Positions 1 to 49,058 of a stretch of DNA of 49,058 bases are shown one piece after another. The position numbers and the translations under genes were made by a program. This DNA is from Prolixibacteraceae bacterium (GTDB lineage Bacteria > Bacteroidota > Bacteroidia > Bacteroidales > Prolixibacteraceae): positions 1 through 49,058 of the forward strand of contig CANJNY010000022.1 in assembly GCA_947475715.1 (NCBI GenBank). Direction: 5' to 3'. Numbering within the stretch: the first letter of the stretch is position 1; each line of letters opens with the position of its first letter. The notes under the pieces are model-generated. The model did no database searches and had not been told where the DNA came from. It saw nothing but the letters and a program-made list of their open reading frames with translations.

Positions 1-1
1 A

Positions 2-220
2 TGGAGAAATGTAAAAGAAGAAGGCGGTTCGAATGAAGCCAACACTATTTCATTTTTAACAATCAAAAATCAGGCTCAAAGCGTTTTAGATGATGTATCA
101 AGAATTAAAAACCATCCGTTAGTACCTTCTTATATTCCTATTTATGGTTATGTTTACGACGTAAAAACAGGAAATCTAGTCGAAGTCCCTGAGGCTACAA
201 AAGCCGGAAGAGCAAAATAA
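2..220 (+). CDS. Beta-carbonic anhydrase, C-terminal end (5' truncated by window)
   Basis: The frame is open from the first bases and ends at TAA 218-220, giving the last 72 residues of a protein. The tail has a run of the form VLDDV-RIKNHPLVP followed by IYGYVYDVKTGNLVEV. This matches the C-terminal end of beta-class (CynT/Cab-like) carbonic anhydrases, where a helix is followed by a beta strand reading G-x-x-x-D-x-x-T-G-x-L. The family interconverts CO2 and bicarbonate in the cytoplasm using a zinc bound by Cys and His, but the zinc ligands lie upstream of the window and cannot be checked. A hairpin terminator follows 68 bases after the stop. The assignment rests on recalled family resemblance of the tail only. 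Confidence 0.65.
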   Translation, partial: WRNVKEEGGSNEANTISFLTIKNQAQSVLDDVSRIKNHPLVPSYIPIYGYVYDVKTGNLVEVPEATKAGRAK

Positions 221-287
221 GGTATAAAACCGCGGATACTATTTCCATTAAATAAATGATTATAAATTATTTATATCTTGCAGTGAA

Positions 288-322
288 TGAGGGATTGACG
301 TTAAGTTAACCCTCATTTTTTT
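288..322 (+). terminator. Rho-independent terminator after carbonic anhydrase
   Basis: TGAGGG (288-293) pairs with CCCTCA (310-315), and a run of seven T follows (316-322). It lies on the strand of, and just after, the carbonic anhydrase tail. Confidence 0.7.
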
Positions 323-522
323 AAATTAAAAAATCCAGGGGAGTATAATCTGAACAGTGTCTGATCTTTCTGGCTTAAGACAGAGTGTATTTTACAGTCT
401 CACGAAACGATGCTCATTCCGGATCAGAAGAGTTTAGGTTCGAAATCTAACCAGATAGCTGATATTCTGGCACTTATCTATTTATTTAAAAAACGGAGTC
501 TTAAAATATTGGCTTGCTTTTT

Positions 523-1191
523 TTATGAAATTAAATTGTACATAGAGTCAATGAGCAGCTTGTATTTAACGGCAATATAATGTAAGTTGTTATAACCACT
601 TATATCAAGTTTCTTAGCTATATTAGTCCGATGATTGTCAATAGTTTTTGGGCTGTTGAATAATGCATCTGCAATTTCAGGGGTAGATAGGTTTTTTGAA
701 ATCTGGTAAAGGATTTTAATTTCAGTTTTAGATAACAAATCTAAATTTTGAATTAAATGTTCTACATAGTGTATTTCTTCCTTGTGCCTTTCAAAAAAGG
801 CGCGGCAATTTTTCCCGGTATAATAATTGCCTTTTTTCACTTCATCAAGGCATATTTTAATATCTTCGTGCATTCCGTCTTTAAAAAGGAAACCGTGAGG
901 TTTAAATTTTTTTGCTTTAACTAAAGTTGGGATATACATGCAATTTGTAAGTAACACAATTTTCTTTTCAGGGAAATTACGCATGATTTTTTCTAAAACC
1001 TCAATACCGTTTAAAATGGGCATTTCTAAGTCCAGAATGAAGTAATCTGCGATCTCGATGTTGTTTAAAACTTCCTGCCCATTTTCGACCTCTGACACCA
1101 CTTCAAAATCTTCAAAAGAATTTATAAGTATTTTCAACCCTAGCCTAACCACATAATGATCATCAGCAATTAGTACTTTTAAACGATTCAT
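523..1191 (-). CDS. LuxR/NarL-family response regulator
   Basis: Two-component response regulator of 222 residues. The receiver domain (about 1-120) has the acidic pair D10/D11, the phosphoacceptor D54 in LDLEMP, and the FLFKD lysine near 104. The C-terminal GerE-type helix-turn-helix (about 153-215) starts LSKTE and carries SPKTIDNHRTNIAKKL as the recognition region. Its start codon lies inside the end of the histidine kinase gene (29-base overlap), so the two are translationally coupled and form a cognate pair. It should bind DNA as a phosphorylated dimer and control transcription. The repeated 23-bp element at 3433-3455 and 12403-12425 is a candidate target, but that link is inference. Confidence 0.93.
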   Translation of the reverse strand: MNRLKVLIADDHYVVRLGLKILINSFEDFEVVSEVENGQEVLNNIEIADYFILDLEMPILNGIEVLEKIMRNFPEKKIVLLTNCMYIPTLVKAKKFKPHGFLFKDGMHEDIKICLDEVKKGNYYTGKNCRAFFERHKEEIHYVEHLIQNLDLLSKTEIKILYQISKNLSTPEIADALFNSPKTIDNHRTNIAKKLDISGYNNLHYIAVKYKLLIDSMYNLIS

Positions 1192-3373
1192 TACAGATTT
1201 CTTTTAAATTTACAGAGTTGGCATGGAGGATAAATATTGAACCGGAGGGTTCATTTTTCTGATACGTTATTTTAGAATCTATCTTACTCAACATTTTCTG
1301 ACACAAAGATAAACCAATCCCGTAACCTTTTTCATTATTAATGTTGAACTTAACAGGGACTACTCTCTTACTATTTTCATCAAGGATATGGCTTTTTGAA
1401 TTAAAACCAATTCCGGAATCTGCAATGTGAATTTCCAACTTTGAATCGGATATCTCAAGAACTTTTATACTAATAAATCCCTTTTTATTGCTAAATTTTA
1501 CAGCATTAGAAAGTATATTTCGGATGGCAAAATTGATGATGTTTAAATCGGATTTAATGACGTAAGGATTATTACCCAAGGTCAATTCAACTATCAATTC
1601 TTTTGACAATATTGAGCTTTCAATAAGTTTCAAATTTGAATTTATTAATTCGGCGACAGAAAATTCACTTATAATAACTTCATTTCCGGATGATTGGCTA
1701 ATAGTCCAGTTCAAAATGTTGTTTAGCAAATGTAAAAGATTGCTTGTACTAGACTCGATAACGGTTAAATTATTCTTCAAATCTTCTTTTGGGAGAATAT
1801 CAAGATTGTGTCTTAAAATGAACAATAAATTATAGAGATCTGTTATCGGACTTTTAACATCATGGGCAATAATTGATAAAAACTGATCTTTTAATTGATT
1901 TAGATTTGTGAGTTCTTTCCTTTTTTTTATGATTTCCTTATTGGTTAATATTAATTCTTCATTTTGAGCCTTGATTTGTTCATTTTGAACAAACAAAAGT
2001 TTTTGTGCTTTTCTTTTATGAAAGAATAAAATGAGTATCAATAAGAGTAAAAATGCCATCAATATTGAAAATATGATCAGCCATCGAAGGCGCTCTTGCT
2101 GACTTTTAAGACTTAATTCGTTAAGGTTATACTTGATATTAAGATTTTCAAGTTCGTAACCTTTTTGCTTAAGGTTATATTGAGTTTCAATCTGATCTTC
2201 TAAACTGATCATTTGTTGTTTTTGAGTCTCTTCATAATATTGCAAATAGTTTTCCAGATTGGCTAATGAGAGTGACAAATTTTTGTCCTGTTTTTCAATT
2301 TGGTACAATCCCCGGTAAGCACTTTCGATAAGTATAATATTGGAGACTTTGGCTTTATTTTGTATAATCATATTATAATATGATCTGGCAATGTCAAAAC
2401 GGAGTTCGGATTTATAATAAATTGCCAATTTTAAAGAAGCTTCAAACTCTCCCTGCAAAAAAGAAAACTCATGGGCCACTTTTAGGGATTCGTGAAAATA
2501 TTTAATAGCAATATCCTTCCTTCCCAGTTGGTTATATAAATTCCCCAATTGTAAAAGAATATCGCTAACATCTTTGTTGAGCCTTAATTTTCGGGAACCA
2601 TTAAGTGCCTTTAGATAGTTGTCGATTGCGAGATATGGCTTATTAATGAACACATAAGTTTGAGCCATTTTTTCGTGCGTTTTAAATATTCTTAGGGTAT
2701 CCGATTTATTTTCCGCTTCCTTCAAAGCCAAAAAATAAGAATCCAGGGCATTGTCAAATTTTTTTAAGTTAAATTTAACAATACCAGTATTCATGTAATA
2801 TTTATATCTGTCGACCTTAAATTTTAAATCGTTAATTATTCCAAAACAATTTAAGTATGATTCCAACGATTTTTTATAATCTCCCGCATTGTTGTAAAGT
2901 GCTCCTAAATTATTCAGAACTGTAAATTCATTGTCGATATCTTTAAGTTTAACATATATATTTAAGGCTTTTTTATAATTGGCTTCAGCCTCTAAAATAT
3001 TGCTTAGATCATTTTCTACCAAGCCTCTTAATGTAAAATAAAGGGCCTTATTATTTTCCTCCATTTCAATTGAACCAATTTGATCAAGAGTGGTTAAAGC
3101 TTCTTTGTATAATTCATTTATATAAAGTGCAGTTGCATAATTTGCAGTAATTTTAAATTTTAATTCATTATTATTTATTTTATTAAAATAAGAAAACGCT
3201 TTTCTGGCATAGATAAGGCTATTTTCAGGGTTTTTATTGATGCTTTGATAATATTGATCGTTAAGGCTGTTTATATCGTCAACATAGGAGTTTGTATTGT
3301 TTTGACCAGTGGTTGGTAAAGACAATAAATGAATGCATACAAAAAAAATGAATATATTTTCTTTAAGTTTCAT
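1163..3373 (-). CDS. TPR-containing membrane sensor histidine kinase
   Basis: 736 residues. A signal peptide (about 1-24) leads into several tetratricopeptide repeats spanning roughly 35-390, presumably periplasmic. One membrane helix lies at 430-451, then a coiled coil (about 453-495). The HisKA domain has the phospho-acceptor H504 in the H-box IIAHDVKSP. The ATPase domain has N-box residues N619/N623, the G1 box DSGIGF at 652-657 and the G2 box GYGIGL at 683-688. All catalytic motifs look intact, so the kinase should be active. It most likely phosphorylates the response regulator whose gene overlaps its 3' end. A -7 box TAATTTTG at 3392-3399 sits just upstream on the same strand. Confidence 0.94.
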   Translation of the reverse strand: MKLKENIFIFFVCIHLLSLPTTGQNNTNSYVDDINSLNDQYYQSINKNPENSLIYARKAFSYFNKINNNELKFKITANYATALYINELYKEALTTLDQIGSIEMEENNKALYFTLRGLVENDLSNILEAEANYKKALNIYVKLKDIDNEFTVLNNLGALYNNAGDYKKSLESYLNCFGIINDLKFKVDRYKYYMNTGIVKFNLKKFDNALDSYFLALKEAENKSDTLRIFKTHEKMAQTYVFINKPYLAIDNYLKALNGSRKLRLNKDVSDILLQLGNLYNQLGRKDIAIKYFHESLKVAHEFSFLQGEFEASLKLAIYYKSELRFDIARSYYNMIIQNKAKVSNIILIESAYRGLYQIEKQDKNLSLSLANLENYLQYYEETQKQQMISLEDQIETQYNLKQKGYELENLNIKYNLNELSLKSQQERLRWLIIFSILMAFLLLLILILFFHKRKAQKLLFVQNEQIKAQNEELILTNKEIIKKRKELTNLNQLKDQFLSIIAHDVKSPITDLYNLLFILRHNLDILPKEDLKNNLTVIESSTSNLLHLLNNILNWTISQSSGNEVIISEFSVAELINSNLKLIESSILSKELIVELTLGNNPYVIKSDLNIINFAIRNILSNAVKFSNKKGFISIKVLEISDSKLEIHIADSGIGFNSKSHILDENSKRVVPVKFNINNEKGYGIGLSLCQKMLSKIDSKITYQKNEPSGSIFILHANSVNLKEICNESFKSTNC

Positions 3374-3391
3374 CTGTTATGTGATAGAAAG

Positions 3392-3399
3392 CAAAATTA
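3392..3399 (-). promoter_or_regulatory. -7 box for kinase/regulator operon
   Basis: On the minus strand this reads TAATTTTG, a perfect match to the Bacteroidota -7 consensus TAnnTTTG, about 20 bases before the kinase ATG at 3373. No convincing -33 TTTG was found, so the call rests on the -7 box and its position. Confidence 0.45.
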
Positions 3400-3432
3400 A
3401 AGGAAGTAGATTGATTTATCACTGTAAAATTT

Positions 3433-3455
3433 AAAAATAAGGAATTATCCCTATA
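3433..3455 (+). promoter_or_regulatory. Shared 23-bp promoter element, copy 1
   Basis: This 23-bp segment contains GGAATTATCCCTATA and matches 12403-12425 at 21 of 23 positions. Its core is a GGA-N4-TCC inverted repeat. The GG of the core lies 35 bases before the TA of the -7 box at 3476. It sits between the divergent kinase operon and the redox cluster, so it could act on both. An activator or sigma-factor site is inferred; the protein that binds is unknown. Confidence 0.55.
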
Positions 3456-3475
3456 TTTCGGAACTACATTGGATT

Positions 3476-3483
3476 TATGTTTG
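3476..3483 (+). promoter_or_regulatory. -7 box for redox cluster
   Basis: TATGTTTG matches the TAnnTTTG consensus exactly. It lies 35 bases downstream of the repeated element core, the same spacing as at 12446. If used, it gives a leader of about 200 bases before the ATG at 3692. That leader holds only two very short reading frames (8 and 14 codons) and no recognisable RNA element. Confidence 0.5.
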
Positions 3484-3691
3484 CATATGATTTTACAGGA
3501 CAACACGATTTAAAATCCGCAGATTAAAAATTGAGACTTGATGTCATTTGAAAACGATTTAATAATGTTTACGAACGAAAGTTAACGTATAATTTGGAAG
3601 GGGAAGCAAATAATCCATTTCCTTTTGCAGAACGGAGGATTTTTGGGGGTAGTTAAAAAAACGTATTAATTAAAATGACTGAATTATTAAA

Positions 3692-3976
3692 ATGAAAAAT
3701 AGAAGCGATATTTTTATACTAAAAGATACGGTTACCGCAACCAAGACCGTTAAAATGACGAAATTAGTACCCGCTACTAAGATTAAAAGTGAAGACGGTG
3801 TGATTATTCCTAAGGAAGTGTTGTCTATGACAGTAATTCAACCTTCACTTCCATATAAAAAGGAAGGAGATTTCGCGAGGACAAGTTACTTTTTTATTGG
3901 AGTTGTCATTGTATTATCTTTAATGATTCTAACTAAATTAACATTATCCAGAATCAAAAAAAAATCAAAACAGTAA
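3692..3976 (+). CDS. Small single-span membrane protein, unknown function
   Basis: 94 residues, not recognised. There is no N-terminal signal peptide. The first 60 residues are polar and rich in Lys, Thr and Val. One hydrophobic helix (about 65-82) is followed by a basic tail (SRIKKKSKQ), so the N-terminal part probably faces the periplasm and the basic end stays in the cytoplasm. An in-frame TGA four codons before the ATG limits any extension. It lies 22 bases before the TlpA-like gene and looks like the first gene of that transcription unit. It could be a small partner of the redox proteins, but nothing in the sequence proves this. Confidence 0.6.
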   Translation: MKNRSDIFILKDTVTATKTVKMTKLVPATKIKSEDGVIIPKEVLSMTVIQPSLPYKKEGDFARTSYFFIGVVIVLSLMILTKLTLSRIKKKSKQ

Positions 3977-3998
3977 AAATATTCATGAGTAAAATACG

Positions 3999-5012
3999 AT
4001 GAGAAATTCAATTAGGACACTAATACTTGCCTTAGTATTTGCACCAGGTATAATTTTAGCTCAAAATAACTATCTGACCTTATCTGGGAAAATAACCGAA
4101 AAAAACTCAGATTCTTTGGTGGTAAGATCTTCAAAATTCACAAAAAAAATTCGCCTGAACGAAAATGGGGTTTTCTCAGATACCTTGAAAGTTGAAAAAG
4201 GGTATTACAACCTGTTCGACGGGAAAGAACAAACTTCTGTTTACCTGGAGAATGGATTTGATTTGAATGTTACTATCAATACTAAAAGATTTGATGAAAC
4301 AGTTCATTATACTGGTGAGGGTGCCGATCCAAACAATTATTTAGCCCAAAAATCACTGCTTGTTGAAGAAGTATTTAACGATACGGTATTATTTATCCAG
4401 GGAAAGGGAGACTTTGACAAGCAATTAAAAAAGATTGATGATGCTTTTGAAATCTCACTAAGTAAAATAGAAAAGGCAGACCCGGAATTTATAGCGAAAC
4501 AACATGAAGAAAAGGAGCAATTTATAAAATATGTTTCCGGCAGTTACGAAGACATTAAGTATCTTAGGGAGGAATTGGTTAAAGGGAAAAAGTCCCCATT
4601 ATTTATAGGTTACGAAAATTATAATGGGAGCAAGGTTTCCTTGCAAGATCTGCGCGGGAAATATATTTATATTGACGTTTGGGCCACATGGTGCGGTCCC
4701 TGTAAAGCAGAGATTCCGTATTTGAAAGAAGTTGAAAAGCAATACCACGACAAAAAAATTGTATTTGTTAGTATCTCTGTAGATTATGCCAAAGACCATG
4801 ATAAATGGAAAACGATGGTGAAAGAAAAAGAATTATCCGGGATTCAATTATTGGCTGATAATAACTTTGCTTCCAGTTTTGTACAAGAATACAGAATAAA
4901 TGGCATCCCAAGATTTATATTAATTGATCAGGATGGGAATATTGTTTCAGCTGATGCTCCACGACCTTCCTCGGATTCTTTAAGAAAATTACTGAACAGT
5001 TTAAAGTTGTAA
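3999..5012 (+). CDS. Exported TlpA/ResA-like thiol-disulfide oxidoreductase
   Basis: 337 residues. A signal peptide ends near LAQ (about 1-22). An N-terminal beta-rich domain (about 24-105) is followed by a helical linker (about 115-190) and a redoxin/thioredoxin domain (about 198-337). The active site is W-C-G-P-C with C232 and C235, preceded by the VWAT strand. The cis-proline loop is seen as GIPRFILID. This is the Bacteroidota envelope arrangement of an N-terminal sandwich plus TlpA thioredoxin. Such proteins usually reduce disulfides in the periplasm, for example in cytochrome c maturation or in oxidised envelope proteins. The specific partner here is not known. The adjacent exported thioredoxin and dsbD remnant support an envelope redox role. 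Confidence 0.9.
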   Translation: MRNSIRTLILALVFAPGIILAQNNYLTLSGKITEKNSDSLVVRSSKFTKKIRLNENGVFSDTLKVEKGYYNLFDGKEQTSVYLENGFDLNVTINTKRFDETVHYTGEGADPNNYLAQKSLLVEEVFNDTVLFIQGKGDFDKQLKKIDDAFEISLSKIEKADPEFIAKQHEEKEQFIKYVSGSYEDIKYLREELVKGKKSPLFIGYENYNGSKVSLQDLRGKYIYIDVWATWCGPCKAEIPYLKEVEKQYHDKKIVFVSISVDYAKDHDKWKTMVKEKELSGIQLLADNNFASSFVQEYRINGIPRFILIDQDGNIVSADAPRPSSDSLRKLLNSLKL

Positions 5013-5102
5013 TAAACGTTTAAAAAAGGTGATTTTTTATCCCTTTTCGTAAAAACAAGGATTATAGCCCCGGAAATTAACAAGTACCATTTAGAAGAAT
5101 TC

Positions 5103-6314
5103 ATGAAGATAATTTCAGTTGCAATGATTTGCTTGGTTGTGTTATCGGTTAAGGCACAAAACCGGGAGATTGTATTTAAAGAAGCAGATTGGAAAACTCA
5201 ATTAGCTACAGCTAGAAAAGAAAATAAGCTCATCTTTTTCGATGCCTATACCTCCTGGTGTGGACCATGTAAAATTATGGCCAGGGAAGTTTTTACAAAA
5301 GACAGTGTTGCAGACCTGTTTAACCAGACATTTGTCAATGTCAGGTATGATATGGAAAAAGGAGAAGGACTAGCATTGAAAAACAAATATGGTATAAATG
5401 TTTATCCAACCTACCTGTTTATCAATGAAGATGGAGAGTTGGTGCATAAGGCAGTAGGGAGTATGTCGCCAAAAGAGTTTATTAAAGAAGCCGAAAATGC
5501 GCTTAATCCGGAAAATACAATTTTCGGTCTGGAAAAGACTTTTGAGAAATCAGGCCATTCTGAGCCTAGTGCGGTTGCTTATCTGGATGCATTAGATAAG
5601 GCCTATGAATCTGAGAAAATGAGTGTTATTTCAAAAGAATATTTTGATGCACTTAGTAAACCAGCCTTGCTGGAAGAGCACAACTGGAAACTGGCCATTA
5701 AATACCTGAATAATCCTTCATCTGAGGCATTTTCTTATTTATATGCTAATATATCCGCCCTGGAAGCGAAGTATGGAGCAGATGAAGCAGATAATTATTT
5801 TAAATGGACTTTTTTTTCGGCCATTTATGGGATAAAAAATGCTTATGCAAAAAAGAACGGAACAGATTTGGCAAAGGAAAAGAGTAAGGCTACCAGGAAA
5901 CTATTGGCACAGGGAAATGGTTATTCAAAAATAGTATTGGCAAAACTTGAACTTATAGAGTTGGCTGCTTCAAACCAATGGAGTGCATATGTTGCAAAAG
6001 TCGATGCCATATGCACTGACAAAGATTTTTCAAAAAACCAAGGCGATAAAAGCTCACTTGTGATTGAAGCTGCCAATGACCTGATAACTGCAGCACAAGC
6101 AATCTATTATGGGAATACCTTGAATTGGGCAGATTTAATAGAAAAGGGCAATCCGGAATTATTTACACAAATTCAACTTGCCGAACTTCTAAAAAGAGTT
6201 TTAAAGCGTCAGGGTAAAGTGGCTGAGGCTGAAGCCATGGCACAAAAAGAGAAAAATTTAAGGAATGAGGCTGCAGAAAAAAGACTAATGACTCCAGCAA
6301 TGTTGAAAGACTAG
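5103..6314 (+). CDS. Exported thioredoxin-family protein with helical C-terminal domain (copy A)
   Basis: 403 residues with a signal peptide ending near KAQ (about 1-19). The thioredoxin domain (about 25-135) carries YTSWCGPC with C53 and C56, followed by a long alpha-helical region (about 150-395) of unknown function. The thioredoxin part resembles Thioredoxin_7/DsbD-gamma-type domains. It is a paralogue of the 418-residue protein at 19879-21135: both share SWCGPCK, a DMEKGEGL segment and the YPT cis-proline loop. It is followed by SRPBCC and dsbD-type genes, as its paralogue is. It probably acts as a periplasmic thiol-disulfide carrier fed by DsbD; the role of the helical part is open. Confidence 0.88.
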   Translation: MKIISVAMICLVVLSVKAQNREIVFKEADWKTQLATARKENKLIFFDAYTSWCGPCKIMAREVFTKDSVADLFNQTFVNVRYDMEKGEGLALKNKYGINVYPTYLFINEDGELVHKAVGSMSPKEFIKEAENALNPENTIFGLEKTFEKSGHSEPSAVAYLDALDKAYESEKMSVISKEYFDALSKPALLEEHNWKLAIKYLNNPSSEAFSYLYANISALEAKYGADEADNYFKWTFFSAIYGIKNAYAKKNGTDLAKEKSKATRKLLAQGNGYSKIVLAKLELIELAASNQWSAYVAKVDAICTDKDFSKNQGDKSSLVIEAANDLITAAQAIYYGNTLNWADLIEKGNPELFTQIQLAELLKRVLKRQGKVAEAEAMAQKEKNLRNEAAEKRLMTPAMLKD

Positions 6315-6358
6315 TCTAAGTACTTAACATAAATTAGTAGTAGAATCAAATCATAAAA

Positions 6359-6898
6359 ATGAAAATGAAAATGAAAAAAATAATATTGGTAATTTTCTTC
6401 ATAAATGGAATAGTTGGAACCCACAAGGTTTTTGCTCAAATGCAGAATGCTCAACCCATAATCTGGGATATAATAAAAGAGGTAAATATAAATGCATCGC
6501 AAACTTCCGTTTGGAATTTCCTTAATGATGTGAGTATGTTTAAGAGTTTATCCAACGGGTTTGTATCTTCTGTTGATATAGTTAGTGGTAAAAATCCATT
6601 AACACTAAATTTGGTTTTCGCTGACGGTTCTAATCGTTTGGAATCAGTAGTTCAATCTGATGCAGAAAATAAGTTTATGGTAATTGAATTTGACGAAAAA
6701 TCGCTTCCCAAAGAGGTATCTTCTGTGCAGATTGCAATATTTACTAAGGAAAAGGATAATAGTAATTCGATAATTTCCTGGAATGCCCGAATTGATGGCG
6801 ATAAAATTGCTAAAAAAGTTTTAATAGATCAATTAAAAGCAGAATTTGATTCTTATGCTATAGGTTACTCGAAAATAACCAATCCAAATGAAAAATAA
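6359..6898 (+). CDS. Exported SRPBCC/START-like protein (copy A)
   Basis: 179 residues with three in-frame ATGs at 6359, 6365 and 6371; the last fits a standard signal peptide ending near VFAQ best. The mature part looks like a polyketide-cyclase/START-type SRPBCC fold: a first strand ending INASQTSVWNFL, a run of strands, then a long C-terminal helix. The family binds hydrophobic ligands in a deep pocket and is usually cytoplasmic, so a signal peptide is unusual. It shares position and architecture, but little sequence, with the gene at 21182-21712. Ligand and role are unknown. Confidence 0.65.
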   Translation: MKMKMKKIILVIFFINGIVGTHKVFAQMQNAQPIIWDIIKEVNINASQTSVWNFLNDVSMFKSLSNGFVSSVDIVSGKNPLTLNLVFADGSNRLESVVQSDAENKFMVIEFDEKSLPKEVSSVQIAIFTKEKDNSNSIISWNARIDGDKIAKKVLIDQLKAEFDSYAIGYSKITNPNEK

Positions 6899-6910
6899 AT
6901 ATATGACGTA

Positions 6911-8014
6911 ATGTTCAGGATGCAGGTTAAGTTTTTCGAAAATCAAGCCATTTTCATCCAAAAAATTAAAATACTCAGCAAAAAACCTTTGGAAATAAAC
7001 GGCAACCTCAATTATCAAGCCTGCAATGATAAAAATTGTATTCCCGGAGAATCCGAATTTTCATTTAATCTTGATGGTATTGAAAGGTCCGTTATCAGTG
7101 AAGCCCAACCCGAAGCAGGACAGGCAAAGCCGGCAGCATCATTCAAAGCCATAGCAACAGATTCTATTTTCCAATCCTCAAAAATGGATGGTTCAAAATC
7201 AGGGAACGACCGTAAAATGCCCCTCTGGATGTTCTTTCTTATTGCTTTTGGTGCCGGACTGATTGCCATACTTACTCCCTGCGTTTTTCCAATGATCCCA
7301 ATGACTGTATCTTTTTCATGAAATCAGGATCAAATGGTAAGGTGCAGGCTTCCATTTACGGATTGGCAATTATTGCAATTTACACATTATTCGGGACTAT
7401 GATAGCAGTATTATTCGGGGCTGAGTTTAGCAAATGGATAAGCACACACTGGATTCCAAATGATCTGTTCTTTCTCATCATTATAATTTTTGCAGCTTCA
7501 TTTTTTGGCTATTTTGAAATTACAATGCCGAACTGGCTGGTAAATAAATCGGTATCAGCTGAGGATAAGGGCGGAACTATAGGGACAGTTTTCATGGCAT
7601 TTACCCTTGTGCTGGTTTCGTTTAGTTGCGCCGGACCGATTGTCCAACGTACCAAAATAGGGCAATACTGCTCTTAAATTACCTTACGGGCTGACGGGTT
7701 ACTTTGATTATGAAGAAGCACTCGAGGCATCTAAAGTATTGAAGAAACCAATCTTTGTAGATTTCACAGGTCATGGCTGTACCAACTGCCGAGAGATGGA
7801 AAACAGGGTTTGGAGTGATCCGCAGGTATTGAAACGCTTGCGGGAGAATTTTGTAATTGTTGCTTTTTATGTGGATGATAAGATAATAGAAATGCCAGAA
7901 GAAGAGTGGTATATCAATAAAGCAGGTCACGAAGTAAAATTGCTTGGTAAAAAGAATACTGAACTCATAAATTTACGAATAATCAGGTGTAACATAGCAG
8001 AAGTTGCACGATAA
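6911..8014 (+). pseudogene. dsbD: Decayed dsbD (thiol:disulfide interchange protein)
   Basis: Three broken pieces of one DsbD are collinear. (1) 6920-7318: second half of the DsbD alpha domain, including the cysteine pair in QACNDKNC, then the first membrane helix with TPCVFPMIPMTVSF. (2) 7318-7650: the next membrane segments, ending at SFSCAGPIV. (3) about 7690-7970: part of the C-terminal thioredoxin domain with DFTGHGCTNC and YVDDK. The start is missing (signal peptide and first half of the alpha domain). There is a -1 frameshift in a T run near 7310. Several membrane helices are deleted at about 7650, and the 3' end breaks off after NTELINLR. Intact DsbD moves electrons from cytoplasmic thioredoxin to periplasmic acceptors such as the neighbouring thioredoxins. 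The frameshift alone could be a sequencing error; the deletions could not. Confidence 0.88.
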
Positions 8015-8039
8015 TAAAACCAGGACAAAAACAAAAACT

Positions 8040-10844
8040 ATGCAAAAGAAAACTATCATTACCGCTTTATTTTTAGTACTGATATACAGTATTTCAAATG
8101 GTCAAACGGCACAAAATACGCCTTTACCACTGGATCCATCAGTAAGAACAGGCAAACTTGCTAACGGATTTTCATATTATATCCGGAAAAACACAGAACC
8201 AAAAGAAAGGGCAACTTTATACCTGGTGAATAAGGTTGGCTCTGTTTTGGAATACGATGATCAACAGGGGTTAGCTCATTTTATGGAACATATGAGTTTT
8301 AACGGGACAAAACATTTCCCTAAAAATGAACTGGTAGATTATCTTCAGAAAGCGGGTGTCCGCTTTGGTTCCGATTTGAATGCATATACCGATTTTGATG
8401 AAACCGTTTACCAACTGCCCATACCCACGGACAATGAAGAAGTATTTAAAAACGGTATGCAGATCATGAGAGACTGGGCACAGGAAGCAACACTCGACTC
8501 ACTGGAAATTGATAAAGAAAGAGGGGTAATTCTTGAAGAAAAGCGTTTGGGCAAGGGAGCACAGCAGCGTATGCAGGAAAAATACCTGCCTGTATTATTT
8601 AACAATTCGAGATATTCGAACAGGCTGCCCATTGGAATAGAAGATGTATTGAAAAACTGTAAGCAGAAAACCCTGCGACAGTTTTACACGGATTGGTATC
8701 GCCCTGATCTTCAGGCAATTATTGTCGTAGGGGATATTAATGTTGATACTGTTGAAAAAATGATAAAGGCGAAATTCTGCGATCTTAGGACTCCAAAGTC
8801 ACCCAGGAAAAGGATACAATATACTATTCCATTAACGGGACAAAACCAATTTATTGCCGTTACAGATAAGGAATTCCCCTACACTGTCTTACAGGTATAT
8901 ATAAAGCAACCTGAATTGGTAATTAAAACTTCAGACGATTATCGCAAAAGTTTACAGCGCACCTTGTTTAATCATATGCTTGCTGACAGATATAATGAAC
9001 TTGCCAAACTAGCTGATCCCGCTTTTATACAAGGTGGTGCAAGTATGAATGGTTTTATGGCCGGATTAGATGCATACAATGTATACGTGGTCGCAAAACC
9101 TGGTGAACTGGAAAAGGGTTTTAAGGCAGTATGGAAAGAAACGGAAAGGGCCAAACAATTTGGATTTACACAAACAGAACTGGAAAGGGCCAAACAATCC
9201 TACCTGACTTCGATGGAATCGGCATTAAAAGAAAAGGATAAAACAAATTCGGAAAATTTTGTTCAGGAATACCTACAATATTTTCTTAAAGGGCAGGCTT
9301 CCCCAGGGATAGTGGCAGAGTACAAATTAATACAGCAAAAGCTACCTGGCATTACACTGGCAGAGATTAATGGGCTGGCCAAACAATATATCTCAGATGT
9401 AAACTGCGATGTAGTGATTATGGCTCCCGAAAAGGAGAAAAGCAACCTGCCGGATAAGTCGACTGTTGATAATTGGATAAAGAGCATACAAGCGGAGAAA
9501 TTGATGGCGTATATTGACCAGGTATCGGATAAGCCATTGGTTGCGAAAATACCTGTAGCAGGGAAAGTAGTATCAGAGAAAAAGATCAATGAATTGAACG
9601 TTACTGAACTTACCCTTAGCAATGGCGTTAAGGTGGTTTTAAAACCAACAGATTTTAAAACCGATGAGATACGATTTAATGCTTCAAGTCCTGGCGGGAC
9701 ATCTTTATATAGTGATGAAGATTACCAATCAGCAGCTAATGCAGCAAATATTATTGGCAATAGTGGCTTGGGTGATTTTAATGCGAATGAGTTACCCAAA
9801 TTATTGACTGGTAAAATTGTAGAAGTTTTGCCATATATCAGTGAACGGACCGAAGGAATCAGGGGCTCTGCTGCACCAAAGGACCTGGAAACTGCAATGC
9901 AATTAACCTATTTGTATTTTACTGAGCCAAGAAAAGATACAACTATTTACAGTGGATTCATCAGCAGGTCAAAATCCGGATTAGCCAACAGGAATGATGA
10001 TCCCAAAAGTGTGTTTAGCGATACGGTAAGTGCGGTGCTGGGCAACTACAATTTACGACGTACTGGCCCCTCAATTACCAAAATTGCACAGATTCAGCTG
10101 GAAAAATCATATGCTATTTACAAGGAACGGTTTGCTGATGCCAGCGACTTTACGTTTACATTCATTGGCAATTTTGATGTTGATCAAATAAAACCGATAC
10201 TCGAGCAATGGCTTGGATCGCTCCCTTCAATAAAAAGAGATGAGCAGGCTAAAGACCTTGGCATTCATATACCAGTCGGAACGATAGAGAAAACTGTTTA
10301 TAAAGGTAGTGATCAAAAAGCAACTTTACGATTAGTATTCAGCGGGGAGTATATTTATAGCAGAGATAACAATATCCAGTTGGAGGCGGTTGGTAAGGTT
10401 TTACAGATAAAACTGCTGGATCGATTAAGAGAACTGGAGGGAGGAGTATATAGTCCATCTGCCTGGAGCAATTATACTAAATACCCTAAGAACCGTTATT
10501 CCATTACTGTAGCTTTTGGGTGTGCACCTGAAAATGTAGAAAAGCTTATAGCTGCGACAATGGATGAGATCCAGAAGATCCAAATAAACGGAGCGGAAAA
10601 CAGTGCTATTCAAAAAGTTATAGCCGAGGATACGCGCACAACAGAAACTCAGCTAAAAGAGAATGGTTTCTGGTTAAGCAATCTAACCAGAAGCTACGAA
10701 AATAATGATGATCCAAAAGAGATACTCGATTACATAATTTCACTGAAAAAAGTGACACAGCAGAGTATGAAAGAAGCTGCAAAAATTTATTTAAGTGGGG
10801 ATAACCTTGTAAAACTGTTGTTATTACCTGAGCAAAAGAATTAG
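8040..10844 (+). CDS. Exported M16-family zinc peptidase (PqqL/insulinase type)
   Basis: 934 residues from ATG 8040, which gives a clean signal peptide (about 1-21). A reading frame upstream to a TTG at 8004 adds only polar residues and runs back into the dsbD remnant. The inverted zinc motif HFMEH is at H80-E83-H84, with the distal glutamate in ERGVILEEKR about 75 residues later. The protein has the usual two halves of M16 repeats, the second without a zinc site. Family members degrade oligopeptides, so a periplasmic peptide-processing role is likely. It fits beside a RagA/RagB-like nutrient operon, although the genes lie about 4.5 kb apart and need not be linked. Confidence 0.93.
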   Translation: MQKKTIITALFLVLIYSISNGQTAQNTPLPLDPSVRTGKLANGFSYYIRKNTEPKERATLYLVNKVGSVLEYDDQQGLAHFMEHMSFNGTKHFPKNELVDYLQKAGVRFGSDLNAYTDFDETVYQLPIPTDNEEVFKNGMQIMRDWAQEATLDSLEIDKERGVILEEKRLGKGAQQRMQEKYLPVLFNNSRYSNRLPIGIEDVLKNCKQKTLRQFYTDWYRPDLQAIIVVGDINVDTVEKMIKAKFCDLRTPKSPRKRIQYTIPLTGQNQFIAVTDKEFPYTVLQVYIKQPELVIKTSDDYRKSLQRTLFNHMLADRYNELAKLADPAFIQGGASMNGFMAGLDAYNVYVVAKPGELEKGFKAVWKETERAKQFGFTQTELERAKQSYLTSMESALKEKDKTNSENFVQEYLQYFLKGQASPGIVAEYKLIQQKLPGITLAEINGLAKQYISDVNCDVVIMAPEKEKSNLPDKSTVDNWIKSIQAEKLMAYIDQVSDKPLVAKIPVAGKVVSEKKINELNVTELTLSNGVKVVLKPTDFKTDEIRFNASSPGGTSLYSDEDYQSAANAANIIGNSGLGDFNANELPKLLTGKIVEVLPYISERTEGIRGSAAPKDLETAMQLTYLYFTEPRKDTTIYSGFISRSKSGLANRNDDPKSVFSDTVSAVLGNYNLRRTGPSITKIAQIQLEKSYAIYKERFADASDFTFTFIGNFDVDQIKPILEQWLGSLPSIKRDEQAKDLGIHIPVGTIEKTVYKGSDQKATLRLVFSGEYIYSRDNNIQLEAVGKVLQIKLLDRLRELEGGVYSPSAWSNYTKYPKNRYSITVAFGCAPENVEKLIAATMDEIQKIQINGAENSAIQKVIAEDTRTTETQLKENGFWLSNLTRSYENNDDPKEILDYIISLKKVTQQSMKEAAKIYLSGDNLVKLLLLPEQKN

Positions 10845-10896
10845 GTTTATCTAGATATAAAAAAGATTCCTTGTTTGATTCTAATATATATATCAG

Positions 10897-12366
10897 ATGA
10901 TAAACCTAAAAGAGCATTTCAATAAATTCCGTGAAGGGATCATTGGAAATGAACTGGAATACAAAACATACCTTGGCCCTCAACGGATGATCTATGCTGA
11001 CTGGGTTGCCAGCGGCAGGTTATACAAACCCATTGAGGAACAGATCTTAAATATGATTGGACCCTGGGTCGCAAATCCACATACTGAAACCTGCGAAAGC
11101 GGGCAGTTGATGACTAAGGCATATCACAATGCGCAGCACATTATTAAAAAGCATGTAAATGCAGATCCTGGTGATGTGCTAATTACCTCAGGATTTGGAA
11201 TGACTGATGTGCTGGTAAAATTCCAGAGAATGCTGAATCTGAAGGTCCCCGAAAAAAATATTGCCGGTGAATTTATATACAATGGTAAAAAACCGGTAGT
11301 ATTTATTACTCACATGGAACATCACTCAAACCAGACCTCATGGTATCATACTATTGCCGATGTAGAGGTTATTCCTCCGGGTAAAGACCTTCTGGTTGAT
11401 CCCGAAAACCTAAGGCAACTGGTTAAGAAGTTTGCTGACAGAGCAATCAAAATAGGCTCATTTACAGCATGTTCTAATGTTACAGGGATTGAGACTCCTA
11501 TTTATGAATTAGCTCGTATAATGCACGAGGCTGGTGGATATTGTTTTGCAGATTATGCGGCTTCAGCTCCTTATGTCGATATGAACATGCATCCGGGCGA
11601 TCCAATGGAGAAACTGGATGCGATATTCTTTTCACCACATAAATTTCTTGGTGGGCCCGGCACTTCCGGGGTGCTGGTATTTGACTCTTCATTATACCAT
11701 TGCCGGGTGCCTGATGCACCCGGTGGGGGTACTGTTGATTGGACAAATCCCTGGGGGGAGTACAAATTTATTGATGATATTGAAATCCGAGAGGATGGCG
11801 GAACACCTGGGTTCTTGCAGGCTATGAAGACAGCATTGTGTATTAATCTTAAAAATCGGATGAACACAAGCCTTATCAGGCAAAGAGAGAAAGAACTTGT
11901 TGCGATTGCCTTCAGAGAGATGTGTTGTATTCCAGGAATTCAGATATTGGCTGACAACCAGAAAAAACGTCTGGGAATCATCTCGTTTTATATTGAGGGA
12001 ATGCATTTCAATATGGTTGTTAAACTGCTAAGTGACCGTTTTGGTATTCAAACGCGAGGTGGTTGTGCTTGTGCTGGCACTTACGGGCACTTTTTATTAG
12101 ATGTCAGCTACGAAAAATCAAAACAAATTACAGATTTAATTACGCATGGTGACCTGTCGCAGAAACCTGGCTGGATCAGACTCTCTCTCCATCCAACAAT
12201 GACTGATGAAGAACTACTATTTATAATTGATGCTATTAGGCAGGTAACAGTTCATCACCTTGAATGGGGAACGGACTATTTATATAACAAACAAACTAAT
12301 GAGTTTATATTTAAGGCAGATGGGGATCAAAAGGATGATTTAGTAAGAAGCTGGTTTATACTTTGA
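10897..12366 (+). CDS. Aminotransferase class V / cysteine desulfurase-like PLP enzyme
   Basis: 489 residues, no signal peptide, so cytoplasmic. PLP-binding features are the Schiff-base lysine K249 in SPHKFLGG, D219 in FADYAAS, and H142/H143 in the MEHHSN motif that stacks on the cofactor in this family. A C-terminal segment GGCACAGTYGH (C390, C392) resembles the catalytic-cysteine loop of CsdA/SufS-type desulfurases. At 489 residues it is longer than SufS (about 400), and no suf or isc scaffold genes are nearby. It may therefore act on another sulfur or selenium substrate or be an isopenicillin-epimerase-type enzyme. It starts 52 bases after the M16 gene. Confidence 0.85.
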   Translation: MINLKEHFNKFREGIIGNELEYKTYLGPQRMIYADWVASGRLYKPIEEQILNMIGPWVANPHTETCESGQLMTKAYHNAQHIIKKHVNADPGDVLITSGFGMTDVLVKFQRMLNLKVPEKNIAGEFIYNGKKPVVFITHMEHHSNQTSWYHTIADVEVIPPGKDLLVDPENLRQLVKKFADRAIKIGSFTACSNVTGIETPIYELARIMHEAGGYCFADYAASAPYVDMNMHPGDPMEKLDAIFFSPHKFLGGPGTSGVLVFDSSLYHCRVPDAPGGGTVDWTNPWGEYKFIDDIEIREDGGTPGFLQAMKTALCINLKNRMNTSLIRQREKELVAIAFREMCCIPGIQILADNQKKRLGIISFYIEGMHFNMVVKLLSDRFGIQTRGGCACAGTYGHFLLDVSYEKSKQITDLITHGDLSQKPGWIRLSLHPTMTDEELLFIIDAIRQVTVHHLEWGTDYLYNKQTNEFIFKADGDQKDDLVRSWFIL

Positions 12367-12402
12367 TTCACGTGACATTGACTTAAAGGATATAAACACT
12401 GA

Positions 12403-12425
12403 AAAAATGAGGAATTGTCCCTATA
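12403..12425 (+). promoter_or_regulatory. Shared 23-bp promoter element, copy 2
   Basis: Contains GGAATTGTCCCTATA and matches 3433-3455 at 21 of 23 bases, both mismatches being A/G. The core GG (12411) is 35 bases from the TA of the -7 box at 12446, the identical spacing to copy 1. Confidence 0.55.
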
Positions 12426-12445
12426 CCTTTTCATTACGAAGTAAA

Positions 12446-12453
12446 TATCTTTG
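12446..12453 (+). promoter_or_regulatory. -7 box for TlpA-like gene
   Basis: TATCTTTG matches TAnnTTTG exactly and lies 45 bases before the ATG at 12499, giving a leader of about 35-40 bases. Confidence 0.55.
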
Positions 12454-12498
12454 CTTCAATAATTGCAGTTTAAATGCTTAATTAAATTTTAAACAAAC

Positions 12499-13656
12499 AT
12501 GAAAATAACTCTAAAGCTGATAATACTTTGTTTTTTAACGATTGGATTAAATGCTTTTAGTCAATCGGTTGTAAAATCTCCAAAGAACAGGATCACCGTA
12601 AAGGGGAATATCCAATTTGCAGATGCCAACGATAAATTCGGTATTACAGTAGAAGAAAAAGATGATAACAATGAATTCAAAGTCATTAAAGAAGTGAAAT
12701 TGGATTCAGAAAATAATTATTCATTTGAGCTTGAAACCAACAAACCAAAATTTTACACATTGGATGTTTATAAACAACAAACTGTTGAATTTTATGCACA
12801 TGATGAGAACCTGACTATAAATTTCAGGGGTATTGATACCGCAAAAATAAAAATCAAAAACCCTCCCTTTGTATTTATAAAAGGCGGGGAAAAAAATAAT
12901 GTTTTAAACTTATTGCATTTTACATTATATCAGGATTATCAGCGAATGATTGCTGCAGGACAAGAAGATTATAAATCGTCATTGTCAGATTGCAAAGATT
13001 GGAAAGATTATGCAAGCCAGGGTTATGATCGTTTAACTATTCCTTTTGAGCGAGAAATAAAAAATATAGTTGAAATGTACAGCAATGCCCCAACTGTTGT
13101 AAAGGTAATTGGAGTTCTGAATTGGAAAAGGCACTATGATTATATGAGAGAACAATATGAAAGGCTGGCAAAAATATATCCCAACCTTGATTATGTTCAA
13201 AATGCAAAAAAATATTTGTTGGCTAATATCGCTAGTTCGGCTTTGACTGATCTGGGTAAGGTCGCTCCTGATTTTACTTTCCCGGACATAAATGGGAAGC
13301 AAGTGTCATTGAGTTCATTTAGAGGAAAATATGTATTGATTGATTTTTGGGCTTCCTGGTGCGGGCCATGCCGGTCGGAATCTCCTAATGTACAAAAACA
13401 ATATCAGATATATAAAGACAAAGGATTTGAAGTAGTGAGTGTTTCTATTGATAAGAAAGAAGACGATTGGAAAAAAGCTGTTGCCCAGGATAGTCTTAAA
13501 GGAACATTACTCCTTGCAAAGGATTCTAAAAAGATTTTGCTGGATTATACTTTCTCTGGAATTCCATACATGGTTTTATTGGATAAGGAAGGAAAAATTA
13601 TTGCTAAAAATTTAAGAGGAGAAACTTTGGTAGAAAAGTTGAAAGAATTGTTTTAA
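12499..13656 (+). CDS. Exported TlpA-like thioredoxin with DUF4369-type N-terminal domain
   Basis: 385 residues with a signal peptide (about 1-22). An N-terminal beta domain of the DUF4369 type (about 30-125) is followed by a helical linker (about 135-245). The thioredoxin/AhpC-TSA domain (about 252-385) has the WCGPC site with C288 and C291. The motif KVAPDFTFPDINGKQVSLSSF is typical of Bacteroidota TlpA proteins, and the cis-proline loop is GIPYMVLLD. It should act as a periplasmic thiol-disulfide reductant. It stands alone between the PLP enzyme and the Kelch lipoprotein, with its own promoter and the 23-bp element shared with the region 1 redox cluster. This suggests joint control of the two redox loci. 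Confidence 0.92.
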   Translation: MKITLKLIILCFLTIGLNAFSQSVVKSPKNRITVKGNIQFADANDKFGITVEEKDDNNEFKVIKEVKLDSENNYSFELETNKPKFYTLDVYKQQTVEFYAHDENLTINFRGIDTAKIKIKNPPFVFIKGGEKNNVLNLLHFTLYQDYQRMIAAGQEDYKSSLSDCKDWKDYASQGYDRLTIPFEREIKNIVEMYSNAPTVVKVIGVLNWKRHYDYMREQYERLAKIYPNLDYVQNAKKYLLANIASSALTDLGKVAPDFTFPDINGKQVSLSSFRGKYVLIDFWASWCGPCRSESPNVQKQYQIYKDKGFEVVSVSIDKKEDDWKKAVAQDSLKGTLLLAKDSKKILLDYTFSGIPYMVLLDKEGKIIAKNLRGETLVEKLKELF

Positions 13657-13758
13657 ATCAGAGACTATGTAATCTTTTGGATCAATATTATCTTAAACAT
13701 TTCCAATATTTCCAGGCTAAAGCATATTATATCTTAACAATTAATAATTATTTGAATT

Positions 13759-15174
13759 ATGAAAACAAAAATTGTGATTTTTTTGGGTGTCGCTTGTTTT
13801 TTTGCTTCCGTCTTAATTAGTGGATGTAAGAAAACAGAACTAAGCACCCTGTCAGGGATACTGACCTTTTCGTTTACTGACAATTCAGCGAAAAGCTTTA
13901 CTTTTACTGTAGATAACATTGGGATGACGATCACTAACAAAGACAGCCTCCCTTATCAAACGAATATTTCCTCCTTAACCGCACAATATACCGCTGTTAT
14001 CAATAACACCGTAAAAGTGGGAACAGCGATTCAGATAAGCGGATCCACAGCTAACAATTTTACAAGTCCGGTGAATTACATTTGTGTGGCACAAGATGGT
14101 GTTACTTTAAAAACTTATGTTGTCACAGTCAATGTTTCAAAAGTTGATCCTGAAGCAGTACCTTGGGTTCAGAAAACTCCGACTGCTTTCGGTTCAGGTT
14201 ATCCATATCAGTCGTATTTCTTCCTGAACGGAAAACACCACATCATTGCGAGTAACTCATTCGCCTGGTTCGTAAACGATCCTGATGTTAAGATGTACCA
14301 ATCAACTGATGGTATTAGCTGGAGTGAATTACCTCTCGATTCCTCCTTTCCTCTGGGATATAGTTATGAGGTAGTGGTCAATAACGGGAAAGCCTACATG
14401 TTACAATTTGTTGGTGCAGCCGAGGTCTATGGAGCCAAACAACCGACAATTCTTAATACGGTTTATTCATCCACGGATGGTGTGGTGTGGACACAATCGA
14501 ACAATTTACTTCCTACTACCGCCCTAACTAATAATGTGGGTGTATTAAATAACAATTTATATGTTATGGGAGGAGGAACAATTGGAGCTTTTGGTGCTTT
14601 TGACGGATCCCGGCCAAACGGTTCAACGTTTTACCCAGCTGCCGCGTACTCCGATACGACCATGACTTCGATTGGGGGTGGTTCCTGGACTAAAACTGCC
14701 ATGCTCCCAGCTTCGGCTGCCAATCGTCGGTATACAGCAAACTGCGTTTTCAACAATAAATTCTATATGATTGGAGGACAAGATCCAAATGGTAATGTTT
14801 TGAAAGATGTATGGTCTTCTACTGACGGCCTAACATGGACGCAGGTATCTAACGGAGCTTTTTCCGCACGCCAAAAAGCATCTGTTGTAGCTTACAATAA
14901 CCAGTTATGGATGATTGGTGGCCAGGATGAAACAGGAGCCTATTTAAAAGACATTGTGATTTCGGCAGATAACGGTCTCACCTGGAATGTAGTCCCAGCT
15001 GATAAAACACTTCCGGCTGCATTCACCCCGCGAGGAAACGCACGACTTTATGTTGATGCAAACTCCATATTGTGGATTATCGGTGGTGAACAGGCAAATC
15101 CGGAAGATACCGACTTCCTTGCTCCTCATGCTGTCACTGATATTTGGACCGGGAAATTAAATAAACTAAAATAA
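13759..15174 (+). CDS. Lipoprotein with Kelch-type beta-propeller
   Basis: 471 residues. The N-terminus has a lipobox (LISGC, lipidated Cys at 23), so the mature protein is anchored in the outer envelope. Residues about 30-130 look like a small beta-sandwich of the cadherin/DUF6242 kind. Residues about 140-471 form repeated blades with MIGGQD, WSSTDGLTW and related motifs, i.e. a Kelch/galactose-oxidase-like propeller. No catalytic residues can be named. A terminator follows at 15190-15240, so it is transcribed separately from the SusC/SusD operon 124 bases downstream. A surface binding role, perhaps for the same ligand, is possible but not shown. Confidence 0.8.
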   Translation: MKTKIVIFLGVACFFASVLISGCKKTELSTLSGILTFSFTDNSAKSFTFTVDNIGMTITNKDSLPYQTNISSLTAQYTAVINNTVKVGTAIQISGSTANNFTSPVNYICVAQDGVTLKTYVVTVNVSKVDPEAVPWVQKTPTAFGSGYPYQSYFFLNGKHHIIASNSFAWFVNDPDVKMYQSTDGISWSELPLDSSFPLGYSYEVVVNNGKAYMLQFVGAAEVYGAKQPTILNTVYSSTDGVVWTQSNNLLPTTALTNNVGVLNNNLYVMGGGTIGAFGAFDGSRPNGSTFYPAAAYSDTTMTSIGGGSWTKTAMLPASAANRRYTANCVFNNKFYMIGGQDPNGNVLKDVWSSTDGLTWTQVSNGAFSARQKASVVAYNNQLWMIGGQDETGAYLKDIVISADNGLTWNVVPADKTLPAAFTPRGNARLYVDANSILWIIGGEQANPEDTDFLAPHAVTDIWTGKLNKLK

Positions 15175-15189
15175 GACTTTAAATAATTT

Positions 15190-15240
15190 GCTGACTGTGC
15201 ATATCCCTGTATTGGAGTATGTACAGTCAGCTTTATTTTA
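15190..15240 (+). terminator. Strong hairpin terminator after Kelch lipoprotein
   Basis: GCTGACTGT-GCATA (15190-15203) pairs with TATGT-ACAGTCAGC (15218-15231), and a T-rich tail (15232-15240) follows. One internal pair is imperfect. It separates the lipoprotein gene from the SusC operon. Confidence 0.85.
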
Positions 15241-15297
15241 GTTGAACCCTAAAGGCTTCATTAATAATTGATTCCATATTGAATTAATTCTATTGTA

Positions 15298-18200
15298 ATG
15301 AAAAAAAAGATTGCATGGATTTTATGCCTGTTATTCTTTTCAAGTTTTTTAACTGTTGCGCAGATACTCAAGCCTCAGACCATTAAGAATCAGAAATATG
15401 AAGGTCGGATCATTGCGACAGAGTTGCCTGAAGGGCTTTTTGGCGCAACTGTTGTAATCAAGGGAACCACCAATGGGGTGGCAGCGGATCAGAAGGGGAA
15501 TTTCGTCATTTCAGCAAATGAAGGAGACATGATGGTTATTTCGAGTATCGGTTACCAGACCCGGGAGATCAGGTTAGACAAGCTATTAAAGCTTGCTTCT
15601 ATCGTATTAAAATCCGATGTGGTTGCTTTAAAAGAGATTGCAATTGTTGGTTATGGAACACAGGAACGCAGAGATCTGACCGGGGCAGTTGCTTCAATTA
15701 AACCTGCAGAAATGGACCGGACCAGTTTAAGTTTTGACAATGCGCTGGCCGGAACAGTTGCCGGAGTACAAATTTCGCAAAGCTCAGGAGTTCCGGGAGG
15801 TGCAACAGCTATAACTATTCGTGGGATTACCTCTTTGAATGGCAGTTCAAACAACCCTCTGATTGTAATTGACGGAGTACCAATTTACGGAAATGACCGC
15901 AGTCAGAACACGACCAGTTTCGATCGCACTTCAATTCCGATGTCCTCTGTGGGAGGAAGTTCTGTTTCTAATTCTTTGCCGTTCAATTCGGATTTCGAGC
16001 GCAATCAATTATCAATGTTGAACCCTGATGATATCGAATCAATTGAAATACTGAAAGATGCTTATGCTACAGCGATCTACGGTTCACGTGGAGCTGCCGG
16101 GGTTATTCTGGTTACGACTAAACATGGATTTAAAGGGGCTCCAAAGGTTGAGCTCAGTACGATCACCTCCTACAGTCAGCCAATCGGCAAGCCAACGCTT
16201 ATGAATGGTGCCCAGTATTCTGAGTTTTACACCAGTTTTGTCGGGGGAAAATATTCAGGAGGGACAGAAAAGAGTTGGCTTAATGATGTTTTGCGAACCG
16301 GGGTCTCCAGAGAGGTCAATGCCTCTGTTTCAGCCGGAACAGATAAAATGACCTATTATCTAAGTCTTTCTTCAGTCGATCAACAATCTTACATTATCAA
16401 TCAGGATTATTCAAAGTACAATGCTCATATCAATGTAAGTTACAAATCGTCAGAAAAATTAAGTTTTGGATCCCAATTCAGTCTTAATTATAGCGACAAT
16501 ACCTCTTTAAACGCACAAAGTATTTTTCAGAATGCAATTTTAAAAGCTCCAAATATACCAGTTTACGATCAGACGGGTGCATATTATTTTGGTTTTGCAC
16601 CCAATAGCCTCGGACGGACAGATAATCCCATTGCTCAGGCAAGAGCTGATATCAACTACATCATTGACGTTCGTAATCTTGGAAATATTTTCATTGAATA
16701 CCGCCCGATCAACTGGATTACTTTGCGTTCAGAGGCTGGAATCGATTTCTTGAATTCTGAGGGATACAGTAGACTGGTCAGTCGCCCTGATCTGGTCGGA
16801 GGCGATGCCACCCAAACTACTATTCAGAATCGCAAGTTCGTTGTCAATAATACAGCGACTTTGCTACGCAAATACAATAGGCATTTATTCAACGGCGTGG
16901 TCGGTCAGAGTTTCGAAACATCCCGCGAATTAAATGACATGATTACAGGAAGAGGATTTCCAAGCGATAATATATTGTCAATCTCTCAGGCTCAGATAAG
17001 CAGAGTGTCTTCCTCATTGGTTCAGCAATGGGCGCTTTTTTCGGTATTTGGCCGTCTTAATTATCGCTTTGAAGACAAATATTTATTGGGCGCAACCTAT
17101 CGGCTCGATGGTTCCTCCCGTTTCAACAAGAATCACAGATACATTGGATTCCCTTCATTTTCAGCAGGGTGGAGGATTTCGGGAGAACCTTTCATGGAAC
17201 GATATTTATGGATCAAGGATTTGAAGATCAGGGGAAGTATAGGATTCTCAGGAATCGACGGAACGGGCGGCTATTACGGCAATCAGGGCCAGTATTCCTT
17301 ATCACCTAATGGTATTCAATATAATGGAATGAACCTTCTACAGGTTGTACAGCCGAATAATCCTAATTTAAAATGGGAAAAGACCCGGTCCATTGATGTG
17401 GGTATTGATGCCGATTTATTTGATTCAAAACTCAAGTTTACCCTGGATTATTACTACAAGGTAACCAATGATATGCTATATTCCTCTGCAATACCACTCT
17501 ATATGGGTTTTGGAAGTCAGCAACAAAATATCGGTGACATGCGCAATACCGGACTTGAGTTTGCCATAAATGCTATCGTTCTAAGCGGAAATCTTAAATG
17601 GAAAACATCTTTTAATATTGCCGGAAACCGCAACAAAATACTTAAACTAAATTTTGCAGGATCAGAGGTAACAGGGCCGGAATTAGGATATAAATACTTT
17701 GCTGTTGGGAAATCAGCCGGTCAGTTCTATCTGTTTCACTGGGAAGGGATTGACCCATTAACCGGGAATCCTCAGTGGCGTTTATCGGACGGACGTGTGA
17801 TGACTATTCCCCCAGAGGCACCTCAATCAAATATTGTTAACCCCGATCAATACAGGATTCCAATGGGAACTGCCTTACCAGACTACTTTGGCGGATGGAG
17901 CAATAATTTCAGCTATAAACGGTTCGATTTAAACATCCTACTTACATATTCAGTTGGGAATAAAATGATGAATGTAAGCAAATCCTTAATGATGACCTAC
18001 ACAACAAGTGACCGGAATAATCTGACAACAGAAGAACTTAACTATTGGCTGATTCCAGGACAAGTTACCAATATTCCTAAGCCAAAAAATCAATCTATCA
18101 TTGGCAATTCTTACGGAGGTTCAGTTGATTACTCAACGAGTCTGATTTCTGACCGCTTTTTGGAAGACGCCTCGTTTCTGAGGTTAAAGAAAATTAATCT

Positions 18201-18414
18201 AAGTTACAATCTTCCTGCTATTTGGGCACACCGCTTGAAAATGGACAAATTAGCAGTCTTTGTCCAGGCTAATAATCTGTTCACTTTAACAAAGTATACA
18301 GGAATTGATCCCGAGGTCAATTCATTCGGATCGTCCATATTATTAAGCGGTTACGATCAACTGACCTTGCCTCAGGCAAAAACAATTAGTGCGGGTTTAA
18401 ATATTCGATTCTAA
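15298..18414 (+). CDS. SusC/RagA-family TonB-dependent outer-membrane receptor
   Basis: 1038 residues. A signal peptide (about 1-21) is followed by a carboxypeptidase-regulatory-like domain (about 33-108). The plug domain begins near residue 115 (IAIVGYGTQERRDLTGAV) and has the family signature NPDDIESIEILKDAYATAIYGSRGAAGVILVTT, shown here in part only. The barrel runs to the C-terminal phenylalanine (NIRF). No extra N-terminal STN domain is visible, so it is probably not an anti-sigma-linked receptor. It imports a nutrient captured by its SusD partner, whose gene begins 5 bases after its stop. The following genes are redox and binding proteins rather than glycosidases, so the substrate may be a peptide, cofactor or thiol compound rather than a glycan. 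Confidence 0.95.
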   Translation: MKKKIAWILCLLFFSSFLTVAQILKPQTIKNQKYEGRIIATELPEGLFGATVVIKGTTNGVAADQKGNFVISANEGDMMVISSIGYQTREIRLDKLLKLASIVLKSDVVALKEIAIVGYGTQERRDLTGAVASIKPAEMDRTSLSFDNALAGTVAGVQISQSSGVPGGATAITIRGITSLNGSSNNPLIVIDGVPIYGNDRSQNTTSFDRTSIPMSSVGGSSVSNSLPFNSDFERNQLSMLNPDDIESIEILKDAYATAIYGSRGAAGVILVTTKHGFKGAPKVELSTITSYSQPIGKPTLMNGAQYSEFYTSFVGGKYSGGTEKSWLNDVLRTGVSREVNASVSAGTDKMTYYLSLSSVDQQSYIINQDYSKYNAHINVSYKSSEKLSFGSQFSLNYSDNTSLNAQSIFQNAILKAPNIPVYDQTGAYYFGFAPNSLGRTDNPIAQARADINYIIDVRNLGNIFIEYRPINWITLRSEAGIDFLNSEGYSRLVSRPDLVGGDATQTTIQNRKFVVNNTATLLRKYNRHLFNGVVGQSFETSRELNDMITGRGFPSDNILSISQAQISRVSSSLVQQWALFSVFGRLNYRFEDKYLLGATYRLDGSSRFNKNHRYIGFPSFSAGWRISGEPFMERYLWIKDLKIRGSIGFSGIDGTGGYYGNQGQYSLSPNGIQYNGMNLLQVVQPNNPNLKWEKTRSIDVGIDADLFDSKLKFTLDYYYKVTNDMLYSSAIPLYMGFGSQQQNIGDMRNTGLEFAINAIVLSGNLKWKTSFNIAGNRNKILKLNFAGSEVTGPELGYKYFAVGKSAGQFYLFHWEGIDPLTGNPQWRLSDGRVMTIPPEAPQSNIVNPDQYRIPMGTALPDYFGGWSNNFSYKRFDLNILLTYSVGNKMMNVSKSLMMTYTTSDRNNLTTEELNYWLIPGQVTNIPKPKNQSIIGNSYGGSVDYSTSLISDRFLEDASFLRLKKINLSYNLPAIWAHRLKMDKLAVFVQANNLFTLTKYTGIDPEVNSFGSSILLSGYDQLTLPQAKTISAGLNIRF

Positions 18415-18419
18415 GTATT

Positions 18420-19850
18420 ATGAAGACGAAACGAGTAGTTTATTTTATTATCTTATTGATGCCGTGTATTCTATACTCATGCAATAAGCAGCTAAATCTT
18501 GCTCCTACAGATAAACTGGTAGAATCAAAAGTTTTTTCTGACGCAACAACTGCAGAATCGGCATTGGCAAGTGTCTATGATCAGACTTATCAGGCTGCAA
18601 CCGGAGATCAATGGGTAATTGCCGATGTTTCTCTACCTTACGTCGGGCTTCCGGTTGGTCATCCGCTAACTGCCTTTTTCGGCGGACTGATTGATCCAAC
18701 CAATTCTGATGTCCAGAATATATGGTCAGGATTTTACGGGACGATTAATGCAGCCAATGTCTTTGCAACCAAAATTCCTGTTTATGGGAAATATGCTTTA
18801 TCTCTCGAGAACCAACATATTGCCGAGGCAAAATTCATAAGAGCGTATTGTTATTTTAAGATGCTATGCTATTATGGACATGGTGCACTGACCGGCAACA
18901 TGAGCGATTTGGGCCTTCCTGTCCGCCTCGCTCCTTACGACGGATTTAGTCAGAAGGACCTAATACCTCGGGCAAATAATGGGACTGTCTATAAGCAAAT
19001 TATCAAGGATTTAACCGAAGCAGTACCCGATTTGCCATCCCTATACCTAAATAGAGGAGTGACAGACTGGGTTAAGACATGCAGCAGGGCAACAAAAGCT
19101 GCGGCTTGGGCGCTTCTTTCGCGTGTATATCTTTACAAACAGGATTATGCCAATGTTGTTTTAGCTTCAGACAGTGTGCAAGCTTTCAGTGTTTACCTTA
19201 TTGATCCTGATCTGACCAATGTGTTTCCCGCCAATCATACCGGAACAAATTCCTATTTCAGTAAAGAAGTGATCTGGGGATTCCCTGCCAGCTCGAATAA
19301 TGGCAATTCTCAGTTCGGAATACACGGAATATTCTACTATGATAAATTTTATTGGGCCGATAGCGCATTTGTCAGCTCATTTAACCCAAATGACAAACGC
19401 AGGACCCAATTAATATTCGGAGGTAATCCATTAGATACGAATCCCAATACTAAGGATAAAAAAACTACTTTTAAGTTTAACAATCCTGATCAGCGTGATG
19501 ATATAAAAGTTATCCGGTTGGCAGAAGTGTATTTAAATAAAGCTGAAGCTCTGGCACAATTGAACGGAATCAATAACGAAAGCCTTTCCTTGCTCAATAC
19601 GATCCGTCAGCGTGCCGGGTTAAATCCTTTTAATACAGGCGATTTCAGTTCTAAGGAGGCCTTTATCAATGGTATCCTGGCAGAACGATACGTCGAATTA
19701 GCCTTTGAGGGAATGGGCCGATTTGATTATATGCGTACAGGCAGAAACTTACGTAACCCCAATCTGACTGCAGATCAGAAGATCTTTCCAATCCCGAAAA
19801 TAGAGATTGATATAACAAATGGGGTATTGCAACAAAATCCAGGATACTGA
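18420..19850 (+). CDS. SusD/RagB-family nutrient-binding lipoprotein
   Basis: 476 residues with a lipobox ending at C21 (ILYSCNKQ). The helical TPR-rich SusD fold is recognisable from an N-terminal SusD-like segment (about 25-200) and the C-terminal block about 365-476. That block contains VIRLAEVYLNKAEALAQ, a LLNTIRQRAGL segment, a LAERYVELAFEG segment and the ending LQQNPGY. It caps the SusC barrel and selects the ligand outside the cell. It is directly coupled to the SusC gene and lies 28 bases before the thioredoxin gene, so the operon probably continues. Confidence 0.95.
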   Translation: MKTKRVVYFIILLMPCILYSCNKQLNLAPTDKLVESKVFSDATTAESALASVYDQTYQAATGDQWVIADVSLPYVGLPVGHPLTAFFGGLIDPTNSDVQNIWSGFYGTINAANVFATKIPVYGKYALSLENQHIAEAKFIRAYCYFKMLCYYGHGALTGNMSDLGLPVRLAPYDGFSQKDLIPRANNGTVYKQIIKDLTEAVPDLPSLYLNRGVTDWVKTCSRATKAAAWALLSRVYLYKQDYANVVLASDSVQAFSVYLIDPDLTNVFPANHTGTNSYFSKEVIWGFPASSNNGNSQFGIHGIFYYDKFYWADSAFVSSFNPNDKRRTQLIFGGNPLDTNPNTKDKKTTFKFNNPDQRDDIKVIRLAEVYLNKAEALAQLNGINNESLSLLNTIRQRAGLNPFNTGDFSSKEAFINGILAERYVELAFEGMGRFDYMRTGRNLRNPNLTADQKIFPIPKIEIDITNGVLQQNPGY

Positions 19851-19878
19851 TCCTGTTAGTTAATTTAATATAAACAGA

Positions 19879-21135
19879 ATGATTAAGAAATTTAGGTATT
19901 TGATGTTACTCTCTTTTTGGGCTATTTTTGCCGGTTTTTCATCCATGGCACAAGAAAGGCAGATTAATTTCGAGCATGACACGTGGAAGAAAATTGCCAA
20001 AAAAGCAAAAGCCGAAAATAAACTTATTTTCATGGATTGTTATACTTCGTGGTGTGGCCCCTGTAAATTGATGGCAGCCGAAGTGTTCACACAGAATGCA
20101 GTAGCAGACTTCTTTAATTCCAATTTTGTGAATTGTAAATTTGACATGGAAAAGGGAGAAGGTCTTGAACTTAGGAAGAAGCTACCCATTCAATTTTATC
20201 CAACATTCTTTTTGCTCAATTCTGACGGGACTGTAATACACAAAGTGGTGGGATCAAGTTCAGCGGATGAATTCATTCAGTACTTTACAGAGGGTAAAAC
20301 TGACAATGAAAACTATAGTGCTCTGGAAAAGCATTATCAATCAGGTGAACGGAATGCAAACTTTATGTTCAAATATCTTCGCTCGCTGCGTGTAGCCAAC
20401 GAGGAAAGTAAAGAAACACAGGTTGCAACCGACTATTTCAAATCCTTAAAGCATGAAGAATTAAAAAATAATGATATGTGGCTGGTAATCAACTATTTTT
20501 TAAACGATCCCACCTCAAAGCACTTTCAGTACATGGTCGAAAACCGCCAGTTCTTTTATAATATGGTGGGTGCTGAAGTGGTTAATTCTAAAATCAGAAC
20601 AACATACCACAATGCACTGTCCAAACAATTGGAATACTACTACCCGGAATCTGGAAAGCCTTACAACAAAGCTCTAGAAGACACAATGATCATTGATTTG
20701 AAAAAATATGATCTTCCCTTCTCCAAAAATTTATTGGCGCTTATTTATTTAAATAAATACAGCAAAGAAAATTCCTGGGATAATTATGCAGAGGTAATCA
20801 GCGCCATTGTCCGTTTTAACCTAATGGACAATGATCCCGAACTCCCGGAAACTCTCAGCAGCGCAATCAGTTTACTGATCAAAGGCACCAGTGATCCGAA
20901 ATGGCTTTCAAATGTTCAGAATTGGTCGCAATATGCCATCGATCGTGAATCGAATATTGGCAAAAGAGCACTTCTGATTGAGAATCAGGCCGATATGCTT
21001 CAGAAAATCGGAGAATCACAAAAAGCAGATGAAGCTCATAAGGCTGCTAAAACAGCCAATGATGAGGCCGAAAAACAAGGTAAGAAAATTTCGGTTGTGC
21101 CCATGATGAGGCTTACTACCGGAGGCTCACACTAA
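19879..21135 (+). CDS. Exported thioredoxin-family protein with helical C-terminal domain (copy B)
   Basis: 418 residues with a signal peptide ending near MAQ (about 1-25). The thioredoxin domain (about 28-140) has YTSWCGPC with C59 and C62 and a YPT cis-proline loop. A long helical C-terminal region (about 150-418) follows, charged and without known motifs. It is a clear paralogue of the 403-residue protein at 5103-6314 and has the same downstream neighbours. Sitting behind susC/susD, it may reduce or protect the imported ligand, or keep the transport proteins reduced; this is inference. The spacing to the SusD gene (28 bases) argues for co-transcription. Confidence 0.88.
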   Translation: MIKKFRYLMLLSFWAIFAGFSSMAQERQINFEHDTWKKIAKKAKAENKLIFMDCYTSWCGPCKLMAAEVFTQNAVADFFNSNFVNCKFDMEKGEGLELRKKLPIQFYPTFFLLNSDGTVIHKVVGSSSADEFIQYFTEGKTDNENYSALEKHYQSGERNANFMFKYLRSLRVANEESKETQVATDYFKSLKHEELKNNDMWLVINYFLNDPTSKHFQYMVENRQFFYNMVGAEVVNSKIRTTYHNALSKQLEYYYPESGKPYNKALEDTMIIDLKKYDLPFSKNLLALIYLNKYSKENSWDNYAEVISAIVRFNLMDNDPELPETLSSAISLLIKGTSDPKWLSNVQNWSQYAIDRESNIGKRALLIENQADMLQKIGESQKADEAHKAAKTANDEAEKQGKKISVVPMMRLTTGGSH

Positions 21136-21181
21136 TAATTTAAAATAGTGTAAAGTAAACAAGTAACTTCTGGATATATCT

Positions 21182-21712
21182 ATGAAAACGTTCGATCCAA
21201 CATTTGTAAGGATACTGCTATTTTCAGTTTTCTTGGTCAGCTTATATGACTTATCAGCCCAGATAGTTATGACCCCGGCTACTCCTATTCCCCCCAAAGT
21301 GCTACGCAATGCAATAATTAAAGCTCCTGCAGAAATTGTTTGGCAACAATTAATTAAACTCGACAATATGGCAGAATATACGTCAGGCTACATTACTGAG
21401 GTTCAGAAAATAGGGAATGGGGAGGGGGCACGGCGGATTCTGAAATTTTCGAACAGTGATCAGCGAACCGAATCAGTCACCTTCCAAAACAACAGGCTCA
21501 GGCAAATTAATTTTGCTGTTGCCAACTCTAATCTACCTCAATCTTATATGTATGCCTTTTATGCCGACTCGCTTTCCGAAACAAAATGCAGGGTCACCTT
21601 ACGCGCTTTTTACAACGTTGAGAATAATAAAAACAAATTTGAAATGAATCGGTTTATTGGAAAGGAATTTGACCTTATTCTGAAAGGCTTGAAACAATAC
21701 TACGAAAAATAA
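21182..21712 (+). CDS. Exported SRPBCC/START-like protein (copy B)
   Basis: 176 residues with a signal peptide ending near LSAQ (about 1-27). The mature part begins with a strand carrying IIKAPAEIVWQQLIKLDNMAEY, the usual start of SRPBCC proteins (strand, then two helices). Central strands follow (RRILKFSN, RTESVTF), then a long C-terminal helix. The fold makes a hydrophobic ligand cavity. It matches the gene at 6359-6898 in length, export signal and position after an exported thioredoxin, although identity is low. The ligand is unknown. Confidence 0.72.
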   Translation: MKTFDPTFVRILLFSVFLVSLYDLSAQIVMTPATPIPPKVLRNAIIKAPAEIVWQQLIKLDNMAEYTSGYITEVQKIGNGEGARRILKFSNSDQRTESVTFQNNRLRQINFAVANSNLPQSYMYAFYADSLSETKCRVTLRAFYNVENNKNKFEMNRFIGKEFDLILKGLKQYYEK

Positions 21713-21730
21713 ACGCTTAATTCAGTCACA

Positions 21731-22189
21731 ATGAGAAAACTACTTATATTGCTTTTGATTATCAACTTAACTGCCGCTCTGAACCTTAATGCTCAGATTT
21801 TAAATCCTATACACTGGAAATTCAATGTGAATAAAATTAGTCAGGAGGAATTTGAATTAATTTTTACTGCAAAAATTGAGAACGGATGGCATCTTTATTC
21901 TCAGAAATTACCTTCAGGAGGTCCTATTCCAACTAAATTTAGTTTTGTTTTCCCAAATGGAATCGCCTTTACAGGCAGAGTGGAATCAAAGTCCCAACCA
22001 AAAACCGAACTGGATCCGAATTTTAAAATAGAACTTTCATATTATACTGACGAAGTGATTTTTATTCAAAAAATTAAAAAGAAAAAAGCTGGCAAAGCAA
22101 AAGTTACCGGGCAAGTTGAGTATATGACTTGCGACAATCACCGCTGCCTTCCTCCCACTGAACAGGAATTTGAGTTTGCAGTGGAGTAA
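21731..22189 (+). CDS. Stand-alone DsbD alpha-domain protein
   Basis: 152 residues with a signal peptide ending near NAQ (about 1-22). The rest is one DsbD_N immunoglobulin-like domain with GWHLYSQKLP near 52-61 and the redox cysteines C134 and C139 in MTCDNHRCLPP. Full DsbD continues into eight membrane helices and a thioredoxin domain; here the frame stops cleanly at the domain end. It may be a stand-alone acceptor that passes electrons on, or a DsbD whose membrane part has been lost. The dsbD remnant at 6911-8014 occupies the same position in the copy A cluster. It is 18 bases after the SRPBCC gene and is the probable last gene of the SusC operon. Confidence 0.8.
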   Translation: MRKLLILLLIINLTAALNLNAQILNPIHWKFNVNKISQEEFELIFTAKIENGWHLYSQKLPSGGPIPTKFSFVFPNGIAFTGRVESKSQPKTELDPNFKIELSYYTDEVIFIQKIKKKKAGKAKVTGQVEYMTCDNHRCLPPTEQEFEFAVE

Positions 22190-22430
22190 TTTTCGAAATT
22201 AGAAGTGTGATTAAACCGGACTTATTTACAGTTCTTGACGAACTTCTTCATATCGGTCCGATTGATTTGTTTCGATCCGAATCGAGGTTTCAAAATAGGC
22301 ATAATGCCAGAGGCTTTGTCTGGAGCATAATCGTATTTAGTTTATCATTTGACTCACTTGGAACCTCAAAGAATTATAAACATCAATCGATACATCTTAA
22401 ATGCGTTTTAACTTTGAATTCATGCAAAGT

Positions 22431-23093
22431 TTATTTTGAAGATGATGAACCTAAAATTTCAAATAAATTTCGGGGTTGTTCTTTAAATGTATTATTGAAA
22501 AGATAAACCGACACCACCATAAAGGCTATAAAACCAAGAACGATGAGTAATTGTATCCCCGTGGTCTTCTGTATTTCATGACGGTTTTTAACCTCACAAA
22601 CTTCACCGGGACAATATTTGGCTTTCTTTCCATAATACCATCCATAAAAAAGGCACCCCATACAAATACCAAATGCAGATTCAAAGAACAGGAAAATCAA
22701 ACAGATCAGGCAAATCAAACCCGTAATGGGGCTATATGAATTGACAAATACGACCAACACCAACATAATTAGCCCCAAAACCAAACCAATTATCCAGGCA
22801 AACTTTTTTTGAGCTGCCCCCACATATTCAGGAACTTGTCTTCGCACAATTAATCTTCCAATGATTAATGTAGGTGAAAAGCGGGGATTAATAAAGACCC
22901 GAATGATAAAATCAAGCAGAAAGGCGAGAATAAAATACTTCAGTAACACAAGACTCTTGCTTAAAATAGCTAACAAAACGGCAGTAAAGGCAAAAACAAA
23001 AAATATGCCCGCCGCGGCCCTTATTTCGCGCTCGTTAAGTACCGGAATTTCGTAACCCTGCACCTCTTCTCCAAACTTGATTATTTTACTCAT
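22431..23093 (-). CDS. DUF4395 family integral membrane protein
   Basis: 220 residues with five or so hydrophobic segments: about 24-45, 48-68, 102-122, 124-148 and 182-202. The DUF4395 signature is present: a LDFIIRVFINPRFSPT segment, then GAAQKKFAWIIG, then a helix ending FESAFGICMGCLFY. The family is uncharacterised; members often occur near thiosulfate/rhodanese or redox genes, and the C-x-x-C (GICMGC) is conserved. It is convergent with the DsbD-domain gene, with no clear terminator between them. The minus-strand -7 box TACCTTTG lies 30 bases upstream of its ATG. Confidence 0.82.
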   Translation of the reverse strand: MSKIIKFGEEVQGYEIPVLNEREIRAAAGIFFVFAFTAVLLAILSKSLVLLKYFILAFLLDFIIRVFINPRFSPTLIIGRLIVRRQVPEYVGAAQKKFAWIIGLVLGLIMLVLVVFVNSYSPITGLICLICLIFLFFESAFGICMGCLFYGWYYGKKAKYCPGEVCEVKNRHEIQKTTGIQLLIVLGFIAFMVVSVYLFNNTFKEQPRNLFEILGSSSSK

Positions 23094-23122
23094 TATGTAT
23101 TGTTTTTGGTTAAATAGAAGAT

Positions 23123-23130
23123 CAAAGGTA
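23123..23130 (-). promoter_or_regulatory. -7 box for DUF4395 gene
   Basis: Reads TACCTTTG on the minus strand, an exact TAnnTTTG match, 30 bases before the ATG at 23093. Confidence 0.45.
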
Positions 23131-23746
23131 TCGATTTAATTGAATACTAATTTGAAGAAAAATATCAACCGTCGAAAAGAAATTGTTTCACAGCCGAAGC
23201 AACGGTAGTCAAGCGCAGTGCTCAGCTCTGCACGCCTGAAGAGTTCTCCATCACGCATACTTAGCGGTAAGGTATGATCGAAGATCGTTACTGGGTGTGG
23301 GGAGCTCATCAGGGCTTCGCGGAAGCGCATTACTGACCCTGAAGAGTAGCTGGAAATTATTTTACGCAAGAAACATTTTATTTGAAAGTTACTGATTAAT
23401 GAGCTTTGCAATCAGAATATTCTCAAGCCTGATTCAACACCGTTAACCGGAAAAAACGAAGTACCGGTTTTCCCTTTTCTCAGGGATGAAGGGAGGGCCT
23501 GAAATGTGAGTAAAAAGATGTGCCATTGTAATTTTATTTCCTTTTATGACCTCCTCTAACCTCTCCAAAGTAGGGGATAAGAGAGGAAGTTGTTCAGAAT
23601 AAAGGAGATTTAGAGGGGTTAAAAGCAAAATATCAAATACCCCGTTGTCGCACCATAACTACTTAATAATAAATAGCTTAAAAAGGGATTTGTTTGAGAT
23701 TTTAAATATCACGTAAAGGCTTCACAAAGTTTATGAATTTATTCGG
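23131..23746. other. Gene-free stretch with one unidentified GC-rich segment
   Basis: No credible gene was found. The part at about 23165-23345 is clearly richer in G and C than its flanks and has a perfect small hairpin (GCTTC-GCG-GAAGC, near 23315-23327). Short reading frames cross it on both strands but lack any recognisable domain. It could be a remnant of a mobile element or of a lost gene. An imperfect palindrome follows at 23551-23620. The last 120 bases before 23746 are AT-rich and featureless. Confidence 0.4.
23551..23620. repeat. Imperfect palindrome (intergenic repeat type)
   Basis: CCTCTAACCTCTCC (23553-23566) is complementary, with one bulge, to GGAGATTTAGAGG (23604-23616). The arms flank a spacer of about 37 bases. 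The purine/pyrimidine-biased arms resemble multi-copy intergenic palindromes found in Bacteroidota genomes. Only one copy is in the window, so repetition is not shown. Confidence 0.4.
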
Positions 23747-24733
23747 CTAGGAATGTCCAAGTACCGGATGTGGTTCGTAAAGTTCTTCCAGTCTGGCAAT
23801 TTCATCGCAGGATAATTTCACGGATAAGGCTGCGACAGCATCCTCCAAATGGCCCGGTTTACTGGCACCAATGATAGGCGAAGTAATTGCTGGCTTACTC
23901 AGCATCCATGCCAGGGCCACCTGGGCATCTGGAAGACCACGCAGCACAGCAATTTCGGATAACCGGGTTACAATATCAAAATCGGATGGTTTCTGATAGA
24001 GCGTTTTCCCAAATTCATCGGTTCGGGCACGAAGAGTCTCATTGCCATCCTTTGATCTTTTACCGGTAAGCAGTCCCCTTGCCAACGGGGACCAGGGAAT
24101 AATACCGATTTTCTGATCCTTGCAAAAGGGAATCATCTCGCGTTCTTCTTCACGGTAAATCAGATTGTAATGGGGCTGCATCGAAACAAATCGTGTCCAT
24201 CCATGCAGGTCGGCGGTATATTGTGCTTTTGCAAACTGCCAGGTAAACATTGATGATGCCCCGATATAACGGGCCTTTCCGGCTTTGACAACATCATGAA
24301 GCGCTTCCATTGTCTCTTCTATCGGCGTTTCATAATCCCAGCGATGGATCTGGTAAAGATCAACATAATCGGTCTTTAACCTTTTCAAACTGGCATCAAT
24401 TGAACTCATAATATGTTTACGCGAAAGGCCACCGTCATTGGGATCCTTGCTCATTGGAATAAATACTTTGGTGGCAATCACCACTTCATCACGCCGTGCA
24501 AAATCCTTCAGTGCATTTCCCAGCACCTCCTCACTGGTGCCGAATGAATAGATATCGGCAGTATCAAAAAAGTTAATTCCCAGTTCCAGAGCCTTTTGAA
24601 TAAACGGGCGGCTCTCCTGCTCATTCAAAGCCCATAGCCACCGTTCGGTAATCCGGCCATAAGTCATGGTTCCAAGACATAGTCTGGAAACTTTCATCCC
24701 TGTATTTCCTAATCGTACGTATTCCATATCCAA
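23747..24733 (-). CDS. Aldo/keto reductase
   Basis: 328 residues, no signal peptide, cytoplasmic. The aldo/keto reductase catalytic tetrad is complete: D57, Y62, K89 and H130 (FFDTADIY, ATK, LYQIHRWD). The C-terminal NADPH-binding features IPWSPLARGLLTGK and SKPAITSPIIGASKPGHLEDAV are also present. Closest in style to the YajO/AKR11-12 group acting on sugars and aldehydes; the exact substrate cannot be read. ATGs occur at residues 1 and 3, and either could be used. It is divergent from the exported glycosidase gene, so it may reduce a sugar released by the island, but no direct evidence shows this. Confidence 0.93.
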   Translation of the reverse strand: MDMEYVRLGNTGMKVSRLCLGTMTYGRITERWLWALNEQESRPFIQKALELGINFFDTADIYSFGTSEEVLGNALKDFARRDEVVIATKVFIPMSKDPNDGGLSRKHIMSSIDASLKRLKTDYVDLYQIHRWDYETPIEETMEALHDVVKAGKARYIGASSMFTWQFAKAQYTADLHGWTRFVSMQPHYNLIYREEEREMIPFCKDQKIGIIPWSPLARGLLTGKRSKDGNETLRARTDEFGKTLYQKPSDFDIVTRLSEIAVLRGLPDAQVALAWMLSKPAITSPIIGASKPGHLEDAVAALSVKLSCDEIARLEELYEPHPVLGHS

Positions 24734-24853
24734 ATATTGTAGTTGTATGTAATTCGAAATTAGTGACGCAGACCTTTCCTGGGAGTATTAAAATCAATTC
24801 CGATTAAATACATCTGTACGCGCTTCAAACTCACGCAAAATTACAGTAAATAT

Positions 24854-24861
24854 TATCTTTG
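24854..24861 (+). promoter_or_regulatory. -7 box before glycosidase gene
   Basis: TATCTTTG is an exact TAnnTTTG match about 120 bases before the ATG at 24983, in the divergent spacer with the reductase gene. No clear -33 box was seen. Confidence 0.4.
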
Positions 24862-24982
24862 TTCTCTATTGAAATTTGATAATACTAAGGAATCGTAATG
24901 TTAATGTATTCTTAAAGGTATAAAATAAAAAAATACCGCAAAATCTCCAATTCATCAAATTCCACCAAAAGAAATTTAATTT

Positions 24983-26851
24983 ATGATCCCAATAAGAGTA
25001 TCTTTAAAAAACATTTGGATAATACTGTTATTTCAGACCTTCGCATCATCCCTTTTTGCTACTGAAAAAGCGAAGAATTTCAAATACAGTTCAGACTATT
25101 ACTCCATCGAGCTTCTTGATAAGTCTCCATTTGTGCGCTCCTTTTCTGTTGATGCCCTGGGAAAGAAAATGTTATCCAGAAATATAATTAAATGGAAAGA
25201 TGGGGGAGATTCAATTAACTTTGAGCTGCTGAGGATTTCGGAATCAGAGGTCGCCATTCAGCGGAAAGGGGCTATCAAGAAAACGGAATGGAGCTTCCGG
25301 TTTGAGCAGAAAAAATTTGTGTTGACCTCAACCTATCAGCCTGAGAACATTCCTACGGGCATTAATTTCATTTTCGACAAGCATGAGAATCATGCCACGC
25401 TTCTTGGCCTGATGCCCGAAAGAAATAAAACTCAATTACCTGCAGTTCTTCACTTTCCCGATATGGGGACCTTTCAGATCGTTTCGGATCAAAAGGCAGA
25501 GATTGCCTCTGATGCCAACCGCAAGAATAAATCAAACTATATCTCGGTTAATTTTCCCGGTGCTGATAAAACACAGAAAAACATTCAATATACACTCTCC
25601 TGCACATCCATCTATCCGAAGTTCCCCGGAGTTGAGGACGAAAAATTCGACGGCTACAGACGTAATTACCTGAATATATTCCAGGTAAACCCGCGCCTGC
25701 AGGTTATTGCCAATAATTCGTGCAGCGACCCCTGTGCCTTCACACTTTTTCTCTCTTCGATGATGGCACTCAAAACTCCGCCACTTGTAAATAAGCTGAC
25801 CGCACTTGACCTGCTCCGGATGTCGATAGAGCGATATCTGAATGGAATGAAAGGTTATGGTCTTGAGGGGTACAATTCTGACTGGGAGATTACGGGGGTT
25901 ATATCAAAACCTGACACGTCGAAGCATGACTCATATTTGGATTCGTACCCTTCGCTTGTAATCTCGGCGTGTAATTATATTAAGGGATCGAACGACTTAA
26001 AATGGGCGAAAAAGTACTATCCTGCTATTAAATTTTGGATGGATGATCAGATGAAGAGGGATCACGACAATAATGGTTTGGTTGAAGATAAGAGGTCCGG
26101 CAACTCCGGTGCTGATGATCAGTCAATGCGCCCTGCAAATTGGTGGGATACGATAGGTTTTGGTCATGAGGATGCCTTTAGCAATGCCATTACCTATGAT
26201 GCGCTAAACCTAATGATTCTAACAGCTAAAAGGCTAAACAAGAAAGATGATGTTACAACTTTTACAAAGTACGCAAACATGCTTAGAGCCTCCTATTTTA
26301 AGACCTTTTATAATCCGGAAACAGGAGTGTTAGCAGGTTGGAAAAGTAAGGATGGCAAACTCCACGATTACTATTTTCTGTACGTAAACAGCATGGCCGT
26401 TTATTATAATCTGGTTCCTGAAGATAAAGTCAAAGGGGTTATGGAGGCCTTATGGAAGAAAATGGAAGCGGTCGGATTCAATGACTTCAGCCTCGGAGTT
26501 CCGGGCAATATCGTATCCATTCACCGGGCGGATTACTTTCATCATGACCCACGTTGGGGTGGTGGTGAAAAAGAAGATGGAAGTGATGCATTTCAGCGGT
26601 ATGAAAATGGCGGGGCATCGTTAAACTGGTCATACTTCACCTTAAAAGCGCTTCAAAAAGCGGGTATGAAACATGAATTTAATCAGGTCGCTGATGGAAT
26701 TCTTATGGGAATCAAGAAAGGTGATTTTCAGGGATTTTGTGAACTTATGGCAAAGGACTGGAAAACCTGGAGCGGCGAATGCTGGGGATACGAAGGGTTT
26801 CTGTGTGACGGTTATTTGGCACTTCTGGCAATAAATCCGCAGGATAAATAA
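24983..26851 (+). CDS. Exported six-hairpin (alpha/alpha)6 glycosidase-like protein
   Basis: 622 residues with a signal peptide (about 1-27). The N-terminal half (about 35-250) is a beta-rich domain. The C-terminal half (about 265-620) looks like an (alpha/alpha)6 barrel of the GH63/GH78/amylo-glucosidase type. It has a KRDHDNNGLVED loop, the N-W-W-D segment (PANWWDTIGFGHEDAF) and GGASLNWSYF near the end. Acidic residues in these loops are candidate catalysts. It should cleave a glycoside in the periplasm or at the cell surface. The exact GH family and substrate cannot be told by eye. It is transcribed alone, convergent with the BASS/deacetylase operon. Confidence 0.75.
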   Translation: MIPIRVSLKNIWIILLFQTFASSLFATEKAKNFKYSSDYYSIELLDKSPFVRSFSVDALGKKMLSRNIIKWKDGGDSINFELLRISESEVAIQRKGAIKKTEWSFRFEQKKFVLTSTYQPENIPTGINFIFDKHENHATLLGLMPERNKTQLPAVLHFPDMGTFQIVSDQKAEIASDANRKNKSNYISVNFPGADKTQKNIQYTLSCTSIYPKFPGVEDEKFDGYRRNYLNIFQVNPRLQVIANNSCSDPCAFTLFLSSMMALKTPPLVNKLTALDLLRMSIERYLNGMKGYGLEGYNSDWEITGVISKPDTSKHDSYLDSYPSLVISACNYIKGSNDLKWAKKYYPAIKFWMDDQMKRDHDNNGLVEDKRSGNSGADDQSMRPANWWDTIGFGHEDAFSNAITYDALNLMILTAKRLNKKDDVTTFTKYANMLRASYFKTFYNPETGVLAGWKSKDGKLHDYYFLYVNSMAVYYNLVPEDKVKGVMEALWKKMEAVGFNDFSLGVPGNIVSIHRADYFHHDPRWGGGEKEDGSDAFQRYENGGASLNWSYFTLKALQKAGMKHEFNQVADGILMGIKKGDFQGFCELMAKDWKTWSGECWGYEGFLCDGYLALLAINPQDK

Positions 26852-27167
26852 TCGCAAATACATCTATTCCAATTATATAACTTTTCAATAGTCATTCAGC
26901 ATTAATTGTGCCTAAGAAGCTTATTTTTTTCTTTTAACCTTGGTAGCCAGATTTCAAGGTTATAACTAACCTGATTAAATGATGAATAAGGTAATAAGGT
27001 TAATTTTAACGGGCACCAAAATTCGCTACTAAGGTTTTAAAAACTAATAAGGTTTATCGAACTAAGTATTGAGTATAAATTTTTAAAATTTATTTCCATA
27101 GAAATAAAAAATATTCTCAGATGATTATTTATTCTTTTATCGGCGATCTTTTGGTTTTCGTCAGCTC
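26852..27167. other. Intergenic stretch with repeated AAGGTT motifs
   Basis: No gene seen. AAGGTT occurs at 26956, 26996, 27031 and 27049, the second and last within AATAAGGTT, with a partial copy near 26985. The stretch lies between two convergent genes, so a promoter role is unlikely; the repeats may be chance in AT-rich DNA. Confidence 0.3.
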
Positions 27168-27896
27168 CTACCTATATCGGCTCAGCCCGGAAACTTTTGA
27201 AAATTCGAATCCCTGTTTCCGCAGTGATGGAATTATGGCTTTAATAATCTCCGCAGTTTTGGGTGCATATCGTCCACCTGACAGGTGAAAAACAATCACA
27301 GCATCTGCCTTTGCATTACTTAAAACATATTGAATAACAGATTTAGAGTCATAATTAAAGGCATCTCCGCTTGGGAAGGACCAGCCAACAACTTTAAGTC
27401 CGAGACTTTTAACCAGCTTAGTATCTGCCGAGGTATAACAGCCACCTGGAAACCGGAACAACACGGGTTTTTTTCCGGATAATTGCATTAAGATTTCCTG
27501 TGTTTTCAGGATATCATTCACTTTTTCATTATCAGGCAGGTTTGGAAGGGCATAGCAATCCGGCACAAATCCCCTATGACTATACGAGTGATTTCCAATT
27601 TCAAAAAGCGAATCAGAGGCAATTTGCCGTACAACTGAAGGATATTTCTCAGCCCAGATTCCTGTAATAAAAATGGTTGCAGGAACCTTTTGCTGATGAA
27701 GGAATGCAACAATGGAGGGATCGTACAACGACTTTTCAAGCCCGCTCTCTAAACGGCTCAACATTCCCCGGGTCATACATGCATCAAAGGTCAATGCAAT
27801 CTTTTTCGGTTTACCAATTAAGGGCAAAGATTGAGCAAAACTAAAAAATGAAATGCAACAAGAGAGCAATAGAACCAGTGCAAAGGTTTTTTTCAT
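27168..27896 (-). CDS. Exported polysaccharide deacetylase (NodB-fold) protein
   Basis: 242 residues from ATG 27896, which starts directly at the signal peptide (about 1-22). An in-frame start at 27950 would place 18 odd residues before it inside the neighbouring gene. NodB motifs: TFD-A at 36-39 with D38; H103 and H107 in GNHSYSH; RFPGG at 148-152; and H204 in VIVFHLSGG. The second Asp of the usual TFDD, normally a metal ligand, is replaced by Ala39. A metal-bound active site is therefore possible but altered. Members remove N- or O-acetyl groups from sugars. It is the last gene of the five-gene minus-strand unit that begins at 32816, 17 bases after the BASS transporter. Confidence 0.85.
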   Translation of the reverse strand: MKKTFALVLLLSCCISFFSFAQSLPLIGKPKKIALTFDACMTRGMLSRLESGLEKSLYDPSIVAFLHQQKVPATIFITGIWAEKYPSVVRQIASDSLFEIGNHSYSHRGFVPDCYALPNLPDNEKVNDILKTQEILMQLSGKKPVLFRFPGGCYTSADTKLVKSLGLKVVGWSFPSGDAFNYDSKSVIQYVLSNAKADAVIVFHLSGGRYAPKTAEIIKAIIPSLRKQGFEFSKVSGLSRYR

Positions 27897-27913
27897 GGTA
27901 AAGGTTAACATCC

Positions 27914-29194
27914 CTATTCCGGGTCTTTTGGAATTCTCCCGCGCCACCATGCTGCCAGGGCAGAACCGGTAACATTCATCAATGGACCGAATATTGCCGG
28001 CGCAAGACCAACTGTGGCAAGTTTTCCCATCTGCAGTGCTAATCCTGAAGCAAGACCACCATTTTGCATACCCACCTCAAAAGCTACTGTACGGCGATCT
28101 TTTTCAGGCATTCCGAAAATCCAGGATATTGAATAACCCATAGTATATCCGGTGATATTGTGCAGAAAGCTGGTAATGATAAGCAATACTCCGACTTTTA
28201 AGAGGCTTTCGCGCCCTGCAGCTGTAATGATGGTAATAATGACCACAATTCCCACCATTGAGGTTAAAGAGAGCACTTTTTCAAGCCACTTTTTATTCCC
28301 TTTCATCAGATGCCGCAATACCAGCGCCCCAATCAACGGTAACATATAGAACCATCCCAGCGATTTGAGCAGATTGATCACTAATCCGTTTAGATCTGCA
28401 TGCTTTGACTTCATAAAAACCAGGGTCGTGAGAAGTATAATTATAAAATAGGTGACCAGCTGAATGATCTTTGAACGTTTATCTACCTTGCCGGTTGCAG
28501 AGAAAAGATTAAATATAAAACCTGCAACGATGGGAAGGATAATCATATTCAGAATATCGAGCATCATATTCCAGAAGTTCACCTCGATATATTCCCCTCC
28601 CAGCATTCTCATCAAAAATGGAGTAACCAATGGTGACAAAAGGGTTGAAATGGCCCCGATTGTTACCGCCAGTGCCAGATTTGCCCTGGCAATATAAGAC
28701 ATTACATTAGAAGCCAGACCACTGGGAACACATCCGATAAGGATAATTCCTGCCGAGATTTCAGGTGGAAAACTGAAGATATGCGCGATCCCAAAACCAA
28801 CTAACGGCATAATCAGGTAGTGTGCACCTACCCCAATAACTACCCCCTTGGGCATTTTGATTACACCGGCAAAATCGTCAAAACTCATCTGAGATCCCAT
28901 TCCAAACATAATGACCTGCAGGAGTGGAATAATCAGGAATTTAAGTTGAAAATCCCCTACAGAAAGGAAAAACTGCGGATAGAACATTGCAGTTGAGGCT
29001 GCTGTAAAAATCCAGATGGTATACGAAAACCCTTTTACAGGTGCAAAGCCTCTCACACCCAAAGCCAGAGCGATAAATCCGGCAATCAATAAAGGACCGC
29101 CTAACGCAATGGCGTTTTCAGCAAGCAGATAAAGCGAACTCAAAAATAAGATTGCCCAGATGCCAATTAATACCTTGCTTAATCTTTTATTCAT
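27914..29194 (-). CDS. Bile acid:sodium symporter (BASS) family transporter
   Basis: 426 residues with about ten to eleven membrane helices covering almost the whole length. BASS signatures are the GCVPSGLASNVMSYIARANLAL crossover (shown in part), the preceding IIPLLQVIMFGMG helix and the later FEVGMQNGGLASGLAL helix. Relatives take up organic anions such as bile acids, pantoate or keto acids with sodium across the inner membrane. It lies 2 bases from the enolase-superfamily gene and 17 from the deacetylase gene. An acidic product of the exported pathway is therefore a reasonable substrate. This is inference from context. Confidence 0.92.
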   Translation of the reverse strand: MNKRLSKVLIGIWAILFLSSLYLLAENAIALGGPLLIAGFIALALGVRGFAPVKGFSYTIWIFTAASTAMFYPQFFLSVGDFQLKFLIIPLLQVIMFGMGSQMSFDDFAGVIKMPKGVVIGVGAHYLIMPLVGFGIAHIFSFPPEISAGIILIGCVPSGLASNVMSYIARANLALAVTIGAISTLLSPLVTPFLMRMLGGEYIEVNFWNMMLDILNMIILPIVAGFIFNLFSATGKVDKRSKIIQLVTYFIIILLTTLVFMKSKHADLNGLVINLLKSLGWFYMLPLIGALVLRHLMKGNKKWLEKVLSLTSMVGIVVIITIITAAGRESLLKVGVLLIITSFLHNITGYTMGYSISWIFGMPEKDRRTVAFEVGMQNGGLASGLALQMGKLATVGLAPAIFGPLMNVTGSALAAWWRGRIPKDPE

Positions 29195-29196
29195 AG

Positions 29197-30696
29197 CTAA
29201 CTAAATATTCGGTCATGCGAACGTTTATCATCCCATTCGGTGGTTGGTGCAAAATAACTTTTATCTCTGGGGTGAAGATGTCCTTTGACCACCTCTTCAT
29301 TTAATTCAATACCAAATCCCGGCGCGGAAAGTGGTACGTTGGCAAACCCTTTGGTGATTAATGGCCGTCCATCCGTTGTTGTAACCAGACTTTCCCACCA
29401 GGGAAGATCAACCGAATGGTGCTCCAGCGCCAGAAAGTTTTGGGTAGCTGCAGCACAATGGACGGATGCCATAAACGAAACGGGTGTGCCGGCCTGATGC
29501 ATCGCCATGGCTATTCCATGTTCTTCGGCATAATCACCGATACGTTTTGTCTCCAAAAGGCCACCGGAGGTAGCCAGGTCAGGATGAATAATATCAACAG
29601 CATGATTATCAATCAGCGGCTTAAAGTTTTTAAGTAAATAGATATCCTCCCCTGTCAGAAGCGGAGTCTCGAGCGCATCGGACATCGTTTTCCACTGGTC
29701 TGTCAACTCCCATGAAACTAGATCTTCCATCCATGCCAGCCGGAACTTCTCAAGTGCCCGGCCGAGTCGTATTCCATTATTCAGATCGAAATGGCCATAA
29801 TGGTCTGTAGATAATGGAATTTCATAACCCACCAAATCTCGTGTTTCACCTGCAATTCTGGCCAGCTCTTCAATCCCTTTATCGGTAATCTGCACCTGCG
29901 TAAAAGGGTGCTGTGTATTTCCATACGACATATAATTGGATTGATCGCCCCATTGTGAGAGGTTTTTGTCATTGTCTTCCCAGAATTTTGAATTTACCAA
30001 AGTTCCCGGTTTCCCTTTTAACTCACCAATAGAAAGGTCCATCTTTAGCCAGGTATATCCTTGCTCTTCAGTCCGGAATTTGATCAGTTTAAGTTGTTCT
30101 TCGGGCGATTTTGCCTCCGGAGTATCGGCATAAAGTCTGATTTTATCCCGGTACCTTCCACCTAATAATTGCCAGGCAGGCACATTGTATGCCTTCCCTA
30201 CTAAATCCCAAAGTGCCATTTCAACTCCGCAAACCCCTCCCGCCTGACGGGAAGGACCGCCAAACTGCTTGATTTTTTTGAATATCATCTCCACATTACA
30301 GGGATTCATACCCAGAATACGGCTTTTAAGGATGAGCGCATAACGGACATCGGCACTGTCGCGCACCTCACCCAGTCCATAAATTCCCTGGTTGGTATCA
30401 ATCCGAATGATGGCACTACCACCCATCACCGATGTTAACGCATAACGTAAATCGGTAATTTTAAGATCTGAGGGACTTGAAGACCTGCTAACATTGGCCG
30501 TGGTTTGGGCAATCGAATCTTCAATTGTCAGCGACATTAAACCACCCAAAGATATTCCTCCGAGGAGGGACTTTCGGAGAAAATTTCTACGGTTACTGGT
30601 CGTCAAAGGGTTATTGATTTCAACGTGAACAGCCGAAATATCGTCCCTTTCCCTGGCCTTGTTTTGTTCAATTATCCTTTTTAAAATATTACCCAT
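29197..30696 (-). CDS. Tat-exported enolase-superfamily (mandelate racemase type) sugar-acid dehydratase
   Basis: 499 residues. A long N-region precedes the twin-arginine motif SNRRNFLRK (R36, R37) and a hydrophobic stretch to about 65, so export by Tat is predicted. The N-terminal cap domain (about 78-185) is followed by a TIM barrel. Metal ligands fit D298, E324 (WMED) and E350 (TGED). The catalytic base H400 in MHQAGTP and the following E425 in LALEHH match the D-mannonate/galactonate dehydratase subgroup. It would dehydrate an aldonic or uronic acid to a 2-keto-3-deoxy acid. It sits directly between the RraA-fold gene (12 bases) and the BASS gene (2 bases) in one transcription unit. Confidence 0.88.
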   Translation of the reverse strand: MGNILKRIIEQNKARERDDISAVHVEINNPLTTSNRRNFLRKSLLGGISLGGLMSLTIEDSIAQTTANVSRSSSPSDLKITDLRYALTSVMGGSAIIRIDTNQGIYGLGEVRDSADVRYALILKSRILGMNPCNVEMIFKKIKQFGGPSRQAGGVCGVEMALWDLVGKAYNVPAWQLLGGRYRDKIRLYADTPEAKSPEEQLKLIKFRTEEQGYTWLKMDLSIGELKGKPGTLVNSKFWEDNDKNLSQWGDQSNYMSYGNTQHPFTQVQITDKGIEELARIAGETRDLVGYEIPLSTDHYGHFDLNNGIRLGRALEKFRLAWMEDLVSWELTDQWKTMSDALETPLLTGEDIYLLKNFKPLIDNHAVDIIHPDLATSGGLLETKRIGDYAEEHGIAMAMHQAGTPVSFMASVHCAAATQNFLALEHHSVDLPWWESLVTTTDGRPLITKGFANVPLSAPGFGIELNEEVVKGHLHPRDKSYFAPTTEWDDKRSHDRIFS

Positions 30697-30708
30697 TAAT
30701 TTGAAATT

Positions 30709-31638
30709 TTAATAGTTACGTTCTTTAAGATAGTTGTCCAATTCCTGTTTTGTCATTGGCAGCTTACCGGCGTAATGATTAATCCAGTCGAGGAAATCCT
30801 TTCTGATCGGTTCGCTCCACTCGCTGTCAATTTCACCCGGTTTATATTTCCCTTCACGCAGTCGCTGATGGCCAAACTGATTCCGCAATCCGGTTAACTC
30901 AGAGGTCATTACCACCTCTTCGGCAAGATGGGCCGGAATAAAGATCGTTCCGTATTTTTTTGCCAGAACCACGTCACCGGGTAATACCGTCACATGGCCA
31001 ATACGTATCGGGGAATTGATGGAGGTGAGCATCATCTGGTCGATGTAGGAGGGATCGACACTTTTGACCCAACCATTGAACCCTTTTATTTCGCTTATTC
31101 CCTCCTGATCGCGCACACTGCCGTAAAAAATAACTCCTCTTTTAGATTTCGCATAGATTGAATTTCCCAGGTTATCCCCAATCAGCGTTCCCCCTTCAAC
31201 CTTTCCATAACTATCTGCAACATAGATATCACCCTCAACCAGTACGTCAATCGGCCACGAATTGGTCGCCCCTTTGGGAGAACGGTTCTCGGAGAGACCC
31301 TGTTCTCTGATTTGTTTCTGGAAGTCGGGGCGCAATGGCATATACTGAGCAGTCACTACACGACCGGTCATGGTACTGTCAGGATTAAAAATTACCCAGT
31401 TACCTTCGTATTGGTTTTGATATCCTTTATTCCGAAGGACACCCCATGCATCTTCGATTCCGATATTCTTCAATCTTGAAAGGATATTGTCCGAAACCTT
31501 TGGTCGTCCGTCAGGGAAACGCTCTCCCTTCCATTCTGAAGTTATCGCCTTAATATATTCCGGCGTGGAACCAACTCTTTGAGCATTGGAAATAAAAGAG
31601 CACAATGCAAATGCGAGAAATAATACCGTTTTTTTCAT
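30709..31638 (-). CDS. Exported RraA-fold protein (HMG/CHA aldolase-like)
   Basis: 309 residues with a Sec signal peptide ending near NAQ (about 1-20). The RraA/class II pyruvate aldolase-like domain (about 85-260) has GGTLIGDNLGNSIYAKS and the YGSVRD motif with R176 and D177. In 4-hydroxy-4-methyl-2-oxoglutarate aldolases these positions bind and activate the substrate. The extra N- and C-terminal parts exceed the usual 160-230 residues. A signal peptide is unusual for this fold. Its gene precedes the dehydratase gene, so it could split or rearrange the keto acid made there. It is also possible that it only binds a ligand. Confidence 0.85.
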   Translation of the reverse strand: MKKTVLFLAFALCSFISNAQRVGSTPEYIKAITSEWKGERFPDGRPKVSDNILSRLKNIGIEDAWGVLRNKGYQNQYEGNWVIFNPDSTMTGRVVTAQYMPLRPDFQKQIREQGLSENRSPKGATNSWPIDVLVEGDIYVADSYGKVEGGTLIGDNLGNSIYAKSKRGVIFYGSVRDQEGISEIKGFNGWVKSVDPSYIDQMMLTSINSPIRIGHVTVLPGDVVLAKKYGTIFIPAHLAEEVVMTSELTGLRNQFGHQRLREGKYKPGEIDSEWSEPIRKDFLDWINHYAGKLPMTKQELDNYLKERNY

Positions 31639-31685
31639 CTGTTATATTATTCGTTTTTTATTGTAAGTCAACTCCAGACCTATTT

Positions 31686-32816
31686 TTATTTATAACTGCT
31701 AAACTTACCCTCCATATAACTTGATATGCCATTATCTGTACAAAACCACACAACACCTGATTTGTCCACTGCGATACTAAGGATGTTATTACTAATGAGT
31801 CCATTATCTTTCGTAAGGGATTTCCACATAGCACCATCGAATAAAGAGGCACCCCCTTTTGTTCCGACCCAGATCTGCCCGTTTTTATCGGCGGTAATTG
31901 CCTGTACAAAATTATCAACAAGACCCTCCTTCGTAGTAAAGGTGGTCCAGTTGGTAAGTGTATTCCCTCCAACATGCCTTGCCAGCCCTTTATCTGTGCC
32001 AAACCACTGGGTATTATTGGATGCGATGAAGATGCTGCAAATCTTATCCGATGGAAGAAGGATAGGACCCCATTGAGCATACGAGGATGCCCCGGTAATC
32101 CCATCAACCTGGTTTCGTTGCACCCTTGAAACACCCGCTCCGTCAGTCCCGATATAAAGCGAATCACCGTCGGGAGTTGTAGCCATCGAAATAATAGGAA
32201 AATCCTGAAACATCGATGGGGGATAAAGATCCTCATAATCCCCTTTTAACCATTTATTTTCACGCAGTGCAGATATCCCTTTATCAGTTCCAAACCACCG
32301 GACCAGACTCTTTCCAAGTGCAACCTGGAATACGTTGTTACTCATAATCGGAGCGTTTTGAGTATGATATGTTGTTGCACCCGTATTCGTATCAAGCGGT
32401 ATCGCCGCCGCAGTTGCCCCTGCTGATGAGGCAATCCATAACTCCAAACCGTTTGTGTTTACTTCAAGAGCAATATCTCTCAGTTCACCGGTGGGAACCT
32501 TTTTATTGCTGTTGTGAAGGATCCATTTATGGCCGTTATAACTTAAAATCCCCTTCTCTGTCATAAACCATTTGGTATTGTCGTTATCTACAATCACCGA
32601 ATTAAAGCTTTTTACTGAAACACCGGTTTGAACAACAATGATATCTGACAATGAATCTTCAGGCTGACGGTGGAAAAATTCTGAGTATTCTGAATTAATT
32701 AAATCGGGAACATAATCCGGTGAATTCTCCGATTTGGCAACACCGAAAAAGAGAAGAGCACCAATTATCAAAGATCCCATTCTAAGGCTCTGACAACGAC
32801 AGTTATGATGATTCAT
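31686..32816 (-). CDS. Exported two-component-regulator-type beta-propeller protein
   Basis: 376 residues with a cleavable N-terminal hydrophobic segment (about 12-28). The rest is built of repeated Reg_prop-type blades: TKWFMTEKGILSYNG, WFGTDKGISAL, WFGTDKGLARH, IWVGTKGGASLF and VWFCTDNGISSY recur about every 40-45 residues. In Bacteroidota such propellers form the sensor part of hybrid two-component systems, but here no kinase follows, so it stands alone. It is probably a periplasmic ligand-binding protein. It is the first gene of the minus-strand unit, 47 bases before the RraA-fold gene, and is divergent from the first SelA-fold gene. Confidence 0.85.
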   Translation of the reverse strand: MNHHNCRCQSLRMGSLIIGALLFFGVAKSENSPDYVPDLINSEYSEFFHRQPEDSLSDIIVVQTGVSVKSFNSVIVDNDNTKWFMTEKGILSYNGHKWILHNSNKKVPTGELRDIALEVNTNGLELWIASSAGATAAAIPLDTNTGATTYHTQNAPIMSNNVFQVALGKSLVRWFGTDKGISALRENKWLKGDYEDLYPPSMFQDFPIISMATTPDGDSLYIGTDGAGVSRVQRNQVDGITGASSYAQWGPILLPSDKICSIFIASNNTQWFGTDKGLARHVGGNTLTNWTTFTTKEGLVDNFVQAITADKNGQIWVGTKGGASLFDGAMWKSLTKDNGLISNNILSIAVDKSGVVWFCTDNGISSYMEGKFSSYK

Positions 32817-32976
32817 TTGGGGTTAGTTTAAAAAGGTTATCACGTGTTGGTTTTGATATGAGAATGTAGTAAAAATATAAAAACTATATGAATAATAATT
32901 ATATTTATACGGATTTATGAATCTTTTTAATTTGATTATTGAATGTAAAAACTATACTCCACATAAACCGTCTACC

Positions 32977-34584
32977 ATGAAACGCAGAGATCTAATAAAA
33001 AACTTAGCGGTACTTCCTATGGCAGGAAGTTTTCTTCCGATTGATTCATTTTTAACGGCATCTGCTGGTCCGCTTACCCCCGGACCAACGATCTATCAAT
33101 CGATTGGGGTGGAGCCGGTGATCAATTGCGTTGGAACTTACACCATTATTGGCGGTTCATTGGAGCGTCCCGAAGTGGTAGCTGCCATGCATGCGGCCTC
33201 CGGTTTTTTTGTTCAGTATGATGAGCTGGCCTTTGGTGTTGGAAAACGGTTGGCAGAAATAACAGGAGCTGAGTGGGGAATGGTTTCATCAGGGTGCGCG
33301 GCCGGGATGAAACATGCAACTGCAGCCTGCATTACCGGGGGAAATCCTGAGAAACTTATTCGGATTCCTGACCTCCGAGGGTTTGACAAAACAGAGGTTG
33401 TCATTCCCCGAAGCTCGCGCAATGTATATGATCATGCCATACGAAATATCGGAGCAACAATTATTACTGTTGACACCCTTGACGAGCTTCGCAATGCCTT
33501 GAATTCGCGCACTGCCATGATATATCTGAATGCAGGTTCGGAAACTCTGCCCGGAGAAAAATTTGCGCTTGAGACCATTGCAGGGATAGCCCGACCCAAA
33601 GGGATTCCAATACTTATAGACGCTGCTGCCGAAGATCTTACGATTCCGAATATCCATCTGAAGCAGGGTGCCGACATTGTTGCATACAGCGGCGGGAAAG
33701 CGCTATGCGGTCCCCAATGCGCCGGACTTTTACTGGGAAGGAAAGACCTGCTTATGTCAGCCTGGCAGGCAAGTTCGCCCCACCATGGTCCCGGAAGGGA
33801 TAATAAAGTAGGGAAAGAGGAGATGATGGGAATGCTGGCTGCTGTCGAATCGTGGGCAACCCGCGACCACGCAGAGAAGCACAAAACCTGGCATACCTGG
33901 CTTGAAACAATCTCAAGGGAGGTATTGTCGGTTGGCGGGTTAAAAACACTAATCAACGAGCCACACGGTCTCTCCAATAACAGTCCCTCCTTAACGATCT
34001 CCTGGGATCCGGCGAATTTTAACCTTACCGGGCCCCAGGTTGGTGAAGAGCTTGCCTCAAAACAGCCACGGATTGCATTACACAGCAGTCATAATGATGA
34101 AACAGGAATCAGTTCAGTAACTATTTCGACAGGTCAGATGCAGCCGGGCAATGAAAAAGTCGTCGCGGATCGTCTTATTGCCTTCTTTTCGCAGAAACAT
34201 GAAAAATTAGCGGGAATGAATCCTCCATCTGTGAACATTTCAGGCCATTGGGATGTTGACCTAGAATTCTATAGCAGTACAAGCCGCCATACCTTTTTCC
34301 TTGAACAGGATGGAAACTGGATAAAGGGGTCGCATAACGGAGATTTTTCATTGCGCGAGATGGTCGGGTCTATAGAAAATAACCAGGTAAAACTAAGTAG
34401 TTCCGACGGGCATATTGCCGACAACATCCTTTTTGTATTTTCAGGAACTGTTGCAGCAGATTCAATGTCGGGTGATATCTATATGGGAGAATATATCAGG
34501 GCCAAATTTAATGCTTCGCGTCACCAGCAAAAAGGTATCCGCAGGGCAATCAAATTTCCCAAAAGTCAACCGTTATCAAGTTAA
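32977..34584 (+). CDS. Tat-exported SelA-fold PLP enzyme with C-terminal beta domain
   Basis: 535 residues from ATG 32977, chosen because it begins with the twin-arginine sequence KRRDLIK; the frame could also open at 32917. The PLP domain (about 40-410) has the Schiff-base lysine K241 in AYSGGKALCGPQ and D215 in LIDAAAED, as in SelA-related enzymes (EF_0838/DgaE type). The known member DgaE is an ammonia-lyase on D-glucosaminate-6-phosphate. Residues about 417-525 form an added beta-rich domain (NISGHWDVDLEF, GNWIKGSHNGDFS), perhaps lipocalin-like, which the second copy lacks. Predicted to act outside the cytoplasm on an amino-sugar acid; the substrate is inference. Confidence 0.83.
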   Translation: MKRRDLIKNLAVLPMAGSFLPIDSFLTASAGPLTPGPTIYQSIGVEPVINCVGTYTIIGGSLERPEVVAAMHAASGFFVQYDELAFGVGKRLAEITGAEWGMVSSGCAAGMKHATAACITGGNPEKLIRIPDLRGFDKTEVVIPRSSRNVYDHAIRNIGATIITVDTLDELRNALNSRTAMIYLNAGSETLPGEKFALETIAGIARPKGIPILIDAAAEDLTIPNIHLKQGADIVAYSGGKALCGPQCAGLLLGRKDLLMSAWQASSPHHGPGRDNKVGKEEMMGMLAAVESWATRDHAEKHKTWHTWLETISREVLSVGGLKTLINEPHGLSNNSPSLTISWDPANFNLTGPQVGEELASKQPRIALHSSHNDETGISSVTISTGQMQPGNEKVVADRLIAFFSQKHEKLAGMNPPSVNISGHWDVDLEFYSSTSRHTFFLEQDGNWIKGSHNGDFSLREMVGSIENNQVKLSSSDGHIADNILFVFSGTVAADSMSGDIYMGEYIRAKFNASRHQQKGIRRAIKFPKSQPLSS

Positions 34585-34691
34585 CTGATTGGGATGTCTA
34601 TTATAAAAACCAGTAAAATAACTATATTTTCAATAACGAATAGCATAATGAGATAGATAACTATTTTCCCTAATTTTTAGAAACCATTCAG

Positions 34692-36293
34692 ATGCAAAGA
34701 CGTGATTTCATAAAAGTTTCCTCTGCGGCAGGGTTGATTTCGATGGCAGGACCCGGATACAGCGCAATGGCTAAGCTTGCTTCATCCGGAGAATCCGGAT
34801 TTGACCTCCATCCGTTTATTAAGGCCCATCCTGAGGCCGTATTTATAAATCTCACTTCAATTGAAGCTAAGAGTGACTCCGAAGGTATCTATAATGCTGC
34901 ATCAACACTCGCAAGGGAGATGTTCGTTAAAACATCCAATGGAGCGGGATATTCGAATGGCACAAAAATTACGTGTAAGCCCAACTGGACCTGTAGCGGG
35001 CCTGTTGACAATTCGGATCCGCTTGCAAATGTCGGAATAACTACAGATCTGAATTTTATCGAAGGGTTTTTAAGGGGAGTCAAGGAGAAGGGGCCTCAGA
35101 AATTCTATTTAAGGGAATGTGCATGTCCGCAGCTTTGGAGTAACAGAGGTTATACCCAGATGGCCGAACGAAATAATTTTGATTTGCGGGATCTGAGTAC
35201 AAAAGACTTCTGGGAATTAGATAAAGAGGATGTGATTTTTCAGAAAGTTGATGGGGTTGTCTTCAAAGAGGTTGGGTTCATGGCTCCAATGACCGGCCCG
35301 GACACGTTCCTGATTAACATCGCCAAATTCAAGGCCCACCTGATGGGAATTACAGCATCTATTAAAAACCTGCAGGGAATAACTGCTAAAAAATTTCATC
35401 AATATTGCGGTGGGAATTACAGCATCTTCAAAAGCTATGACAAGCAATATCATCAGTTTTTTCAGCCCGATTACCTGGAAAGAGTTCAGGAACTTCATAA
35501 GAAGCATCAGAGCGAAGGGATACCACGCTGGGATACCCGAATGGAAAAACCCCCTTACGGCGGAGGGTTATTTATGGAACAATGGGTCCAGCGAATGATC
35601 GATTCATACAGTGTAACACCCACCGGGATAAATATTGTTGAAGGAATTTACGGACACGACGGGGATGGTTTTTCGGGGGGGCCTCACGATGGTAAAGCCG
35701 GAGATTTTATGTCAAACAATGTCATCTTTGGCAAGGATGCTTTCCGGGTTGATATTATCACCCATTGGCTGGCAGGCCATGAACCCGGCAATTTCGGATT
35801 ATTCCATATCGGCATTGAGCGCGGTGTTTCAAATGTTCTCAATCCGAAGGATATTCCGGTATACCTCTGGAAACACGGCAAGGCAAAGCTCATAAAACTG
35901 GACACCTTAAAAAGGACTCCTCTACTGACTAATTATCTGCGCAAAAATACCAATGGGCAAAAAGAGGAGAAATACCATCTCTGCAACGAACCGTTTGACT
36001 ATTCAGCATGGAGAGCCGGAACCCCTCTGCCAAAAGCAGATGCGAACATCCGGGCACTGGGTACAGATTCAGATCAAAAGGTGGTTATGGAAGTTTCAGT
36101 CCCGGAAAAGGGGGATGTTTTTGTGGATATCCTCAACCGCCATGGCGAAGTAGTATGGCGCCTCGAAGCCAACGACCTCGAACCCGGAAAACACCAGGTG
36201 GTATGGGATGGATTTTCATCACCAGGCCTTTACAACATGTATGTAAAAGGGATGGGATGGGATGCCGGGCGTCAGATGGTGATCTATACCTGA
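34692..36293 (+). CDS. Tat-exported DUF362 family protein
   Basis: 533 residues. The twin-arginine signal QRRDFIK is at 2-8. The DUF362 domain (about 45-400) is recognisable from TCKPNWTCSG, then FLINIAKFKAHLMGITASIKN (shown in part) and the following LQGI. The C-terminal 70 residues (about 465-533) look like a FlgD/Ig-like domain ending GMGWDAGRQMVIY. Cysteines occur in CKPNWTC and ECACPQ, but no classical 4Fe-4S motif is present. The biochemical function of DUF362 is unclear; several relatives are tied to iron-sulfur or redox work. It follows the first SelA-fold gene by 107 bases on the same strand, so it may work with it. Confidence 0.82.
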   Translation: MQRRDFIKVSSAAGLISMAGPGYSAMAKLASSGESGFDLHPFIKAHPEAVFINLTSIEAKSDSEGIYNAASTLAREMFVKTSNGAGYSNGTKITCKPNWTCSGPVDNSDPLANVGITTDLNFIEGFLRGVKEKGPQKFYLRECACPQLWSNRGYTQMAERNNFDLRDLSTKDFWELDKEDVIFQKVDGVVFKEVGFMAPMTGPDTFLINIAKFKAHLMGITASIKNLQGITAKKFHQYCGGNYSIFKSYDKQYHQFFQPDYLERVQELHKKHQSEGIPRWDTRMEKPPYGGGLFMEQWVQRMIDSYSVTPTGINIVEGIYGHDGDGFSGGPHDGKAGDFMSNNVIFGKDAFRVDIITHWLAGHEPGNFGLFHIGIERGVSNVLNPKDIPVYLWKHGKAKLIKLDTLKRTPLLTNYLRKNTNGQKEEKYHLCNEPFDYSAWRAGTPLPKADANIRALGTDSDQKVVMEVSVPEKGDVFVDILNRHGEVVWRLEANDLEPGKHQVVWDGFSSPGLYNMYVKGMGWDAGRQMVIYT

Positions 36294-36360
36294 TTTCAAA
36301 TTAGAAGTAGCTGCTATAGAATTAAATAAAGCCACAACCCTAAAACGCTGTTTTACTCTG

Positions 36361-36411
36361 CCTCTTTTCCGTGGTTCTGCGGGTGAAAAAATTGGACACA
36401 GAGGAACACAG
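36361..36411. repeat. CCTCT/ACAGAGG intergenic repeat-like segment
   Basis: CCTCTTTTCCGTGGTTCTGC (36361-36380) and ACACAGAGGAACACAG (36396-36411) resemble the widespread CTCCGTG/ACAGAGG heptamer-type intergenic repeats. Only this copy is in the window, between convergent genes. Confidence 0.3.
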
Positions 36412-36476
36412 TGCAGGGACAGGGTTACACCGGGCTTATAAATGAATCCGTATAATGTAATGAGAAAAAAGATGAT

Positions 36477-36941
36477 TTAGATATAAGCAATACAATCCAT
36501 CTCAACCAGTGAATCTCCGGGTACGCCACCTTTTGCGACAGCAATAGTACTTCGGACGGGAGGAGTCATTCCAAAACGACCCTTGTACACCTCATTCATC
36601 CCCTTATAATCAGCAATATCATTGAGGTAAACGGTAACTTTCAAAACCTTCTCCATCGACGAGCCTGCCTTGATCAACTCTTTTTCAAGCTCTTTAAGGA
36701 CTATATCGGTGTGAGCTGCAATTGTAAAAGGTGCGACATGGGCTCCTTTGCCCGCAATGAATACCAGGTTTCCAAGCTTGGTGTTACCCGAAAAAAGGGG
36801 TGCCTCATCCAGAGCCGGAACATTGGTTGTGGCACCACTTTGGGAAGCCATACTCTTCGAATTGGAAACAAGGCCAATTCCCATTACCCCTACGATCGAT
36901 GCAAAAATACCTTTCAATGCGGTTCTTCTTTCTGTTTTCAT
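36477..36941 (-). CDS. Exported RidA (YjgF/YER057c) family protein
   Basis: 154 residues. The first 33 residues form a Tat-like or Sec signal (ERRTALKG, then IFASIVGVMGIGLV), ahead of a complete RidA domain (about 40-154). The catalytic arginine R130 in PPVRSTIAV corresponds to R105 of the E. coli protein, and E147 to its conserved glutamate; the motif VYLNDIADYKGMNEVY is also present. RidA proteins hydrolyse reactive 2-aminoacrylate-type enamines and imines released by PLP enzymes. Their usual home is the cytoplasm, so an exported copy beside exported PLP enzymes is notable. It lies 175 bases downstream of the amidohydrolase gene on the same strand. Confidence 0.88.
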   Translation of the reverse strand: MKTERRTALKGIFASIVGVMGIGLVSNSKSMASQSGATTNVPALDEAPLFSGNTKLGNLVFIAGKGAHVAPFTIAAHTDIVLKELEKELIKAGSSMEKVLKVTVYLNDIADYKGMNEVYKGRFGMTPPVRSTIAVAKGGVPGDSLVEMDCIAYI

Positions 36942-37037
36942 TGGTGTTAATTTTAAATATGAATAAAAAATGTTCGGGTGGTGCGAATATTAATGGCACC
37001 GTATTTTGAATATTATTCTAATCTTTTAATTTGAGAT

Positions 37038-37097
37038 GCGCGATTAAAAATCGGGGAAAATTTACCAAAAGCAAAGTCCGCGATTAAAAATCGCGGG
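37038..37097. repeat. Pair of CGATTAAAAATCG hairpins
   Basis: CGATTAAAAATCG occurs at 37041-37053 and 37081-37093, 40 bases apart. The second copy is a perfect hairpin, CCGCGATT-AAA-AATCGCGG (37078-37096). The first keeps a shorter stem. They lie just after the amidohydrolase stop and may end its transcript, or belong to a multi-copy palindrome family. Confidence 0.55.
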
Positions 37098-37116
37098 ACC
37101 CGTCGCTGGACCAGGT

Positions 37117-38370
37117 TTATTTTCCACTCAGAATTACAGGGCTTGCAATACCATTCAGATCATAAACGATTTTCCCGGCCCTAATGGTCATTTCACATTC
37201 AAGCTTATTAGTGGTCTCCAATTTATAGCCGGTGTAATCGAATAATCCGAATTTACCTTCGCGAAGCCTTAGAATTGCGATATCTGCTTCAGCTCCTACA
37301 GAAAGGTTCCCAAGCTCCTTCCGGTTAATTGTCTGTGCCGGCCCCCATGTACTTGCAGTGATAACACTTTTAAGGTCCATACCCATCGCCATAAATTTCG
37401 ACATCGTGGTAAGCATATCCTTCATCGCCCCATTCATACTGCCAATATGCAAATCAGTACTGATTGCCTGAGGATAAAAACCGCTTTTAACCGCAGGCAT
37501 CCCTTGTGAATAGGCAAAACTTATGCCGCCATATCCCACATCGAAAACAATTCCCCGCTTCAGCGCTTCCCAAACAAATGGTTTAACTTTATTGGTCTGA
37601 ACATCCACGATACATTCCCTGGCATTTGGCAACTGTGCAAAACAATGTGTAAAGATGTCTCCGGGACGCAAATGTTTCAGGAATAAATCCTCGATTGGCA
37701 GTGGAGGAGTGCTCCCCCCAAAATCGACCATGAGTGGCATACCTGCTATCAAACCTGCCTCCTCTGCTCTATCTGTCGGAGTCCAGTCGGGACCATCATA
37801 ATGTGCCAGCTTAATCCCCACAATATCGGCGGCGTTATTTTTTGCGAATTCACCGGTTAATTTGGGATCCATATCTTTAACATTCTGCTCAAAGGGACCT
37901 CCACGCATTCCTTCGCCAACGATATTCAAAAATGCCAGAACCCGCGTTTGAGATTTGTCGATGGTTTGCCTTTTGAAAACGGGGAAAGTACGCCAACCGG
38001 AGCTGCCGGCATCGACAATTGTGGTCACTCCAACCCGGAAAGTAAAACCATCGGGTGTAATCGCGCTCGGACCGTTCATATATTGCTGATCCGGATTACT
38101 CCCCTGGAAAACATGCGCATGAATATCAATAAGTCCGGGAGTGACATACAAACCACCGGCATCGACCACCTGTTCTCCCGCCCGGCTATCTATCTCTTTT
38201 GCCACCAGGACAATTCTCCCTTCACTTATGCCAATATCGGATATTTCATCAATGTTATTCCTGGGATCTATCAGATGACCACCTTTAATTACGATGGAGT
38301 AAGTTTGGGCATTTGCAGAACCTGAAATCAGGCAGAGCAATGCAAAAATGAGAACTGGTTTGATTTTCAT
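37117..38370 (-). CDS. Exported amidohydrolase/deacetylase (EF_0837/AHA_3915-like)
   Basis: 417 residues with a Sec signal peptide ending near NAQ (about 1-22). Amidohydrolase metal site: H84 and H86 in DIHAH; candidate bridging lysine K187 in VGIKLAHYDG; H242 in IFTHCF; D306 in ISTDLHIG. The closest group is the EF_0837/AHA_3915 metallohydrolases. That group is known to be genetically linked with SelA-related PLP enzymes, exactly the partners found on either side here. Likely a deacylase or lactamase-like hydrolase that frees the amino acid or amino-sugar substrate of the PLP step. The gene is alone in its immediate unit, with the RidA gene further downstream. Confidence 0.88.
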   Translation of the reverse strand: MKIKPVLIFALLCLISGSANAQTYSIVIKGGHLIDPRNNIDEISDIGISEGRIVLVAKEIDSRAGEQVVDAGGLYVTPGLIDIHAHVFQGSNPDQQYMNGPSAITPDGFTFRVGVTTIVDAGSSGWRTFPVFKRQTIDKSQTRVLAFLNIVGEGMRGGPFEQNVKDMDPKLTGEFAKNNAADIVGIKLAHYDGPDWTPTDRAEEAGLIAGMPLMVDFGGSTPPLPIEDLFLKHLRPGDIFTHCFAQLPNARECIVDVQTNKVKPFVWEALKRGIVFDVGYGGISFAYSQGMPAVKSGFYPQAISTDLHIGSMNGAMKDMLTTMSKFMAMGMDLKSVITASTWGPAQTINRKELGNLSVGAEADIAILRLREGKFGLFDYTGYKLETTNKLECEMTIRAGKIVYDLNGIASPVILSGK

Positions 38371-38544
38371 AAATCAACGATTAAAATTTAAACTATAAAA
38401 ATCTTCTGTATCAAGCAGCAAAACCCTGCCTAAAGAGCGGTGTAATTGCAAGATATTGTAGCTATTATTATGCAGTTTATCGTCATTTGTTTCTTTCAGA
38501 ACAGTTCGGTGTATTGTATTATCACACCTGCAATCTGAGGTAAA

Positions 38545-39717
38545 TTATCCAAATAATGATGGTGAAATAACATTATTGATGGTGAATTTGGGTGGTTTTC
38601 CTGCGGTTGCCTTTACATTTGGATGCTTCTTTAAAAAACTTGTTAATTTTCTGCTATCCCAATCTAATTTCAACGCAAGTAAAATTTCCGTTGAGGTGTA
38701 GCTATCTCTTTTTAATAAACTGATAATGTCATTTTCAATGTTTCGATTGCCATCTTCACCTGGAGCTTGTGGTTCATTTACTTCATGGTTATTGACAGTT
38801 TCAAAAAGTTCGTCTGAAGATAATACTTTAAACTCTGTGATTTCACCATTTATATTCACAGGTAAAGCTCCGAATTCAATTAATTTAAGGTTTGCATTTT
38901 TTTCTTTTGGTTCCGGCACTCTCACATAAATCTTTCGGTGTCGCTTCAATCCATTCATAGCACCCTCCCATGTGCCCCCTTTATTATCAGATTCAGCGAC
39001 AAATATTTCCTTTGCCAATCCATAGATGTAGGCATTTCGAGCCATCGCAAATCCGACATCCCAACCGGCTTTTGGAAAAAATGTGCTTAATACCAAAACA
39101 TTCCCATTCACAATTGGTTCGTAATATTTTTTAAAGCCTGACTGAAAAGTAAGTATCCCTTGAGGCAAAACAAGGATGCTTTTTCCATTGGATTCCAAAG
39201 TGCTGTCCAATGCTTGTTTATCGACTCCCTTAGCAAAACCGCTGACGATAACCTTTAATTCTTTTACATTTTTTTTTGCTACCTGGTCTGTAAACTCTAA
39301 AGCTTTGTTGCCCGCTTTTCTCGAACCTACAATTGCCACGGCATCCTCCTGAAGTAATCCTTTTCTTCCCTTAATATACAAAACTGTTGGAGCACTTTTG
39401 ATTTTAAGATTTTCCTTTAAAACTACCGGATAATCAGGTGAATTGATTGGAATAATCTGAAAACCTTCATTTTGCAGTTGCTCTGCAATGAATGCCAGAC
39501 GTGGCATATCGTCTTTTGCAGCTTCCAAATCGGCCAGCTCCTTTTCGTTAAAGGCAAACAATTCACACCACTCTTTTTTATCCAGGTCAAAGAAATTGGC
39601 CCATGACATTTTGTTTTCGTGAACCACCTGAATTACGAGGCGGTTTATCCGTTCAGTATGCCATTTGGGTAAATGTGCAATTGCGATCCAATATGTTTGA
39701 TCAATATATTCGTTCAT
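38545..39717 (-). CDS. DprA-like SLOG-domain protein
   Basis: 390 residues, cytoplasmic. An N-terminal helical region (about 1-100) precedes a DprA/Smf Rossmann-like domain (about 108-300) with VAIVGSRKAG (G131-S-R), VSGFAKGVDKQAL at 158-170 and GKSILVLPQGIL. A short C-terminal helical part (about 335-385) may be a winged helix. Canonical DprA loads RecA on single-stranded DNA in transformation, but SLOG relatives also serve in conflict systems. This protein is diverged and paired with a RecQ-phosphoribosyltransferase gene 12 bases upstream. It is unlikely to be the housekeeping copy; a defence or DNA-processing role is inferred. Confidence 0.85.
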   Translation of the reverse strand: MNEYIDQTYWIAIAHLPKWHTERINRLVIQVVHENKMSWANFFDLDKKEWCELFAFNEKELADLEAAKDDMPRLAFIAEQLQNEGFQIIPINSPDYPVVLKENLKIKSAPTVLYIKGRKGLLQEDAVAIVGSRKAGNKALEFTDQVAKKNVKELKVIVSGFAKGVDKQALDSTLESNGKSILVLPQGILTFQSGFKKYYEPIVNGNVLVLSTFFPKAGWDVGFAMARNAYIYGLAKEIFVAESDNKGGTWEGAMNGLKRHRKIYVRVPEPKEKNANLKLIEFGALPVNINGEITEFKVLSSDELFETVNNHEVNEPQAPGEDGNRNIENDIISLLKRDSYTSTEILLALKLDWDSRKLTSFLKKHPNVKATAGKPPKFTINNVISPSLFG

Positions 39718-39729
39718 TTCTGTTTGTTT

Positions 39730-41745
39730 TTAAATATCACCACCAACTGTCCGTGCAATTACCAGAGGTGCAATACAGGCAGCTCCCATAACTGTAAGGT
39801 ATTGACCAATCTCCTTGATCGTATTACCGCTATCAAAGATATCGTCAATTAAAAGTACGCTTTTACCAGCTATTTCATCAGGTGTTTGATAGGTAAATTT
39901 ACCGTGTATGTTCTCTTTCTTTGAAATTCCGCTTAGAAACATTTTTTGAGGTGAAGTTGGTGAAATCTTAATCAACTTATGAGAAATCGGAATTTTTAGT
40001 GCCGAAGATATTTTCTCCGCAAAATGCTTTACCAAATCACCCGATTCGGTTGGCGGAACATAGATAATCAGATCCATTTTAGGATCTCCGTAGTATTTAC
40101 GGAATGCCTTCAAAGTTAAACCTAAAAGCCAGTCCGGGAAATCTCCGCCACCTTCGTATTTGGAATGTCGTAAGGCCGCACCAACATTTGTAACCCCATA
40201 ATAAGAGGAAGCCACACCATTTATAAGATGACTTCGGTGGGTTTCGACTTCCAGCACAGGAAAGAAGGTCTCCTTAAACTCCTGAAGTTTTTGAATCATA
40301 ACATCACTGCTTACGACATTCAGAAGCTGATTTGTATCATTATCGCAAATGCCGCAGGAGGTTTGTTTTTCATCACCCAGGTAATTGCATAAATATTTCA
40401 TTCGGCAGGAGGTAATCCGGGTATATTCCACCATCCGTTCCAACTCCTGATTTTGTGCATTTCTCAATATTTCAAATGCAGTAAGGTCCAACGGTGGTGC
40501 CTCTGGATTGAAGAAATATTTTTTGCATTTCCCATCGACCTGTTCGTTGATTATCTTCTGATCGATTAAGTCAGCCAAAATTACACGTACATGTGTTTGT
40601 TTAAGATTGGTTGCCTTTATGATCTCATTTGTTCCTAAAAAAGCTTTTTTGGTTACTGCAATTACCTTTTCGTATTTCGAAGCCGAGGGTTTGCTACCAT
40701 CAATGAAACTTCTCGGCAATTCCAGATCGTCGTTTGAATTGTATAATAATATTGCAAAAGCTTCCTGCCCATCTCTACCCGAACGACCTATTTCCTGATA
40801 GTAATGAATTGGAGATTGCGGTATTTGGGTATGAATGATAAAGTGAATATCCGGTTTGTCGATACCCATTCCTAAAGCATTGGTAGAAACAACACAATCA
40901 TATTTGTTAGTTATAAAATCCGATTCGATCCTTATCCGTGCCTCACCATCTAATCTCCCGCTGTATGCAGCCGATTTGAATTTCAGAAATTGAAGCCAGT
41001 TGGAAAAAAGATCTGTATTCGCCTGAGTTCCGGTGTAGACTATACCTGTCTTTTTAAGCTTTGGTAAATTCGCAGCAAGCCAAAAGAATTTTTCATCCTC
41101 ACAAGTAACATGAACTACAAAAAGCCTGATGTTTGAACGCAATAATTGCCCCCTGACAGGAATCAAACCGGAACCAACCTGTTCTATGATGTCGGCTTCG
41201 ATGCGTGGAGTTGCCGTTGCTGTAGTTGCAAGCACCGGAAAATTCTTTGGCAATAATCTGACAAGATTTACTATCCTTCGATAATTAGGACGAAAACTTT
41301 GCCCCCACAAAGAAATGCAATGGGCTTCGTCAATTACCACCATTGCAATTTTCATTTCCCTGGAAGCAGTTATCCAGGTTGCATTCTCCATCCGTTCAGG
41401 TGCGATGTAAAGAATGTCCAGCTCGTTGTTTTGTGCTTTTGCAATCATTGCAGCATTTTCGTCCTCTTCCTGGTTGGAATTAATAGCCGCAGCACGAATG
41501 CCTCTCTCCACCATACTTCGAACCTGGTCGCGCATTAAGGCAATTAAAGGTGAGAAGACGATCGTAACACCCTGCAATTGTGTAGCAGGAAACTGATAGC
41601 ATAATGATTTGCCAAAACCTGTTTTTTCAATAAACAACACACGCCTACCAGCCAGCAAGTTTTCAATAACCAGCCATTGCAAATCGTAAAACTGATTGAA
41701 TCCAAACAGTTTGCGTAGTTGTATCTCAGCTTGTTGTCGTGTCAT
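39730..41745 (-). CDS. RecQ-family helicase fused to a phosphoribosyltransferase domain
   Basis: 671 residues, cytoplasmic. SF2 helicase motifs: Walker A GFGKS with K46, DEAH at 139-142, VLATTATATP, and motif VI YYQEIGRSGRDG. A zinc-binding RecQ region with four Cys (SCRMKYLC, then CGIC) follows near 450-480, then a winged-helix-like part. No HRDC domain is seen. Instead the C-terminus is a phosphoribosyltransferase domain (about 520-671) with the PRPP-binding motif IDDIFDSGNTI at 633-643, resembling ComF. The DprA-like gene follows within 12 bases, so both form one unit. The pair resembles predicted nucleotide- and DNA-processing conflict modules rather than a housekeeping RecQ. Confidence 0.9.
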   Translation of the reverse strand: MTRQQAEIQLRKLFGFNQFYDLQWLVIENLLAGRRVLFIEKTGFGKSLCYQFPATQLQGVTIVFSPLIALMRDQVRSMVERGIRAAAINSNQEEDENAAMIAKAQNNELDILYIAPERMENATWITASREMKIAMVVIDEAHCISLWGQSFRPNYRRIVNLVRLLPKNFPVLATTATATPRIEADIIEQVGSGLIPVRGQLLRSNIRLFVVHVTCEDEKFFWLAANLPKLKKTGIVYTGTQANTDLFSNWLQFLKFKSAAYSGRLDGEARIRIESDFITNKYDCVVSTNALGMGIDKPDIHFIIHTQIPQSPIHYYQEIGRSGRDGQEAFAILLYNSNDDLELPRSFIDGSKPSASKYEKVIAVTKKAFLGTNEIIKATNLKQTHVRVILADLIDQKIINEQVDGKCKKYFFNPEAPPLDLTAFEILRNAQNQELERMVEYTRITSCRMKYLCNYLGDEKQTSCGICDNDTNQLLNVVSSDVMIQKLQEFKETFFPVLEVETHRSHLINGVASSYYGVTNVGAALRHSKYEGGGDFPDWLLGLTLKAFRKYYGDPKMDLIIYVPPTESGDLVKHFAEKISSALKIPISHKLIKISPTSPQKMFLSGISKKENIHGKFTYQTPDEIAGKSVLLIDDIFDSGNTIKEIGQYLTVMGAACIAPLVIARTVGGDI

Positions 41746-41901
41746 CTATCTATTTCTTCTTTTAGGCATACTCAATCGTTAATACCTATCAACCGGGGTC
41801 TTGCCAAAGTCCCCTTTTTGTATTCCTTAAATAAGTTTCATCTGCCACATATTCTGACCCGCAGAGGTCCTATTAATCAGTTATTATACCAAACTAAATG
41901 G

Positions 41902-43122
41902 TTACACCGAAGCTTTCCCCAATTCCTCCTTAAGCCTTTTGGCAACAATCTTCTCCTCTCCCGGCTGCAAGTTCCATGAGGTAATATTGATGCTGTTCTC
42001 ATTTCCTCCCGCTACTTCAATTGAAGGGTCACCTTTACGAAGTTTTTCCTGCAATCCCCCATTATTAAATTTCACTTTGGTGGTATCCCACGAAATATTG
42101 AGTGTGGGGGTACGATTTGCAACAGCAGGAACAGAGATTATGGTAGTTACTCCGGCAATCTTGTTGGCTGCGGCGGCTATTAATGCAACACGATCTTCCC
42201 AGATCTTCCACTGTTTTATGTGATCCAGGTTAATAAACTTTTCGAGGGCGACATACATTCCCAAAATCTCCTCCTTGTTTACTTTCATTCCGCGGCCAAT
42301 ATTACCTCCTCGTGGGGGGGCATTCAGTCTGGCAGCGGCAATCAGGTCTTTCCTTCCCATAAGGATTCCGGTACTTTGAGGTCCGCGAATACCCTTACCA
42401 CCTGAAACACATACAAGGTCAAATCCCATGTCGTTAAATTTCCACATATTTTCCACCGGAGTAGCATCAGCTGCCATATCGATCATTGTGGGGATGTTGT
42501 GTTTCTTTCCAAGTGCAACCCAATCTTTATCAGTTATCTTGCCATTTGGACCGGCATAATTAAGAAACCACATCATGGCGATATTCTCATTTACAGCCTT
42601 TTCTACATCTTCCGGAGTTTCAACCTCAACCATTTTAACCCCTGTATTTGTTAGGGCGTGGACATATCCGCTGTTGTGCGATTTTTGCACTAACACTTCA
42701 GATTTCATCCCTTCGAGATGAGGAAGCTGAGCCACCTTTTTGGGATCCATGCCAGTCAAAACACCAGCCGTTCCCAACACAAGGGCAGACCAACACCCAG
42801 CAGTTACAGTAGCGGCCTCGGAGTGACACAACGCTGCAATTTTTTCGCCAACCTTGTCCTGCACCTCATCAATCATGGCGAATTCATGGGATGTTGACCG
42901 GATTGCATCCAGCACCTCTTCATGCATGAGACTACCCGACATAGCGGTATAGGTTCCTGCAGCATTTATAAACGTTCGTATTCCAAGCTCTTTAAAAAGA
43001 TTCCGTCTTGCGGGTGATGGAGCAGGAGCGCCCATTACAGAATCAAATGGGAATGTTGTGCCTATGGCCAGACCTGCCACCGGCCACACAGATAAATTTC
43101 GGAGAGCGTCTCTGCGTTTCAT
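41902..43122 (-). CDS. Tat-exported SelA-fold PLP enzyme, second copy
   Basis: 406 residues. The N-terminus has the twin-arginine sequence KRRDALRNL (R3, R4) and a hydrophobic stretch to about 30. The SelA-related PLP domain runs from about 43 to 400. The Schiff-base lysine is K243 in VCVSGGKGIRGPQ, with D215 in MIDMAADA. Compared with the copy at 32977-34584 it lacks the added C-terminal beta domain and differs widely in sequence. The two are therefore probably not redundant and may act on different stereoisomers or steps. The known DgaE-type members are amino-acid or amino-sugar-acid ammonia-lyases. It is separated from the RecQ gene by 156 bases and from the glycosidase gene by 237. Confidence 0.87.
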   Translation of the reverse strand: MKRRDALRNLSVWPVAGLAIGTTFPFDSVMGAPAPSPARRNLFKELGIRTFINAAGTYTAMSGSLMHEEVLDAIRSTSHEFAMIDEVQDKVGEKIAALCHSEAATVTAGCWSALVLGTAGVLTGMDPKKVAQLPHLEGMKSEVLVQKSHNSGYVHALTNTGVKMVEVETPEDVEKAVNENIAMMWFLNYAGPNGKITDKDWVALGKKHNIPTMIDMAADATPVENMWKFNDMGFDLVCVSGGKGIRGPQSTGILMGRKDLIAAARLNAPPRGGNIGRGMKVNKEEILGMYVALEKFINLDHIKQWKIWEDRVALIAAAANKIAGVTTIISVPAVANRTPTLNISWDTTKVKFNNGGLQEKLRKGDPSIEVAGGNENSINITSWNLQPGEEKIVAKRLKEELGKASV

Positions 43123-43359
43123 ATTAGTCAGCTTTTAAAGTAAATATCTCGATTGTGCTACCTATTTTTACTCGCATATTCGATTCCCGACCTGGGAAAT
43201 CTGCCACAAAACTTTCAGTGAAACATTCACATAAAGCGTTTTTTCATCCGTACCTACTTCAATTCCATTTGCCGCATGATTAAGCGCTGTTAATATACAT
43301 AAAAAAATGAAATATATTACTTTGCTCTAACAGAGATTAATTACCAAAATAATTACCAC

Positions 43360-44499
43360 TTAAGGAAGGCTTCCCGGCAAAGCCTTACTGGTCAGCAATC
43401 CGATACACCGACCCTTGTTTCCGACCGCACAATAGTAGAGATAAAAAATATTATTCGATGGGTTGTAAACCAGCGAAATCTTATGGGCATATTGCTTATC
43501 CAATCCCCCGGGATGACCTCCTGCCTTATAAAGCGGATCCGGATGAGAAGTCCAATGTTGTAAATCGCGTGAGAATGCCACCATGATATGAGCACCGTCA
43601 CGACCTACGCCAAAATAGAACATCACCCAGTGATCCCCGTCCCGAAAAACCTTCCCATCGGAACAAAATTTATCATCATAACCTCCCTTTCTCACACGGA
43701 CAATTGGATTCTCCTTATAGCGTTCCCAATTCATCAAATCGGTGGAGGTTGTGAGGCCTAACTGCTCAATCCACTCAGGCATCCGCTTCGCATTATAAAA
43801 GTTATAAAACTTCCCCTTATATTCCACAAGCCAGGGCTGATAGATACAATCTTTCTCCCACTCGCCTACTTCAGGTTCATGGACCGAAAGAATATATTTC
43901 TCCTTTGCCCGCAGCCACGACAACCCATCCACACTGGATGCGACCCCCTCATAACCTGGATCAATTTCATAACTCCCCTGCCTGGCATAGCTGCCATAGA
44001 GGGTCCAGAATTTTCCATCCCGCTTTTTCAAAACTCGCGGAGCTTTAATATCATAAGAATTATAGAGATAGGCTCCAATCACACGCCCGCCGAAATCAAA
44101 TTCGCCCTCCCGACCAAAGCCCATCGCGAGCCTGGGATTTGTCCAATTCAGCAGATCGGTACTCTCAACGACAAAACTGTTATATCCCTGCCCGTTAAAT
44201 CCAATAAGCGACATAAACCATTTTTCAGGTTGACCGGGAATCTGATAGACCGTTGGGACATCAAAGCTATGAAAAGCCTCATTGCCGGGAATTTTTAAAT
44301 CTTCCGGAATAATCGGATCAGGATAATAATGCCATCCCCTGAAGGGTGCCGACCAGGCCTCGAGGGTCGCCTGATCGATCGTTGAAGCGTTCTTTGTTTC
44401 TTTATCTGTGCGATCCTTACTGGCAGCTGCTACCACAAACGCACAAAAATAAACAGCACCAAAAAGGATACAAGCAGCTAATTTAATTTTCATATTCAT
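43360..44499 (-). CDS. Exported five-bladed-propeller glycosidase-like protein (GH43/GH32 style)
   Basis: 379 residues with a signal peptide (about 1-26). Five beta-propeller blades are suggested by repeats such as VVESTDLLNWTNPR, ASSVDGLSWLR, TTSTDLMNWERY and AFSRDLQHWTSHP. Acidic residues at the start of the strands (FDVPTVYQ, D-x-P) resemble the GH43/GH32/GH117 families. It should cleave or bind a glycoside outside the cytoplasm. The substrate and exact family cannot be read by eye. Its gene starts 7 bases after the alpha/beta hydrolase stop, so the two are co-transcribed. An alternative start two codons in (MKIK) would remove only two residues. Confidence 0.75.
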   Translation of the reverse strand: MNMKIKLAACILFGAVYFCAFVVAAASKDRTDKETKNASTIDQATLEAWSAPFRGWHYYPDPIIPEDLKIPGNEAFHSFDVPTVYQIPGQPEKWFMSLIGFNGQGYNSFVVESTDLLNWTNPRLAMGFGREGEFDFGGRVIGAYLYNSYDIKAPRVLKKRDGKFWTLYGSYARQGSYEIDPGYEGVASSVDGLSWLRAKEKYILSVHEPEVGEWEKDCIYQPWLVEYKGKFYNFYNAKRMPEWIEQLGLTTSTDLMNWERYKENPIVRVRKGGYDDKFCSDGKVFRDGDHWVMFYFGVGRDGAHIMVAFSRDLQHWTSHPDPLYKAGGHPGGLDKQYAHKISLVYNPSNNIFYLYYCAVGNKGRCIGLLTSKALPGSLP

Positions 44500-44506
44500 T
44501 TAAATT

Positions 44507-45592
44507 TCAATTTTTTAGGTGTTTTTCGAAACACTTTTTTGTTTTATCCCACATGAGATCCGATAAAACATGACCGGTATCAGGTTCGATGAACGATGTG
44601 AAATTACCCGAAACTCCGGCATTCCGGTAGGCTTCGGCAATTATTTGCAAGCCGCTTCTGACCGCTTCAACAGGGCTTCCGAAGTCTTTCTCTCCAAAAT
44701 TCAGGTGAAGGGCCCGGGGGGCAATAAGAGCTACAATATCGGGGGTGTCGCCAAAATTTCTCCATCCGGGCACATAATTAGGCATACAATGAAGGTAATG
44801 GGCTGCCTCGATGGCTTCATAGGTTGGCATACAGCAGTTACCAACGATGCATTTAAGCCGTGGCTCGAGCGGACCTACCAGCCACGAATGCGTCGATCCC
44901 ATTGAATGACCGTAGCACCCCAGCCGATCGGGCTTCACTTCAGGGCGCGAACAGAGCACATCAACAGCCCGTTTCATCTCCAGAATATTTCGCCAGGCCA
45001 TGCATCGTCCTCTTACGACCTCCTTCAGAAATTCAAACCGTTCGTAAACACTATCTTTGAGTTTTCCCAAGGGGTCTTGTCGCTCTTCAAAACAAAGGGC
45101 GTCGGGACAGAGAACCACATACCCTTCGCGAACAAGGGCCAGACCGGTATGGTGCATTGGATTTCCGGCAAGACCCGCAGGTTCGTTCTTCCCGAGATGG
45201 TACTCGCCATTATGCTGATGCCACACTGCAATTGCCGCAGCGGGATTCTTTGCCGTAACCTGATCAGGTACCATTAATAATGCAGGAATCTTAATTCCGG
45301 GCTGTGCCTGATAAGTCAACGACTCGATACGATAACCATCCTTTTGGATTATTTCACGAATCTGAACATTCATGGGTACCTGATCCGGAAACGGACCGCC
45401 GAGGCATTGCTGATATTTTTCGCGCATATTATTCGCAGACCAAACAGGCTCACTTGAAGGTTTGGCGGACCCTGCATGTGCCTCCGAAATTGCAATTCCT
45501 GGCATGGTTGCTCCAAGGGCAAAAATAACCTGTGACTTTAAAAAATTGCGGCGATTGTTTTTGAGGACCGGGATTGAGGGTTTAGTTTTCAT
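44507..45592 (-). CDS. Tat-exported alpha/beta hydrolase (esterase type)
   Basis: 361 residues. Twin-arginine signal NNRRNFLKS (R14, R15). Alpha/beta hydrolase fold (about 75-360): nucleophile S230 in YGHSMG, likely acid D303 in FGEKDFGSP, and H341 in DTGHV. The proteins it resembles are dienelactone/acetyl-esterase-like hydrolases, often found with polysaccharide lyase or glycosidase genes. It may remove acetyl or other esters from the sugar before or after cleavage. It starts the small unit that continues into the propeller glycosidase gene (7-base gap). The regulator gene at 45724 lies 131 bases upstream on the same strand. Confidence 0.85.
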   Translation of the reverse strand: MKTKPSIPVLKNNRRNFLKSQVIFALGATMPGIAISEAHAGSAKPSSEPVWSANNMREKYQQCLGGPFPDQVPMNVQIREIIQKDGYRIESLTYQAQPGIKIPALLMVPDQVTAKNPAAAIAVWHQHNGEYHLGKNEPAGLAGNPMHHTGLALVREGYVVLCPDALCFEERQDPLGKLKDSVYERFEFLKEVVRGRCMAWRNILEMKRAVDVLCSRPEVKPDRLGCYGHSMGSTHSWLVGPLEPRLKCIVGNCCMPTYEAIEAAHYLHCMPNYVPGWRNFGDTPDIVALIAPRALHLNFGEKDFGSPVEAVRSGLQIIAEAYRNAGVSGNFTSFIEPDTGHVLSDLMWDKTKKCFEKHLKN

Positions 45593-45723
45593 AGTTCAGT
45601 TTTTGCTATTTGACTAATAATAAAATATTATAGCGTTTTATTACATAACAAAAGAAATATAAAAAGTGCCACAAAAACACTAAACCTCTAAAAAACACCA
45701 CTAATTTAATTGAATTAACGAGC

Positions 45724-47424
45724 TTAGATTGAATTGAGAAATTCAGTCAAGCCCATATCTTTATTAGTAATGTTAAATTTCTGTCTGATCCGGAAGCGTG
45801 CGATATCAACACTTCGCAGGGTTTGACCGGTGAGGACGGAAATCTCCTTTGATGACATATTCAGACGCAGAAATGTGCACAGGCGCCTTTCATTGGCCGT
45901 GAGGTTATTACATCGAACATGAAGGTTCTTGTAAAACTCAGGATCAAACTCCCTGAACCGGGTTTCCAGATCCTTCCACACGGCATCGTCCTTTTTCTTT
46001 CCGAGATCCTGAACAATCTGCCGTATCTTCTCCCTGGAATCCTGTGATTGATCTACACTATTTAACTGAAGTTTATCCACCACCTCTTCGATTATTTTAT
46101 TGCTTTGAAGCTTATAAATCACATCAGAGGCTAATTGTTTATTCTTGGAATCAATATCACTTCCCAGTTCTTCATTCTCATTTTTAAGACGTGATGTTTC
46201 CCCTTGCAAAAACCTATTATCGGACTTTATCGATTTATTTTTCTTATCGGTAATCCAAAACAGAAAAACAAAAAACAGGGAAAATAGGATAACACCGGTT
46301 AACACGATGACAAACCGAATAACTATTTTGTTGTGAGTTTTCTCCTTCTCACGGTCTTTCCCGCTAAATACTTCATTCATTTCGGCTCTGGTCAGAACTT
46401 CTGCAGCCTTAACCTTTTTTATTTTTTCCTCGAAATCTTTTGAAACAGCAAGATACCTTAACACGGAATCTTTTTTTCCCAAATTTGAATACTCGTGAGA
46501 TAATGCCAGGGCACTTTGTTTTCCAATTTCAACTAAATTCAATTGAGACGCTATAGTTAAACATTCCCTGTAAAATTTTAATGCCGCAGCGTAATCGTTG
46601 AGGTTATCATGCAAATTACCTAAACTTAACAGGCAGGCTGCCTGACCTCCTTTATCCCCAATCTTTAAACGGATCTGGTAAGATTCCTCCAATGACTTTC
46701 GTGCACCATCGAAATTACGCTGCACAATTTGGAGCTCCCCATAATTGTTAAGCATAATCCCCAAAGATTGGCTCGATTGGGTTAATCTTCGGGCATTTTT
46801 AATCCCTTTTATAAGATGCTCCTCTGCTTTTTGAATCTCTTTTTTCTTAAGATAAATAGCTCCAAGGTTATTACTTATTGACACCAGTTCCCATAACCGG
46901 ATTGAATCATGTTTTTCGGCAGCATGCTCTGTCAGAAATCGAAGCGCTTCGAGTTGAAGATTTTCGGCCTTATCATAATTCTCCATGGATTGCTCTACGG
47001 CTCCAAGATTACAATAAGCCCAGGCCAGATCGCGTTTACTTCCACCCTTCTCCTTGCTTACCGTAATGTTGCGGGTCATATATTCAGCGGCTCTATCGGG
47101 AAGGCCCAGATGCACACTGATCATCCCTGCATTTAAGAGGGAGGAGATCAGCACACCTGAAGATCCTGATTTTTCTGCGACACTAACTGATTGATCGGCA
47201 AAGTCCAGTGACCGTTTTGAATCGGTCTGATAAAACGCCAGAGAGAGTTTCAAAAGGAGTTTTGATTTCACCGAGTCGACCGTTGCATTGGTGAGTAGTA
47301 ATTTCAACGAATCAATTCCTAAGTTTTGTCCTCTTCCATTCACCGGAGTTATTAAAACCCCAAAGAATAAAAGTATAAAATGAACACAAAATATTCTTCG
47401 CATAAGGAAATAAGTAATAAGCAT
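45724..47424 (-). CDS. TPR-transmembrane-LuxR-type HTH regulator
   Basis: 566 residues. A signal-like N-terminus (about 9-28) leads to tetratricopeptide repeats across about 50-320. One membrane helix lies at about 369-391, then a coiled coil (about 395-450). The C-terminal LuxR/GerE helix-turn-helix (about 507-560) reads LTANERRLCTFLRLNMSSKEIS. The start may be ATG 47424 or the internal ATG seven codons later. There is no kinase or receiver domain: sensor, membrane span and DNA-binding domain sit in one chain. It resembles the membrane-bound TPR regulators common in Bacteroidota. Position suggests it controls the hydrolase/glycosidase unit or the divergent surface protein. Confidence 0.88.
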   Translation of the reverse strand: MLITYFLMRRIFCVHFILLFFGVLITPVNGRGQNLGIDSLKLLLTNATVDSVKSKLLLKLSLAFYQTDSKRSLDFADQSVSVAEKSGSSGVLISSLLNAGMISVHLGLPDRAAEYMTRNITVSKEKGGSKRDLAWAYCNLGAVEQSMENYDKAENLQLEALRFLTEHAAEKHDSIRLWELVSISNNLGAIYLKKKEIQKAEEHLIKGIKNARRLTQSSQSLGIMLNNYGELQIVQRNFDGARKSLEESYQIRLKIGDKGGQAACLLSLGNLHDNLNDYAAALKFYRECLTIASQLNLVEIGKQSALALSHEYSNLGKKDSVLRYLAVSKDFEEKIKKVKAAEVLTRAEMNEVFSGKDREKEKTHNKIVIRFVIVLTGVILFSLFFVFLFWITDKKNKSIKSDNRFLQGETSRLKNENEELGSDIDSKNKQLASDVIYKLQSNKIIEEVVDKLQLNSVDQSQDSREKIRQIVQDLGKKKDDAVWKDLETRFREFDPEFYKNLHVRCNNLTANERRLCTFLRLNMSSKEISVLTGQTLRSVDIARFRIRQKFNITNKDMGLTEFLNSI

Positions 47425-47489
47425 AATTTGGTGCCGAAATTTTTTATTTGATTTTAACTACTTACTTCTAAGTGCCGTCTAAACCCATA

Positions 47490-47497
47490 CAAATTTA
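47490..47497 (-). promoter_or_regulatory. -7 box for TPR regulator gene
   Basis: Reads TAAATTTG on the minus strand, an exact TAnnTTTG match 65 bases before ATG 47424. Confidence 0.4.
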
Positions 47498-47661
47498 AAA
47501 ATAATTGTGCCATCCTGTGATTTCAGCTCGATATATCTTACCTGAAATTTAATTTTTCAGATTACAAACAGAATCTGTGATGACTTAATCTCAACGTTAA
47601 AATAACCTCTTTTAAAAGTCACAAATACGATATTTTCTTTTTTCTCCGCCATTTTAGGTCC

Positions 47662-47760
47662 ATTGTGAAAGAATTGTGAAAGTGTTTTCATGCTTCTGTA
47701 AAGAAATTGTGCAATTGGATAAATTGAATAGTAAAATTCTCCTTCCTAACATTGTGAAAT
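47662..47760 (+). repeat. ATTGTGAAA direct repeats before surface-protein gene
   Basis: ATTGTGAAA occurs at 47662, 47673 and 47751, with a weaker ATTGTG at 47706. The first two are 11 bases apart, about one helical turn, and the last is 21 bases before the ATG at 47780. They are a candidate binding array for the divergent TPR regulator; the stretch 47425-47779 holds no gene. Confidence 0.4.
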
Positions 47761-47779
47761 AATTTAACTCTTTATTGCC

Positions 47780-49058
47780 ATGAATAAATTTCTGTTTGTT
47801 TTATTGATTTCAAGTTTTCTTTCAACACTAAGTTTTGCCACCACCCTGACCCCCGGCAACACAGGAAAAACACCTAAGCTTTGGCTTCGGGCCGACAAAG
47901 GTGTTACTCAATCTTCCTCACTGGTATCCCAATGGAATGATCAGTCGGGATCAGGCAACCATCAGTATCAGGCGACCGGTGCGAATAAACCAGATCTTCA
48001 AAGAAGCGAAGCCAACTTTAATCCTACAATCTATTTCTCTGGAAATCAATGGCTGGCAGATCCTGATGGCATATTGGAAACTGGTGTTAAATACGATGCC
48101 ACGCAAATGTTTGTGGTTCATAATTCAGAAACCACGACTAACAGGGGGCTATGCGGACAGTATTTCTGGAATAATGACCTTGGTGAAAACGATCGCTATA
48201 TTGCTCGTGGAGAAGAGAGCGGAACACAGTATTTCGGAATAAAATCGTTTGATAATAGCTGGGTGTCGTTATCTGCAGGATCGGAACAACTTAATTCCTA
48301 TGCGATTAACACATATAATGTAGTAAAAATTGATGCCCTTGGTGGAACTCAAAATCTTTGGTTCAACGGCGGACTTAACACGCATAATTTAACATATACT
48401 GCTTATTTCGAAAAGCCGGGTACCACTGTACCCTGGGTAACGGGTGCAGCACCCGGCGAATCTTTGAGCCCGACCGATTACAATTCTCCAACATTTTATA
48501 AACAAAAAGGGACAATTCCGGAACTAATCGTTTACGATCAAACACTAACTGAAGTTGAGCGACTAAAAATCGAAACCTATCTGGCGATTAAGTATGGTTC
48601 GACATTATTGCATAATTACTACAATACGCAATATGACGGAACCAATGCCGCTGCGACGACTATTTATGATGTATCGACCTACGGAAATAACATTGCCGGC
48701 ATGGGGCGCGAGGACGTAGAGGATTTGTTCCAAAAACAGAGCCGTTCACGAAACAGCGTTGTTAATTCGGGGTTGGTAACCATGGGACTAAGCACTATCG
48801 CTGAAAGTAATGCAAAGAACTGGAGTCAGATCATCGACGACAAAACTTATCTGGTTTGGGGCGACGATAACGGAGACGTTACCGAAACAACAAGCGATAT
48901 TCCAACAGGTACAGGCACTGTAAAAAGGCTTGCGCGCGAATGGAAAATCCAGGGGACAAATTCCAACTGGCCAGACAGCGTTGTGGTAAATTTTGACCTA
49001 TCGAATGCAACCGTCTCTGCTACTTCGATATCGGATTTTAAGCTGTTGTGCGACCGTG
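47780..49058 (+). CDS. Large secreted surface protein, N-terminal part (3' truncated by window)
   Basis: The frame is open from ATG 47780 to the window end: 426 codons so far, no stop. It starts with a Sec signal peptide (about 1-20, ending SFA). The module at about 32-90 reads LWLRADKGV, then SLVSQWNDQSG, then PTIYFSGNQWL. Further on come LAIKYGSTLLHNYY and NNIAGMGREDVEDLFQKQS. These are hallmark stretches of large Bacteroidota surface proteins (LamG-like plus DUF8202-like modules), usually exported by type IX secretion. The T9SS C-terminal signal would lie beyond the window, so that assignment is inference. A short frame inside it at 47901-48242 is only a shadow. It is divergent from the TPR regulator. 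Confidence 0.8.
   Translation, partial: MNKFLFVLLISSFLSTLSFATTLTPGNTGKTPKLWLRADKGVTQSSSLVSQWNDQSGSGNHQYQATGANKPDLQRSEANFNPTIYFSGNQWLADPDGILETGVKYDATQMFVVHNSETTTNRGLCGQYFWNNDLGENDRYIARGEESGTQYFGIKSFDNSWVSLSAGSEQLNSYAINTYNVVKIDALGGTQNLWFNGGLNTHNLTYTAYFEKPGTTVPWVTGAAPGESLSPTDYNSPTFYKQKGTIPELIVYDQTLTEVERLKIETYLAIKYGSTLLHNYYNTQYDGTNAAATTIYDVSTYGNNIAGMGREDVEDLFQKQSRSRNSVVNSGLVTMGLSTIAESNAKNWSQIIDDKTYLVWGDDNGDVTETTSDIPTGTGTVKRLAREWKIQGTNSNWPDSVVVNFDLSNATVSATSISDFKLLCDR

Follow-up and report, generated by a model that had tools for sequence, protein, structure and literature searches.

Sugar catabolism beyond glycan cleavage and oxidation is usually assigned to the cytoplasm, and the enzyme families considered here are normally intracellular. 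Export of a PLP enzyme is known from PvdN of Pseudomonas, which is transported by Tat after folding and serves siderophore maturation rather than carbon catabolism. Among catabolic systems, the ong oxidative chitin pathway of Pseudoalteromonas prydzensis converts N-acetylglucosaminate to KDG through a deacylase, a PLP deaminase, and the essential RidA protein OngD, followed by a KDG kinase (PMC9537276). For the chitin clusters of Natrarchaeobius, a glucosamine route with a phosphorylated intermediate has been put forward, which its authors call hypothetical (PMC12343721). Similarly, residue roles have been assigned in the PLP enzyme DgaE, including a His162-His163 pair that protonates the enamine (PMC9529869); for its H163A variant an enamine signal close to 293 nm is reported.

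The window analyzed here comprises positions 1-49,058 of contig CANJNY010000022.1 from a Prolixibacteraceae bacterium (GCA_947475715.1), and the studied span covers positions 27168-45592 (Table 1). An earlier note had read this span as holding a whole catabolic pathway that appears to be moved out of the cytoplasm, and every gene that it named has the position and family given there. Our findings suggest a narrower version: we judge the chances to be about even that the locus encodes an exported module for sugar-acid catabolism, the upper half of which operates in the periplasm, with two branches that would meet at a 2-keto-3-deoxy acid imported by the BASS carrier. Promoter and terminator scans gave chance-level results only.

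Table 1. Features of the studied span; bit scores are followed by the cut-off of each model.
Feature	Coordinates	Strand	Evidence or remark
BASS-family carrier, proposed keto-acid importer	27914..29194	-	PF01758 129.5 bits (24.3)
Tat-type enolase-superfamily sugar-acid dehydratase	29197..30696	-	PF13378 and PF02746 above cut-off
Sec-type RraA-fold protein, possible 4-hydroxy-2-keto-acid aldolase	30709..31638	-	PF03737 56.8 (24.5)
SelA1, Tat-type DgaE-like PLP enzyme with extra C-terminal domain	32917..34584	+	Start likely at residue 21
Tat-type DUF362 protein, partner of SelA1 in the same genus	34692..36293	+	PF04015 61.2 (24); RR in 7/7
Tat-type RidA, proposed enamine/imine hydrolase	36477..36941	-	PF01042 66.8 (27.3)
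Sec-type amidohydrolase, proposed N-deacylase	37117..38370	-	NF006689 438.5 (371)
PsyrA-like and PsyrT-like pair, between amidohydrolase and SelA2, not pathway	38545..41745	-	PADLOC
SelA2, DgaE-like PLP enzyme of Tat type, proposed to act as ammonia lyase on an unphosphorylated amino-aldonate	41902..43122	-	
GH43-like protein (Sec-like) and alpha/beta hydrolase (Tat-like)	43360..45592	-	PF04616, PF12715 above cut-off

The six twin-arginine strings reported previously are real: all match RR.[FGAVML][LITMVF] and precede a hydrophobic stretch. The proteins with these six strings have Tat-like N-termini; those of the amidohydrolase, RraA, GH43, polysaccharide deacetylase, and propeller proteins are Sec-like and not Tat-like. 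Calls were made with home-made sequence rules, one strict and one looser. Under the strict rule, Tat signals were assigned to 23/30 SelA homologues, 13/19 RidA proteins, and all dehydratases and DUF362 proteins (7/7 each), compared with 6/253 other ORFs (two of the six being SelA fragments and another the alpha/beta hydrolase of the window itself). The looser rule found an RR signal in 29/30 SelA-fold proteins, 17/19 RidA proteins, and again every dehydratase and DUF362 protein (7/7 each), against 16/253 other ORFs; the one SelA-fold sequence without a signal is truncated at a contig end, and the two RidA homologues lacking RR have RK instead. On this conservation in homologues relative to other ORFs, we rejected a chance origin of the RR signals. 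Beyond the SelA segments, whose seven dehydratases all carry the RR signal, so do those in other RraA stretches (19/19). N-termini are Sec- or lipoprotein-like in 26/26 amidohydrolase homologues and Sec-like in 11/11 RraA homologues. The motif alone also occurs at residue 34 of the RecQ-like protein, where no signal was called.

These N-termini could instead be non-working signals on enzymes that remain cytoplasmic or attached to the inner membrane. In keeping with that view, the signals are sequence-rule calls only, and the NCBIfam Tat models, which are the sole matches for all six RR N-termini and match 0/4 control N-termini, score below their curated cut-offs throughout (in SelA2 the best stretch is residues 35-57, not the N-terminal RR). 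We nevertheless regard it as very improbable, because the signals are conserved across unrelated families of the same loci, stand ahead of catalytic domains that begin at residues 41 (SelA2), 50 (RidA), and 78 (dehydratase), and occur in a genome that encodes TatC.

A search for the gene set in other genomes found the core, with its export signals, kept together in distant relatives, so neighborhoods that never hold these genes together are not what we observed. SelA, amidohydrolase, and RidA occur together in 17 of 21 SelA segments, the other four being short contigs or contig ends, and the amidohydrolase directly adjoins SelA2 in G078, G081, G085, G086, and G094. Within a sample of 395 genomes of the phylum, all eight with SelA2 also have the amidohydrolase (present in 12 genomes; hypergeometric, 3.6e-14) and the exported RraA (present in 23; hypergeometric, 3.6e-11). 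In four genomes the amidohydrolase occurs but the rest of the set does not, and 15 of the 23 RraA genomes have no SelA2. A second exported module, comprising RraA, the Tat dehydratase, and often the BASS carrier, is seen without SelA: among 20 RraA stretches lacking SelA, 14 combine RraA with the dehydratase (eight of them with BASS) and four contain RraA alone. The carrier itself is present in 9/21 SelA segments and 9/20 other RraA stretches. SusC/SusD genes adjoin several of the loci.

Not all of the span belongs to this core. The glycosidase and the esterase or alpha/beta hydrolase, previously counted as pathway parts, fall outside the conserved neighborhoods, as do the polysaccharide deacetylase and the propeller, and all were rejected as core members. 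In the other segments nothing matched GH43, the alpha/beta hydrolase had a single match at 28%, and the propeller appears in the conserved neighborhoods of three same-genus genomes only. Also outside the pathway are the two genes separating the amidohydrolase from SelA2, which lack signals and match a defense pair; this RecQ/DprA pair resembles PsyrTA defense by its PADLOC scores (PsyrA 274.1 bits, PsyrT 804.3 bits).

Both SelA-fold proteins match the DgaE structure (PDB 7lc0), SelA1 at E 2.5e-31 from residue 57 and SelA2 at E 2.1e-27 from residue 41, and both score below the TIGR01437 cut-off of 385.3 (147.9 and 153.5 bits, respectively). Alignment to DgaE revealed that the PLP lysine is kept in 30/30 exported SelA-fold enzymes, SelA1 included. 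The His162-His163 pair is found in none of the 30 (each position singly is His in one row), and the His loop aligns with gaps. At the three phosphate-site arginine positions, Arg occurs in 1, 1, and 0 of 30 sequences, and all 30 are gapped at the third; the position of the carboxylate Arg226 holds Arg in 14, Lys in 13, and Asn in three, and that of Arg332 holds Lys in six of the 30. Considering these profile scores and the active-site comparison, we rejected a role as selenocysteine synthases, and the same scores, with the phosphate arginines mostly lost, led us to reject enzymes for a 6-phosphate. The missing His pair and mostly missing phosphate arginines point to a substrate without phosphate and to release of the enamine, which would account for the co-exported RidA. 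In RidA, R130 and E147 are invariant in 19 homologues, and the narrower TIGR00004 model scores below cut-off (63.2 against 106.25). AlphaFold gave two poor models (mean pLDDT 34.8 and 58.9), on which no conclusion is based.

The amidohydrolase belongs to the PRK09237 amidohydrolase/deacetylase family. Residues H84, H86, K187, H242, and D306 are invariant in 26 homologues, and the strand 5 position is Asp in 25 and Glu in one. PDB 8je0, for which a literature search found no related paper, matches the whole protein at 2.8e-46, and the D-aminoacylase structures 1m7j and 3gip match its first domain only (E about 1e-4). In a rival reading, the amidohydrolase would deacylate N-acyl D-amino acids, with SelA and RidA deaminating beta-hydroxy D-amino acids of wall or peptide debris and the dehydratase, RraA, and BASS forming a separate, adjoining sugar-acid module. 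The two gene sets do occur separately, and, as general family knowledge, SelA/RidA chemistry suits any 2-amino-3-hydroxy acid. Nevertheless, RraA or BASS is present in 10/21 SelA segments, lactonase-type proteins (12 segments) and GSDH-type proteins (six) lie beside SelA, and the nearest characterized SelA relative uses glucosaminate phosphate; we therefore consider this exported amino-acid route quite unlikely.

In the dehydratase, D298, E324, E350, and H400 are invariant in seven homologues, and the gluconate/galactonate dehydratase equivalogs all score below cut-off (best NF010624, 167.8 against 311). The BASS carrier likewise scores below the PanS cut-off (230.6 against 400). RraA keeps its fold-family residues, G154, D155, R176, and D177 being invariant in 11 homologues, and LigK-type aldolase models match it below cut-off (NF006731, 50.2 against 179). 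These features would suit a complete cleavage outside the cytoplasm, in which RraA would cleave the 2-keto-3-deoxy acid to give pyruvate plus an aldehyde and BASS would import the pyruvate, as would the location of BASS within four genes of RraA in 16/18 BASS-bearing segments, a count biased by the choice of loci through SelA or RraA. However, in L135 the operon with the exported RraA/dehydratase module adds PQQ dehydrogenase, lactonase-like, KDG kinase-like, and KDPG aldolase genes, and the last two point to uptake of the whole keto acid; moreover, G388b carries BASS without RraA nearby. Full cleavage in the periplasm thus appears unlikely.

Under the two-branch reading, the deacylase, PLP ammonia lyase, RidA, and dehydratase form a coherent chemistry with the BASS carrier alongside, which is the part of the original pathway proposal that stands; the case for a uronate branch in this window is weak. 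In the amino branch, the amidohydrolase would strip the acyl group from an N-acetylglucosaminate-type 2-acylamino-2-deoxy-aldonate. The Tat-exported SelA-fold enzyme would then eliminate water and, because DgaE's enamine-protonating His pair is missing, release an enamine, whose hydrolysis by the co-exported RidA would yield ammonia and a 2-keto-3-deoxy acid. In the plain branch, the Tat-exported dehydratase may convert an unaminated aldonate to the same kind of keto acid. RraA and BASS would be common to both: the keto acid presumably enters through BASS, and a KDG kinase and KDPG aldolase could complete breakdown in the cytoplasm, where the organism's own genome offers genes 70% (kinase-like) and 56% (aldolase-like) identical to the L135 counterparts. 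The weakest step is that of RraA, which may be a 4-hydroxy-2-keto-acid aldolase using a portion of the same keto acid; the proposed pathway does not account for its occurrence next to a KDG kinase route. Oxidized chitin made by an LPMO was rejected as the source in this organism, whose genome gave 0 LPMO_10 matches. The genome also encodes nothing closely related to the lactonase or GSDH proteins found alongside SelA elsewhere (best 31% and 30%), which, like the LPMO result, counts against the two-branch reading.

More tentatively, and at slightly below an even chance, we envisage a periplasmic pathway with interchangeable branches, patchily distributed in Bacteroidota, whose Tat-exported lyase has lost a proton donor of its own and depends on co-exported RidA; the reactive enamine would be both formed and removed outside the cytoplasm, a keto acid being all that enters. 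If true, some Bacteroidota would run the upper half of an Entner-Doudoroff-like route in the periplasm, using a PLP enzyme and RidA, and the keto acid would be taken up without earlier phosphorylation. The proposal not only suggests a testable explanation for RidA export but also provides a natural case in which to ask why a cell would hold enamine chemistry outside the cytoplasm; exported SelA, RidA, RraA, and dehydratase family members would bear misleading cytoplasmic names.

Like PvdN, the SelA-fold proteins are PLP enzymes with Tat-type export, here predicted; PvdN is not catabolic. Searches of titles and abstracts found no exported or related pathway of this kind, and passages of PMC5317091 hold nothing relevant. 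DgaE is likewise a SelA-fold PLP ammonia lyase that converts an amino-sugar acid to a 2-keto-3-deoxy acid; its substrate comes in through a PTS and carries a phosphate, whereas an unphosphorylated one is predicted here, and the exported enzymes mostly lack its His pair and phosphate arginine cluster. The Natrarchaeobius cluster similarly combines a DgaE-like lyase, a galactonate dehydratase, a glucose dehydrogenase, and a RutC-family protein, in haloarchaea and without mention of export in the relevant passages (PMC12343721). As for ong, the pathway passages of PMC9537276 predict cytoplasmic OngB and OngC, in contrast to the export signals here, describe an SSS carrier that takes up the intact sugar acid, and mention no exported dehydratase or RraA. 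The LPMO that supplies C1-oxidized chitin there has no LPMO_10 counterpart in this genome, and OngB and OngC are of the D-aminoacylase type, which the partial structural match of our amidohydrolase does not fit, and the D-amino-acid-deaminase type, as opposed to the EF0837/PRK09237 and SelA types here. What the ong pathway and the pathway proposed here would share is the set of roles: a deacylase, a PLP deaminase, and RidA, followed by a KDG kinase (PMC9537276).

All the protein families that an earlier note had listed between positions 27168 and 45592 are found there, in a contig that is one of 315 in the 5.77-Mb assembly (hereafter the own genome). Both SelA-type genes of this genome, SelA1 and SelA2 (SelA-fold, DgaE-like PLP enzymes), lie inside the window, and tatC is present outside it. 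The nearest four named loci by SelA2 (80-82% identity) belong to MAGs, two of Mariniphaga sp., a member of Prolixibacteraceae, and two of uncultured Bacteroidia. With the own genome included, the distribution of SelA2 relatives is patchy: at E <= 1e-10 they occur in 10 of 140 genomes of the family, at E <= 1e-20 in 8 of 395 of the phylum, and in the order in 2 of 295.

Whether the gene set is kept together in other genomes, a test proposed in that note, was answered positively for SelA, amidohydrolase and RidA, which occur jointly in 17 of 21 segments, drawn from 18 genomes with the own one counted; the remaining four segments, which lack the full trio, lie on short contigs or at the end of a contig. 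RraA and the BASS carrier are each present in 9 of the 21 segments, the dehydratase in 5, a lactonase-type (SMP-30) protein in 12, a GSDH-type protein in 6 (with a cytochrome c domain in the single one tested), an additional RidA-like protein in 5, and DUF362 in 7, all from the own genus. Across the 395 phylum genomes, the amidohydrolase was detected in 12 and the exported RraA in 23, each covering 8/8 SelA2 genomes (hypergeometric 3.6e-14 and 3.6e-11, or 1.2e-12 and 6.2e-10 minus the own genome, all uncorrected for kinship). Against linkage, the amidohydrolase stands alone in four genomes of one genus, and SelA2 is absent from 15 of the 23 RraA genomes. RraA lies apart from SelA in three of these SelA2 genomes (G342, G388 and G425). 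The four lone amidohydrolases (L093-L096) come from a distant genus and carry a long N-terminal extension.

Of 35 RraA places, 5 fall inside SelA segments, and 20 fetched stretches cover 23 of the other 30. RraA occurs with the dehydratase in 14 of these stretches, 8 of which also hold BASS; the rest comprise one with RraA and BASS, four with RraA alone, and L144, where the ORF caller gave the dehydratase only. SelA, amidohydrolase and RidA were not found in any of the 20. RraA and BASS lie no more than four genes apart in 16 of 18 BASS-bearing segments, a count biased by the choice of loci. In one stretch, L135, the genes follow each other on a single strand, starting with a sigma-like one (27% match) and one taken from its position to be an anti-sigma factor. 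SusC and SusD come next, then two mannonate-dehydratase-like proteins with RR, RraA, and BASS with a dehydratase on either side. The row ends with a PQQ dehydrogenase with cytochrome c, then a lactonase-like protein (27% match), a protein resembling KDG kinase (its best model scores below cut-off) and lastly a KDPG aldolase (NF005499, 355.3 vs cut-off 275). In L143, RraA, two dehydratases and BASS adjoin an AGE-type epimerase-like protein and a PQQ dehydrogenase-like protein, both scoring under equivalog cut-offs, and one SMP-30 protein. RR-bearing mannonate-dehydratase-like (UxuA) proteins adjoin the dehydratase/RraA module in three stretches (see table). The amino branch (amidohydrolase, SelA, RidA) and the dehydratase branch are separable, since either can be found alone, and the RraA/BASS combination may go with the one or the other; the window has both branches.

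Coordinates of features in the window and in other stretches
Stretch	Feature	Positions	Strand
Window	Thioredoxin-like run to SusC/SusD pair	3999-22189	+
Window	DsbD-like gene	6911-7677	+
Window	SelA1	32917-34584	+
Window	SelA1 C-terminal stretch	34200-34584	+
Window	Amidohydrolase Asp/Glu at strand-5 His position	37740-37780	-
Window	DprA-like/RecQ-like pair	38545-41745	-
Window	SelA2	41902-43122	-
L135	UxuA-like proteins	10598-12864	-
L141	UxuA-like protein	5080-6159	-
L132	UxuA-like protein	4481-5665	-

The earlier note had proposed export of a whole pathway, with six RR signals. RR followed by a hydrophobic stretch holds for six window proteins (dehydratase, SelA1, DUF362, RidA, SelA2 and alpha/beta hydrolase), but RR is not general; Sec-like N-termini are seen in the amidohydrolase, RraA, GH43, polysaccharide deacetylase and propeller. 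Under home-made sequence rules, strict Tat calls were obtained for 23/30 SelA homologues, 13/19 RidA, 7/7 dehydratases and 7/7 DUF362, and for 6/253 other ORFs, including two SelA fragments and the window alpha/beta hydrolase. A looser rule gave 29/30, 17/19, 7/7 and 7/7, with 16/253 others, and also flagged 1/26 amidohydrolases, 2/12 lactonase-type and 1/7 GSDH-type proteins; it missed one SelA truncated by a contig end and two RidA with RK in place of RR. Curated Tat models match the RR N-termini, but all scores are below cut-off. Sec-like N-termini were assigned to 25 of 26 amidohydrolases (the other is lipoprotein-like) and 11/11 RraA, and Sec- or lipoprotein-like ones to 11/12 lactonase-type and 7/7 GSDH-type proteins. 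In the RraA stretches, 19/19 dehydratases have RR within the first 60 residues, and 21/22 RraA are Sec-like, the one Tat-like protein having an overlong start. The predicted export routes are split, with RR signals on SelA, RidA, dehydratase and DUF362, and Sec- or lipoprotein-like signals on amidohydrolase, RraA, lactonase-type and GSDH-type proteins. PLP enzymes receive their cofactor in the cytoplasm, so export would require Tat, and we infer that cofactor loading may be the reason for the RR signals on exported SelA proteins.

Residues that we take to be the expected catalytic positions are unchanged in the amidohydrolase (H84, H86, K187, H242, D306; 26 sequences), RidA (R130, E147; 19), RraA (R176, D177; 11) and dehydratase (D298, E324, E350, H400; 7). 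The strand-5 His of 2ogj, by the printed alignment, is Asp in 25 and Glu in 1 of the 26 exported amidohydrolases. SelA1 and its homologues have an additional C-terminal stretch of ~130 residues past the PLP domain, with no Pfam match. Thirty SelA sequences were compared with DgaE (7lc0), and the PLP Lys is retained in 30/30 (K213 in chain numbering, printed as Lys-217 in PMC9529869). The DgaE His162-His163 pair occurs in 0/30, with one lone His at each position, in a loop that aligns gapped, with single positions uncertain. At DgaE Arg301, 332 and 346, Arg occurs in 1/30, 1/30 and 0/30; position 332 is Lys in 6/30 and 346 a gap in 30/30. According to the same paper, His163 is the enamine proton donor, H163A keeps full activity yet releases the enamine, and a model docked by hand has the Arg cluster close to the phosphate (PMC9529869). 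Because this His pair and Arg cluster are mostly missing, our reading is that exported SelA would act on an unphosphorylated substrate and set the enamine free, with RidA as partner. The argument is weakened by the gapped His loop and by variation at the carboxylate Arg226 position (Arg 14, Lys 13, Asn 3; n=30).

The proposed meeting point of the two branches is a 2-keto-3-deoxy acid, since the chemistry of each would arrive at one. Contig C115 of the own genome holds adjacent KDG kinase-like and KDPG aldolase-like genes (70% and 56% identity to their L135 counterparts), beside what are presumably uronate genes; this pair would make import of a KDG-type acid workable, which is not proof of it. 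The own genome yielded neither LPMO_10 nor close relatives of the lactonase and GSDH proteins.

Other window genes appear to lie outside this system. GH43, alpha/beta hydrolase, polysaccharide deacetylase and propeller are local genes and not of the conserved set. Between amidohydrolase and SelA2 sits a pair matching PsyrA (DprA) and PsyrT (RecQ with a phosphoribosyltransferase domain). The amidohydrolase and SelA2 are directly adjacent, with no Psyr-like pair, in the five other same-genus segments holding both complete, and no obvious flanking repeats were seen around the pair, which resembles a defence pair and would be no part of the sugar-acid module. Upstream, on the opposite strand, a thioredoxin-like run, an M16 peptidase, a Kelch-type protein and a SusC/SusD pair seem unrelated; the DsbD-like gene consists of two short overlapping ORFs and may reflect a frameshift or assembly error.

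Exported PLP enzymes are already known, as are the protein families described here. The exported combination was not found described, no report of such a set emerging from the literature searched, a scope outside which most subscription papers fall. Its chemistry is akin to that of the dga pathway and of the oxidative chitin pathway (ong), in which the RidA protein OngD is also essential, its role being unknown according to PMC9537276. A comparable gene set of cytoplasmic type was proposed earlier for haloarchaea (PMC12343721).
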